Below, piece after piece: positions 1-64,000 of a stretch of 64,000 nucleotides of DNA. The stretch comes from Ectocarpus siliculosus (Eukaryota; Sar; Phaeophyceae; Ectocarpales; Ectocarpaceae), in the NCBI GenBank assembly GCA_000310025.1, contig FN649742.1:5507341-5571340 (forward strand). Reading direction: 5' to 3'. The notes under the pieces were generated by a model. It made no database searches and was not told the DNA's origin. It saw nothing but the letters and a program-made list of their open reading frames with translations. Position 1 is the first letter of the stretch; each line of letters starts with the position of its first letter. The position numbers were made by a program, and so were the translations under genes.

Positions 1-1001
1 GTTGTGTGGTATGCTCCTGTGTGGCCCCGGTTGACGTATAAGCCAGCGATATACAGCAGTAACACACGCATTGGTTGCCAAAACCGAAAATGGCTGACTT
101 CATTACACGTCTACTGCTGTAGTCTACAGGACATCTTGACGTTTTACCATCACCTTTATTTCGCCCGAAGCTTTTTGGGGCAAATGTCCGATGCTTGAGG
201 ACGCTTGTCCTCTTGCTCTCGGTTGGTGCGGTCGGTCTGGAAGCTGGTACAGCTGGCCGCAGCCATTCCTGCTCACCCCCATCGCAGTTCGTGGTCCCTA
301 TTTCCATGCTTGTCTGAGACTTCGTTCATATGTAGACTACATGGCGAAGAAAGAGGCGGGAACACGACTGACTATTTTATTGCGGTCACGTCCCTCTGCC
401 GCTCGCTATACAATGATACAAGTATAAGTCTTTGGATCACAGACAGCAGTTGGTATCGCGCATGTCATATCTATTTGCAGAATCAATCAACCATCAAACT
501 TCGTGATTGGTAATGAAGATATGCATCAGTAGCCACGATGGGGAGGACGAGAACCCAGTTGTACAGGAATGGACGTACATACTTCTGTCAGTGCCGAATA
601 TACGTATTCTACATGTATAATGGTCGACGAGAGTCGTATATATTTTGGGCTCAAAATAATCTATTCAGGGAAGGACAGCCGACCTGGAACGAGACTGCAG
701 TAATGAGGTATGCTAGCATTATTGAGGGCATGCGTATGAACGATGACATCATTTATTCTGTGGCACGGAAGGAACAAGAGGTCCAGTTCATCGACAAAGC
801 GAGTCGTCTCTCGTTGTTTGTCGACGTTTTTTTTTTTTCAGTTTTTTTCGAGAGGAAGCGTTACAGATGCTCATGAAACATCCCGTTTGTGGTATGTGAA
901 CTCCTCACCCGCACGTTAGGCCTCTCAGCCCTCAGCCCAGCCTCCCTCAGCCGGTAGACCAGCACATCAGCACCCACCGCAACAAGGGTAAGGAAGGAAC
1001 A
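1..1001. other. Upstream flank, no supported gene
   Basis: I see no exon with homology or matched splice phase here. The open frames are short and overlap on several strands. A TACTGCTGTA word lies near 111. A T run and a C/A-rich stretch just before 1002 are compatible with a promoter and 5' UTR for the FKBP gene, but no clear TATA box stands out. Confidence 0.5.
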
Positions 1002-3252
1002 ATGAAGAGGGCTATTGCAACGCTGATGGGAGGCCTCATGGCCTCAGAGGCTTTCGTCCTTCCAGCTGCAGTGAGCAGAGGTAGGATGTGACGATGTGAC
1101 ACACGGAATACACGTGTTTTTCCCTGACAGACCCTACACCGCCAACGTGCACATGTTCGATGCCACCTGCTACGGCTGTCCATATCCATTGCCGTATGCT
1201 GATCGGCACCTCCTGGTACCCCGGCCTTGTTTCCTTCGCACCACACCTCTTCTCGGTGCATAGGCTCGTGCTCAACACATGAAACCTTTGGGTGAGGTAC
1301 AAAAATGAATGATCTCCCGACACCCCTTCTTGGCTGCTCAGTCTCTGGCTGTGCTGACTTTGTTGTGTTTGCCGTGAATCGGGAAGATACCAAACCGCCC
1401 AGGGTCAATTCTCCAAGCTCAATCTTCCGAACGCCGGAAGAGTTGGAAAGGAACTTTTGTGTACATATATCTTCGTATCCCATACTTTGTTTCATGACCA
1501 CGTGTTGCGGAAGATACCACTTCCCCTGGATCGGGTTTTAAAGCTCGACTACTCGATTACTCTGCAGCAAAATGGTCACGAGGCTGAAAATGGCGGCGTT
1601 GGAAGGATTTGGTCTTGAGCTTTCTTCTGAAAACGTATCATTTGATCGCGGTATTCTTTTCGTCCGTGGAAAAATCGAACCCTGATAAGTTGAGGGGGTG
1701 GTATCTTACACTTTTACCTCGTAGAATGGAGTATGCGAACAACCTCGGGTACCCTGCGGCCTTTCCTGCCGAGGCGAAGGGCTCCGATCCGGGGGCCACG
1801 CAGAAAATTCTCTGCAGTAGATATCTTCAACGTTTGGGGCGGGGGGCACAGTCGTACATCCATGATGTATCATGTACAATCGCGAATTCAAATCGTGATA
1901 TTGTGATCTTCACCAGCCAATCGGCACGAGGTTAGGAATCCAACTATAATAACTACTGTGCACATTGAGCTGCACCCTCCCAGAGATCTTGCCGCATCGA
2001 CTTTCGATGTCTTTCGTTGACCTTCAAATGAAATTCGTACTGCGCCTTAAGAGTGCATGATTTGATGGTTCCACAGACCAACTACCGGTACAGATGGAAG
2101 GCTCTTTCGATAAATGGCTGCAGCAACCTCACGGCCCCTTGTTGTGTCTTGGTTGTGCCATCGTACAGTGCCCTCTTTGAGGTTGTGCGCTCTCCACGTT
2201 TCCCGTATTCAGCGCGGATCCAATCTACAGGATGCGTTTTCCTATCGCCCGAGAAAGGGCACTCTTCTTTCGCACTATGTGCCACGGCACCTCCAAAGAC
2301 ATGAGCACCAGATCAACACAGCCGAACCGAGGCGACCTCTCCTGTCTCGCCGACCTCTTCTCGTCTTGCACACCACGGCAAAGTCCTTTCGTTGATCGAC
2401 CTTATTACGCTCACCCAACCCTTCACCCATCATCCGTTGCCGCAGGTCTCGCCGCAGCCGGGTCTTCCAGCCGCGAGGTCGTGAGTTGCTCTGCCTCAAC
2501 TTCATCTTCATCTTCCTCTTCCTCTTCCTCCCAGGGAGGCGGGCAGAACAACCGCGTTGCTTTCCTCCACAAGGCTGGGCTCGCGGCGGCCACGACTGTT
2601 GCCGCGGTGACGGGCTCTCCGCTGCTTGCTCGTGCCGAGGAGGAGGATGAGGTGAAGGTGGGAGAGGAGGTTACGACCGACAGCGGCCTCAAGTACACCG
2701 TCACGGTTGCTGGAAAGGGCTCCAAGCCTAGCCCTGGAAACATGGTCAAGGCCCACTACACCGGTAAGCATGTAATGTAGTCGTTCAAGTCGTATCGTTA
2801 GGAGTGCATTATTATGGTAGTGGTAAACAGTCCGAATTTGCAGAACTGTGTGTTCCCGAATTGGTCCAACGGGATCGGTGATACCGCCGACGTACTGCTG
2901 CTGTCGACCGTCACACCTAACGCGATCCCGCTAATATCACTTTGATGAATTTTTTTCTTGCTTGCTTGATGCGGGCGGAAGAGCCTGACTTCGTTTCGTT
3001 TCGGCGCGATGCAAGATCAGAAAAAAACGGCGAGCAGGATTAAAATACATGATGACTAGAAAAGTGTAGGCATGTGTGCGTTGTCATTTTGTTGCCCTTT
3101 CGCCTGACACCGAGGAGTACGTGTATTGTTTTCCGAACCAGGATGGCTGAATGCCTTCGGCGATGAGGATGGCGCGAAGTTCGACTCATCCCGCGACAGG
3201 GGGAGACCGTTCTCGTTCAAAGTGGGAACGGGACAGGTGAGGCTATTGGACC

Positions 3253-3299
<47 letters not shown>

Positions 3300-4233
3300 G
3301 ACGTGAGGCCGACCTTGTGCTCCATGAATCATTTGGCGGTTTTCTTGGGTGTGCACCGTACACATCTGTTGTTGGGAACCTGTTAAGTAAATGCTTTGTT
3401 GTTGCTGTTGCTGTCGTCGGTACATAGACTAGCTGACCTTAAGAACCCGTTTTGGGCCCTGCGCAGAGATATGCGCTACATCCGAAACTGAGAAACGTGC
3501 GCCAATGTCTCGTGCTTTTGTGTTGGACAAATCAGGTGATCAAGGCCTGGGACGAGGCGATGCTCGACATGAGGGTAAGAGAACATCCGAAGAGACGCAC
3601 GAATATCCTGGATACATGTGCTGTTGGTTGTGTACGATACAAGACTTTCCATGGGAGCCAATCAACTGCAGTTGCGGGAGTTTGACCATGCTTCTTGGAG
3701 GCGTGGCGATACTAGAATAGTGCGCAGCAGACATGAAAATTGTCGAAGATGCTTTTCGAAGCATGCCCATTGCTTAGTGTAGGTGGAAACGCCAGATACC
3801 ATCACCTTTGGTGCATCCATCCAACTCTCGTCATCGACCGCGATCAGGGTATCTCGTAAACGGGTCGCCGTTAAGCAGTACGTCGTCTTCCAGCCCATTT
3901 CTGCTAGATCAATCACACATTAGAGCTGTTGTTTGGTTCTGAGCAGATAGCCAGCGACACTACATACTGCCGTGCGCATGTTCCCCTCTCCGTGTGTCTC
4001 TGCTCTTTGCTACCGACGCGTGCCGACCTATGTGTTGGCGTTAACAATTGGACCCCACGCTGCTGTGTCGTGTCCTGTCTGGTCGTGTCACGGACGTGGT
4101 TCCGCAGATCGGGGAACGCCGCCAGATCACGGTGCCGCCTCAGCTGGGGTACGGCAGCCGCGGCGCAGGAGGCGTGATTCCCCCGAACGCCACACTCTAC
4201 TTCGATGTCGAGCTCCTCGCCGTGCAGCCCTAG
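1002..4233 (+). CDS. FKBP-type peptidyl-prolyl isomerase, thylakoid-lumen targeted
   Basis: Five exons: 1002-1080, 2446-2763, 3142-3236, 3536-3574, 4108-4233 (218 aa). All junctions are GT..AG and codon phase agrees throughout. Residues 1-27 form an ER signal ending in MASEAFVLP, which resembles the ASAFAP motif of secondary-plastid proteins. A second hydrophobic stretch ending in LLARA near residue 90 looks like a lumenal cleavage signal; a Ser-rich transit region lies between. The rest is a complete FKBP fold: the HYTGWL strand, [32 protein letters not shown], then the [10 protein letters not shown] and [15 protein letters not shown] blocks. The family catalyses cis-trans isomerisation of Xaa-Pro bonds; lumenal members assist photosystem assembly. 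Start chosen because it alone supplies the targeting signal in phase. The 2446-2763 exon is also open upstream to 2232, so a start there without plastid signal is possible but less likely. Confidence 0.92.
1511..1707. repeat. MITE-like element, family A
   Basis: A 197-bp segment in intron 1 of the FKBP gene with imperfect terminal inverted repeats of about 30 bp. The left end reads AAGATACCACTTCCCCTGGA and the right end, read in reverse complement, begins AAGATACCACCCCCTCAA. It has no coding capacity. Related elements with similar ends lie at 12570, 16165 and 30619. Confidence 0.7.
3252..3299. repeat. GA microsatellite
   Basis: A GA dinucleotide tract with one interruption, starting 15 bp after the donor of FKBP exon 3. 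It produces spurious Ser-Leu or Glu-Arg open frames on both strands. Confidence 0.95.
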
Positions 4234-5995
4234 GATATCGATATTGGAGTTATAGCCAAGAAATACGACTAGAGGTTCGGGGCATCTTTGTCCAAAGAAA
4301 GAGGTTCTTGAAGCGGAGAGTGGCGGGCAAGTAGGGGCACCGGGGCCGAGAACAATGATGTGTAGAAGGAGAGAGGCCGTACAGTAGAAAGCGGCATCAG
4401 TGTTGTACGGGGAGTTTTCCGGAACCAAAGCAGTGGGACGACGCACTCTACCGCGCACGCTGCGAGTGACGGTACTTTACTGCTGTACAGATGTGGCGAT
4501 CGCTCCAAAGCAAAAGCTATCCCTTCTTGATCTTCTGTGAGGTCCTCCCCTTTTGACTATTTTAGGCTCTCCACTCCCTTCTCAAGAGATGATGGGCGCA
4601 TGTGCGGCCAACTGTGCCTTAGGGAAATGGGCATGCAGCACTGTACCAAATAAGGTGTTCTTGTTTTCCGTGGAGAATAGGGCGAGGCGGGGTTCTCTAG
4701 CTAGAAACACGGCAGTACTGTTGAACATGTTGGGCACCGGAAGTAACATCCCGTCTTGCAGCAGAAACGAGGGCATGAACCGCGACCATACGACAACGTT
4801 AGGTAGTAGTAGTGGGGTGTTCTTGTTATAGACCTAGATTCATTCGTAGTTTGCAGGCCATCGTCCACTGCTGCTTTCGACAGCAACAAGTTATCGCGTG
4901 CGACGAAAATGCTGCTAAATTTGGTCGTTCCCAACATTCGGCGTGTTGTCTTGCACATCAACCGGGGTCGGTGACACCGGAGGAGGAAGGCCTGTCTCAC
5001 TTGGCACAGGACCTTGTTTGATCTGTTTCCTCTCCGCCTTGTTCCTGCGGTGCTTGCCCTGCTCTTTGTCGCGAAAAGGACTCACCCCCCCCCCCACCTC
5101 GTCGACGTTGGAAGTGGAATATGTTGCGTACTACACGAATCCATCGCTCTCCACACAAATGCGTGGCCATAATATTGTGCGAAAAAGTCCCGGTCCGAGT
5201 GAGTTGACTTGACCGAGGTTCGAACCCACGTCCAAAACGTTCAAGGTTTGCCTGCTGCATCCTGGACATAACGCTGCCAACAGCACGGTAACAGAAACTT
5301 CGTTTTGCGCATCGCCACCAAGCCGTCTAGTGCTGGGACACGCAAAGAGCACCGAAAAAGTGATGGGGGGATGTCAACCAATCCACGCCCCTTCGAGTGA
5401 CTGCTGTGACAATGCCTCCGTATGTCTATTTCGTTGCTCATTCGTTGACGGATGACCCAAAAAAAGTATAAGCACAACCGTGGCCAACAAGCCGGCCATC
5501 CGAGTAGCTACAATCAAGACGACCGTTAGTCACCCCCGCCGCAACCACTACCGTGGACGAAAGTGCTACAAGGAGATATATTCCGAATCTGCCAGGTGGT
5601 GGGAATAGGAAAAGGTTGTTCACCGAGCACAGCGATCACCAACACGCGCTACGGTTACGGAAAAACACAACAGAAATACATACTGTACCATGGTGCACAA
5701 ACGTATCTAAACGGCGCGGTACCCACCTATCAAACTCATAACTTATACTATCAATCTCGGACACCGTGAATGCAGCAGTTTTTGTACAAAACACAACCAG
5801 GCTCGGGAGAAGTGAACACCTTGTCAGCCCGACCAGCATCATCGTTGCAACTCAGCGAACCCAAAACTGTCAACCTAATGAAAAATATTTGGTAGACGTT
5901 TCTGAAGGCAGCTGGTCGGCGCCTTTTCCAGCCCAGCCCTTCGAAGGAGAAAGAACATTGTTCTCCGCGTAGGAATAAACAGGAAATATATATGA
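4234..5995. other. Convergent intergenic region, no gene seen
   Basis: This spacer separates the 3' ends of the FKBP and DCC genes. I found no exon with recognisable homology. A tRNA-like B box (GGTTCGAACC on the minus strand near 5214-5223) suggests at most a SINE relic. A poly-C run lies near 5087. Confidence 0.5.
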
Positions 5996-7299
5996 TCAGA
6001 TGAAGCGGTCCGCGTATCGCTCGTCCGAACACCGGCAAACATCTCTCTTTCCCATCACGCTGTAACGGTTGTCCGCGACGGTGTCGTACATCTTATTCCG
6101 GACAAACTGGAAGGGTCACCGCCGGAGTAGAGTAGAGGGTCGGAAACAGCGGTAGTGTACGAGCGTTTACGGCCATTCCCTTCATACCAGGTATGCTAAA
6201 GTATCGACAGCACCATGACAATGCTGTGTGGAATGCGAGGAACCTTGCTGCATCTACGTAGCTTCTCCGAAAAAAGAGGCGTTGATGAGGCGGCGGGTTG
6301 AAAGGCACGCCACGTTGCGAGGACACAGCACACCGAGGTGCAAATCTTTCGGCCGAAAACACAGCGGGGGAAAATCTACTGCTACCGTGACGCCTTTCGT
6401 AGGAAGCTACATACGAGGCAGGCACATGCTTGACGTACACATGACAGCATCAGATCATATCCACAAATGCAGGGCACCAATCTCGTAAGGTTATTCTTCA
6501 TGCAGCACTTGACTTGACTTCACACCTTTGGGACAAGGACACCAGGGAGAAGGACAAGGCCCACAGGTCCCCCTAATAACCGCCCCATCCTGAGTAGCGC
6601 GTCCGATTGGATGTGAGCCGCTCCGCTTTGCTCGACCAGTACGATGCTTGATACGGGCAAACACACAGACGTGCGGGATTGACGTTTAGGTGAGACCTAT
6701 GCGTAAAAGGGCAAAGACTACAAAAAAAATCAAAGCGATCACACCAACGTTTATGACAGGATTTAAAGAATAATAGTTCCAAGTACTTGTTACTCCGTCG
6801 CATTGCGAGGATCCATGGCGAGATCAGGGCTTGTCGTGTATTGTACAATGTGTGTGTACCTGGAAATGTCGTCGGGCGACCTCCCGGAGAGAGCAAGAAG
6901 CGCGCGACCAGTTTGGCTTTGCAAGGCAGAAAACCTGAACTTCTCGTCCGTGTCGACGTCAAGGAACAGGTTCACGAAGCCGTTGCACATGTTGCAAACG
7001 CCGTCGTACAGCAGGACAGGGCGGGCGTCCTTCTCAAAGACGCTGGCAGCAATGCCGGGCAGTATTGCTGCGTCATCGACAAGCTCGAGGGCGGACGACT
7101 GCTGCTGCTGTTGTGCCATCACAGGTCGGGTCACCGAGCGAGGAGTCGCCTTATGCCCGCTCCTGACGACATGAGATGCCGTGAATCCCTGCCCCCTCGT
7201 AGAGAGCATCGCGATCGCGACGATCCAGAGCGCGACAACAGCAGTCCCATAAAACGCGTGACGAATGACACCTATGACGGGAGGTACATGAGTACACAT
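5996..7299 (-). CDS. DCC-family (DUF393) thiol-redox protein, probably plastid
   Basis: Three exons on the minus strand: 7299-6860, 6646-6526, 6106-5996 (223 aa), all GT..AG with matching phase. Residues 14-35 are a hydrophobic signal followed by GFTAS, which could be the start of a plastid transit peptide. Residues 95-108 carry the family signature LLYDGVCNMCNGF with the DxxCxxC pair at 99-105. Exon 2 supplies SIVLVEQSG..QSDALLRM, the usual second block, and exon 3 the YDTVADNRYSVMG C-terminal block, so the domain is complete. The family (Pfam DUF393, thiol-disulfide oxidoreductase DCC) is presumed redox-active from its CxxC; substrates are generally unknown. The large plus-strand open frame over 6787-7557 is only its antisense shadow. 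A Gln run (residues 63-67) is encoded by a CAG-type repeat. Confidence 0.9.
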
Positions 7300-8706
7300 G
7301 CGAGAGGTTCGAGTGAACAATGCCTTGGCTTAGTTAGTCGCGGCAAGCTGGTGACCCCCCCTCCGGAAACACACAACCCTTACCCGTGTACTCCTAAAAA
7401 GGGTCATTCTCAACTCTCCGAGAGTCAAGGCACCCACAACATTAACTTCACCGGCACACACACACACGCGGTCACACGAAGAGACTTGCAGCAGCCTATT
7501 CCCCCCCTCGCTGCCCTTCGGTGGAGTGAACAGCAAGGACAACGGATTGGACCTTAGGTTCATGACGCCTAAACGAAAGCCACTTCTTCCAAGAAAAACA
7601 GGAGCATGCTGCAATATCTCATCGCACGCTTAAAGTGCACAACAGGAGGTTCAAGCAACCAAAAGCGTATACGGCACATTTCTGTGCTGTGCCACAGGCA
7701 TCATACGTAAGTAGTGGGGTGCATCTGAGGACGCACGGCGGTTGCTGCTGGCACGAACTCAGAGCTTCAACCAGGTGTAGACGAGCCCACGTATCTTATG
7801 TAGCACGTGAGTGAGTGCTTCGCACGTGGATCGGTGGAGAGCGCGGCGGGCAATGTGCAGCTACCCATCGCGGCCCTAAGCAATCCCCCGATGCTTCCTC
7901 AGCCCCTCCAACGAGTAATTCCAACATACAAACGAAATTGAATGCTGTAACACGACACGGTATTATTGTATGCGTACACAAAACATACGAGGTATATTAC
8001 CAGTATCATCACACACGTCCTACAGCAGCAGTCGATGATACCGCGCAGTCTAGACTACTTGCCAGGTTGTACGTGTTTCGTGTAAACGAGAACAAATTTG
8101 TACATACAGCAGCAGTAGATCATGAAACATTTGAATGATGTCTTGGAGAAAAGGAAGCCATTCCATACACTACCTGATTGCATGTTGACGTCGAGTGCCA
8201 CAGCAGTACAGTAGTATACCAGTGCTTCGACGGCGAAACGAGACACAAAGACGCAAACACCAGCGTACGCGCGGCAGAGTAGATGGTCGATGATCGATGA
8301 CGAAGATAGGATCTGACGGACTGTACAGAAAGCTGCATCAGCAGGACCAGCAGGGGGGCGGGTGAGTCATGCCTTCGATGCAAGCATACAGCAGATCACC
8401 AGCCAATTCCTCCATCAACACTCTAGATTTCGGAACTCACCGCAAACGTTGATAAAGGAGTCTCGATCCCTTCTCTCTTTGTCCTGTCGAGCTCTGTCTG
8501 GTTGCGTGTGCTGTCAGGATAAGCAGTGTTGGCTAAGCGCTAAGCAGTGAGCAGTGAAAGACGAACCTGCGGCGGAATTGTGGTGCGGCATGATTTGCGA
8601 AGGGGGTGGCATCATTTGGCGGTGCCCCGCTTATCGTTGCAATCGCAGCACACATAGCACAGCCAAGCCAAGCAAAAAGGCTGTTGTGCTCCTTGACACT
8701 CTGAAT
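7300..8706. other. Divergent intergenic region between DCC and RPA34-like genes
   Basis: A shared upstream region of two divergent genes. It holds a CA tract near 7456-7468 and several TACAGCAG words (8024, 8105, 8198, 8382). I see no exon with homology or phase support. Confidence 0.5.
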
Positions 8707-8866
8707 ATGGCAGAAGGGTTCACAGCCGCAGACTACGTCACAAGCCTGCCTTTGTCCGAGGTGCAGGGCAAGCGATTGTGGCTCTTGAGGGTTCCCCGAC
8801 ATATCGACACATCCAGACTGGAGGTGAGAGCATCTCTGCCGTGCGGTGTCTACAGCTCTGGTCTGG

Positions 8867-8913
<47 letters not shown>

Positions 8914-10614
8914 CGTGACCTGCGTGGGGCCGTCCCGCTGTTGGCGGTTCACGATCGGTGCTGTATCTGCATGGCACATGATGAAAAGTCTCGACTCACT
9001 TTGTTGGTATCGCTTTTGTATCATAGTGCGTCGTACGGTGAGCCATCGCCAATCAAAATCAGGCCGGACAGAGAGACTTCCGCACTACTTGTTGTACCCT
9101 CGAGTATAGTGAGTCGGGGTATGTCGAAGCCACCAGGACCTGCGGCGGTATTTGGTTGTGCCACAGCGTCTGTTTGCTGTGCACGACAACATTTCAAATA
9201 ACCGTGTTGCTGGTCGATACTGCTGTCCACTGCTGCTGCTGTACGCGTATGCATACCACGAAACGTCTTCTCTCTCCGTCGACAGGGTGTCAAGGTTAAG
9301 CTGCCACGAAAGGGCCGGGAGGGGAAGGTGTTGGGCAGGGCCAACAAGCGAAACGATAGCGAAGATGGAGATAGCGACGAGGAGGGTGGAAACCGAGACG
9401 GTGAAGATTTGGCGCTCAGGGCAGGAGACGTTGCGGAGACCCATGGGTTCCGGGCCCTTTTCAGCGCCAAGGAGGATGGCGCGTTGGCCGCCGCGCCTCC
9501 ATTTGTTGGCCAGGTGATGAGGTGGGGGGGTGTCGGCGACCTTCACCCACAGAAGAAGAGAAGAAGAGAAGAAGAGAAGAAGCGAAGAAGCGGGTCTTAC
9601 GGTACTGGGTTGCCTGATCATGTCATGTCGTCGTGTTGTGCACATGCTCGCTCGATGCAATTTAGGCCCTGCGGATTTTTGTATGCAAAAGCAATGCTTC
9701 CGTCAGGTTTTCGGTACAACATGCTAACATACTCCGGAGTAAAAATTCTGTTCAAAACTACAATACATCAATCTATCCTGCTGTACTTGCGTCGATGCAT
9801 CGATCATGCGCTGTTATGTCGTTCTGGGTGCCCCCAACAGACTAGGGAGACAAGCACTCACCCCCTGAAACGAGGTGTTTTGTGTTTTGCCTTTCACACT
9901 GGCCCTCCTACAGCAGTAGCCCCCCCACCTCTGAGAACAGGGTGTTCTTCTCACCCAACGATACGACGTATTATTCACCCCCCGGAGCAATCTCGGAGCA
10001 ATCTCAAAGGAGATCCGGAACCTATGGAATAGAACTGCTGTACGAAGTAGTTATCTATTGTAGATACCCCTCCAGCGAGTGGCGGCTTGGAGTCGACAAA
10101 ACTGCGAGGAAGCGAATCGGTAGATCTACCTCTACCCCCGTCAGTAGCTTGGATCCCGATAGCGTTGTATAAGTTTATTATTGTATCATTGTATGATTGA
10201 CAAAACGTTCCGAAAACCCCCGCAGCTCTCATGCCGCGGCAGTATGTACGTGCCCCTTCTTGTCCCACATGGCCTCCAACATGGGTCTGTCTGTGCAGCC
10301 AGAGTTTCGGCTTCCACTAACCCGTCGAACATTTGTTGACCAGTTCTCGAAGGGGACGTTCCGGTTCGTCATGGTGACGGTTTCTCGTTCGCTAGAATAG
10401 AGCTTCGATTTCGTCGGTGATGTGCGCCTTGAACATCATCGCGAGAAGACATGAACATCCCCTCTCTCTCGCCAGCAATCAAGTCGAATCTGATGTGCTC
10501 ACGTACACAACGGCTTTCGAACTACAAACCCGCGGGAAACCACCGACGACCTTGACATTTCAAAACTTTCATACTTGGGTTGACCATGAAGATAGGTTGA
10601 ATGTCTAAGAAGGC

Positions 10615-10647
<33 letters not shown>

Positions 10648-11922
10648 GCGCGCACCGCGTTCAGCTGTTTCTTCCAGCCGTTTCTTCCTGCTTGACGCAT
10701 GTAGCTTTGCAGTCCATGGACGCGCACACGTGTGTTCCAAACACGAGGACCTGACGGCTGATGAAGAGCGAATAGTGATCCAGAGCTCTCCCAAACCGCC
10801 CCTCTTGCGCCTGTCGTGTTACATTACATGCCTGTTTGCTACTCCTATTATAATAGGTGAACGTTTCAGTGGACATGCCAGATGTTGACGCGTCCGTTGC
10901 GGATGGCGACCCACGCGTAGACACGTTCGTCGAGCCCTACCAGGGACGGCCTCAGCTGAAGGGAATGCGGGTGCGTTACAAGCCGGCCAGAGCAGGATCA
11001 GGTGGGTGGCACTCTACTGTTTGTGCTGTTGTCTTTGTTGCTGTTGTCTTGACATTATTAACTGTACCGGTCTCCGCTCGGTACCTTGTAATGTCCGTAC
11101 TGGTCCAACTGACGCGAACGCCTTCCCAGTTGTGTCACCCGGCGACGATGTGCGTTTCGCGGGGGAAGCTCATAGGCCATTCTGTATCATTCTTTATCCG
11201 AGGGCGCCATCTGCATGTATGACACTGCGGCACGGCGCAGGGGGTCGTGCAGAGAGAGAGAAACCTTAACTTTTTTTTAATCTTTTTTTCTCAGAGAATA
11301 CCGAACGGGTGTTGTTTGAAAAATTCCTGGTTTAGCAGGAAGATCAGTACCCTATCAAAGAAACCTTAGCTTTATTGAACCTTTCTTCTCAAGCGTATGT
11401 GGAAAGAGCGTTGTTCGGAAAATTTCCCTGTTGGGCTGGACGATCATTCCCCTATTTTAGTCAGTCGTGCCTGTACCAGTAACTCAGTCTGTTCGACTGC
11501 TGTAAATTCCTTCTTCGACACAGACACGGCTGTTGCTGTTAATATTAACTCTACACGCAACGGCTTACGAACGCGCATACTCACTTAAAACAACAAACAC
11601 GCTACTGCTGTACATTACTTCCCACCCAGAGTATTCGCCGTGTCGCCCGCCAGCTGGACATGAACAACCAAAGGGACGCCAAGACGATGAAGATGGTGCA
11701 ACACCGGCTACCCCCGACCAGGGGAAAAAAGCGAAGAAAGCTTCTGCGGCCAACTCCAGAGGAGTAGCAGCGGCGCAAGCAGCAGAGGTTTCTGCAGAAA
11801 CACCGAAAAGCTCCAAGAAAAAGAAGAGAAAGTCGACGGCGGGGGGGGTTCGTGCAGAGGAGGAGGGGCACGGGGTGTCTTCGGCCAAGAAGTCCAAGAA
11901 GAAGAAAGGCGTCGAAAGATAG
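8707..11922 (+). CDS. RPA34/PAF49-like RNA polymerase I subunit
   Basis: Four exons: 8707-8823, 9286-9513, 10857-11001, 11630-11922 (260 aa), GT..AG borders and phases 0/0/1 in agreement. The N-terminus carries LWLLRVPRHIDTSRLE, and the next exon starts GVKVKLPRKG; both match the A34.5/PAF49 pattern in which a WLIRxP strand begins a TFIIF-like dimerisation domain. Exons 2-3 continue with ALFSAKEDG and VNVSVDMPD. Exon 4 is a lysine-rich, disordered tail (KKKKRK, KKSKKKK), typical of the family. A34.5 pairs with A49 on Pol I and aids initiation and elongation on rRNA genes in the nucleolus. Start chosen as the ATG at 8707; the frame is open upstream to 8554 but begins there with GTG. The family is fast-evolving, so the call rests on a few motifs plus the basic tail; another basic nuclear protein is the alternative. 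Confidence 0.73.
8869..8911. repeat. GA microsatellite in intron 1 of the RPA34-like gene
   Basis: A near-perfect AG tract about 45 bp after the donor of exon 1, in the same relative place as the GA tract in the FKBP gene. Confidence 0.95.
10616..10645. repeat. CT microsatellite in intron 2 of the RPA34-like gene
   Basis: A CT tract of about 15 units. It makes the Ser-Leu or Arg-Glu runs seen in spurious frames on both strands. Confidence 0.95.
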
Positions 11923-13250
11923 CCGCCGCCATATGCATAGGAGCTTGTACAGAATAGATCGACATTGGTAGTGGTAGTTGCAGCAGGCATCTATTGCGTT
12001 GGGTGCATCCGTAGTGTGTCCAACGGAGTTCGTTTCAAGGTTCATTTCGCGGGCTGGGCTACGTAGCATGTGATGTGAGCCGGGATGGATGTCGATTCTG
12101 CTCGAGAATGTTAATGCCTGCACACCCACCGGAGCTTCTGCATGTTTCAATGTTTTCCACGCGACACTCTTGACTCATGGCTAGGCGGGAGCGTGCACAC
12201 CGATTTCACGTGTGTCTCTCACCCACAGGCATGCACCGAAGTCGTGCATCTGTAGCTGACTACAAGTTGTAAGGCTTACAATGCTACCGTCCCGAAGAAA
12301 GAGAGCGATTTGCCGATTGTCAATGCTGCAGTCCTTGCTGACGCCCATGACTATTTACGACAGACTTTGGTACGCAGCTGGAACTTGGACGGAGTTGATT
12401 GGTGAAGGCTGGCTTGTCATGTTCAGATATCTGCGAGGTCTGAGCAAGAATAGGCTACTCAGGAAAGCATTAGTTTCATGATTTTGTTGAGGCTCAATTT
12501 CTTAGTGCGCGTTCTGTAGACTATTTTTCTACCAGGTACTACTCTAATCTACAGCAGTATTTTCGTGTAGGTGACATGAGATACCTCACCCCCCGGAACA
12601 ATTTTTAAAGCGAGATTACTCGAAGACGAAAGTGGAGATAGATGCGCAAGTATCAAGTGACCCACGTTTTTGGAAAGCTCTCGGCGGGACGGTTCCAACG
12701 CCGACATTTTCGGCACCGCTGCCATTTTTGCTTTGGAGTGTATCCGAGCTTTGAAAAAGTCGGTCCGGGGAGTACCTTGAGTCACCGACACTAACCCATT
12801 GTGTTGTACTTAGAAGTAGGCCGAAGTGCGCAAACCTCCTCTGCGAAAAATAAGGTTTTCATATCGATTGGAGGCCAAAAGACGCACATCGGCCGATCGG
12901 CTTATTTTTTTTTTGTTCTTTTTGGCGCGGCGGAAGAAAAAAATAGAGCGAGAGCCGTTTGATTCGAAAAACAGCAGCACGACACACGACACATCGTCAT
13001 CATCGCCGATAGACGACAGACAACCCCTTCTCCGAAGCCGCAACCTCCACCACCTCGACGCCAGGGTTAAGCTGCGCGTGTAGTCTTCTTGCTGAGGGAC
13101 CGCGCAGATTCATCGACGAGCGAATATCGCGTGTGGTTCGCGTTTGTTTGCTTTTGGAACATTTGGGCCTGGCGCTTGTACGCAGGAACAGCTCGGCTCA
13201 TCACACCCATCTGTTTAAGCCGCGACAGCAGCAGTACAGCCGCAGCAGCA
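11923..13250. other. Intergenic region with a MITE, no gene seen
   Basis: This spacer lies between two plus-strand genes. Apart from the family A element at 12570-12786, I see only A/T-rich runs near 12900-12950 and no exon with homology. A CAG-type stretch just before 13251 belongs to the likely 5' UTR of the beta-helix gene. Confidence 0.5.
12570..12786. repeat. MITE-like element, family A
   Basis: A 217-bp non-coding segment. Left end GGTGACATGAGATACCTCAC; right end in reverse complement GGTGACTCAAGGTACTCCCC. The ends resemble those of the elements at 1511 and 16165, including an internal TTTTAAAGC or CTTTGAAAA pair. Confidence 0.65.
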
Positions 13251-16200
13251 ATGGGGTTCACCCGTAAGAGCGCGGTCCTCGCCCTTTTCTTCCTCGGGCT
13301 TGCCGCTAGGCAAGCCTCGGCTGTCACCACCTGCCTCGCCCTCATCACCGCGGTTGAGGCCATCTCCGGCACAGGGACGGTAGAGCTCGAGGGCGGCTTT
13401 ACCTGCGAAGCATACATCACGGTCGCTGCTAGCCAGGATGTCACCATCAGCGGTGCCTACACGATCACTCTGGGCGCACCCTTCGCCGGCAGCACGAACA
13501 CGGACGCGGGGGGCAGCCTGTTCGAGAACGAGGGCACGCTGAAGCTCGACGGCATCACGTTCGCCACGGAAACAACGGATGGGAACCGCGCTGTCTGGAA
13601 CACGGGAACGCTTTCGGTGGAAGGCTGCACGTTCGAACTTTACCCAACCGGAATCTTTCTCTCCAGGGGCGGTGTGGTGAGTGACTGGCGGGCAGCCCAC
13701 ACCACCGAAATAACGGCATGCAGGCACAAGACACAAGACAACAGAAGTACCGTAGCTCCACCTCGCCGTTTCGCATCCTGCCTCACGTCCTCTCTTTCCT
13801 GATCGATAAATTTGTAACTTGCTGCTGTAGATCCCAACGCCACACAAAAAATCGTGAGCGGTGACGGGATGTCATCTGCCACATTATGTATTGTATGACG
13901 TCTTGACGCGAATGAGAGGACGTGGCAGGGCCGGCAGCTTATTGGATTTTGTTGGATGTGGCATTTAATCCTACTTTGTGCCTCCTCTCTCTCCGTTGTG
14001 TTCTCTTAAATACAAACATACAAGCAGTTCCTTCACATTTTCCCCCTCTCTCAATCTTGCCCCCCCCCCCTGATGTATGACACGCATATGACCAGTAGGC
14101 CCTCTCTGATGACTGACGCCTGATGGCCGACAGACTGACATTTGTTCTCACTATTGTGCAGTCACTGGTCAGCTGTTCGTCTTCCACAGGCTGAAAAATT
14201 GTCCGCGCCACATTCTTTCGGATGAACCCCGACACCTCCTCACTCCTCACACAGAGCTTTGAACACCCTCTCGTGAATCTGTGAATAGAGGCTATGCTTG
14301 ATCGGGGTGGAGTGTAACATGTTCAGTTCACGCTGCTCTTTTGTCCGGCATTACCCCTCTCAGCGGGACACCTTGTGTTTTCTTTCTCTCCGCTTATCCC
14401 ATCGTACGATCGATTTCCTTGGTCCTCTTTCTATTTTTGTTGTGTATTTTTTTAAATGGGAGGTAACAATACTACCCCCGGCGCGGACAGCAGCAGCAGT
14501 GCCATAGTGGCTGAGCAAAGGCCGGACCGCCACCAATTGGATTACAGCACAATAATGAGTTGAGCGTAGGGCGGTGCCCGTAAACATTTTTCTGAAATGA
14601 CAGGTTGCATACTTTCTACGCGTGTTTTATCAGTTCTGCTCACCTTGCTTGCTCAAAAGTCTGTTTTGCAAAGGAAGAGAAATATACAATATCTCAAACG
14701 GGCATGTCACAGCAGTGAGATGGTTTACTTTCTAGAAAAATTGATACTCCCGAACTACAATGTACAGAGAAAGAAACAGAGGGTCTGTGTGTGTACGTCT
14801 AGAATGTAGCAAACGTCTCACACCTCTCACCAGGGAAGGAATTGGGGCTGAAGTTTCCCTCCGTATGCTGTCTCTCTACGGCGATAGTTGTGCACGGATC
14901 AATGTCCGAATGCCATGTGGTATCTCACAGCTACAGGCATTCATGTTATTTAGCGATGATGCGAAAGTATATGATATTCGTGCAACGTTAGTTTTCCGAT
15001 TTGGAAGTTTCCATATGGTGGGGATCTCTTTTTCTCACAAACGCGAAACACACCGGTCACTACTCACATGAGGTTCCCAAGCGAAGACGCAAAAGGGTGA
15101 CATGCATAGTGAATTGGTTGTGTCGTGCGCGAACAATACTTGGAAGTGATGAAACAGCCACCCTCACGTGCCTCAAGGAGCACCAACGGCACGCCAACTA
15201 CCTACCGTATATGACACAAGATAACACACCTACATAAGAAACCACACACTCCACAGATTACGACACCCCGGTTACATTTTTGGGCGTTTCTGACAACCCA
15301 TCGATTCATCACCCGGGATACACAAGATAACACACCCCGGTGATCAATTAAGGTTACGCGGCATATATTCACGGGGCTCCTCCTATAATAATATCACCGG
15401 GGTGACAGCATCTGTCCCTGGGCATCACACACAACACACACCCTCTGTGTGCGGGAAATGCCCCGCTTGGAGACCTCCAACAACATGAACATGCAGGAAG
15501 AAGAGCAGACTGTCGCCGCAAGTACCTCCGCTTCTTCCACAACTGCTTCGACCGCAGCACAGGCGCAGCAGATCATTTCGTTCTTTCAAGCCGAGCAAAC
15601 TTGTTGTACGCAAGCGGCGCCTGCTACGGCTCCTCCTCCTTCTGCTGTTGATCTAACCACAGCAGCAGCTGGCACAGCAACAGACGACAACATGACAGCC
15701 ACCGCCTCGCCTCACCAGCAGCCAGTTGCTGACTCGCTCTCGGCAGCACGTACAAGTACCGCAGATGAGTCAACACGCACCACCAAAGCCTCTCAGCTGG
15801 TGTTGGGGGACACCCCCTCATTATCACACCCTCAAACACACCCTGTGGGTGTTCGAACGTGCTACAACGTGACACCCCCTTGTTATCACACCTCCTCATT
15901 GATCACACCCCGAAACCCACCCTGTGGGTGTTCGGACGTGCAATCACCCCCCTCTGTGTATCACACCCCCTTAGGGGCCCCTGCGAGCTGCACTTTATCA
16001 CCCGGGGTACATAAGATATCACACCCCCCACAGGATACCACACCCGGTGATAATATTCTTCATCCCAAAAATGTTGATCACCGGGGTGTGTTATCTTTCG
16101 TCATTTACGGTACATGTCTCCCAGCCCCCACCATAACACGCGCATACCGTGTACCATGACACAAGATAACATACCCCCTGGACCGGTTTTCAAAGCTCGA

Positions 16201-19200
16201 TTTATCAAAAGTAGAGAGAATCGCAGCGCCCGCAAAGGCGGCGTTGAAGCCGTCTGGTCAGAGCTCTCCGAAAGCGCATCGTTTCGTTCATGCATCCTGT
16301 TCTTGGTGGAGTAATCGAGCTTTGAATTTCGATCCAGGGTTTGTGGTATATTTTTTCATATACGGCTTACATCTGTGCAAGTCACACCACCGACGATAGC
16401 CTATTCAATGGCCTCTTGGAATGTCTAAATGTAAATGCCACTATAATAGTGCACGCCGCCGCGAACTCAAAGTTGCAAGTTGTAGTCAGTGAACCCCGCG
16501 ACTGATGGGTGTCCTGCTGTTGGCACGTTGGGATTCAATCCGAGCGAACGCGTGCTTGCTCAACACTGCTGTTGACGCTGAAGTGTTGCACGTGCCCCGT
16601 ACTGCTGTTTGTTCCTTCTCTGCTGCCTGCTGTGCCAGATCTACTCCGACTCTGCAGGAACGATTTCCATCTCAGACTCCACCTTCAAATCAAACCTCGC
16701 GAGCGAGAGGGGCGGTGCAGTGTACGCCATCGGCTCCGAAACCCTCACCATCACGGACTCCCTTTTCAGGGGCAACGAAGTTGGGACGGGCGTTGCCGCG
16801 GACGGCGCAGGAGGCGACGTTTACGCAGGCACCAATGTTGACCTCACGGTCACTGGCACGACGTTCTCGACGTCTGCGGCCGAGTACGGTGGAGCTGCCA
16901 TCGAGTGCTGCGGCGCGGTAATCTCCGACACTGTCTTCACGGGAGCGGACACTGCCAGCGACGCCGTGAGTCGACGGAGGGGTTCAAGAGAGAAACGAAC
17001 GCGAGAAACTGCTGTCCCAGTCATCTGCTGTTCATTTACTCTGCCTCGGTTTTGGGGAGCTCCTTTGCCGCTGGCATATCTTAACGGAAACGCTCCTGTT
17101 TCCACCGCTTGACTTGACATGCCTGCTGCACAATCAAGCCAGGACTCACGTGTTGTCTGGAAGTGGGCATGTTGGCTTGTCTTTTTTTCGCATGCCCTGC
17201 ATGCCTTCCATCGCCGTCCAAATAGTTGCACAGTAGCATGGTCCTTTCACGATGACTTAGAGTTCGTACTGCTGTATCTGTTCACACCGAGCACCATTAT
17301 GATTCGCTCCTACTGTACCCGTCTCCCCGACAAATGCAACCTAATCTTGGATCAGGCGCACTACGGCGGGGCGCTGCTGGTCAACCGCCCTGACCAAGAC
17401 GGATGCCCGAGGGAGCTTGACCTCTCAAACTCGACGTTCAGCGGATGCACCGTAGGAAGCACTACTGGAGCGGGCGGTTCCGTGGCCATCTTCGACACTT
17501 CGGCAACAATTACCGACTGCACTTTCGAGAGCAGCGTTGGCACGGCGGTGCTGTTCTCGTCTTCCAGCGATTCCGGAGAACACCAGCTTCTCGTGAGTGA
17601 CGCGCGTTTTTGTGGTCAAGTGCATTTTTGTCGACGATTCCACTTGGGTGAGGATGTCCACATGTTCCGCATCTTGACCATTCACTGCTCTCCGCTGCTT
17701 CCCGAACGCCTCCTTTTGTCTGCGTTTCAGATGGACTACGTTCAGTTCAACCTCAACACCTTCCCCGCTGAGGCCTACGCCACCGACACTGAGCAGGGAG
17801 CTGCGATCGTGGTGACGAACACGGGCGTGGCGGATGTGAGTTTGTTTCGCTTGGCCGTGATGGCTTCGGAAATGGGTTTGCTTTCGATGTGTTGCAAGTG
17901 TTCTTGAGCTGGAGGCAAAACCCTCAGATTTTGGTACGGACTATTCGATGCAATACTTTTGTTCGCCTCATGGGGGTGACACCTCTGCCATTTCTTTTCC
18001 CTTCGGAAGGTGCTGCGTTGGGTGTTGGACATTCCTGTAGTAGTCGTGCAGGGAATATTTGAGACCGCCTTGGGCGAGGCGGAAGGAACTGGCGGTCGCT
18101 GGGGCCCCTTGAGCGATCAACACTTTTTACTCCCCTTGGATGCGGATCAAACATCGAAAGTTCTGGCTCGTGTCCAATGTCATCCTATATCATTCCATTC
18201 GTGCCAGGGAGAGACGACGGTGACCATGGGCGAGTTCAACGACATGTACTGCTTCGCCAATGAGCCTTACGAGTGCGAGTTTGTGTACGATCAGTCGGAC
18301 ATCGTCCACAGCGGGGAGTTTAAGTGCCAAATCTGCGACATCGAAGGGGAGCGACAACAAAGTGGCACCGACGACGATTTGATCGAGTGAGTTCAGTGAT
18401 GTGTATTGGCCGCCGCCTGTTGAAGAAAAAATAAAAAGTGTCAGTTGAAAGCGTCCCTTCCGTAGAGCGCTAATATGTTGTCCGATAATAGGTTGCAGGT
18501 TTGTTCTTCATCCCATGGATTTCTCGACAAGAACAAGATTGAAACGTATGTAGTGATATATTTGTGATTGTGTAACTTGGCCTCGTTGGTGATTCTGATT
18601 CGTCGGTCGTCTTTGGCGGCATTTCCTCTGTTGTAGATGTCGCTGGCTATGTAGCCGGAGACCGTTGAGCAGCGAAAAGAAGATTGTTGTATTGGGGTTT
18701 TTTCCTGGGCACCCTCTGGACAGAGAGAGGTGCTTGTCTCGTCGGCAAGGCAGTAATGAAGGGATTTGACGGCAATAAGTAGGAGTGTGGGGGAGAACTA
18801 AGTTTTATAGACCAACGAGAAATGTGTCCGATGGTATCATAGAGTGGACACCGCAAGACCGCTCCTTTCTAGCCGGAAGGTCGTACCCCATGGAAAGTGT
18901 ATCATGCAGGGGAGCTGAACAAACAACGAGATCAGAGGGGTAAGGTGCACATGCAAGCAAAATGGTTTGCGCGACGTACAGCAGGTCGAATGTCAAAATC
19001 AAGGGTGGAGGGATGGGGATGAATTGTTGTCCTTTGTCGGTTCATGAAAAAGCGCGTGCTGTCTGACTCCACTTCTACGTCACGTCCATCGGCACTGACC
19101 CCTCCTTTCACCGTTGTTGCCTACCTTTGCTTTTTTATTTCAGTGCAAGCGAGCGCAGCATCGACGGGGACTCTTCGTCCGACAACCAGGGCATCGTCAT

Positions 19201-19321
19201 TGGCCTCTCGCTTGCCCTCGGACTGACGCTGGTCGTGATCGGAGCCTTGGCGGTATGGAAGTTCAGGGTGCGCAAGAATGCGCGCCGTCTCATGGAGGAC
19301 ATGGGCGAAGGCGACTTGTAA
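13251..19321 (+). CDS. Type I membrane protein with extracellular beta-helix, copy 1
   Basis: Six exons: 13251-13676, 16639-16965, 17356-17592, 17731-17835, 18208-18386, 19144-19321 (483 aa); all junctions GT..AG, phases 0,0,0,0,2 agree. Residues 1-24 are a signal peptide (LALFFLGLAARQASA). Residues 25-380 repeat strands of the type DGITF, STFKSN, RGGAVYAI, GGAAIECCGAVISD, GGALLVN, ITDCTF, which is the pattern of right-handed parallel beta-helix proteins; GGA and C-x-F turns recall polymorphic-membrane-protein repeats. Exon 5 adds a Cys-containing acidic module (MGEFNDMYCF..YECEFVYDQS), then a Ser/Asp stalk, a membrane helix at about 442-464 (GIVIGLSLALGLTLVVIGAL) and a basic cytosolic tail of about 20 residues. 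I infer a cell-surface protein with unknown ligand. A paralogue lies at 52565-59476. Beta-helix families also include carbohydrate-active enzymes, but I see no catalytic signature. Confidence 0.85.
15181..16110. mobile_element. Cluster of inverted-repeat elements with a coding-like insert
   Basis: Intron 1 of beta-helix copy 1 contains many copies of a word close to GATAACACACCCCGGTGATC in both orientations (for example 15321-15345, 15387-15403, 16032-16101). The pair at 16032 and 16101 forms a hairpin. Two tandem units of about 76 bp sit at 15835 and 15911 (shared CACCCTGTGGGTGTTCG). Between the inverted words, 15461-15800 holds an open Ser/Thr/Ala/Gln-rich frame starting MPRLETSNNMNMQEEEQ. 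I read this as a nest of non-autonomous DNA elements, perhaps with a captured or element-encoded fragment; no transposase is visible. Confidence 0.5.
16165..16352. repeat. MITE-like element, family A
   Basis: A segment of about 188 bp in intron 1 of beta-helix copy 1. The left arm has ACCCCCTGGACC then CAAAGCTCGATT; the right arm has the complement AATCGAGCTTTG then GATCCAGGGTT and a closing GGTAT. It is close to the element at 30619. Confidence 0.65.
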
Positions 19322-21936
19322 GCTTGCCCTGAGCAAGGCCGATGGTGATCTATCATCTATGATCCACCATCTATGATCTACAAGGTGCCATCGCCCGCGG
19401 GAGACAACCCAAGACACGGGTGTTTCGTGTGAATGGAAATGAAATGCGCTAGTGTGGTGGAAGTGCGGAGTTTGCCAGTTCGCGACCCTTGGCACCTGAC
19501 GGTGCGTAGAGAGAGGAGAGAGGAGCAGCATATCTATTTGGCGGTTTGCCAAGGTGATACGTGCCGCGTGTGGAACTAAGCATATTTGGTAGCCTTTTTC
19601 ACTCCCTTCGTAGGAAAAGAAAACACGGCTCGGTTCGTATCTAAGGAAGGTTGCCGCAGCAGTGGAGCGGTCCCGATTGTTCTCGCAGGAGGTTGAACGC
19701 CCACGGGATCATAAAAATGTATTCTAAAGTACGTTGTTGTCGGCTGGGTTGAGAGGTAGGAGGCAGCCCCTCAAACCCGTCAGCCAGTCAGAAGACCTTG
19801 GTTTTCAGCGGTGTAGTGGGCTTGTACCCGCGGGGGGCGGGAAACGGGCCACGAATATGAACGTGTCATCTCGTCGCCGCTGCCGGCTCGCCTTGCCACG
19901 AACCGTGATTGTTGTCTTGTGCTGTTTGCCTCCATCGCAAGAACCCTTGTCTATCGTTCGTTCGTCCATTTTTTGGTTTGTTGTGCACCGGCGCCTCGTG
20001 TGCCATCGAGCGGGCGAGCGGATTTGCGAGCTGACTTGGAGTAGACTATCGCATGCCTCAGTTTCGTGATGACTACGGCTGTGGCATCGTGCACGGTGAT
20101 GCGCTCCAAGGTTGTTTGTTGAGAGCCATGAGAAATCAGCCACTGACACAACCCTTGCTTGAGTCTGGCATCATGTTTGTTATGCCCAAGCGCATGCATG
20201 CCGTGCGGACTAGGCGTGTGAAGTTTCTCTGTCAGTAAACTTTTTTTCTTTTGTGTGTTGGCATCTGCAGGCCGGGCGGTTGGATTGCTTCCCTTGGTCA
20301 AGTGGCATGCTAACTCTTTGACTAGTTTTCGGCGTCTAGCACGTCTGTGCTACCCCCGTAGGTTTGATGGATGTTTGTTGGGTAAGGGTTTGTGCAGTGC
20401 GGGGGGGTGGCGGTAGGGAAGCACAGAGGGCAGTGGACGCTAGAGAATGGTCTGTGTCGTACATATTGTAGTCTTGCAGAAAATGTTGGGTGTACCAGTA
20501 CGAATTATCGTGCCAAAGGTGCGAATTATGGTTTCAGTAGGGCGTGCACTGTCTTACCTTATCTGTCCCTGGTGACCGTTGTTATTTGCATAAATCTCTT
20601 TTTAAATCAGCACGCGCCGCGAGACACGCTGCGTTTTTGCAAGTGTTGTTGTAGTTGCACGAAAACATGCCAAAAGCGTGCTTGAAATCGTCTGTCACGT
20701 GTCGGTACTGCTGCTGCTGCATGATAAGACCGGACAGACAAGTGCCGCCGTTGGCCACGACATACAACGTGTACATCAGTAGTACCCCTGACATGCATGT
20801 ACACGCTCAAATCAACCTTGACACCACAAACTTGGACACCTTACCTCACAGCGTAAGCCGACTCTTTCGACGCGACAAGGGTTTCACCCCGCTTTCTAAC
20901 ATTGTACATGCTCTCCAGCCATTTAATATCCTCTAGAACTAGCATCGCAACAGATGCAGCTCTTCTCTCCCTGACTCTGCGAGGGAGAGAGACAACATCG
21001 CACATCACGCTACGATGAACCTCGGACTGCACTACACTACTACACTCCACGGTGGGTATTCAGCTGGAAGCCGACACGACATTTCTTGTCACAACCCGGC
21101 CCCGAGCACTCGTTGCTGAAACCACTCCATGAGAGCCGTCTCGTACGCTCTGGTGAATCTGGCGTCTTGAAGCTTTCGGTGCGCATTCCTCGCGCTCCGC
21201 TGTTGTAGTAGTAGCGGCATCCATTGTGGCATTGCAGTTTGTTGGATAACCACGTTCGTTCGTCGGGCCAAGGTTCCGGTGTACAGGGACACAGAGAGCA
21301 GTTTCAGACGTGCACGGGCAGGGAAGACGTTTACTTCGTACTTGTAAAGCGAGAATGTCGGGTGAATTTGAAGTAAAGACGGCGAATCCAGGAGGTGCTT
21401 GAGGTGTTCGAAGAAACCGAAGGCATGCCATCGTTGGGGGGGCGAGGGTAGTTGCAGGGAGGACTGGAGTCGCTATTCCGCTGATAGGGTGGGATCAGGA
21501 CAACTCTGGCCTGGTCGCTAAAATCGAGGCCCGACTTGCTCTGGCCTGACAAAGGTGGCAATCATCGCCCCTCACTCACTTATTGTAGCCCAGGTAGTGG
21601 TGGGTGTGACTTGGTGTGGCTTTTCTCTATGCTTTCAACAAAACCGTCTCCAGAAATCACAGCCTTTCTACACCAAACCCGGGCGGAACCACTCCCTCCA
21701 GCAAAGTGCCCACTCATGTCGGTAGGCACCACTTTCGCCCGTGTTGCTCTGCCCCACGGGAAAAAACTTGGAACCTACCGCTCGCTGTGGTGGCGGCCGT
21801 AGAACGGGGAATATGGGAGGGATCGCGCCAAGATCATCCGCTCTAGACGCGAAAAGGAGACGGAATCACGGTCTCATGGTCAAAGTCTTCCAACTTGGAA
21901 GGAGAGCAAGATTGCGTTCCGTTGGGTTTGAGTGAG
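19322..21936. other. Convergent intergenic region, no gene confirmed
   Basis: This spacer lies between the 3' ends of beta-helix copy 1 and the RuvC-like gene. On the minus strand near 21060-21430 three overlapping frames stay open, one Cys-rich (NECSGPGCDKKC), but none has matched splice sites or recognisable homology. The rest is low in signal. I cannot support a gene. Confidence 0.45.
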
Positions 21937-24900
21937 TTAGAATACCTCGGTCATGGGCTTGAGTTTCTTCTTCCCCTTCGCCGCAGGCATGTCTCCGTTG
22001 ATGAACATCTCGATAGCCCGCTTCTCGGCGGCTAGCAGGTTCTTGCTGTGCAGCGACCGGAAGCTCTCCGCGAATCTGCTCTCATACACACACGGCACAC
22101 AGGAGAGGCGAGACGGCCAGCCGAGACACAGGGGAACAGGGTTATCAGACAGAACGGGCCGGCAATCAAGAAACACCCACATAATTCGGGATGGTCGGGG
22201 TGCGAAGCTCTCGTTTGTTTCGTCGCCATCGTCGCGCACAGGTGTAACACAGGTGTAAAAAATATGAAGAAGGGTTTCAAAGTGTAGGATCAACCGCTGA
22301 GCTATAATAGCTGTGTTTCTTCTCCCATTTTCACATTTTTCGTGAAAATTTCAGCCTGTCTTTCTTGGTTCTGGGCCCATTCTGTACGTCGCGGAATGTT
22401 GTCTCCACATTTCACCATCGTTCCGACCCATGCATCTCCTACCTTTCTTCTCGTATGACTGTCATGTAATACGGCAATACTGCTGTACCCACTCAACGTT
22501 TCCCATTACACTTGCCGAGGGGCATGCAGAGAGGGCTACCACCGCCTTCCAAACCACAGGCCAGAGCAGGACACACCTACCTCACCTCGATGGCTAACAC
22601 GAGAACACGAGAAAACGAGGGAATCGGCCACACAACACAGATCATGCAGCAGCCGGACGGAAACGCGTGCCCACCTGTCTTTGGCAGCGCTGTTGTCGGC
22701 CACTGCCCGGAAGACATCTCTATGCCACGAATATCGCGCGATCAGGTAGGCGTCCGTAATGTCGTAGCTAGCGTCCGCCTTCGAACCGTCGGGAGACAGT
22801 GGCCACTCGTACCTTCAACGGCAAGGGTCAGACGTGTTTGCATGGCATGTGTCGCAGTAAGAACTGGCGTGCTTTCGTTTCCTTCGGTGCTACAAGTTCG
22901 TGCCATGCACTGACCAAGCAGTGGAGGGGAGACTCTGAGCCCCAAAGTACAGCAAAGAGATGACTTGGACGATTTCCTCCTGTACGAATAAGCAAAAGAG
23001 CAAGCATCCAACCCTTGGCTCATGTAACATACAAGCCAGAAGTTTCAATCGAAGCGATGGCGATGGCTTGGGGACGATTTACCCTGAACTGTACGAGTGG
23101 TCTAAGCATGACTGATGTAAGAATCCGCAGCCAACATTTGGCATATTCGAACCGTACAAGTCAATTCGAACCGGTGGAACCCCTCAAGGGACGCGTATGA
23201 TGATGATAATCGGCGATGAACAGAGAAAGAGACCTACGGGTGGTGGGCGTGTCTCTTGCAGCCTGGTAGCTCACAAACATGACGGCACATCGATCATGCA
23301 TCTTTTTTCACGGACGATGGCGTTACCCCTATCCGAGATTGGACACACGAAGGCAAATAACTGTCTCTGCGACGATGACTTGCCCGGATAAAAATAAAAA
23401 CTAATGTATCAGAGACAGTTCAGCCCACTCCGCCGAAGTAGATTTCCATGCGCGCTCGCAGTACTGCTGTTCCATGGACGTCAACCTGCCGCACCTGGAA
23501 TGTAAGGCCCCGTTTTCCTGGCTAAGCGCGAAGTCGTGCACGATTTGCTTCATATCCTTGCCTTCGGGCTGCGAGGTTTTGAGATCGAGAGCGGGAGGAA
23601 AAAGATCAACGACGGCACACTCGCATGAGAAGAACAGGAGTCAATCGGCAGTGGAACAGCAGGACAGCACACCGTGAACAGCAGTGATCACGCGGTACCT
23701 CGATAACCAGCAAGTACCTAAATCAAACTTATGACCTCAGACGCCAACACGAGGGCCACAAAAAAGTTGAGGCTGGGGACCTGCCCAACCATAGTCCCAA
23801 CGGGTTCGCAAGTATCAGGCAGGTATGTACCTATGTATTCCACGGTTCAGACACGCACCGCTACCGTCCACGTTTTCACCGCCTTCGCTCAACACACCAG
23901 GATTCTATGGCACCACACAGCATCGCACCACCACACAAATTACTCAAAAACTCTTCGACATACGGGAGTGTACCGTAAACGTTGGAGTTTTCCCTTCCGG
24001 GGAGGGGATCGTCATTTTTTTCTGAAATCAACCCCCCCGGGGGGAAATTGACGTAACGGGGGGGGGGGTTGTTTTTTTTTCCAACGCTACTTTTTTGGGT
24101 AAGTTAGCCTGTGACCACGGGAATCGACCGCGTCAAGTGCTAGACTAGTACGGACAGAAGAAGGTACTGCAGAGAGAACGGAACGGTTTTAATGTGAAGA
24201 CAACGACAACAACAACAACCCCGGGGGGAAGCCCCCCCGGAGGGTTGTGTAAAATAATGATGGTACACACACACGCCACACACACAGAGAGAGTGGCCAA
24301 ACTGAGATGGATAAGGTTGACGAGCAAGCGTTCAACAAGCAGAGGGAGGAGCAATGTAAGAGCAACGAAGGCGAAGAGAAAAAGACAGCAAGGAGGACAG
24401 CAGCTGAGGGAGTTTGTCTCGTCCAGCAAAGTGATTCCAAGAAGAGGAAGGGCCCGCCTTCCAGTGACAAACGGTACACTTAAATCTCGCTCGAAGGGCA
24501 GATCTGCAAATGAATTTTGTGTCTCATATCATGCTTTTTGTGCTCCGCGATGCAAAAAAATCGACTCAGAAAAAAAGAGAAATACATCACCCCCGGGGGG
24601 AACTCGTGGGAAAACTGGTACCCCGGGAGGAAATTGAAATACCCGGGGGGATCTTTTTTTTTTTGGTCGAAAACGATCTACCCCGGGGCTAAATCAAAGA
24701 AACCATGCTTTCAGGTCGAAAAGGTAATGGGGGGAGGGGAAAACTCTACTAGGGGGGGGAAACTCCGACATTTACGGTACTTGCAGCGTGCATGGTACTC
24801 TCAGAAGCCTTTACGCTATTATAATACTTATTTCTAACTTTCATTTCAAGGTTTTTGTCTTGCCTTGTTCTTGGTGAGGCTGTAGAACGACCGCGGTGTT

Positions 24901-27145
24901 GAAGGGTGAAAGCTGTTCGCTTTCACGCCTAGGTGCTGCAACAGCACAGGGAAAGGCATGGCAAACGGAGCGTAAAATGCGATAGCAAGGCATTCCGGGG
25001 GGGGGGGGGGTCCGCGGGGTTGGAAGCTAACGTAAATGGACCAACAATGGAGTGCAGCGCCTTGCTTGATGGCCAAAGAAACATCATCCAACACCTCCTG
25101 CAGAGACGAGCACATCTTGTCTTGAAAAATACGCGCGGCGTGAGTGCTGCAAAAGAGTCCTTGGCGGCTGGGTCGTGTACTGCTGTACTGCTATACTGCA
25201 GTACTGCTGTACTGGGCATTAAGAACCCTCCGAGCTCCTCTTCCTCTCTCCGGATGACGGCGGTAAGACGGACAATGGTGTAATGATCGGTGAGTCTCCC
25301 TTGGTTCAGTGGGGGTCTCGGTTTAGCGACATGCCATGTTAAGCGACATGCCCTGTTTAACGACCACAAAATCACGTGGCACCGCCGCACCCCGGTAGTG
25401 TCTATAACTGCTACATGATTGCTAGCTCGGTTTAACGACCTGCCCTGAATAGCGGCCACAGTTCGTCGTGACACTACACTAGGGGTCGCTAAACCGGAGC
25501 CCCCACTGCTGTATCTACTCCGTCACGACGGAGAAGTCGAACTGAAAGACGCCTGGGGGCTGTGAGCTCAAACGGCCTGTCATGCCACCGACCATACCGG
25601 GAACGTTACACATCCCACAGCTTCACGCCGAGCTACTTACTGAACCCTCGCAGAGTGTCTCGGCATAGAGGAAAGCGGGATATGTGGTGAAACTCGAAAG
25701 AGTAAAATAAAAATGAGCATGCAGAAATATATCACAGCCGGAGTTTCCAGTTCGACGCAGTATACAATTGTAGTAACACTTACATCACTGTCGGTGTTTT
25801 GATTTTTACCATCTTGTGGCGGTAACCTACAGTGTGTACCACACCGCAGAAGGCGGCTGGCTCAGGAATAGCAGAAGCGCACTGTATCTGCACGCTGCCC
25901 ACCTTGTGGCAGGCGTACTTGATGATGCCGTTCAGCTGCGCTAGCGCAAAGATAGACTTTGCGTTCGACCTCCCCGGCAAGAATCTCCGCATGAAGTCTT
26001 CCACACCAACCACCCAAACCCGCCCCTTGTCATCTGCTTCAGGCTGCAGGTCGTCTCCTGCATCTGCAAAGAGAGCGACAGAGCAAAGCGCGGTGCGGGA
26101 GCGGGAAGACAGACAGGTGACATGGCAATGTCGGTCGGTGATCCGCTCGCTGGCTTGGTTTCGGCTTTGGACGACGTGGACCATGTGGTGGCTGTACGGA
26201 AGGGGCGGACGCTTCTAGCCCTGTCCCGCCATCGGACTCGATTGTTACAGAAGAAACCCAACACAAGACTTGACAAGACAAGACTTGACAAGACTTAACT
26301 TGTAGCGACCTGACCGGCACCGAGAGGTCGACCAAAGCAGTCAGTCAGTCAGTCCCCGCTAGATAAAAATTACTCATGTGCATACCACTGCCGCAAGCAA
26401 CACGCTCTGCGGTGGAAAGAGTCTACACGGGCGTTGCCAGAGTTCAGTTTCGGCAACAGCTCTAAGTAGGTTCATTCCGAGTCGACAGACGCACGCTAGT
26501 TCTAGCAGTAGCCTTAGCAAGGAAGTCAAGCTTGCTTCTAGCTTGTAGTACTGTGGGGGGTACTTGTACGGGGTTGGGTTGGGGGTTAGGGATGGGGATA
26601 CAAAGCCCCCCCATCTACCTCATAGATTATTGATAAAATCGTCGCGAAGACGGTCTGTTCCGTTCCAGCCCGACCGGGACGCACCTCCTGTCTTCTTGTA
26701 CCCCTTTACGGCACACCCGCTGCCGACGCTCTCCTCAAGCTCCGACGTTGTTACCGACGCTGCTGGTGCCTTCCCACCCGTACTTCGAACACACCTTTCC
26801 GCCACCTGGACCAATACTTCCTCCACGATAATACCCACGTCGATCTCGTCCCCCTTCTTCCCATCGCTGCCGTTGCCAGAGATGCAGCCCCACTCCACAA
26901 GATTAGCCTCACCCATCTCTCGCAACAACCCCGGCCTATCAGCATGAGAGACGTCATCCGAAAGGCAGTGACCCCCAAGGTTGGACATCGTTGCCGTGGA
27001 AGGTCGGAGGACGGCGTAGCCTGTGCTCTGCGTGCTGATGTCGAGCCCTAGGTAGAGATTGTCCTTGCGTGAGGCTGCCGCGTCCACAAACAGCTGCGCC
27101 ACCTTGCAGTCTTGCTCGAGGATGTTGACGTTCGACTCGAGCAGG
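21937..27145 (-). CDS. RuvC-fold Holliday-junction resolvase-like nuclease (5' partial)
   Basis: Minus-strand exons in order: 27145 to about 26778 (an alternative donor at 26784 keeps the same phase), 26063-25903, 23568-23495, 22812-22675, 22075-21937; the last three are joined by exact phase. Exon 1 carries LYLGLDISTQSTGYAVL, the first RuvC strand with its catalytic Asp. Exon 2 has VWVVGVEDFMRRF (catalytic Glu) and SIFALAQLNGIIKYAC. Exon 4 carries YDITDAYLIARYSW, the C-terminal DxxDA motif that completes the acidic site. Exon 5 ends in a basic tail (KGKKKLKP). RuvC-type nucleases cut four-way DNA junctions. The motifs resemble phage- or bacterial-type RuvC more than what I know of plant chloroplast MOC1. 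The start codon is not found: an open frame near 27262-27330 could be the preceding exon and may carry an organelle transit peptide. A linker between 25903 and 23568 may also be missing. The intron at 23495-25903 spans poor-quality sequence. Confidence 0.8.
23990..24840. other. Homopolymer-rich, possibly misassembled intronic stretch
   Basis: Runs such as CCCCGGGGGG, G(8-11) and T(8-9) recur through this stretch, interleaved with ordinary sequence. A short open frame at about 24310-24483 (plus strand, starting MDKVDEQAFNKQREEQ, rich in Lys/Glu) lies inside it and has no known relative that I recognise. The run pattern is like low-quality read ends and occurs again at 63780-64000. Confidence 0.4.
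25307..25508. repeat. MITE-like element, family B
   Basis: A 202-bp element with terminal inverted repeats of 24 bp, two mismatches: left CAGTGGGGGTCTCGGTTTAG, right (reverse complement) CAGTGGGGGCTCCGGTTTAG. Internal copies of TTTAGCGACATGCC and TTTAACGACCTGCC are present. It lies in an intron of the RuvC-like gene. CAGTG-type ends recall hAT-like elements, but I see no clear target duplication. Confidence 0.75.
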
Positions 27146-28002
27146 CTTCAAGTAACGGTTGATTCGAGCACATGCAGATACAGCGATTTCGTGCAGCACA
27201 AGGAGAGGAGAGGAAGGTCTATAATATAACTCGCGTGATGCAGTGCAAATGTAAACACTCACCACATGCGTACACCTTGAGAGTGACGACCGTGGGGAGA
27301 CTCGGCGCCGTCCGTGCTTAAATTTGTTACCGGAACGGTCGACCTCGAGACCCAACGACAACCACACACGGAGGGAGATAATTACAACTGGAGTACGATT
27401 TACTCCGCACACCCAACTCCAGAGTTATGGTTGCCCGATGCACGTGCCCCCCGTCCTTCTGGAGGAAAGATGTACTCAACCATTCAACCAATTAACCGTG
27501 GGAAACGGGGGAGGGGAGAGAGGAAAGGGAAAACGGAGGCTGCTCGTCGCGCATACATGTACGGGTGGTACAAGGCGCAAGACTGAACAACTGCCTGTGT
27601 GCAGGTTAGCTGCTATGTTTCAGTCCGGTTGCTTCCTTATCCTCCTTTCCTCCCTCGGTCGCTCCCGGCCACTCACTCCCAGGCAACACTGAACAAGAGG
27701 GGACGCAGAAACACCACTAGTTCGGAATACCGGGAGCCTAGGCAGGTGGTCTGTGTATCTCTACAAGATATACCCGTCCAGATGGTATCTTAGCCCAATG
27801 GTCCAAATACCATAACACCAGCCCACCCGGAGCAGACATGTACGCAGAGGCTAGAACCTGAAGAGGGGTAAGCAGCAATCCATCGGAACGATCAAATGTA
27901 AAATTGAGGATACGGAGCCTCACTAACCTTAACCTTTCTAACACACCTACGTAGAATTCGAGAGAGCTGCGCGCTCGGGTAGCAAAAGGGACAGGATCGA
28001 AA

Positions 28003-28377
28003 CAAGCGCAAGCTAAGGCCAGCAAACGTGGGCTGACAGCAGGCATGAAAGCGGAGCACAAGAACCGCCATCGGGAGCCGCCTGGGAACGAGCTTAACAT
28101 CATCGAACAACGGCGTGCCGTAGACAGCGTCGCCGCCGCTGCCAACACCGCGCGGGACGAAGAGGCCGCCGCCACGCAGCATGCGCGGGAAATGATGCAG
28201 CAGGAGCGGCAGCAGAAAGCTGCCAAGGCCACCGAGGAGGTCACCATGCTGCGGAAGAAGCGCTCCTCCGCAGCCGATCGCCTACTGCAGCTCCAAAAAG
28301 AGACGGCCGCTCGGATGCTGAGACTCATTGGGATTACCTGTTCTTCTCCTGCTAAGGCGGCGCTGGGCCCTTGGTGA
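28003..28377 (+). other. Coiled-coil open frame, probably transposon-derived
   Basis: The frame is open from about 27962 and has ATG at 28045. The protein is Ala/Gln/Glu/Arg-rich with heptad-like spacing (ARDEEAAATQHAREMMQQER, then RLLQLQKETAARMLRL). Similar helical tails occur in Myb/SANT-type proteins of PIF/Harbinger-like elements, which is a weak parallel. It runs straight into the left arm of a palindrome, which truncates it. Function unknown. Confidence 0.3.
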
Positions 28378-28874
28378 CTACAATGTATCGCGCGGGAGAC
28401 GACGTGATCTTCAGCAGGTGCTTTTTGGCGGCGTTGTGGCTTTCTCTCTCTCTGCGACCGCCCTTCTCCTCTTGGTACCCATCGGCATGTTGAGGGTGTT
28501 AGTGTTGGGCGATCCCAGTTCGATTCCTTTGGTCGGTCTGCCGGGATCATGAATCTCTATTGCCCAACCCCGGCAGATCGACAGGAGGCATCAAACTGGG
28601 AACGCCACCAGCCGACTCTTTCCACTCGCTGTTATTTGCCCGATCCCGGCAGACCGACGGAATGATCTCTATCGCCACGCCCGGCAGACCGACAAAAGGA
28701 GTCGAAATGGGAATGCCAAACACCAACACCCTCAACACACCGGTGGGTACCAAGAGGAGAAGGGCGGTCGCACAGAGAGAGAGAGCCACAACGCCGCCAA
28801 AAACCACCTGCTGAAGATCACGTCGCCTCCCGCGCGATACATTGTGGTCACCAAGGGCCCAGCGCCAGCTCAGC
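28351..28874. repeat. Large imperfect inverted repeat
   Basis: The left arm (28351-28545) and right arm (28680-28874) are reverse complements over about 190 bp with scattered mismatches; both contain the shared block GGCGCTGGGCCCTTGGTGAC. A short motif CCCGGCAGACCGAC repeats inside the spacer and arms (near 28566, 28648, 28680). The arms diverge enough to be an old duplication. Confidence 0.8.
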
Positions 28875-29587
28875 AGGAGAAGAAAAGTCACAACAAGCCT
28901 CAGCACCCGAAGGAGCGAAGTTTTTAACATCGGTTGGCATTGGCATGGCCGAAAGAGCAGCGGCTTTGTTGGCGTTGGGCCTGATGCCGTCGGGAGCGAT
29001 GGTATGCCCCAAAAATGCAGAGTGTGTCGTGCCGATGGTGGCCTTGGGCGATGAAAGCTTTGAGCTATGAGCGTGCTAGTGACTTTTTCTGTTCCCCCCC
29101 TTCGAAGCACCCGCGTTGTACTGTAAAAAAAGAGTTGCGTATTTGTATAGCTCTAAAAACGCCAACGAACGCAATCAAAAGATGGAAATTTCTAATCGGA
29201 CACCGTTAAGGGCTCGTATTAACATAACCCCCCAGATTAATCTAGTTGGTTTCCTCTCAACCCTTTATGCACAGCACCAAGAGTCAGTGGTTCGAATCCC
29301 GGCGTAAGAGGTAAGAGATATTTTCTTGCGAAAAGATAGTTTTCTCTCGAGCTTGCGTTCCTGGTCATGGGAAGCGCTACAGCAATCGGTGTGTACACTT
29401 TGAGGGAGGAGAGTGCTGCACTCTTCCCCCCGTTAATAATCGAAGGCAGGCACCGCAGGAGGGGTGGAACGAGAGGGACCCTTCTGAGTGACCACGGATT
29501 GTTGCCAGCTCCTACACGGCAGAAATTATAAGTGTGTTGTGAGCGTCTATATAAAGTGATGAACAAATATATTCTCGAGTAGTGGAA

Positions 29588-29820
29588 TAAGAACCTCAAC
29601 TTCCGAAGTCCGGCGGCGGAGCACTGAGGCGGAAACTGGCAAATTGTCCAATCAGTGAACGACCTTTGGTATTTATTATTTTTATTTAGGGCCGAATAAT
29701 CGTCTTAGGGTGGCCCTTGTCAGACAACTTTTCCGCCCAAAATCCAAAATCCAAAGTGCCGATGATTGGACAACGCGCCAGTTTTCCGCGCCGGAATTTG
29801 GACGTGGGGGGTTGTGTTCC
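29588..29820. repeat. Inverted-repeat (hairpin) element
   Basis: The arm at 29627-29656 (GGCGGAAACTGGCAAATTGT then CCAATCA) pairs with 29762-29791 (TGATTGGACAACGCGCCAGT then TTTCCGC). Pairing continues outward with gaps. The spacer is A/T-rich with no coding capacity. I regard it as a MITE-like element unrelated in sequence to families A and B. Confidence 0.6.
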
Positions 29821-30063
29821 GATATCTCTCGAAATGGTGAATCAAGAGCGAACACGTACAGACCCTGAAATCAAGATAAAAATGTCAACCGGAACATCAG
29901 GCTGCGTTGCCACGCCCTCAACAAATCGTGCACGCCTTCATTTTGCTGCTCGTCTAGCCACCTATGCATAAAATACAGACTGCTTGGCGATGCCAAGTAA
30001 TACCTCGACAGAAAGCTGGCATCCAGTAGAACACGGTTACTTTCTTTGACGGAGATCTGCTCC

Positions 30064-30084
30064 AGAGAGAGAGAGAGAGAGAGA
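30064..30084. repeat. Short GA microsatellite
   Basis: About ten GA units in intergenic DNA. Confidence 0.9.
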
Positions 30085-30618
30085 ATTATCGCCGTGAAAT
30101 CATTTCATTTGTCAACGCAATTCAACGGCAGGTTCTTCGCTTGTCCTACAGCAGTACGCAGCATTCACACATTACTCGCTGAGTTCGCAGCGTATCGATG
30201 CGAGACCAAGATCCCTCAACCCGCCTGATCATGGCCGTTTGGCGGGACGCTATCGTTCGCGGTCTTGGATGCCGTGTGGCTCTCTTGGCCATGGTTTGAA
30301 TCATCGCGTTTCGAGCCTTGTTTTCGTCTTGGGTTGATTTTGATTTCGAATCCCCCCCGCTTGTGCGCTGTGCGCTTTTTCGTTGTAGCCAACCCGAACT
30401 CAAAAATCAATATCCAATTTTGGGCACGCATTCTTTTTACGAGGGCCTTCCTCACACGAGCAGGATGAAAATTCTTTTCCAAGACCCCCGGTTGATTGTA
30501 CTGTATTTGTTTGCACGCCAAACAAAAGTACCAGAGCACCAGTATCATAGCCCCTGCAGTAACACAGCGCCTAAGAAGGTGCCCTCTGGCTAGCCCGTGT
30601 GTACCGTGTACGATGTAC

Positions 30619-30825
30619 GCAACATAACACACCCCCTGGACCGACTTTCGAATATCGGTTTCTCAATAGCAGAAAGAGTCACAGCGCCGAAAACGGTGGC
30701 CGTCTCGTCGAGAGCTTTCTGACAACGTATGCATATTTACCGTTTCATGTATTTATACATCTCTTCGTCGTGGCGTACTGCTATAAGTCGAGCTTTGAAT
30801 ATAGGTCCATGAGGTGTGTTTATCG
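30619..30825. repeat. MITE-like element, family A
   Basis: Left arm CAACATAACACACCCCCTGG followed by ACCGACTTTCGAAT; right arm, reverse-complemented, begins ACGATAAACACACCTCATGG. The body is about 200 bp and non-coding. It resembles the element at 16165 in both arms and in the CACAGCGCC core. Confidence 0.7.
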
Positions 30826-31790
30826 TGGGTCGTGCTCTGTGAACGAATGCATACAATTGAAGACCGGTGATAACATACACTGCACTCAGGAAAGAGTTCA
30901 GCAGATAAACATGGTACGCGAGAGTTTGTTCAGCGCTGTTGTCGAGATCTCCGGCAGACGACATCCTCTGTGTACGGTAATCTCTCCTCGTTTGGTACAG
31001 CCACCGCATGGCCGATATGCTGTTGCTTTGTGTGGATGGAACATACCTCAGTCTTCTCGGCGAGGAAGGACGTCCTTCTGGTGTCGCATCGTCACCATCG
31101 CCTTCCACCACCATCGCGTCCAGCTCGTTCTCGAACACTTCTACGTCGTCCTCTTCTACCCCTGCTGCTGCAGCTGGCTTGTCCGCCCGCCGTGGCGCCG
31201 CCTGTGTTGCCGCTGCCCACAAGCACATGCTTCGCTCTGGTTGGCGAGTTTGAAAACTGCCACTTCGAACGCCGCGCTGCAACGCACATGACGTGAGAAA
31301 TCGAGGCACTCCCAATGCGAAGGCACACGGAGACGGCGAGCGGAAGACGCCCAACATAGAGACACGCACGGAACTGACCCGCACTGGAAACCTGTGGCAT
31401 AAGCACTGCTGTGCTGTGCTGTGCCTGGTGCGGCGGCACTCGGCATCAGTCGACTTCAGGGGGGCTACGCTGCTGCAGAACTACTCACCCGGGTATGAGG
31501 AGTTCAAATGAATACCTATCGCGGCCCCCCTCCCGCGCCCCCGACGTGGGCTTGTGGAAGGTGGTTGTCTATCTACTGTCTCCTCACACATCAGGACACT
31601 TCTTTTCGTGCAGCATCAGGACAATCGCAAGAAGCTGTTATACCTGTGCGTGTTCAGGAGAGGTCAAACGGCATCCGGCGTTACATTTGAGACACCGGCA
31701 CCACCAACAAATCTCATCTTGATTGAGTCGTTGTCCCCTCGAGGAGGACAAGAGGACCGCACTACATAGGCCTTCACCCGCACCGACAAC

Positions 31791-34700
31791 ATGGCGGTGA
31801 GAGACCCCTGCATGCGGGACCAGGCTAGGTCGCATGCATCGTTTGGGTTGCTTGCTTGCTCAAGAATCTTCCACCTAAATTTACCGCGAAACAACATCTT
31901 GATCTACTCATAGTTGAATTTTGCGGTTGTTTTTGAATTTGAAATCTCTTCCCGCCCGCCCGCTCTCTCCTCTCCTTCTGGCCCTTGTCAACAACAAATA
32001 TCAGTGCATGTCCTGTAGATACTTCGTACAAGCAAGGCATGGTTGTCCTTTCTTGTCCTCCTCTCTCTACCGACGGGAGGCCGTTGGCAGTCGCCTAGAC
32101 GTTTGGATCTTTGTTGTGTTAGACATGGCGTGAATACTGACTGACCCTCCAACCTCGTGCGTGTATTTGATCACTTGTTGTAGACTACTCTCATACTCTC
32201 ATAGCTTTACTGGCTCTGCAACTCGGAGCTGCGATGAATGACATGCAATCTGAGCAGGCCGGAGGGGTGGTCTTGCACTCGCGAACGGTGTCAGACAATT
32301 CAGCAGTTAGACCATCACCTGGCAACCGTAAGGGTATCAAACAAGTCAGCGTACACACTACACACCTTGTACCATTGACGTAAACCATGACGTCACTTCA
32401 ACGGTGCCGTGCGTTCAAGTACAAGTTGTCTACACTGCTGCGTTTGGGGGGAAGATGTTGATACAATCGCGAATTACTCCGACCATTTGCTCTCCATTCG
32501 CGATTGTGTGTGCCTGTTTCACGGTCGAACGATGCTACAACTCAATACGTACCACGGTACGGTACGACGGGTTGGCGGAACAGGAGTTCCAGACACCTCG
32601 CGTCAATGGGGCAGTGCTGAGCCAGTTCTTGGGCAACACGGTGTGCGTGGTGGGGAAGGTCTTGTCCTACCAAGAGGGAGATTCAGAGGCACAACTCGAG
32701 ACATCGGTGAGAACAAAAAACTATTATACTGCTGTATCCACTGCTGTAGATACCGTAAATTACTTGGGTACAGTATGAAGCTCACCCTGTTCGTGCTTTC
32801 CTCGTTCGAGCCGGCGTTTTGTTTTTTGTTCTTTCGCCCCAGGCATGAATGGGCGCCAGTCCACTCCACTGCTGCAGACGCGTTCGGTAGTAGGTACTAC
32901 AGACAGCGCCCGATTTGTAAGAACTTAGCAGTTAAGAAATTAAACTCGAAAAATTCAGAAGCTAAGAACTCGAGCACCATTTTGAACCCAGTTAAGAACG
33001 CCTACACTAAAATATACCTATATAGCGGCCATTTGTAGCCACAAGAGGAACTTAGAACCCCAGCGTAGACCGAAGCTAGAAGACGAGGGTTCTTGAGTAC
33101 AGGCGCTATCTGTATATGTTTGGCGCGCCGGCCTGGGTCACACAGGGGGAATTCCCTGCGTTCATCCTGCGGTGCTTGCCTTCAGCTCTCTGATTTCAGC
33201 TGTCCCTTTCCTAGTGTGAGGCGTGTCTCTGTGCAAATCTGAGATTATTTCAGAGGTCAAGGGTCTGTCGAGACGCGATAGTCGTGGACAAATCCCAAGC
33301 ACTACGATGAAAAAATGTGTCGTCTCTCGCACGCTGAAAACTGCCCTGTCTGGTAGCACTGCTGCTGTAGACGACAAGTCAGCAATCAGAAAACCAAGAG
33401 ATGCGTACACGAACGAGACAAATAACTATGTCACCGTAGTGTCACGAGTGTGCAGAGTGAGCGCTGCAGAGGTTAGTCTGCGGGACCGACTCGATGTGTC
33501 AGTCATCATAGAGTTGAGAGCAAAAATATGGTTTAACTTTTTTTTTATTATTTTGGTTGTTGCGGGCAGCAAACAGAGTGAGCCCGGTAGGCGGGTGTGC
33601 GCTCTGTCTGCCATCATCTTACTCGTACGTCGGTACCTACAACGTAGATGCAATAAACTCAAAAGACTAGTCCGGAAGCGTTCCGGTAACTTAAAAATAC
33701 CATTCCTGGTATACCTGTACTATTATAGTACCATTCTCCTACTACTCCGGAAACATTGCGGGAACCGTTCTTACGTTCCCGGAGTTTTCCGGGAAATTTC
33801 CTTCGTACAAAAATAACCTGCATGCTTGGAAAAAACGCGCAAAGAACCGTTATGTGGTCTGAAACATGCATGGTAGACGGTTGTGAACGCGTCTTGTGAC
33901 AACCAGTACTATCATCAGTAAAATACCGATGTATACCAGAAACTTGAGTATAGTATAGAAACATTGCACTACGAAATCGCATTAGAAAGGCAGAATCAGG
34001 ACAGTTGGTACTTATTTACAGTGGCCTGAACACTCAAAATTCAACACTCCCTACTCGATTGTGGGAGTGCAGTCAATCATCGAATGAACACATACGAAAT
34101 TCGAATGCGTGCAGCGTAGACCAACTACTGCCTGTGGTGTGTACTGGAATTTGAAACTTGGTGCAGCGTAACCTTACTGCTGCTTACACGTGCAATTCGC
34201 GAGAAAACAATTTCGCTTTTTGTTGAGGCATAGTAGAACCTCACGCTACTGTTCGCAACAAAAATCAGTCGTGTTTCAACCAATTCCCGTTTGATCAGGG
34301 GATGATATTTACAATTCGTATGGGTCTTCAACGAAAAAAATCAAACAGTCAGCTTGCTATTTAGCTCGCTGCTGCTGCTGCTGTTGCTACGTGCCCGATG
34401 CGCATACAGCAGTCTGCAGCAGTCTGAAAATTCGAAAACAAACAAACAACTCGTCGACGAGGACTCCAAAGTAGCAGCGCTCCGGGGCCAGTCACATTCC
34501 CAACCCCACTAAGCTACTTATTTAGAGCTCCTTCTCATCAGGCTGCTCCTCCTCGTCAGACTGCTCCTCCTCATCGTCGCTGTCGACGCCGTTTCTTGCC
34601 CTCGCCTGAGAAGCGGCGTAATCAGGGTCATGGCAAAACCGATGCGTGGAGGAATAAAGATTGTTTTAAAAAATGAAATACCGAAAAAACTCATATGGTC

Positions 34701-37700
34701 AGTATCCTAACAAGTATGAGCCAAACTTGTCGAAGTTGATCTGTCTTTGGTTCTTGATATAGTTTGGATTTACGGACTTGTCTCGTACAAACGCGATGCG
34801 CGAGGCGATGATTTCACGGAGCCCCCCGCAAAGATCAGAGTTGAATCCTGGTTCAGCTGCGAGCGTTTCGGCTATGATCCAGCATTGAGTCAAGAAAGTC
34901 CAGACGCTGTTCTTCGTATGCTAGTGGACGTAGTGAGTCCATGAACGAGAGTACTGTTGGGAAGAGCGTCGTCACCAAAGTTCTGGTGCTGCATCAAATC
35001 GTGCGTGGCGCAAGAATCGATTTGCTTCGATTTGAGAACCAAAAACACGATACGACTAAAACACCCCCAGTTCTGCTCTCTCATTAGACTGTTACATCGC
35101 ACGATCACAGACAAGCTCTCACCCTCGGAGGGCTTGGGGGGCTCCCAGTCTGAATCTATTCCAATAATCTGGAGACCTATCAGATCGAACTTGGTTCGGT
35201 TCCGCTGGCGGTTGGACCCCTTTCCTCGCCATTCGGCAAAGAGATCTACTCGTCTAGCGTTCCATCTTTCAGCAGCCTCATCCCGCAGAGCAGCGAGCGT
35301 ACTATCTACCCTAGGTCGCCTGTGTTGGACTACAAGCCGCAACATTTTGTGGCGGCAGAAGGGGACGAGGAGGTGGAGGAGGAGACGCAAGACACCGCCC
35401 TGAACGATTCAGAGAGGGCGGAAATGACGAACATCATCATCTCTTCGAGTGACGAGTCGCTGTCAGTCACTGACAGCCGTCGTCAGCGACTGACAGCGAC
35501 TCATAACTCGAAGAGATGATGATGTTCGTCATTTCCGCCCTCTCTGAATCGTCCAGGGCGGTGTTTTGCATCTCCTCCACCTCCTCGTCCGCTTCTGCCG
35601 CCATAAAATGTTGCGGCTTGTAGTCCAACACGGGCGACCTAGGGTAGATAGTGTGCTCGCTGCTCTGCGGGATGAGGCCGCTGAAAGATGGAACGCTAGA
35701 CGAGTAGATCTCTTTGCCGAATGGCGAGGAAAGGGGTACAACCGCCAGCGGAATCGAAGCAAGTTCGATGTGATCGGTCTCCAGGTTGTTGGAATAGAAC
35801 TTGTCAGAGGAGACGCTGCCGAGGCCCCTTTCAAGCTCAGAGTCTGAGTACAAGTAGAGGAGGTGGCTGAGAGTCCTCCTCGTGCGCTTGGCTTCATTGT
35901 ACTTGAATTTCTCGAGTGTTGGGAGTATCCTTTGGGTGGCTCCCTGAAGCGCGTTGACAATCTCAAGAAGGCAGATCTTCATGTTGTTGCTTGTCTGGTC
36001 AGTACCCATGGTTGGTGGATGCCGTTGATCGTTCTGAAGGGTTTTGAAATGAAGTGACGATGTTAGGGCTGTCATGAATCGCTCTCAGCTTCACCTGCTG
36101 TGCGTTCATGAATCGAAATGCGTATTGATCACAACTTCACCTGATGTGAGTTCATGAATCGAATATGCGTATTTACGTGTACACTTCAACATGCTGCATA
36201 AAATTCCGCATGAAAGAACTTGGTTCTGCGCAAGAACATTTTTACACAAAATGCTCTGTCGCATATCGTCTCCCCAAAACCAAAAACATTCCCCGAACCA
36301 AAAACAATTAATTAATTAAATGAACACACCCCATATATATATATATATATCCTTTGCATACCCATGGGTGCATAAAATGTTATGTTTCTCTCGTTTCCCG
36401 GTTCAAGCCCTTTCATTCTCTTTACCCTTGTTTGATTTGTCCCGTAGTGCTTTCGTTGATTCCTCACGGCGTGTGCCGTGGGATTGAAGTATTATAAAGT
36501 AGCTCGAGAAGCCTGCTCGAGAAGCCTGATAAATATGGCTTTCGGTTGATTTTTTGTGAGACAGTCGGCATACATGGTGTCCGTAGGTGAGTACGTTAAT
36601 TTCACCATGGCCCGTGAACTCTTTGTTTCACTTGAAGATGGCCCTGAAAGGTCTGGTCTTTGGGCCAGGGTTAGTGTCGGGGATAACGTTACCGACGGCA
36701 GTCCTGCCGGTGCCGTTCTATGGGCGACGAGATGATAACCTTGCTTTCCACTTTGACCTTGACCTCCTAGTACTGGTACTGTACAAGGCATAGAACAGTC
36801 TCAGTCAGTGAGTAGACTCTGACCCATTCGGAAGCTCGAGTTTTCGAAACGTAACCTTTGTTCTCCTTGACGAACGGTCTCTCGTCTCTTGACCTCGCCC
36901 CGTACCTTACCTATGTACTCTTCTGCGTAGAGAACACACCCCAACAGATGCCGCATCTCAAAGAAATTCCTCTCAATCAGTATCACATCAGCATATCTAT
37001 CCCCTTTTTTTGTTGTGTATCTGGTGGCGTCCGGAGCTCTCTATCGATATCTCTCCCGTACCTACAGGGTCGTCTAGACGCGTACGGACGTACCAGTTAG
37101 TGCACATGAACGTTCAATTTCATGTCGCGGTCTAATGAGACACGATTCTGCTCTCCTTGCATACCCGCTGTCGCTGTCTGTGCCGTGCTGACTGCTGGCC
37201 ACGGGACAACATGGGGGTGCTCTCCGATATTGGCATTGCTGACGTATTGCGATGGGTGCATAGGATGGGGCGAAGATTACCGTACAAATGACGGCAGGGA
37301 GTACATGGACCAGGTACGCTATCATGAGCAACTCCGTGCCTACTCAACGTCCTCCCATCGTCTTGTTCCTCGGGGATGTTGCCGCTCACATGACTACAAC
37401 AGTTGCTTCTCATTTATTGTTTTCAACGATACCTGCAGCCCCTTCTCTTGAAAATCCTGCGGCTGCGTTTCGTCCGTTGTCCGTTTTCTGGCTTGATGTT
37501 TTGTTGTTGTCCCCGATCGATGCTCTCTCTCTCTTGTTGGTTGTTTTTGACCGTTGAACCGTTCGATGTCGTTACATTTTCCATTGGTCGAGAATGCGGT
37601 GCAACTGCTGCTTACTGGCACATAACATGACCACTGTACATGTCGCCACGAAGTGCTGGGTGCACCTGTACGTGGTAACGCCCTTCATGCTAACATCGCA

Positions 37701-38701
37701 GGGTATGGTACAACAGAAAATGTGGATGACACCACTGGATGGTTTCCGACTCTCGAGAGCACAGCGGTAGGACACAGCACACATAATTTCAGCAGTCAGT
37801 CACACAACAAGTTGTTCTCCACGACATGCCTTTTCACCAGTCTTGCGCATGTATGTATCACGCCGCTCGGTACGGAGGGAGTGGAGTTGGTTCTCTCTTT
37901 GACCGCCCTCTCTTCGAGCTGCTCGCGCCTCTGTCAGTGTAAGGGTATCAAGCATATCGTATCATGACGTACGCCGACTGCTGTCTGTTGCTGCACTCGC
38001 AACCACAAACGCTGGCAGAGTCTCACGTTGATGGATACTAGATGTAGGTATTACGGCGTGTCCGGATTGGTTCTTACTTTCAAATACACCCTTGCAACTA
38101 TTACTGTCTCATCCCATGTGGTGGTGGCTTGCTCGCACATTCGCAGTCAGTACGTGGAAGTGATTGGACACCTTCACGAGCCAGACAGGTTGCAAGAGTT
38201 CAAGTCCACGGATTTCGGGGACATGTTCGGTGAGAGACGGGAGAGGCATGACCATGAGACATGGGACAGACGTCTTGTAGGCAGCCTGTCATTTTTCGTT
38301 TCCACATGGTTTTGCCGCGATACTTGGCTTGTTCAACCGTTTCTACGTAGCTGGCGTCGGACTACATGTAGGCACGCCTTTTCGTATTGCGATAAACTTC
38401 GTCAGTGTTAAATTCACAACGTGCATTTTTTCGTGCCTTTTGTGAAGCATGCGAGCAGCTCTCACGAGACCGGAGGGAGTCTGTTCCTTGGTAGCATGTG
38501 GATGCTGCAGAGCACGTCCCTTCCGCGCGTGCGTGACGTTGCTGTTGCCGTTGATGTTGGTGATACTGATGCTACACCCCCCCCCGATACCGGTCGTTGA
38601 TGTCGCGGCGCCCCCGCTTGGCAGACTTGAGGAAGTACGACGAGGCGGTCTCGCTGATGACAGGGAAGTTCAGCTATTTGTTCTACAACCCACAAGAGTA
38701 G
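31791..38701 (+). CDS. RPA3: Replication protein A 14-kDa subunit (RPA3)
   Basis: Exons recognised: 31791-31796 (only Met-Ala), 32593-32706, 38151-38229, 38625-38701; borders GT..AG, phases agree. The second exon gives TPRVNGAVLSQFLGNTVCVV and GKVLSYQEGD, matching the RPA3 opening PR-N-x-x-x-L-x-x-F. The third gives YVEVIGHLHEPDRLQEF then DFGDMF, and the last FDLRKYDEAVSLMTG, equivalent to the YVEVIG and FDLxxYNEAV blocks of animal RPA14. RPA3 is the small OB-fold subunit of the ssDNA-binding trimer in replication and repair. About 15-20 residues between LETS (32706) and YVEV (38151) are expected but I could not find that exon; phase 0 on both sides allows one exon or direct joining. The first exon is inferred: ATGGCG directly followed by GTGAGA. 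The 5.4-kb intron holds palindromes and coding-like relics. Confidence 0.85.
34522..36075 (-). other. Minus-strand coding-like material inside the RPA3 intron
   Basis: Reading the minus strand: a 202-codon frame at 36075-35467 (acidic, with PLSSPFGKEIYSSSVPSF and AEMTNIIISSS), a frame at 35390-34890 containing GLQIIGIDSDWEPPKP, a frame at 34893-34699, and a frame ending at 34522 with an acidic tail (DSDDEEEQSDEEEQPDEKEL). A possible intron border (GTGAGAGC) follows the PPKPSEG segment. The GIDSDWEPP piece loosely recalls the start of 3'-5' exonuclease domains, but the rest does not follow. Part of the first frame is a palindromic copy of the second region. I take this as a decayed or element-borne gene; no function is assigned. 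Confidence 0.3.
35155..35797. repeat. Near-continuous palindrome (inverted duplication)
   Basis: The left arm 35155-35478 and right arm 35482-35797 are reverse complements over about 320 bp with few mismatches. The centre reads CTGTCAGTCACTGACAG. Differences include a GAGGAG/GAG length change near 35385. The high identity implies a recent inverted duplication or a foldback element. Confidence 0.85.
36492..36791 (-). mobile_element. Possible Ty1/copia pol C-terminal relic
   Basis: An open minus-strand frame of 99 codons ends with MVKLTYSPTDTMYADCLTKN. The order I-x-L-x-Y-x-PT-x-x-x-x-AD-x-LTK is that of the RNase H end of copia-type pol proteins. The upstream part of the frame does not align with RNase H, so only the terminal 35 or so residues support the call. 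No LTRs were recognised. Confidence 0.4.
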
Positions 38702-41013
38702 TCCGTAGTCCGTGGTCGTGTCGACGGGATGGGTTATTCGTTCCATATTTTCATATTTTCGTCGTATGCATAACCGCACTGCGTTTTCGGCCGCATGTAC
38801 AAGTAGTGCGTGTGGTTGGGGTAGAAAAGGGAGCACAGGTGTCATCTCGAGAGTCGTGTTTGGGGAGTCGTTGTCGAAACCAACCAGGCTGTTCTGGGAC
38901 ATTTTTTTCGTCCGTACTTCATGTTTTTGCTGCCCTTGGTGGTTTCGTGGGATATTGTGGTACATAATTTTGTTCGTATTTTGTTCGTGCCTGCCGCATG
39001 CACACATGAGCGAGAGCTGTCTCGACGCCGCTGGTCCGGAGAACGGTCTTTAGAACGATGCTCTTCTTTGTCATCAAAGACTCTTGATGTGATTAACTCT
39101 TAGTTGCCGTTTGGGTAGGCCGGTTGCTTTGCATGTTTTCGACTCTGCTGGAGACTGAGCGAGTTCCTGGTTGTTACAAGTGGGCGAGGTTTGGCTATCG
39201 GGTGCATTTTTTTAGAGAATACATGCGGGTGCCGACGTAGTGCAGACACTTGCCTTCAGGTGTGGGGTTGAAATTCGTCAAGCTGTCTGCGCAACGATAA
39301 GCACTTGACACAACACACGTGCTGGTGGTTGGACGTATGCTAACTAGGTACCTCCGCTTTCGGAAGCCCCGCTTCGGCATTTTGCATCGGTACATCGGTA
39401 TAGACCAATCTACCAAGAGCAGTCCAGTCAACGGCAGTGAGAGGCAGCAGTACACCGCTCACTATAGTTGGAAGTACCAATCTTTTCCGCACCGTGCCGT
39501 CTTACGATCTTGAGTAGATTGAAAAGAACCAAGAGATAACCCTGATGGACGTTAAAATACTCTCGTCCTGGCCGGGTAGTTGCAGGATGCATGACGCACC
39601 CTTTTGCCAGACGGGACTAACTCGGAATGGCGGGCGGAAGGTGCTGGACGTGCAATCCAGAGGTTGGATTTCGATTGGCGGTATTCACTTGTACCTGTCA
39701 TGCACTGTTTTTCTTGCCAAGTCAGCAGCACTAGTTTAGCACCCTAGTAGGCGACACGCTTGGCCGCAGCACGCGCGAAGGACATCATCCCATCCATGTA
39801 TGCACACTGGGACGGTTTGTCCACACGGATTTCGATTGAACTCAGGCGTGCGTGCACAGTAGTACAGTACACGTACACGGCAGCGCACAGAGGGGCGTAC
39901 CGTCGTGCGACACCAGTGCAGTGCAGTGTGCAAGAAAAAACGTGTACGCGATGTACGCTAGTCGTTATCAAGCTTGAGCTAGGAGCCACAAATCCGCAAC
40001 ACGTTGTCATCAAGACCAATACTATTTGTCAAGATTCGTGTCAAACATCTCAAGACACAACAGTACTCAGCAAATAACACCCAAGGAATGAATGTGTCCA
40101 TTAAAGACGGGTGTTTGATTCGTGCCGGCAGGAGACCAACTGCCCTCTAAACTACTTGCTGGGCTGCTTACTTGCGTCATGTACCAGAAACCAGCGATCG
40201 GGCGGTGTTGCAATTTCGATTTCCCGCGCCGTCTTGGCTTCCCCCCGTGCCACATGCCGTACTTATTCCTTCCCTCCCACACCACCTACAACACGAAACG
40301 GTGACCCTGGCTACTGTACCGGACATGATCACAGTCCAGCACGTAACACTATTTGCAAGGGTGGGTACAAGAACAGTTGCATACTGAGGATGACGGGAAC
40401 AAGGAAAACATGGACGTCGGGAATTAACGAGGGGAGAGAGAGGCCTCCCGAACCACTACCCATTCTGCTGATATACTAAATATCCGAATTATTGTGGCAC
40501 GTGATGAAGCCACGGTGCAACAAACTACAAGAATTACTTCTATTCATTCTTCAGTCTTCAGTCGTTACCATTTCCCTCCATGTATTGAATGCCGCGAATT
40601 CTAAGGGTGTCGAGGTAGGCGAAAAGTAAACACAGTCAGTCTCGAACGACCAACCCGGCCACACCCTTTTGCAAGAAATGCCCCAAGTAACGTGGATGGT
40701 GTGGGATGAGTACAAACACATGTGCTTACATAGCCACGAAGTTAGAAATCAAACTAGGGGCCCCACAACCAGTACATAGTACATATCCCCAGACGATACT
40801 GCAACAGTCTACATGCTGCATCGAACCACTCGCAGGCACACAACGGGTTTGTCCTCCTCCCCTCCATCGTCCCGCCAATCCAGCCCCACCACCTGTGTCC
40901 ACGGGAAATCTCGAGGCCAATCTCAACCTTTACTGCCACCGCTGCTGTTGTTCTATACCGCGTTGCCTTCAGCCGCACTGGTTTTCCTTTTGACAACCAC
41001 TGAAAACTCACTT
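38702..41013. other. Convergent intergenic region, no gene seen
   Basis: This spacer lies between the 3' ends of RPA3 and PCID2. No frame shows homology or matched splice phase. Sequence is unremarkable apart from CA and GTAC-rich stretches near 39855-39890. Confidence 0.5.
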
Positions 41014-43732
41014 CTACGACTCAACCTTGGCGGGAAAAATGTTGAAGGTGCTTGTTGGTCTTAAATGGCGAGAGGGAGGTCGAGGTCGAGGTCGAAGTCG
41101 AGGTCGAAGGCCGGTTTCGGTTACTTCCGGCAAATCAGGGAAACCGGTCTTCTTGCTGAGCAGCAGCTGAGCGTCGCGACTTCTCACAACGCCGCTGATC
41201 AGCCCCTTTTTTGTGCACGATGGGAGACAAGCAAGCGCCGAACGTCGGAGGGTGACCCACCGATTCAACTCGTGACTCACCGATTCAATTCGTTTCATTT
41301 GTTCGACATCATTCCGAGCAAACAATATTGGAACTGCTTGCAGCTGAAATTTCACCATTTGCGGTCCCGTGTACCATAAATATTCCGTACCTGGTACATA
41401 CACAAACCTTGTGGGTCGCCCATCATTGGCTTAACTGAACGGTCGAATTTTGCTTGCTTGGGCAAACGGTCAGTGAAAAAAATTATGGCCGTGACACAGC
41501 TGTTCAGCGAGCGCCTGTGCGTGACAACACTAAAAAAGCCCATTGCCCAAGTTCTCTCTTAACGATAAAAATGAAGGCTTTCACCACAGAAGGGGCAAAG
41601 GGGCGCCGCAGAATGGGATCATTGGGGTGTGACCAAGGTCATACCTATCGACGTAAGAGTACACCAAGGCATCAAAGCACTAACAATGTGACTACATCGG
41701 ACCTACGACTGCCTCAACACCAACAGCGCATCAAGTGCAAGGCACCGAGACCCCTCCCGACACTCAGCTCTTGCTCACGTCCATGATAAGGCCAGCGAGT
41801 ATGAACGTAACCTCGTCCCATCGGGCAAGCTCTCGCTCCTCGGCGCTCTGTTGGGGATCAAAGCTATCGTTGTCGATGTCGAACTCGTGCCCCCTTAGAA
41901 CAAGTCCGAGAACGATCACCCTGAAGGGAAGGACGTTGGCATCTGTTGCCGTAGCGCTGGATGGAGGACGTGAGACATGGGACACGGGGAACACGGTACG
42001 GTGGGGGTCCCCGTTTAGTGCCAGTTGAATCGTGCCAATGCTCGGTATAGTACCGGTGTTTTCGGCGGGAACACACCGAATTTCCAAGTCATTGTCAGTA
42101 CCGTGAATAGTGCCGGTCCGGTATAGTGCCGCTGAATTTTCTGGGCACATAACGGCACTAAACAGGACCCCCCCCTGTACGTGGAGGGGTTGTACTGCTG
42201 TATGGTTGGACGAGATGAAGCGGGCTTGCCAGGACTAGGCGTCTGGGCCACACACACACGACACGTTCCTACGTGGCCGGTACGTTAGGTAAATCATGGC
42301 CTGTTTCCTTCTGTCTCTGTCAAGAGAGGAAAAGAGAGAGACCGGGAGGGAGAGCTAGAGACAGAGAGAGAGGAGACAGAGAAGCAATGACTAAATATAG
42401 AGCACCTGCTGCACCCACACAAACACAAACAACAACAACAACCAACAACCAACCAAGACCACGAAACATGGAATCTATGATAGCGCCAAAGCAAAAAAAA
42501 AATACCCTTACAAATGCCTGCGCACTTGCTTGCACGTCAGAGGAACTGATCAACATGATATTGCTGTCTCTCCGTTCGAAGATACGTTAAAGCGAACCAC
42601 GAACCACACATCGAAACAAATGGGCGTCGAACTGTTGTGTGCCGCTCAAACCAAACGGACAACGCCCGGCGCGCCTTTGCCTCTCTAGTTTAAAGGGTCG
42701 GGGCTACTGACTGTGACACTCAGCCGGAACGTTACAAATCTGCCCTACCATTCAGAGAGGACATCTACTTTTAGCAGGTAGAAGGCCTTCGCGTCAAAGA
42801 GGTGCTACAATATCATGGAGACACGTGGTACGCTCACACTCACATTTGTTTGAGGACCTGCCTGTACATCATAAGACGACACCCCTCCAGATGCGGCAGA
42901 AGGTCTGACAATATGAGAGCGCGCTCGTGCTGCTTCATGAGCAGAGAGAACCGCTTGAGGTTTCCCTGACTGGTGGTGTAGTGGTGTACAACAGTTTAGT
43001 TTTGGGTGCAGTCGGCGCAACACAGGGTCGGAGGAGAGTCGCAGAGAACGCACCCGGCGTGGGGGGGATTAACTCTCTCCTGTATTATGAGGAACGGATC
43101 TTGGAATGTTCCAAGCAATTTCCAGGGCCGTGCACAAAGACAACAGTTACCAGAGAAAGCATTTTCACCATCGCTTCTTGTTTCTTGCCACCGAGTGCCG
43201 ACACGGCAAACAGGAGGCAAGAGGGAGAAATGTTACAGTACCGCCCACCCTCCCCACAAAAGTTTACCTGGTAATTACAGTATTATAGTACTTAAATAAC
43301 GTCGACAAAGGCAGAGTCGGTGAGTGTTGTCAAACAACGCACTCGACTCCTTCATCGACGCCTACTCTTCAAGATGGGTGTCATCACCAGTCCAGCGGGA
43401 GGCGAGGACGCTGTCTCATCCCACACTGCGTGGTATGGGAAGAAAAAACGGTCACGAAGAGAAGATACTGATGTACACTATCCCCGTGATTCACCGTATG
43501 GCAGTGGAGAAGTCATCGAATATGAGCAAGTCGTACTTCTCCAGCAGGCGTCGCTCCGGCAAACATCCTGCCAACACCAGGGCGCAGGACGAATCATACG
43601 TGCAAAATATTGCTTGGAAAAAACAACAATCACCAATCTAGCACGCAAGCAATGGACGATGGAGCTGGCACGAGATGCAGATCTGGAGGTAAGACAGTCG
43701 CAGATTTGCAGATGTACAGTCTCTACTGTAGG

Positions 43733-43773
<41 letters not shown>

Positions 43774-45995
43774 ACACACGGAGCACGTGGCGTCGGGCTT
43801 TTGTCGTTGATGCCTCCCGAGGTCCGCGAAGAGCCGGCACAGACACGGTCTTGTCTACCGATGCAGCCTATAGCAAACATGTGCAAAACATGCGCCAGTG
43901 GTGCGCACTAGCGAAGCTCTTATGGCATGGATCGTTGCGGGTGCGTGTGATCGATCAAAAGAGCACGTCGCGACTGCTGTGCAGTTGGCAGAATGTGCGT
44001 ACCATGTCAATTAACAACAATGAATGACACATCAACACTACAGTAGCAGTACAGTACTGTCCGCATGTAAATACTGTAGGCTACTCAGAAGGCAAGGGTT
44101 CTCTTCAGCGGGGTAAAGAGGGGGGCAGGCGTGCGTCCAGCAGCAGTGCTTTGCGACGAAACATGCCCAAGTACACAACACAGCGCAGAGGGTTGCTTTG
44201 ATCACTGCATGTACCTACCTGTTGAGCATCCGAAACGCCTAGCCTAGCGACGACACACTACAGTAGGTCATGTCGAAAGAGCCGTTGAAAGAGCATTCTA
44301 CCCGTTGGATGCGAGATGCAAACAATACAACAACAATTGAACGAACGGCCCGATAAACCTTCAGAGGCCGGCATGCCCTCTGGCGCAGTGCAGCCTCACA
44401 TGCGAAAGTGTCACGTGACGTCATATTTTGCTCCGGTACCAACAGCGACCGCAACTAGACACCGGTGTGCTTCTACAAGCTTGAGCTTGAGCTTACCCAT
44501 CCTCATTCTCAGGGGCACGAGATTCACCAGAATTCGTCTTCGGTTTCCCGTAGCCGCGACATGGCACTCTTTGAGAGCCCTGGTCAGCGTTGTCTCGGCC
44601 TTAGCCCTCTGCGAGGGGTGAATAGACGATAAAGGCACGGGCCCGCGAGTTGCAGGGATGAACAATCACTCATACATACATTGTAGCGGTGACCTGAGAG
44701 ATCCTGTGGCGTGCGTTGTGCAGCACACCCTTATCCTGCAGGCGAAGGTGGTGGTGGTTTGTCATGCTTTGTACTGGTACACTGGATACCGCCAGAGAGC
44801 GGCGTCGCTGTCTTTCAATGCGGGGTGGGTGGTGCATACATAGCGCTCCGCGCTTGACAATGAGCTGATTTTGCATCACCCCCGCGCCTCCTCCTCTGCC
44901 GCCTAAACGAGCGGCCGTCCTTGCCAAGAGGTGTTGTATGTGTTCATCAAGGATGGAACTCGGCTTTGCATACTAGCCATCGCATCAGTTCCAGCACCAT
45001 GTTTTCCCTTGCACCCCCCCGCTCCTTTAGACTCTCGCACCTCAATGAAGGAGAAGCACGCCTACCACACTATTAATAGCCACATACGTAGTACGTATCG
45101 CTTGCACGAACGAGAACGAACGCCTAATGATGAACACCACCAACAAACCAAGCAAGATGCTCGCACGTGCTAATATGACGATGGATCCAAAGCAAACATC
45201 ACCTCGTTCCGACTTCAGATTTGGTGCTCTGCAATTTTGTCCTTCGATCGTGCTTCCGGGGCGTATGCATATATAGGCATGGGCATAGGCAAGGGCTCTC
45301 CCTTACTGCGCCCATTTTTTTTTTTTTACTGCAGAAGAAGCGTCAACCATGGCCATATTTCCGCCTCCCCTCAGCGCCTTTACGACAACGTTTTGTTTTG
45401 CTCCTTTTCGCCTTTGCCAGCGCTGCCGGTCTGTCCTTGCTAGACGTTACGAAAGCGGAAGCTTCTCGTACAAAAAATCGCCGTCAACCTCGTCTGTCTA
45501 TGCCCAAGCATGAATTCTCTCCACCGGCGACACAGCACAACACAACTGCTACTGGTGTATCGCGTAACGGTCTACCAAACCAATCGGTACAGTCGTGAAG
45601 ATGAAGATTAGATGCACGCCGTAGTACAGTACACACCTCGTGTTTGTCGTTGGCAGCGTTGTGCATGAAAGTCTTGCCTTCGTAGTAAAGAAAAGCCACC
45701 ACGTCTGCGCGGACAGCCAAGCTTTCCGCATCGCCTGTCCCCCCACGTACATTCCTGGTATGTAGGTAGGCAGTATTGGAGGAGGCAACGGCGGAGACGG
45801 AGGGACAGGAACAGACAGCGTCGACAGACAACGCTAGCATGAGGGATCGGAAAGCCGACAGTTGCCTACGGGAAGTGGTGAGGCCAGCAACGGCAGAAGG
45901 GCAAGCCTCACAGCAGCGCACAAGTCGTATGTGTAGGTACGGCGGGCATGGGTTCGAGCACACAACGCATAAGGTATGCGGACAGATAGGTAAAG

Positions 45996-46051
<56 letters not shown>

Positions 46052-49000
46052 ACGCACAGACAGACAGACAGAGCAGCGGAGTGTCATCAGCCCATAACTC
46101 CAGTATAAATTACCGGTACATATTATTGGAAGTCTTTACGCCCAACACTTTGCTGGTTTCGCTTGCTTCTCTCACGGACGCACTTACTTGGACAAATCTT
46201 GGCACATTCTGAGGCGGTTGAGCTTGAAGCAGTGCTTGAACAGCACGACCGCCATGTGCATCGCCATTAGCTTCTTTGACTCTGGCGTACCACGTTCACG
46301 ATTGGTGCGGCGCGAAATGGTGGTTTGCTAATGCGATATAACTTGGAATTACTAATTATGTAGGGGGGTAGGGTGTGCATACGAAGACCGACCACTTTCT
46401 CTCTTTCGTTCCCCAAGCTAACACTCAGCAAACCGCCGGCACCAAACGTACGCGGCGGTTCGCTACTACACAACGTGCGCCACACGCCACAACCACCGCG
46501 TGGTCGTAAATTAAAGCGGCTGAACAAAGTATCAATGCACACGTCACCGTGCCAAATGCTGCCGAACAATGCATCAATGCACACGTCACCATTGCCGTCA
46601 GACGCACCCTGTGCTGTCGACTTCTCCTCTCACCTACTGGGTCAGTCGATCTGTCTCGAAGGCACGCGCTGAAAGCCTGGAGCGAGCCACAGGCACGCAC
46701 GGGGGTGGGTACGAAGAGGACGGGTGACCGCCAGCTTGACGTCGCATGCGCGTGTGAAGCACGGGTAACCCTAACCCCCAACGAATAGTATCCCCGACCA
46801 ATCAACATCACGGAGCCCCCGAACACAAATAATACGTTGTTTCTAGAAAGTAAACATAATCTCACAGAAAGATTACTACCCGTTGGAGATGCGACCCCAG
46901 TCGAAAGGGATGTGCTCAAGTCTTAGTGAGTGGAGGGACACCGGCTGGAAACTGGGCTTATCTTTGTTTTAAGTCTATGTATGATACACTGAATTGTATC
47001 AGTGGTGCCAGCTGGTGCTAAGAACAAAAGCACCTGTACAGGTAGAGACATTTTATAATACATCCCGTGTAGTTCTCTACTGGGTCAGCGATGATGATTT
47101 GCAGCCAGTGGTTCCCAAGCGAGGCGCGCGGTGGGCTAGAGTGCTGACTGACGTTGGGAGGGTTGAAATAAGCGGAGAAACACTAAAAAAAACTATTGCG
47201 CCGAGTAAAATGAGTGAAATGCCGAGTAAACGCGAACGTGCTCCCCGCGGAAACGGCGACCACCCATCGACCGCTTTTCCCTCAAACCTAACGTACAATA
47301 TCGCCTGAAAAGTGCCTTCGGGACAACGAACAACACTAACAATAACAACACGAACACTAACATGGACATTCACCGGAACCAACTCTGTCATGAAACCGTC
47401 GCCTGCATCGAAACGCTGGCGACAACCGTGCAATCTCCGCACAGCATGTCGTGCGGTACTACTGTGAACGTTTAACTTGTCGCGGTCGAACGCCCACTCA
47501 CGAACAGAAAAACTACACCCGAAAAAATGGAAGAAAGCCGAGTTTGCAGAGGACAATTGTTTAGTTTACAGGTGCTGCACCGACTGGAGCCGCATGGACT
47601 AGACACATTTGAGACGAGCCTCTTAAGTCCGCCTTGTCAATTGTTTTTGTGGGTTTGCCAATCAAATCAAGCCGTGCTTTCATTGGGTCGTAGGAAGGCA
47701 GTCAGATTATATGTGTCCCCACCAGCTCAATAAAACAATGACAATAACCTTGTAAAAATCAGTTCCTTTTTCGCGGTGCTTGCGGTACATACTGTAGGCT
47801 TGCCGAGCATCACGGGATAGCGGTGGACGGGTACGACAAAATTCACCCCAAAGATGCACTCTGCTAGTTGGAGTGAATGAACTAACTCGCGTTAGAGACA
47901 ATGTCTTACAGCACGCACTCAACACTCAGGCAGGTACCTATGCAAACACTCCTCCCACCCTACCTTATACCGCCAGTGTTTCTCTCTCTCTCTGTTTGTC
48001 GCTCTCCCCCCCCCCCCCCCCCCGCTCTCTCTCTCTCTGTTTGCCTTTGCTCTCTCTCTCTATCGCTCTCTCTCTCTCCCCCCCCAGTCTCTCTTTCTGT
48101 GTGTCTCTCTGCTTGCTTGTTTCATGAGTTCCGCCGCAAACTCGTCGGAACATCGTTTTCTTCTTGAAAAGGGCACGGCACTCACTGTGTGGAGGAGGCC
48201 GACAACGTCTGCCTGAGCGTCCTCGTCGTCCAGGTCCGTCTTCTTTCCGCCAAGTTATTGTCGACGTTAACGTTAACGTTAACCCCCCGCCCCATTGCAC
48301 GCGCACATGGGACATAGCAACACATCGGGCATGTCGACGACAATCGCGAGTTGGCAAGCAGCGTTGTGTGATCGTGCTGTGGTCGACAATGGCCTGCAAT
48401 CGCCAATACCATAGTATATCTTGCTGTGCAAGTAGCCCAAGTGAAGCCGCTACATGTAACCAACTTTGTGCCGCTACTGCTGGGCTGTACAGTGGGGGTT
48501 CCCGAATAGGGCGGTCTGCGTAAGGCGGTCTGAACAAGACGGCCGCCCTATTTAAGGCTGTTGAAAAATCGGCTCACACAAAACATATTATCCAACTCTC
48601 TTCTCATGGGTATGATGCTATCTATGATCAGCTCCCACCTCCCCCTTATTCAGGGACCCCCAATGCCAATGCTGTGTACCTCATTGGCGAGAAGCCTAAC
48701 CCCGCGGCTCATTGTCGCCAACGTCGGTAGAAGCCAGCCCGACTGCCCTCCGCGAAACCCCAGGAGCGAGTTGTCTTCGACAAACACACTTTTATTGATT
48801 GTTTGCGTGTTCGTCCGTGTTGAAACGGGTGGCAAGCAGACGGCCACACAAGTAGGACAAAGCGGACAGACAGCCACGCCCGGCGCAACACAACGCTATG
48901 ACACATGAGGGAGCCAGCCATCAGGAGGGGTTAAGTTTATGCACGAAATGGGGAGCAACAGTTAGGCAGTGACTACAATGGTCAATAAAAATCCCTTGCA

Positions 49001-50811
49001 AGACAGGACCACCACAAAGAGCTACATGTAGCACGTGCTTGCTCTCATCCACAAACGTTTGGATGGAAATGGCAGAATGAATGCCCACGATACCAATCGC
49101 ACGCAGGCACGATACATGCTGAACCGTCCACGACAGAGTTCATCTCCACTTCACTAACTCCAGAGTGTTGGCACAACCAACTTCCCTAATTCAAGTACAA
49201 ATATAACCATCTTCCCTACTTCCAAGTACTAACATAACCATCTTCACTACACTTCCAAGTACGTAGTACTAAAGTGCATGTAGCACACAACCCTACGAGG
49301 CCAACAGTCCTTTGTCACCGGTGCTGGTGCTGCATACTTGAACAAGCGCGTTCGGCGCGTCGCTCTCGACGGCAGCGTCAGTCAGAGCAAGCACACGGTT
49401 CCCGCTGCTACGTGCTACTACTTCTACTTTATATTCTATTGCCGCGCGGTCGCGCTCCGAAACTGCGATAAGGAGAAAAAAAGGCGAAAGAGACGAGGCT
49501 GTCGTTGTTTGGGCGTACCGGGGACCGTTTTCTGCGGCGCCACCTCTCGAAGGGCCGCATGCCGTGTCAGCATCACTCTCTAAACACATATTTAGTTGCG
49601 TTTAATCGATAAAGGGCTCGAGTCAACCTTCTCTCTTTCTCTTCATTTGGCGAAGCTGTGCTAAATTTACGCCGAAACCGTCGTGATCGGTGCGATGCGA
49701 TGCGATGATGACATCTTCTCTTGCGCTCTCACCGAAAGGCTCCTCGATAGTGCTTGAAGGCCTCTTTCGCGTCGTCATTCTTGACCGCCTGGAGGTATAG
49801 CAGCATCTCCCTGCACAACGAAACTGCCACCGGCGGGAGCGAGTCCCGCCCACCCCCTGAGCATGCCGCCTCCACATCATCCTGGCCAACACCAACGATA
49901 ACGCCACCGCCAATGATGACAGCAAGCACAAAACCGATCAGCATCAACACAGTCAAAAACGTTTCGTACTTCCATCACCATCAATGTCAACATCATCACG
50001 ACCCCGTCATTGAGAAGTAGCAGAAGTCAGCCAAGCAGAAAAGGGGCAGCCTGGCCGACGCCGGCGCGAGAAACAGAAACAGAAAGGGAGGGATCTCAGG
50101 GGGGGGGATAAGACGCGAGAGAGACTCTGAGGGAGACAGGGATGTCCAAGAACCCCCAACCAACCGGAGGAGCCTTCCCTTGATCGTTATTAATACTTCA
50201 CCCTTTCTTCCTTGTCGTGACACTTCAAGAGAAGACCGGTCACCAGTTTTGACATCGTCGTCAACGCGAAATCCACGTGACCCCTCCCACCCTTCGTGCC
50301 ACAAGCATTCTGAGACAATACAGCATGCAGTACATACATGCTGTCTCACGGCGGAACGAAGAGGTTAACAGCAGGACCAGGGCAGGCGACCGCAAATTGA
50401 GGCAGCATGCCTTGAACTAATGGCTCCGGCATAGCATTCTGCTGTCAGCAGTACGTAACAAAATGAGAACACGGGAGTGACTACAGCGTGAGGTGCTATC
50501 GGCCATATTGCGTGTGTACGCGCGTTCCGACGGGTCTCTTGGTGATCGAAACGTTTCGGTGAGATCTTCAGCGACCCGCATCCCCATCACGCTCGCTGAC
50601 TCTATTTGCCAGCATCGTTGCTCGTTCTCTTACTGCAACTATGTACCATATGCACTATGCACAAACGATGGTTGTTACTTCTCACTCACATCGGACAATC
50701 TGCTTTCCAGCAGCCGCTGCTCCCCTGCGATGGCTGGAGAAATGCTGAGGCATTCTTCCAGCAGCTCCCCGTCCTCTCTACTCAAGGCGATGGCAACCTG
50801 CTTCACATACC
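41014..50811 (-). CDS. PCID2: PCID2/Thp1, PCI-domain subunit of TREX-2 (5' partial)
   Basis: Minus-strand exons: 50811-50690, [one missing], 49810-49733, 48788-48680, about 48242-48186, [one missing], 46281-46188, 45754-45637, 44608-44497, 43567-43495, 42969-42844, 41956-41779, 41205-41014. The last seven junctions, and 49733/48788, match in phase. In order they give YVKQVAIALSREDG, EMLLYLQAVKNDDAKEAF, GWLLPTLATMSRGVRLLANE, VLFKHCFKLNRLRMCQDLSK, FLYYEGKTFMHNAA, GNRRRILVNLVPLRMRMG, RRLLEKYDLLIFDDFSTAIR, GNLKRFSLLMKQHERALIL, RLMMYRQVLKQ, DEVTFILAGLIMDGLISG and LLLSKKTGFPDL. This is the full order of PCID2, including the PCI winged-helix end. TREX-2 couples transcription to mRNA export at nuclear pores. 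Odd points: a basic Arg/Pro-rich tail of about 40 residues after the usual end, and a family B MITE 14 bp inside the intron after 48680. The start exon and two short exons are unplaced; a frame at 47745-47860 is an uncertain candidate. Confidence 0.9.
41996..42180. repeat. MITE-like element, family B
   Basis: A 185-bp element with ends GTACGGTGGGGGTCCCCGTT and, reverse-complemented, GTACAGGGGGGGTCCTGTTT, both continuing into TAGTGCC. It lies in the PCID2 intron 40 bp from the acceptor of the 41956-41779 exon. Its ends align with those of 25307-25508. Confidence 0.75.
43735..43771. repeat. GCT trinucleotide repeat
   Basis: About twelve GCT units in a PCID2 intron. It encodes spurious Ala or Ser runs in several frames. 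Confidence 0.95.
45999..46048. repeat. GA microsatellite in a PCID2 intron
   Basis: About 25 GA units, followed by a degenerate CACA/GACA tail. Confidence 0.95.
47982..48108. repeat. CT and poly-C low-complexity tract
   Basis: Alternating CT runs with an uninterrupted C run near 48006-48023, in a PCID2 intron. The exact length of the C run is likely to be unreliable. Confidence 0.9.
48490..48665. repeat. MITE-like element, family B
   Basis: Left end CAGTGGGGGTTCCCGAATAG; right end reverse-complemented CATTGGGGGTCCCTGAATAA. About 176 bp, non-coding. It shares the GTGGGGGT-type terminus of the elements at 25307 and 41996 but has a diverged interior. Confidence 0.65.
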
Positions 50812-52403
50812 CTGCTTTGTGGATGGATATGCACGATAACGGAGTTGAGGTGGCATTGTGGCATTTCAGTTGACGAGAGGGTGACAAGAAGCGGTGAAAC
50901 GCAACGTTTGACGTTACGATGTTACAGCAGTTGTTGTTGTTGTTGTTGTTGTCTTCACATTAAAAACCGTTCCGATCTCTCTCTACCCAGTACCTTCGTA
51001 TGTCCGTACTGATCCAACACTCGACGCGGTCGATTCCCGTGGTCGCAGGTTAACTTACCCTAAAAAGGTACACTCAAATAAACTGGCCCCGAGGGGTCCG
51101 CAAGTCAACATAAATCAACGACAGATATTCTGGAATCCTCCACTCCCTCTGCGCGCTATGCGAGGTATCAACTGAGACTAGCAGTCACTGTCTATCATGG
51201 GCCGGAGAGAAAGAGGTGCACCCCCTTGGTTCAATCTTGGTAGTCCACTCCAAAAGCGGCAACCTTTGGCAATCAAACAGCAGTTGCAGCTGTAGGCCAT
51301 TCATGTACGTACCTCCACAGACTGTAGTACGGCTGTACTGCTGTTGATTGAGCTAGAAGTAACCGGGACAGAACTACCACCGTTTTGCATGTATACAATG
51401 ATGATGTAACAGCAAGAGGTCCCATTTTCCGAATGCTAATGCTGTTGCTGCTGGCTATACAACGCAACCACGTGGGTTGGTTCCAAGGGTTTGCCGGTAG
51501 GCACATGTCACTTATATACCACCATGGCTGACAGAAAAGCGCTGCTACAGGCCTCCTGCTACTGTACAGCTGTAGGTGTCGCTGTCATACTAGCAGGCGA
51601 GGTGCGATACTGCCCCGGGTGACTGCCGTAGACTATTTATTGTAGTCTCCCCCCCACAACTTTTCGGCAAATCAGCCACGGACAGAACTTTCACGACTCA
51701 CGACGCACCCACTCTACAGTACCCCTCATGACCGCACGTTACCTTGAAGGGCCATAGGTTCTTGTGGTTGTGCGTGGTCTCTTTGGTCTATCATCGTGCG
51801 TAGGTCCGTCGCGTCTCTCTCCGCCCTGCTCACTGCTCTCTGCTGCCTCGGCGCCTCGGCCTTGTACGGCTGATTCCGCGTTGCCCCTTGCTTCGAGAGA
51901 TTGCGAGACAGAGTCGGGGGGGCACGGATGTATGATTATTTTTCCTTACGTGTTTTCTGTTTTCACCGGGCAGGCAGAGAGCCAACTTGCCTACTACCAT
52001 ACGCCGCAAACTGCACTGATTCGGTGGCGTTATAAATGCATTACCGACCAGAAGGTGTGAGTGCGAAGAGGTGAGGAATCGCTTTTGTCTCTCTCGCCCA
52101 TGACACACTCTTTGGCTTGCGCATGATGTAGATGCAGAAGTCGCCTCGTCGACCGTACGATTTTTCCGCGGCCGGCGGGAAAGTTGCGGATGCGGTGGAA
52201 CCCGTAAAAACATGTGCTTAATCCACGCGCACGTTTTACAATTTATGTCTCATCATAACTCAAACGTCATGTACCCCTGGGTCTGCAACTTCCCCTCCGG
52301 TTTGTGATTGAGTCTTACTCTACCTCACTCGATACCCATCGACACCAAGCCGCCCTCGCGCGTACTTTTCTCCGTTGTCCGCGTCGTCTGCCGAAGACGG
52401 ATA

Positions 52404-52452
<49 letters not shown>

Positions 52453-52564
52453 ACGGACGTGCGGAAACACTTTCCCACTCACGCGAGTTCTCCCACACCC
52501 TCTCCTCTCTTGCTGGCAGGGCAGGGCCATAGGCAGGAAGGCTTCGGCCCATCCCACCAACGAA
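50812..52564. other. Divergent intergenic region between PCID2 and beta-helix copy 2
   Basis: This must hold the unplaced first exon of PCID2 on the minus strand, needing an ATG and an end leaving one base. I could not single it out. A GTT tract lies near 50931-50951 and a GA microsatellite at 52410-52447, about 120 bp before the beta-helix start. Nothing else is supported. Confidence 0.45.
52410..52447. repeat. GA microsatellite upstream of beta-helix copy 2
   Basis: About 18 GA units in the probable 5' UTR or promoter of the gene starting at 52565. Confidence 0.95.
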
Positions 52565-55500
52565 ATGGAGCTCTCCCGTAAGAGCGCGGGCCTCGCCCTC
52601 TTCTTCCTCGGGCTTGCCGCTAGGCAAGGCTCGGCTGTCACCACCTGCCTCGAACTCCTCATCGCTGTTGAGAACATGACCGTCACAGGGACGGTAGAGC
52701 TCGAATCCGGCTTTACGTGCGACGCACACATCACGGTCGATGCTAGCCAGGATGTCACCATCAGCGGCGCCTACACGATCACTCTGGGCGCACTCTTCGC
52801 CGGCAGCACGGCCACGGACGCGGGGGGCAGCCTGTTCGTGAATGAGGGCACGCTGGAGCTCGACGGCATCACGTTCGCCACGGAAGCAACGGATGGGAAC
52901 CGCGCTGTCTGGAACGGCGGAACGCTCTCGGTGGTAGGCTGCACCTTCGAACTCTTCCCGAGCGGAGGAGGAGAGTTTCTGGCCAGGGGCGGCGTGGTGA
53001 GTGACACAACACCACATGCCAGGACAGTAGCAGGCGATGATGTCCCCGACCAGTCTTCCCCGTGGCGTCCTCTCTTGCAAGAAAAGAAAGACAGATAGAA
53101 ATGGGGGCGGGCAACTATTTGTGGGGATCAAACAAATAAGTCTACCCAAATAAATGCGTATTCCTTATAAACAATACCCCGTGGCCCTACCCACGGAGAT
53201 CAGCATTGACGTCTACTTACTGCAGTAGTCTACACCAAGGGCGGGAGGGGAGTAGCCGGCGCGTCCGCGCTCCGCCGAAAGGAATTGCAGAGTTACGGGG
53301 CTTGCGCTGTTGTTGTTTTTTTGGGGGGGTAAAGCCGCCGACGAAACAATATATGTGGTATTTGCCTGCCGCCGCCAACAAAAAACCAATGTGTGCTGTT
53401 CGGGAAATGGTGGAAAAACAGAACATTCGCTGACGCTATGTATTCATTGCTACTCTATCTTCGACTCTTTTCTTCGATAAAGATGGATTCGTTGGGTCAT
53501 ACTGACAAAATAAAAAAACCAAACTCGCATAATCTGCGGGCCCCGCAAAAACCCATCCACGAACCCCACGCCTACCAGATACATACCACTCAGTCAGGCA
53601 GACCACCCTGCTTTGGTCTGCTGGCCTCCACCCGCTTTGGCTCCATCCATTCCATGGGTCGATTTTGTTGGACCAGCGTATATATACGCCAACGTTTGGT
53701 GACTTGCTTGCGGTCACCAGTTCAACAATGGGAGTGGGAGGCCTTCGGATCCTCCCTTCTCTCTCCCCTCCGGCGGCACTCTGTCTTCTGAGACCTTCTC
53801 CTTGCCAAATCCCAAGAAAGAGGACAGCCAGCCCCCGGTAGTGGGTAAATACCACTCCGATCTGGGTCTCCTACCACTCCCTAACTCCGCACAATTTTCA
53901 TCCCGAGGTACGTTGAACAGCAGCTTGTGCATTCCATGTATTCTTTGCGTCTAAATATCTTATCAGCTGATATAGGTTATTAGCGTTTCGTGTTGACGTT
54001 GCAGACACTCACCCACCACAGTAATGTTACAATAGTCACAAGAGTAGCGGCACGGCAAGGGCTCTACAGTGCATGCAGGGGGAAGCTTGGCGAGCCTGCG
54101 GAGCAGCCAAACGCGCCCGAGTCACGAACGAGACCAAGTCTTCAAGGAGAGAGGATTTCCACATGTGGCCGGGAGGTCTTAAAAAATTCTGCATGGCGCG
54201 GACTCGATTCTCCTCTGCAGCCTTTTCCGTCCTTTCTTGTTTTGCTGTTCTTTTCTTGTCTTATAGTGGGCGGTAAACTTACCGAGGGCTCCCCTGGCAA
54301 ATTTCTTACTTCAATGTGTGTGCCGATGCGCATAGAAAATGGTTTTGTTTTTCTTTGGCGGGCCGAGAAGGAAGGAGGAAACGTTCCACTGGTCTTCGTA
54401 TTGGATGAGTACATGGTACACTCCGAGACACATGCACGCTTTTTATCGTCGCAGAATTGATGAAATACGTGTTGCATATGCGTTGGCTTGTTGGTGAAAA
54501 GCTGCTCCTGTTCATACTTCAATAGTATTGTGGAGGTCCAGTATCTAGCACTACAGTACTACTGTGTGATATATCCCAAATAAGGAACGCCCGTTCTGGT
54601 GCTTGTCTGCCTGCATGCATACTTTACGTCGTTTTCTCTGAACGTTCATGGTTGTGTTCTTGCACCTACCTCCGGGTGGAACATGAGATGCTTCAGGTGC
54701 TCACGCAGGCGAGGTTAGTAGGCCTCCCTGTGGTACGGGTGAATAGCTTGACGTTCTAGTGTATAGAGGTAAAGCAGCTGTAGAGGCTAAAACATCAAAA
54801 TCTGCCGAAATCGAGCGGTACAAGGGCTTCAGCGCGTCTGAGGGGCGGGCGAAGTATTTCGTCAGCCGCCACTCCCTCAAGCCTATCAACAAGTACGGCC
54901 AGACGGGTAGTGTCGACGACGCAGCCATTGCGGGTGGCCCCCACAGCGCGTCCACGACAAGATTGCCCAGTAAGAACCGGAGTGCATCATCACCTGCTAC
55001 GAGACTGCGCTGCAGTTTAGGATGCTGCTCATCTTGACGTACACCGCGCCGGCCGAAAAGAGGAAGACCGTGTACTGAGGAGTAGAAGGCATGGCGAGCG
55101 CGTGATGCTGTTTATGGCGACGGATGCCAGCGGGCGAAAAGTACCGCTATCAATGATCGGCCACGCGAAGATGCCCGGTGCTTTGGCTCAGGAAACTCGC
55201 CCCCCCCCTCAAATAAGGCGATTCGGTACGGCGGGGACCTGCCCTGAGAAAAACCTTGGTACACACAAGAAGTCCCAGAAGCCTGGCCCTCCAAAGGAGA
55301 TCACTTGAATACTCCGCACGCGCTGCATAGCTCACGTTGAAATGACTTCCGTTTTTTGTACCAGACTCATAGTTAGACTGCCATAAGTAAGGCGGAGTAC
55401 ATTTTGATACTGTTGGATGATAAGAAGCACCTCTTTTACGCAACGCTCTCCACCATATGCTTCGGGGCACAACATGTAATGTTATAGAGTCCACCGGTTG

Positions 55501-58500
55501 TTTCCTTCGTGGTATGATAGAGTCTACTGCATCTCTTGGGGGTACAGATGGTGGACTTGGGGGATGATTATCCCTCCGTTAGACGTCCATGAAGTAGCAC
55601 AAACGCCACCTGACCCATCTGTGCAAGACCTACCAACTATGAACCCACACAGAGTTTTAGTCTCAAAACGTCACGTTGCCGCCGGGGTCTTTTTCGCGAT
55701 TTCCGGTACCCGCTATTGGGCACAACTGAATATCGGTCGGACGTGTTGTAACTGCTGCGAGCGACGAGAAAACCACGTAGTGGCTGTTGTCGTGGTTATC
55801 CCGCCACTGAGTTTGGTGGTAGCAGCTGTGTATATTTTTCTAGGTGAAGCCTCAAGGTTTTGGACACAGACTTTGCCGTCTCTTAGACACAGATTCTGCC
55901 TTTTCTCAGACAACAATTCTACCGTTTCTTAGACACAGATTCTGCCGTTTCCTCCCCACCACTTCCACCTACCAGGTACGATTCTGGATGATCGTGCCCA
56001 CGACCTCGCTGTCCAACGCCACTGGATCCTACAGGAAGTCGTCGTCGCACGGCCGCTTCGATCACATACGATAGTAAATACTCAAGCTGGAGGAAGGCCA
56101 TACCCAACTCTAATCCCTCGGGCCCATTACAGAACTGCAGTCTTCTCTTGTCTTTTCGGAGAGAGTCCAGGGACATTGGGGCATATCGAACACGCGAGAT
56201 CGAGCACTCATCCCTACGTGCTGGTTTCTCGTGTGGAACAACCGCACGCGATCACAATGTCGACCGTGCTGAAGATGTACGTCTTTCCTGCCGTGCCGCC
56301 TGCTGTGCCAGATCTACTCCGATTCCGACGGAGAAATTGCCATCTCAGCCTCCACCTTCAAATCAAACATCGCGAGCGAGAGGGGCGGTGCAGTGTACGC
56401 CATCGGCTCCGAAACCCTCACTATCACGGACTCCCTTTTCACGGTTAACGAAGTTGGGACGGGCGTTGAAGAGGGCGGTGCAGGAGGCGACGTTTACGCA
56501 GGCATCAATGTTGAGCTCACGGTCACTGGAACTACGTTCTCGACGTCTGCGGCCGAGTACGGTGGAGCTGCCATCGAGTGCTGCGGCGCGGTGATCTCCA
56601 ACTGCACCTTCACGGGGGCGGACGCTGCCAGCGACGGCGTGAGTCGACGGAGGTTTTTGTTGTCAAAGAATACATATAGTGAGAACGAAGTGTCCAATCT
56701 GATCTGGCTTGTTGTTGAGGGGTGCTCCCTTTTTGTCCTGTGGCGATTGGGAGGGGTTGTTGTGTGTCTGTGCAGACATCTTCCCTGCGTTCAGTCAAAT
56801 GCTCCTACCCCCCTGCATTAGAAAACACTCCTGCTCCCATCCACTCTAAAACTCCAGCTGCACAACCAAGCCAGGAACCACGTACATGATGTCTCGGACA
56901 TGACCATGGTATGTAATTCCCATGGCCTGCATGCCTTCCACCGCCGTCCAAATAGTTGCACAGTAGCATGGTCCGTTCGCGATATTGGGGTCCGCACATA
57001 TTGACAAACTATTTTGATTCGCTTCTATGGTACCCCGTCTCCCCGACAAACGCAACCTTAATCTTGGGTCAGGCGCACTACGGCGGGGCGCTGCTGGTCA
57101 ATCGCCCTGACCAAGACGCGTGCTCGAGGGAGCTTGACCTCTCAGACACGATTTTCAGCGGATGCAGCGTAGTTAGCACTACTGGAGCGGGCGGTTCTGT
57201 GGCTATCTTCGACACTTCGGCAACAATTACCGACTGCACTTTCGAGAGCAGCGTTGGCACAGCGGTGCTGTTCTCGTCTTCCAGCGATTCCGGAGAACAC
57301 CAGCTTCTCGTGAGTGACGCGTGTTCTTGTCGTCTAGTAGTGCATTCTTGTCGACGATTCCACTTGTTGTGTGAGGATGTCCACATGTGCCGTAAATTGA
57401 CCTATCACTGCTGTCCGCTGCTTCCCGAACGCCTCCTTTTGTCTGCGTTTCAGATGGACTACGTTCAGTTCAACCTCAACACCCTCCCCGCTGAGGCCTA
57501 CGCCACCGACACTGAGCAGGGAGCTGCGATCGTGGTGACGAACACGGGCGTGGAGGAAGTGAGTTTGTTTCGCTTGGCCTTGATGGCTTCGTACTTGGTT
57601 TGGTTTGCTTTGGGTGTATTGGAAGTGTTCTTGAGCTGGAGGCAAAACCCTCGGTTGCGGCGAGGTTTATTCGAATAGCAGTTTGTCCTCCGGAAGAGGG
57701 AGTCACCTCGGTCACTTTGTCTCTCTTTGGGAAAGTGCTGCGGTGAGCTTCACAGCACTCCGTAGTAGTCGTGCAGGGAATATTTGACACCACGGTAGAC
57801 GAGGCGGGTTCAAAGTTTAAAGAACGCGTCGGCGATGTCTGCCGGGCATAAGCGAACAACATTACCGATAACCCTGAAGGTTTCCAACTCACGTCCAACC
57901 TCATACTATTCCATTTCATTTCATTTCAGGGAAACACGACGGTCGTCATGGGCGAGTTCAACGACATGTACTGCTTCGGCAACGACCCTTACGAGTGCGA
58001 ATTTGTGTACGATCAATCGGATATCGTCCACAGCGGGGAGTTCAATTGCCAACTCTGCGTTATCGACGGGGTTCGACAAGAAGTCAGTGGCACCGACGAC
58101 GACTCGGTCGAGTAAGTTTGTTGATCTGCAGGACTCTGGTGCCCCCCTCCTTACGTTGTTTCCTTCTTGTAGGATAAAGTGCGGCGTCCTTCGCAAGCTC
58201 TAACTCTTACTCTAGGCACACACCAACTTGTGGTTCACTTGTACGTAAGCTACCCATACCCAATTTGACTTTTCGGCGCTCTTTTCGTTGCAACCGGGAG
58301 AACAGAAGAAATTTCAACCAGTCTTCGAGCTCCGACAGTGCCACCGACGACGGCTTGAACACCGGGTAAGCTTGTTGATCTGAGGGACTCTGGTGGCCGC
58401 CTGTTTAAGAGTACAAGACGACCAGTCCTATGCCCCTCCCTCCTTGCCATTCTTGCTTCTCGTAGGATACAGTGCTGCATCATTCGTTCCCCCTGACCCT

Positions 58501-59476
58501 AGCCCTAACTGTAGGCACGCATCCGAGTTGTTCAATTGGACGGGAAGCTACCTCCTACCCCATTCGGATTTTATCGCGCGCTTTTGTTGAAACGAGAGAC
58601 CAGAGGCATCGGCCAGACTTCGAGCTCCACCTCCGTGCAAGAAGGCAGTGGCACCGATGACGACTTGAACACCGGGTAAGGTTGTTGATCTGGAGGACTC
58701 TGGTCACCGCCAGTTGAAGAGCACCGTAAGGTTGCTAGTCATCGCACCTCCGAACGGTCGTTTTCTACCATATACATTTTCGCCATCACACGTTCATTGC
58801 GATGACTCCGGACTGTGCAATGACTCCGGGCACGTGTGCGGAATCGAGTTCAATCAATTAGTTTTTGACGTTTAAGGTACACCCCTGTGCGATAACTCCG
58901 ATAGCACTGGAAATACGCATGTTTTCATCTCCTTCGTACCTCCACATGTGGTTCACGACGATGCCATATGTAGCGGAGCCAACGTGCCTGTTTGGTTGCA
59001 GGGGCAAAGATTGCACCGGAATCGTTGGCGCTATTATATTAGTCATCGCACCGCTGTGCCGTGACTCGGAACTCTGTGCGGAAATCGAAGTAAAACATTA
59101 GGCCATTAAATTTTATCGCACGAGGGTGCAATGACTCCGGGACTGTGCGATGACCCACAATCTTACGGTACAAGACTGTCAGTCCTATGCCCCTCGCTCC
59201 TTGCGATGTTTCCTTCTTGTAGGATATAGCCCGGCGTCCTTCGTTCGCCTTGACCCTAGCCCTAACTATCGGCACACTTCCGAGTTGTTCTTTCGTACGT
59301 AAAGCTATAACTCCTACCCAATTTTGGCTTTTGCGCGTACTCTTTGTCGCAACCGAGAGAACAGAAAAATCGACCAGAGTTCGAGCTCCGGCTCGTGGGA
59401 ATCGAAGGACTACGTTATCATTGGCCTGTCGGCAGCTGTGGCTTGTGCATCATCCTGGCAACCGGTGTTCTTGTAG
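52565..59476 (+). CDS. Type I membrane protein with extracellular beta-helix, copy 2
   Basis: Eight exons: 52565-52996, 56312-56638, 57073-57309, 57454-57558, 57930-58111, 58306-58365, 58604-58675, 59365-59476 (508 aa as read). Borders are GT..AG and phases 0,0,0,0,2,2,2 agree. Exons 2-4 have the same lengths (327, 237, 105 nt) as in the copy at 13251. Signal peptide LALFFLGLAARQGSA at residues 10-24; beta-helix strands as in copy 1 (DGITF, RGGAVYAI, GGAAIECCGAVISN, GGALLVN). The acidic Cys module (MGEFNDMYCFGNDPYECEF) follows. Exons 6, 7 and the start of 8 are repeats of one Ser-rich stalk unit (NQSSSSDSATDDG; GQTSSSTSVQEGSGTDDD; DQSSSSGSWESK). The membrane segment starts DYVIIGLSAAVAC, then the frame stops early at 59474; another frame gives a better hydrophobic continuation (CIILATGVLVV) and runs to 59595. 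So the protein either lost its anchor or the sequence has a 2-bp error. Function inferred only as cell-surface. Confidence 0.8.
54759..55078 (+). mobile_element. Possible transposase DNA-binding relic
   Basis: The plus-strand frame has KGFSASEGRAKYFVSRHSLK followed by GQTGSVDDAAI. A helix ending in S-x-G then F-x-x-R-H-x-L and G-x-x-GSVD is the layout of CENP-B/Tc5-type helix-turn-helix domains of pogo-like transposases. A 1-nt frame change would be needed to continue into VHDKIAQ. It sits in intron 1 of beta-helix copy 2. No DDE domain is visible. Confidence 0.35.
58112..59364. repeat. Tandem stalk-exon repeats with introns
   Basis: Three units of about 240-310 bp share blocks in the same order: a donor-side TTGTTGATCTG..GGACTCTGGT, then CCTTGCC/TTCTTGTAGGATA, then CCTAACT..GGCACAC/GC, then a stalk exon after GAGAACAG or GAGACCAG. 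Units begin near 58111, 58365 and 58675; the third is split by the element at 58723-59169. Confidence 0.8.
58723..59169. repeat. MITE-like element, family C
   Basis: A 447-bp insertion in the third stalk-repeat intron. The 25-bp ends are imperfect inverted repeats: left ACCGTAAGGTTGCTAGTCAT then CGCAC; right, reverse-complemented, ACCGTAAGATTGTGGGTCAT then CGCAC. Internal copies of GCGATGACTCCGG occur near both ends. Comparing with the unit at 58410 shows the uninserted site AGAGTACAAGAC, so the insertion boundaries are well defined. Confidence 0.8.
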
Positions 59477-60424
59477 TGCGGGCCTGCAAAAACGGCGGGG
59501 GGCTCGGTGAAACACAGTCTGTCCCCTTCCACAACAGGCGCACACCTGCCCCCACCCGCACCAGCAGCTACACCAGCTATGACAGGCACTGCTGAGCCCG
59601 TCGAATCATAGATGATGAGTGTGTCGAGCTTCCAGTATCATGTGAAGTTGGCGAAGTCTTCGGAAGTGGGAAAAATAGAAGGGCGGATAGATCGATGCGT
59701 CATGATAGCGGTAGGATGATATGCCAGTCTTTGTAAAATGTGATGCGTGTAGCGTGTGACGACGCAAAACCGCCGCAGAACGTCGAACGTTGGAAACATC
59801 ATGTGAGTGTGAGTATTGCTCTTGACTTGCATGGCTTGCGATGTGCCCGCCCAACCAAGGTATTGAGAAACGATTGCGCAAGAGTTTGTTGTAGAAATTT
59901 CACGGTTTTATCCAACCCTTACCAGAATGGTTACAGGAGGAGAGTTTATTCCGAGAGACTGACGTAACCCCGAGTGCAGTACGCAGGCCGCAAGAACTTG
60001 TGGTTCAGGAACATGTTTTCACAGAGCAGGTGCTTTTCAAGACGAGAAAACCGCGCCTAGCCTATGTCGAAACATTAGGGAGATTTTCCTTGGCTTTCCG
60101 GTATGTATCGCGCCCAGCATATTTTTACGCCGGAGTAAGTCGCGTCAACGAAGTCACGACAACCGAAGCCAGTATATCACAATTTTGAATGGAACAGAAG
60201 GTTCAAAACTTGTTCTAGACGACGCCCAACATTTGCTTTCCTGATGGAGTTTACAACCGATTAATTAACTGGTTCGGACGGATTGGATCCATCCGCGCCC
60301 GGACTGTTTTTCTGTTTTTTGGTGGCTTGTCTTAACTCCTGATTTTTCCCGGTAGTTCGTCGTGTTTCGGGGTGCTTTCTTCGTGTTGTTGCGGAACATT
60401 TGAAACAGATCAGGCTTTATCTCG
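59477..60424. other. Downstream flank of beta-helix copy 2
   Basis: Contains the open alternative C-terminal frame up to 59595, then no recognisable gene. Nothing else is supported. Confidence 0.5.
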
Positions 60425-60447
60425 ATATTTATCAGGTCATGCATAAT

Positions 60448-61504
60448 GTGACGGAGTACATGCGCAGCACGACTGCCAACCATGAGACTTCTCAGTAGTC
60501 TACTGTATTGACGGATAATAGATGCGCAACACGCTTCCAACTATGGTGGGTCTACAGGTCAGACGTCTGGACTTCCCGTCCTCCTTTTCGCACACACCCA
60601 ATATTGCAGGTATGATCTTCGCTCGGCTTGTCGCCCTATGTAGCTAGTGTTTGGTTCGCGACTTCCGAGTCCTTCACCCCACCGTCTGGCGGGGATTGTT
60701 TGTACATAATGTTCGTAACCCAGACACACACACACATATATATATATGTGGGGACATGTCAGGGCGTTCACATCCATCCTTCTCCTTCTCCATCCGCCAC
60801 CCTCCTCACCCTACACATGTCTTTATGACTTCCCCCCCCGGGAAAAGTGCGGAGAGAGAAGAAAATAATCTAAGGAAATAAACCAAGGAGAAGGAGGGTC
60901 TAGAAGTGTACGGAATGTTGAAAGAAGGAATAGGGTTCAAGGATTACCTACACGGGCCAATGGATGCAGGGACAAAGCTTAAGGGCAAATTCAGGACCTG
61001 AGACATAGGCCTTCGAGAAAGCCGACGAACACATAGGATGGTAGACGACGAAGACGACAAGTTCAGATGTGATTGCGGCTTCGAGTGCGAAGACGGGGTT
61101 CATGTAGTCGCGGAATGTCAGTTGTACGAAAACGAGAGGCAAGTGTACATGACTGAGCTGGGAAAAATAGAAGGGAGGCACAGGGAGATGTTTGAGGCAT
61201 GGGATAGAGAGGAGAAGACGGTAGCTGTACTGGGAAATAGGAAGTCGTTTGAAGAGGCGGGAAGTGATATCGTTGGGATAGATAGACTAAATAGGGAAGA
61301 CTTTTTTGAGCTACCTTGGCAAAGTGGGAACGAACGATTGGCCATCGGTGATCGGTCCTGTGGGAACAATGCTCCGTCCTCTCGAGGACGCGTGGTCAAT
61401 GATCTAACCGCTAAGGCATGCAAGCCATAAGAGTACGCCCCCCGCCCCCGGGAAAAGCAAAAGAAAGAGGCTTCAGTTGAGGTCGTGGCTACCCGCGGGC
61501 TGTT
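60448..61504 (+). mobile_element. 5'-truncated LINE-type retrotransposon relic
   Basis: The frame around 61000-61340 has CDCGFECEDGVHVVAECQLY followed by an R, a C-x-C-x(n)-H-x(4)-C cluster found after the reverse transcriptase in many non-LTR elements, and a helical tail (YMTELGKIEGRHREMFEAWD). In-frame text upstream (from about 60945) contains one stop, so it is dead. A perfect 23-bp direct repeat, ATATTTATCAGGTCATGCAT then AAT, flanks the segment at 60425-60447 and 61505-61527 and may be the target duplication. Confidence 0.6.
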
Positions 61505-61527
61505 ATATTTATCAGGTCATGCATAAT

Positions 61528-64000
61528 TCACTCAACTAACCCAAAAAACAAAACGGGAAAACAGTTTATTTGGGGTCGTGACAAACAACGACACACACAA
61601 TACGCTCGATTCCTTACGGACAATGCTCGCTTTTGAGATCGCGGCCGACGTAATCTTTTCAGGGGGGATGAAACATGGCCATCCCCGTTTGTTTTCCCGG
61701 AAGCATCGCCTATCTTACTGTACCCGAACATTAAGCTTCAAAAAAGCCCAAGAAAAGCGACATCTAGCCACCTACTCCAAACCGTACTTCTTACTCCTAT
61801 ATTTATTTGGGATATCCCAGCCGATCTCTCCAAAGTATTTATTAATTACGGGTCAGAGGGGGATGTGGAGACCATCTTCGTAAAGATACTACCTCCCCAA
61901 CGTCTAAGGTGGCGAGGACGATTCCCTCTTTCAAAATGGCGTCGACGTGAGATGTCAGAGTGTCTGCTTTGGGTTGCGGAAGACACGGGTGAATTCAAAT
62001 CACGACGTTCACCAAATACTCTTGTAAACGGCAATAAAGCAAAACGGTGGGGGGGGGCAAGAAGGACGCACTTGCTATCGAACTCGGAACTTCTGATGAC
62101 ATGGCGGACGTAGCGAACCCACCCTTGTAATCACGCACAAAGGATTGTCAAGAAGTCGATCGCCCCGCCGCCAGCCGGTCGGGTTCCGGTTACCCTTCGG
62201 GTAGACTTCTCTTTCTTCTCTATCTAGCAAACAAGAAGAAGTCTCGAAAAAAGGGGGGGAGGGGCGATGTGGAGACCACCTTCTTTATAAAGGTACTATC
62301 TCCCCAACGTCTGTCGAGGACGATTCCCTCCTTTCACAGAGAGTATGCTAGTAAGGTCTTTGGGGAGCAGGATGGCTCGTGGGTCTGGATATCGACGGAG
62401 CGCGAAACTTTTGACGACCATGCTTGTCTACAAGGATGAAGCGGCGTTTGGCCGTGCTCATTCAACTCCAGCCCAGCTGCTTGAAAGCGTCGACGGCTAC
62501 GTCGAGGACGACGTGGGCTTGATCCGCTACGTCAGGTTCCAACTCCCTAAGAAGAAGACGACAGCTACCTGTCCGACTTTGTTTTCCTTGCGCAAGCAGG
62601 GGGAACGGGGTAACGCCATCTTCTGGTACTGGCAGAAAGCCTGAGGGAGACCATGCCGGCGACAGACTTTTCCGGCAAAGAATGGGGTGTTGACCCACGA
62701 AAAGGGGGGAGCGACGGCGACGAACTCACAGCCGAGAACGGCGTGCTTTGGCTGTTTGGGTACCTTTTACACCGGCCCAGACAGAAAGACAGTCACGCTG
62801 CCGTGCGGCTGCAATCCCTGTGCAACAGGTGCAGGTGCAAGGACCGAAAGTCCTCGCTCGCTTGCGGCTGCAGAAATCGTTACACCCTACGTCGGGCGGC
62901 ACCAGCACCTGTGCCAACAGGGGGGGGGGCTGCGTGCCGGCCTACGTTGGGTGCTCCTCAAACTGGGCCGATCGAGGGTGCCGTCCGACCCCGACTACCC
63001 GTCGAGACTCGACCACGCCCATCCCCGCGTTTCGCCAATGCCTTCGCACTCTTTCTCGCCTCGAGGAAGCAGCAGGAATCGCACGGAGCGGAACAGAACG
63101 ACGTGGAGGCGCCCCCCCCCCGAGCCAACTGGGAGCAACGACGTTTCCTCCGGCGATGCCGTGGAATCAAAGAACGCAGAGCTGGAGGACCCCGAGTCGG
63201 ACGAGAACGGCGACGGTTCGGTCGTTGCACTCGACGATTTGATGGAGTTGGATTCGAGCGAATCTGGCTCCAGCGGTGGGGAATCTGACAGGTTGAGCGA
63301 GAAGAGCGTCGACCCTGCGTGGAGTGACGGAGACCCAGATGATGTTGTTGCGGCTCTCGAACACAACACCTGGAATTGAAATCTGACTACGTCTTCAGAT
63401 AGGTGCATGTTACGTTCCTTGAGAGACCCGGCTTGCTTGGGGTTGGGGATGTCGTGATGGGAACTCTTACACGTCAGATATCTATATCGTAGCGAAAGAT
63501 CTAATACTGGCGCCATCGTTCTCGTGCTCGGTCCTAGAAGGGTGCGTGTGATCGGATTTATTTCTTCTAATCCATGTATCAATGCCGTATTTTGCGCGTC
63601 GTTCTTGGTTGTTCTACAGGTCCGTGCTTTACTTGCGTTCCGTTGGATAGAACCGGTCGAAACGGCGACCAGGGGTGGCAGATTGTCAGACGTAGGAGCG
63701 CCAGCCGTACACTGAACAGCTGCAAGAGTGCGCATTTTCGCCCGACCAATTGTCGTACCTAGGGGCGGAGGGAGACGGACGTGGGGGGGGGGGGGGGGGG
63801 GGGGGGGGGCCCTATACCGGGTCGTCCAAAATCTTTTGACCTTTAGCCACCCCCCCCACAAAACGGGGGGCGGAAGCCCCGGGGTTTCCCCGGAACAGGG
63901 TCTCACATTCCCCAAGGGCAAAGGCCCGGGGGGTTTCCGGGAAATCCCAGAAGGGGGAGTTCTCTTCTGGTAAAGGGGTTTCGCAACTTGGGGTTTTTTT
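61528..64000. other. Right-end region of decayed repeats
   Basis: Two direct repeats of about 75 bp lie at 61859-61934 and 62268-62341 (shared GATGTGGAGACCA). Plus-strand frames at 62345-62644 (contains DGYVEDDVGLIRYVRFQLP) and 62687-63379 (contains CFGCLGTF and LPCGCNPC, a RING-like Cys pattern, then an acidic Ser-rich C-terminus) stay open but have no recognised family and no confirmed start. A 27-base G run at 63783-63809 and the following C/G runs look unreliable. Confidence 0.4.

Follow-up and report, generated by a model that had tools for sequence, protein, structure and literature searches.

Two spliced gene models, A (13251-19321) and B (52565-59476), lie 33 kb apart on the plus strand of the window, the whole 64-kb stretch of DNA that was analysed, and they pair exon by exon. 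The part that would encode the ectodomain is clearly common to the two genes. On balance, we favor the reading that A encodes a Pmp-like type I single-pass surface adhesin or recognition protein and that B, as a paralogue, carries a diverged copy of the A ectodomain.

The predicted A product begins with a putative signal peptide. This would be followed by a right-handed beta-helix of about 10 coils, a four-Cys acidic module, an acidic Ser-rich stalk, and finally a membrane helix with a tail of 20 residues. In their turns, the coils appear to resemble the repeats of polymorphic membrane proteins (Pmp). We infer that A is located at the cell surface and that the rigid helix is most likely an adhesive or recognition ectodomain, which may bind wall polysaccharide or a partner surface. 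In this scenario, the stalk would keep the ectodomain away from the membrane. B would carry the same ectodomain in diverged form.

Paired exons and the extent of shared sequence

A preliminary description of this DNA had proposed paired genes with equal lengths of exons 2, 3, and 4 and with the same intron phases, and all of this was borne out. Gene models fit at both sites, the three exons measure 327, 237, and 105 nt in A as in B, and introns 1 to 4 are in phase 0 in both (Table 1). Exon 1 (426 nt in A and 432 nt in B) and exon 5 (179 nt and 182 nt) differ by whole codons. The identity between A and B in exons 1 to 5 is, in order, 0.894, 0.914, 0.941, 0.971, and 0.872. The splice boundaries used in the two models are GT-AG, and splicing presumably proceeds as modelled. 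The product of the A model has 483 residues, and that of the B model has 459 residues without the extra stalk exons and 477 residues with both of them. Intron 3, which is in frame and open in both genes and contains no coil motif, was considered as coding sequence and provisionally set aside for its splice sites. In a tblastn search of the window with A exons 1 to 5, nothing outside the two genes scored better than an E value of 0.46.

Table 1. Exons of the two gene models and candidate stalk elements of gene B
Feature	Position	Strand	Content and basis
A exon 1	13251..13676	+	Putative signal peptide (by eye, ends ASA), coils 1-2; gene model, 89.4% identity to B exon 1, coil motifs
A exon 2	16639..16965	+	327 nt, phase 0-0, coils 3-6; gene model, coil motifs
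A exon 3	17356..17592	+	237 nt, phase 0-0, coils 7-8; gene model, coil motifs
A exon 4	17731..17835	+	105 nt, phase 0-0, coil 9; gene model, coil motifs
A exon 5	18208..18386	+	179 nt, coil 10, four-Cys acidic module (C380, C388, C405, C408), start of SGTDDD stalk; phase 2 out
A exon 6	19144..19321	+	Ser/Asp stalk, predicted membrane helix (hydropathy peak 2.62), 20-residue tail (basic then acidic), stop
B exon 1	52565..52996	+	432 nt; gene model
B exon 2	56312..56638	+	327 nt; gene model
B exon 3	57073..57309	+	237 nt; gene model
B exon 4	57454..57558	+	105 nt; gene model
B exon 5	57930..58111	+	182 nt; gene model
B last exon	59380..59476	+	Frame fitting exon 5; hydrophobic segment shortened by stop; adjacent frame more hydrophobic
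B partial stalk-unit repeats	58077..59390	+	Acidic SGTDDD-type segment, donor, intron, Ser-rich acceptor region; blastn self-matches, repeat families D7-D9, alignment
B candidate 27-nt stalk exon	58339..58365	+	Internal acceptor, frame kept; alignment
B candidate 27-nt stalk exon	58649..58675	+	Internal acceptor, frame kept; alignment

Blastn paired three blocks of A and B: 13250-13685 with 52564-53005, 16612-16980 with 56285-56653, and 17122-18393 with 56854-58118. The third pair is 80.5% identical (E=0), and chance is therefore excluded as the source of the similarity. Overall, the blastn similarity extends from 1 base 5' of the ATG to 7 nt beyond the exon 5 donor. It includes intron sequence, as had been claimed, in introns 2 to 4. 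For example, 17187-17253 and 56917-56983 are 93% identical, and GTGAGTTTGTTTCGCTTGGC stands directly after exon 4 in both genes. The first introns had been described as differing greatly in size and in repeat content. Their sizes are not so far apart (2962 nt in A versus 3315 nt in B), but their contents indeed differ, and apart from about 9 nt where the intron begins and 27 nt where it ends they are unrelated. Using blastn with words of 7, the 27-nt 3' end was the sole match at E<1. A gapped global alignment of intron 1 had given an identity of 0.776, which we discarded as an artefact of free gapping because blastn recovers just these 27 nt.

Clear similarity is thus confined to the region from the start codon to just beyond the exon 5 donor. 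The term segmental duplication, used previously for this pair, is too strong, because the 5' flanks, the interior of intron 1, the last exon, and the 3' flank share at most a trace. We compared each of these regions between A and B by strict local alignment and scored it against 100 dinucleotide shuffles. The 5' 1 kb (24/100 shuffles reached the score), the interior of intron 1 (46/100), and the 3' 1 kb (16/100) were within chance, and so was the stretch from exon 5 to the last exon beyond the blastn end (8/100). The last 200 nt 5' of the ATG (1/100) and the last exon (5/100) were borderline, both with scores of 23, and the signal in the last exon is a 14-nt near-match at IGLS. Scores of the flanks, the intron 1 interior, and the last exon ranged from 23 to 25, whereas the controls scored far higher, exon 5 at 232 and intron 4 at 174. 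About 90 nt more of A intron 5 resemble the introns of the B stalk units by eye, although the strict test places that stretch at chance level. An earlier and looser test had permissive gap costs and 30 shuffles, of single bases. There, the 5' 1 kb, the 5' 300 nt, the last exon, and the 3' 1 kb all fell within the shuffles, and the entire stretch after exon 5 scored 797 versus a shuffle maximum of 734.

Some residual homology of the 5' and 3' ends is therefore possible, with borderline traces in two of the six strict tests. The 5' flank, the interior of the first intron, and the 3' end of B, which are not recognisably shared with A, would have been either exchanged or much faster to diverge. 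A broader proposal places A and B in a family of recognition receptors in which end exchange creates diversity. A beta-helix ectodomain made of phase-0 exons holding whole coils would then be joined to varied anchors, stalk lengths, first introns, and 5' flanks, and the 27-nt stalk exons in B would be optional. We regard this proposal as improbable. More generally, the pair, with its ectodomain conserved and its ends not shared, would illustrate concretely how surface proteins change their anchor and regulation after duplication.

Beta-helix signature and resemblance to known proteins

A beta-helix in both A and B is supported by a sequence signature made up of Pfam matches and coil motifs. 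The Pfam family Beta_helix (PF13229) scored 41.2 bits in A and 35.3 bits in B, above the cut-off of 25.9 in both. The NCBIfam family POMP_repeat (TIGR01376) was above its cut-off of 15 in A (17.3 bits, E=0.0031) and below it in B (11.9). Chlam_PMP (Pfam PF02415) was below its cut-off in A and B (12.7 versus 20.6). The coil motif [LIVAMT]x[LIVM]xxxxF, a pattern picked after inspection of the sequence, occurs 10 times in each product, as compared with a mean of 1.51 and a maximum of 6 for A, and a mean of 1.77 and a maximum of 7 for B, over 2000 shuffles. In A, the coil phenylalanine is followed by a GG turn in 6 of the 10 coils and by a looser G turn in 3 more, a pairing counted without a shuffle control. 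An exact FxxN is present in 3 of the 10 A coils. Both A and B have an exact FxxN at 3 sites and an exact GGA[ILV] at 2 sites. The pattern GG[ASD][ILVAYS] occurs 6 times in A, with a shuffle maximum of 4, and 6 times in B, with a shuffle maximum of 6 (2000 shuffles). Exons 2, 3, and 4 of A, all in phase 0, contain four coils, two coils, and one coil, respectively.

AlphaFold models of single exons, built from two sequences each, had a mean pLDDT of 31.3 for exon 1 alone and 37.4 for exon 2 alone, values too low to confirm the fold. Also counting against the favored reading, when an A+B profile was compared with the sequences of solved structures, the best match, itself weak, was a WD40 protein (E=0.0093). 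A alone (phmmer) weakly matched a chain named "Transmembrane protein, putative" (E=0.033), which we take to be ciliate-type, and a PL6 lyase (E=0.035).

The weak PL6 match would suit a different reading, in which the protein is a beta-helix enzyme of the mannuronan C5-epimerase or alginate lyase type that is anchored in the membrane and modifies polysaccharides of the cell wall. These enzymes have their beta-helix class in common with A and B: in the available text of PMC4444821, the AlgE/AlgG epimerase fold is a right-handed beta-helix, and PL6 lyases have a beta-helix as well. Brown algal genomes contain a mean of 27 epimerase genes, according to the available part of PMC11468063. However, the catalytic DPH motif, given as the core of a conserved DPHD motif in that same text of PMC4444821, is absent in A and B, and Pfam and NCBIfam searches at E values up to 1 gave neither product an epimerase or lyase family. 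A weak match of A to the copper-binding family NosD (16 bits, below the cut-off of 23.6) indicates no enzyme of this type. We consider the enzymatic reading quite improbable.

The Pmp-like surface protein that we favor has closer counterparts. The preliminary description had found no described system to which the pair belonged; that was too strong, because Beta_helix is above cut-off in A and B and POMP_repeat is above cut-off in A. Comparable proteins are already known in other organisms, which makes the find a modest one. In the available text of PMC10715098, chlamydial Pmp proteins combine a predicted beta-helix of FxxN/GGA coils with a beta-barrel at the C terminus, and Trichomonas, a bacterium, and an archaeon are also named as bearing FxxN/GGA motifs. 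The repeated FxxN-like and GGA-like motifs and the predicted beta-helix turns liken our pair to the chlamydial proteins as that text describes them. However, A ends in a single hydrophobic helix with a 20-residue tail, Chlam_PMP is below cut-off, and neither A nor B matched an autotransporter domain or barrel (Pfam, E up to 1).

The layout looks most like that of the Trichomonas-type Pmp. The available part of PMC6701047 describes the Trichomonas Pmp-like proteins as eukaryotic proteins with Pmp motifs, 90% of which in T. vaginalis have a membrane helix. The same part shows an acidic cluster in the aligned tails of the T. vaginalis proteins and increased adherence when specific Pmp and BspA proteins of Trichomonas were expressed. 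By layout, A resembles this group in having one membrane helix (by hydropathy) and a tail that ends acidic. Unlike this group, A lacks an NPx[YWF] motif, its gene is split by introns, and its product includes a Cys module and a stalk that is acidic and Ser-rich. By hydropathy, B has no clear membrane helix in its frame (1.53).

In brown algae, the name of one unigene indicates the Pmp repeat type, a likeness of name alone, taken from part of PMC10573767; beyond that name, our literature search on brown algal proteins of this kind found nothing on the family. The phrase "polymorphic outer membrane protein" occurred in none of the matches listed in the literature search, and the terms beta-helix, pectin lyase, adhesin, and outer membrane are all absent from the available part of PMC12592211. 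The brown algal LRR-ROCO genes offer a parallel in gene structure. Their repeat units lie in separate exons and are subject to exon shuffling and alternative splicing, as stated in the available text of PMC11378527. Our pair likewise has repeat units on separate exons but differs from these LRR-ROC-COR proteins in fold and domains. If the organism is an alga, A and B would give a photosynthetic lineage clearly bounded gene models for Pmp-like surface proteins, in which the middle exons contain whole coils. If our reading is true, they would be candidate proteins for adhesion to the wall or for the recognition of gametes or microbes.

C termini and the divergence of gene B

A has a hydrophobic helix near its C terminus, with a best 19-residue hydropathy of 2.62 at residues 442-460, and the helix is followed by a tail of 20 residues that is basic and then acidic. 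The architecture claimed earlier for both products fits the sequence of A: a signal peptide recognized by eye comes first, a beta-helix whose turns are rich in G and an acidic Cys module come next, and a Ser-rich stalk leads to a membrane helix and a short tail. At the C terminus it does not fit B, in which the membrane helix is weak and the tail is absent in the frame ending at 59476. Paired C termini were accordingly not found: the best 19-residue hydropathy near the end of B is 1.53, versus 2.62 in A. In the frame that fits exon 5 via the acceptor before 59380, the B membrane segment runs into a stop at 59474-59476. The adjacent frame continues and has a hydropathy of 2.04, versus 1.53 in the exon 5 frame. 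Because the membrane segment stops early and the adjacent frame is more hydrophobic, the 3' end of B may be damaged.

The weak hydrophobicity of the B segment in its own frame would also suit a secreted or intracellular beta-helix repeat protein, in which the hydrophobic stretch near the C terminus would not serve as an anchor. However, A combines a signal peptide (by eye) with a strongly hydrophobic stretch that is followed by a basic flank, and we consider this reading highly improbable for the pair.

The stalk region of B appears to be partly multiplied. With upstream acceptors, the B stalk exons disrupt the frame, and two of the units fit only via internal acceptors, which yield the two in-frame 27-nt candidate exons. 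These frame-breaking units and the stop within the membrane segment, next to a more hydrophobic frame, raise the possibility that B at least is a relic, a decaying pseudogene. The exon pairing would then stem from shared descent and local gene conversion and not from present function. However, exons 1 to 5 of B are open, and their splice sites are intact. Over exons 1 to 5 (424 aligned codons), dS is 0.143 and dN is 0.088, giving a dN/dS of 0.615 (95% interval, 0.433 to 0.864; 500 resamples). This value, which is below 1, suggests that coding constraint acted during at least part of the history of the pair.

The divergence is uneven, and in this respect it would suit a relic. By exon, dN/dS is 0.853 in exon 1, 0.588 in exon 2, 0.371 in exon 3, and 0.34 in exon 5, and it is undefined in exon 4, which has no silent change. 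Intron 3 differs at 13 of 138 positions versus 74 of 343 in intron 4 (Fisher p=0.0016), although gapped alignment of introns can also inflate such counts. The alignable part of intron 2 has 34 differences in 212 positions, which is not significantly different from intron 3 (p=0.08). Local gene conversion near exons 3 and 4 would explain the uneven divergence. Taken with the open exons and the overall dN/dS, we consider a relic possible but unlikely. In our favored reading of B as a diverged paralogue, it may encode a secreted protein or be in decay.

Wider searches and other features of the window

A exon 2 matched by pattern 26 stretches in a viral contig collection and 179 stretches in a genome contig collection, and none of either set was confirmed. 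The A+B alignment matched 24 stretches in the viral contig collection, again with none confirmed, and B exon 5 matched no stretch there. A tblastn search for A exon 2 in phages gave no match. Because the collections searched were viral and prokaryotic, this absence of relatives says little about eukaryotes. Rfam (gathering threshold) and ARAGORN found nothing over the 64-kb window. The window has 54 open frames of at least 150 codons. Ten of these were scanned against Pfam, and one of the ten was above cut-off, as a DCC1-like oxidoreductase.

Intron 3 of the paired genes

Intron 3, which separates exons 3 and 4 of the predicted beta-helix surface-protein genes A and B, is open in both copies, and its length is divisible by three in each. 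Therefore, its retention would add 46 (A) or 48 (B) in-frame residues.

Other open frames

The DCC1-like thiol-disulfide oxidoreductase match scored 41.8 bits against a Pfam cut-off of 27.8. Porin, below the cut-off, was the sole Pfam match of the open frame that we take, by eye, to resemble the start of an FKBP-type isomerase.

Features of the window
Feature	Position	Strand	Remark
Open frame, FKBP-like by eye	2181-2777	+	Sub-cut-off porin match (Pfam)
DCC1-like oxidoreductase open frame	6793-7329	-	Pfam match above cut-off
Intron 3, gene A	17593-17730		138 nt
Intron 3, gene B	57310-57453		144 nt

Repeated elements

Two long inverted repeats, at 35155-35798 (arms of 227 nt, 94% complementary) and 28338-28887 (208 nt, 91%), are possibly hairpin-type mobile elements. 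An element of about 130 nt occurs at 24090-24219 and 50933-51067 in mutually inverted copies (87% identical), with a third, partial copy at 11027-11109.
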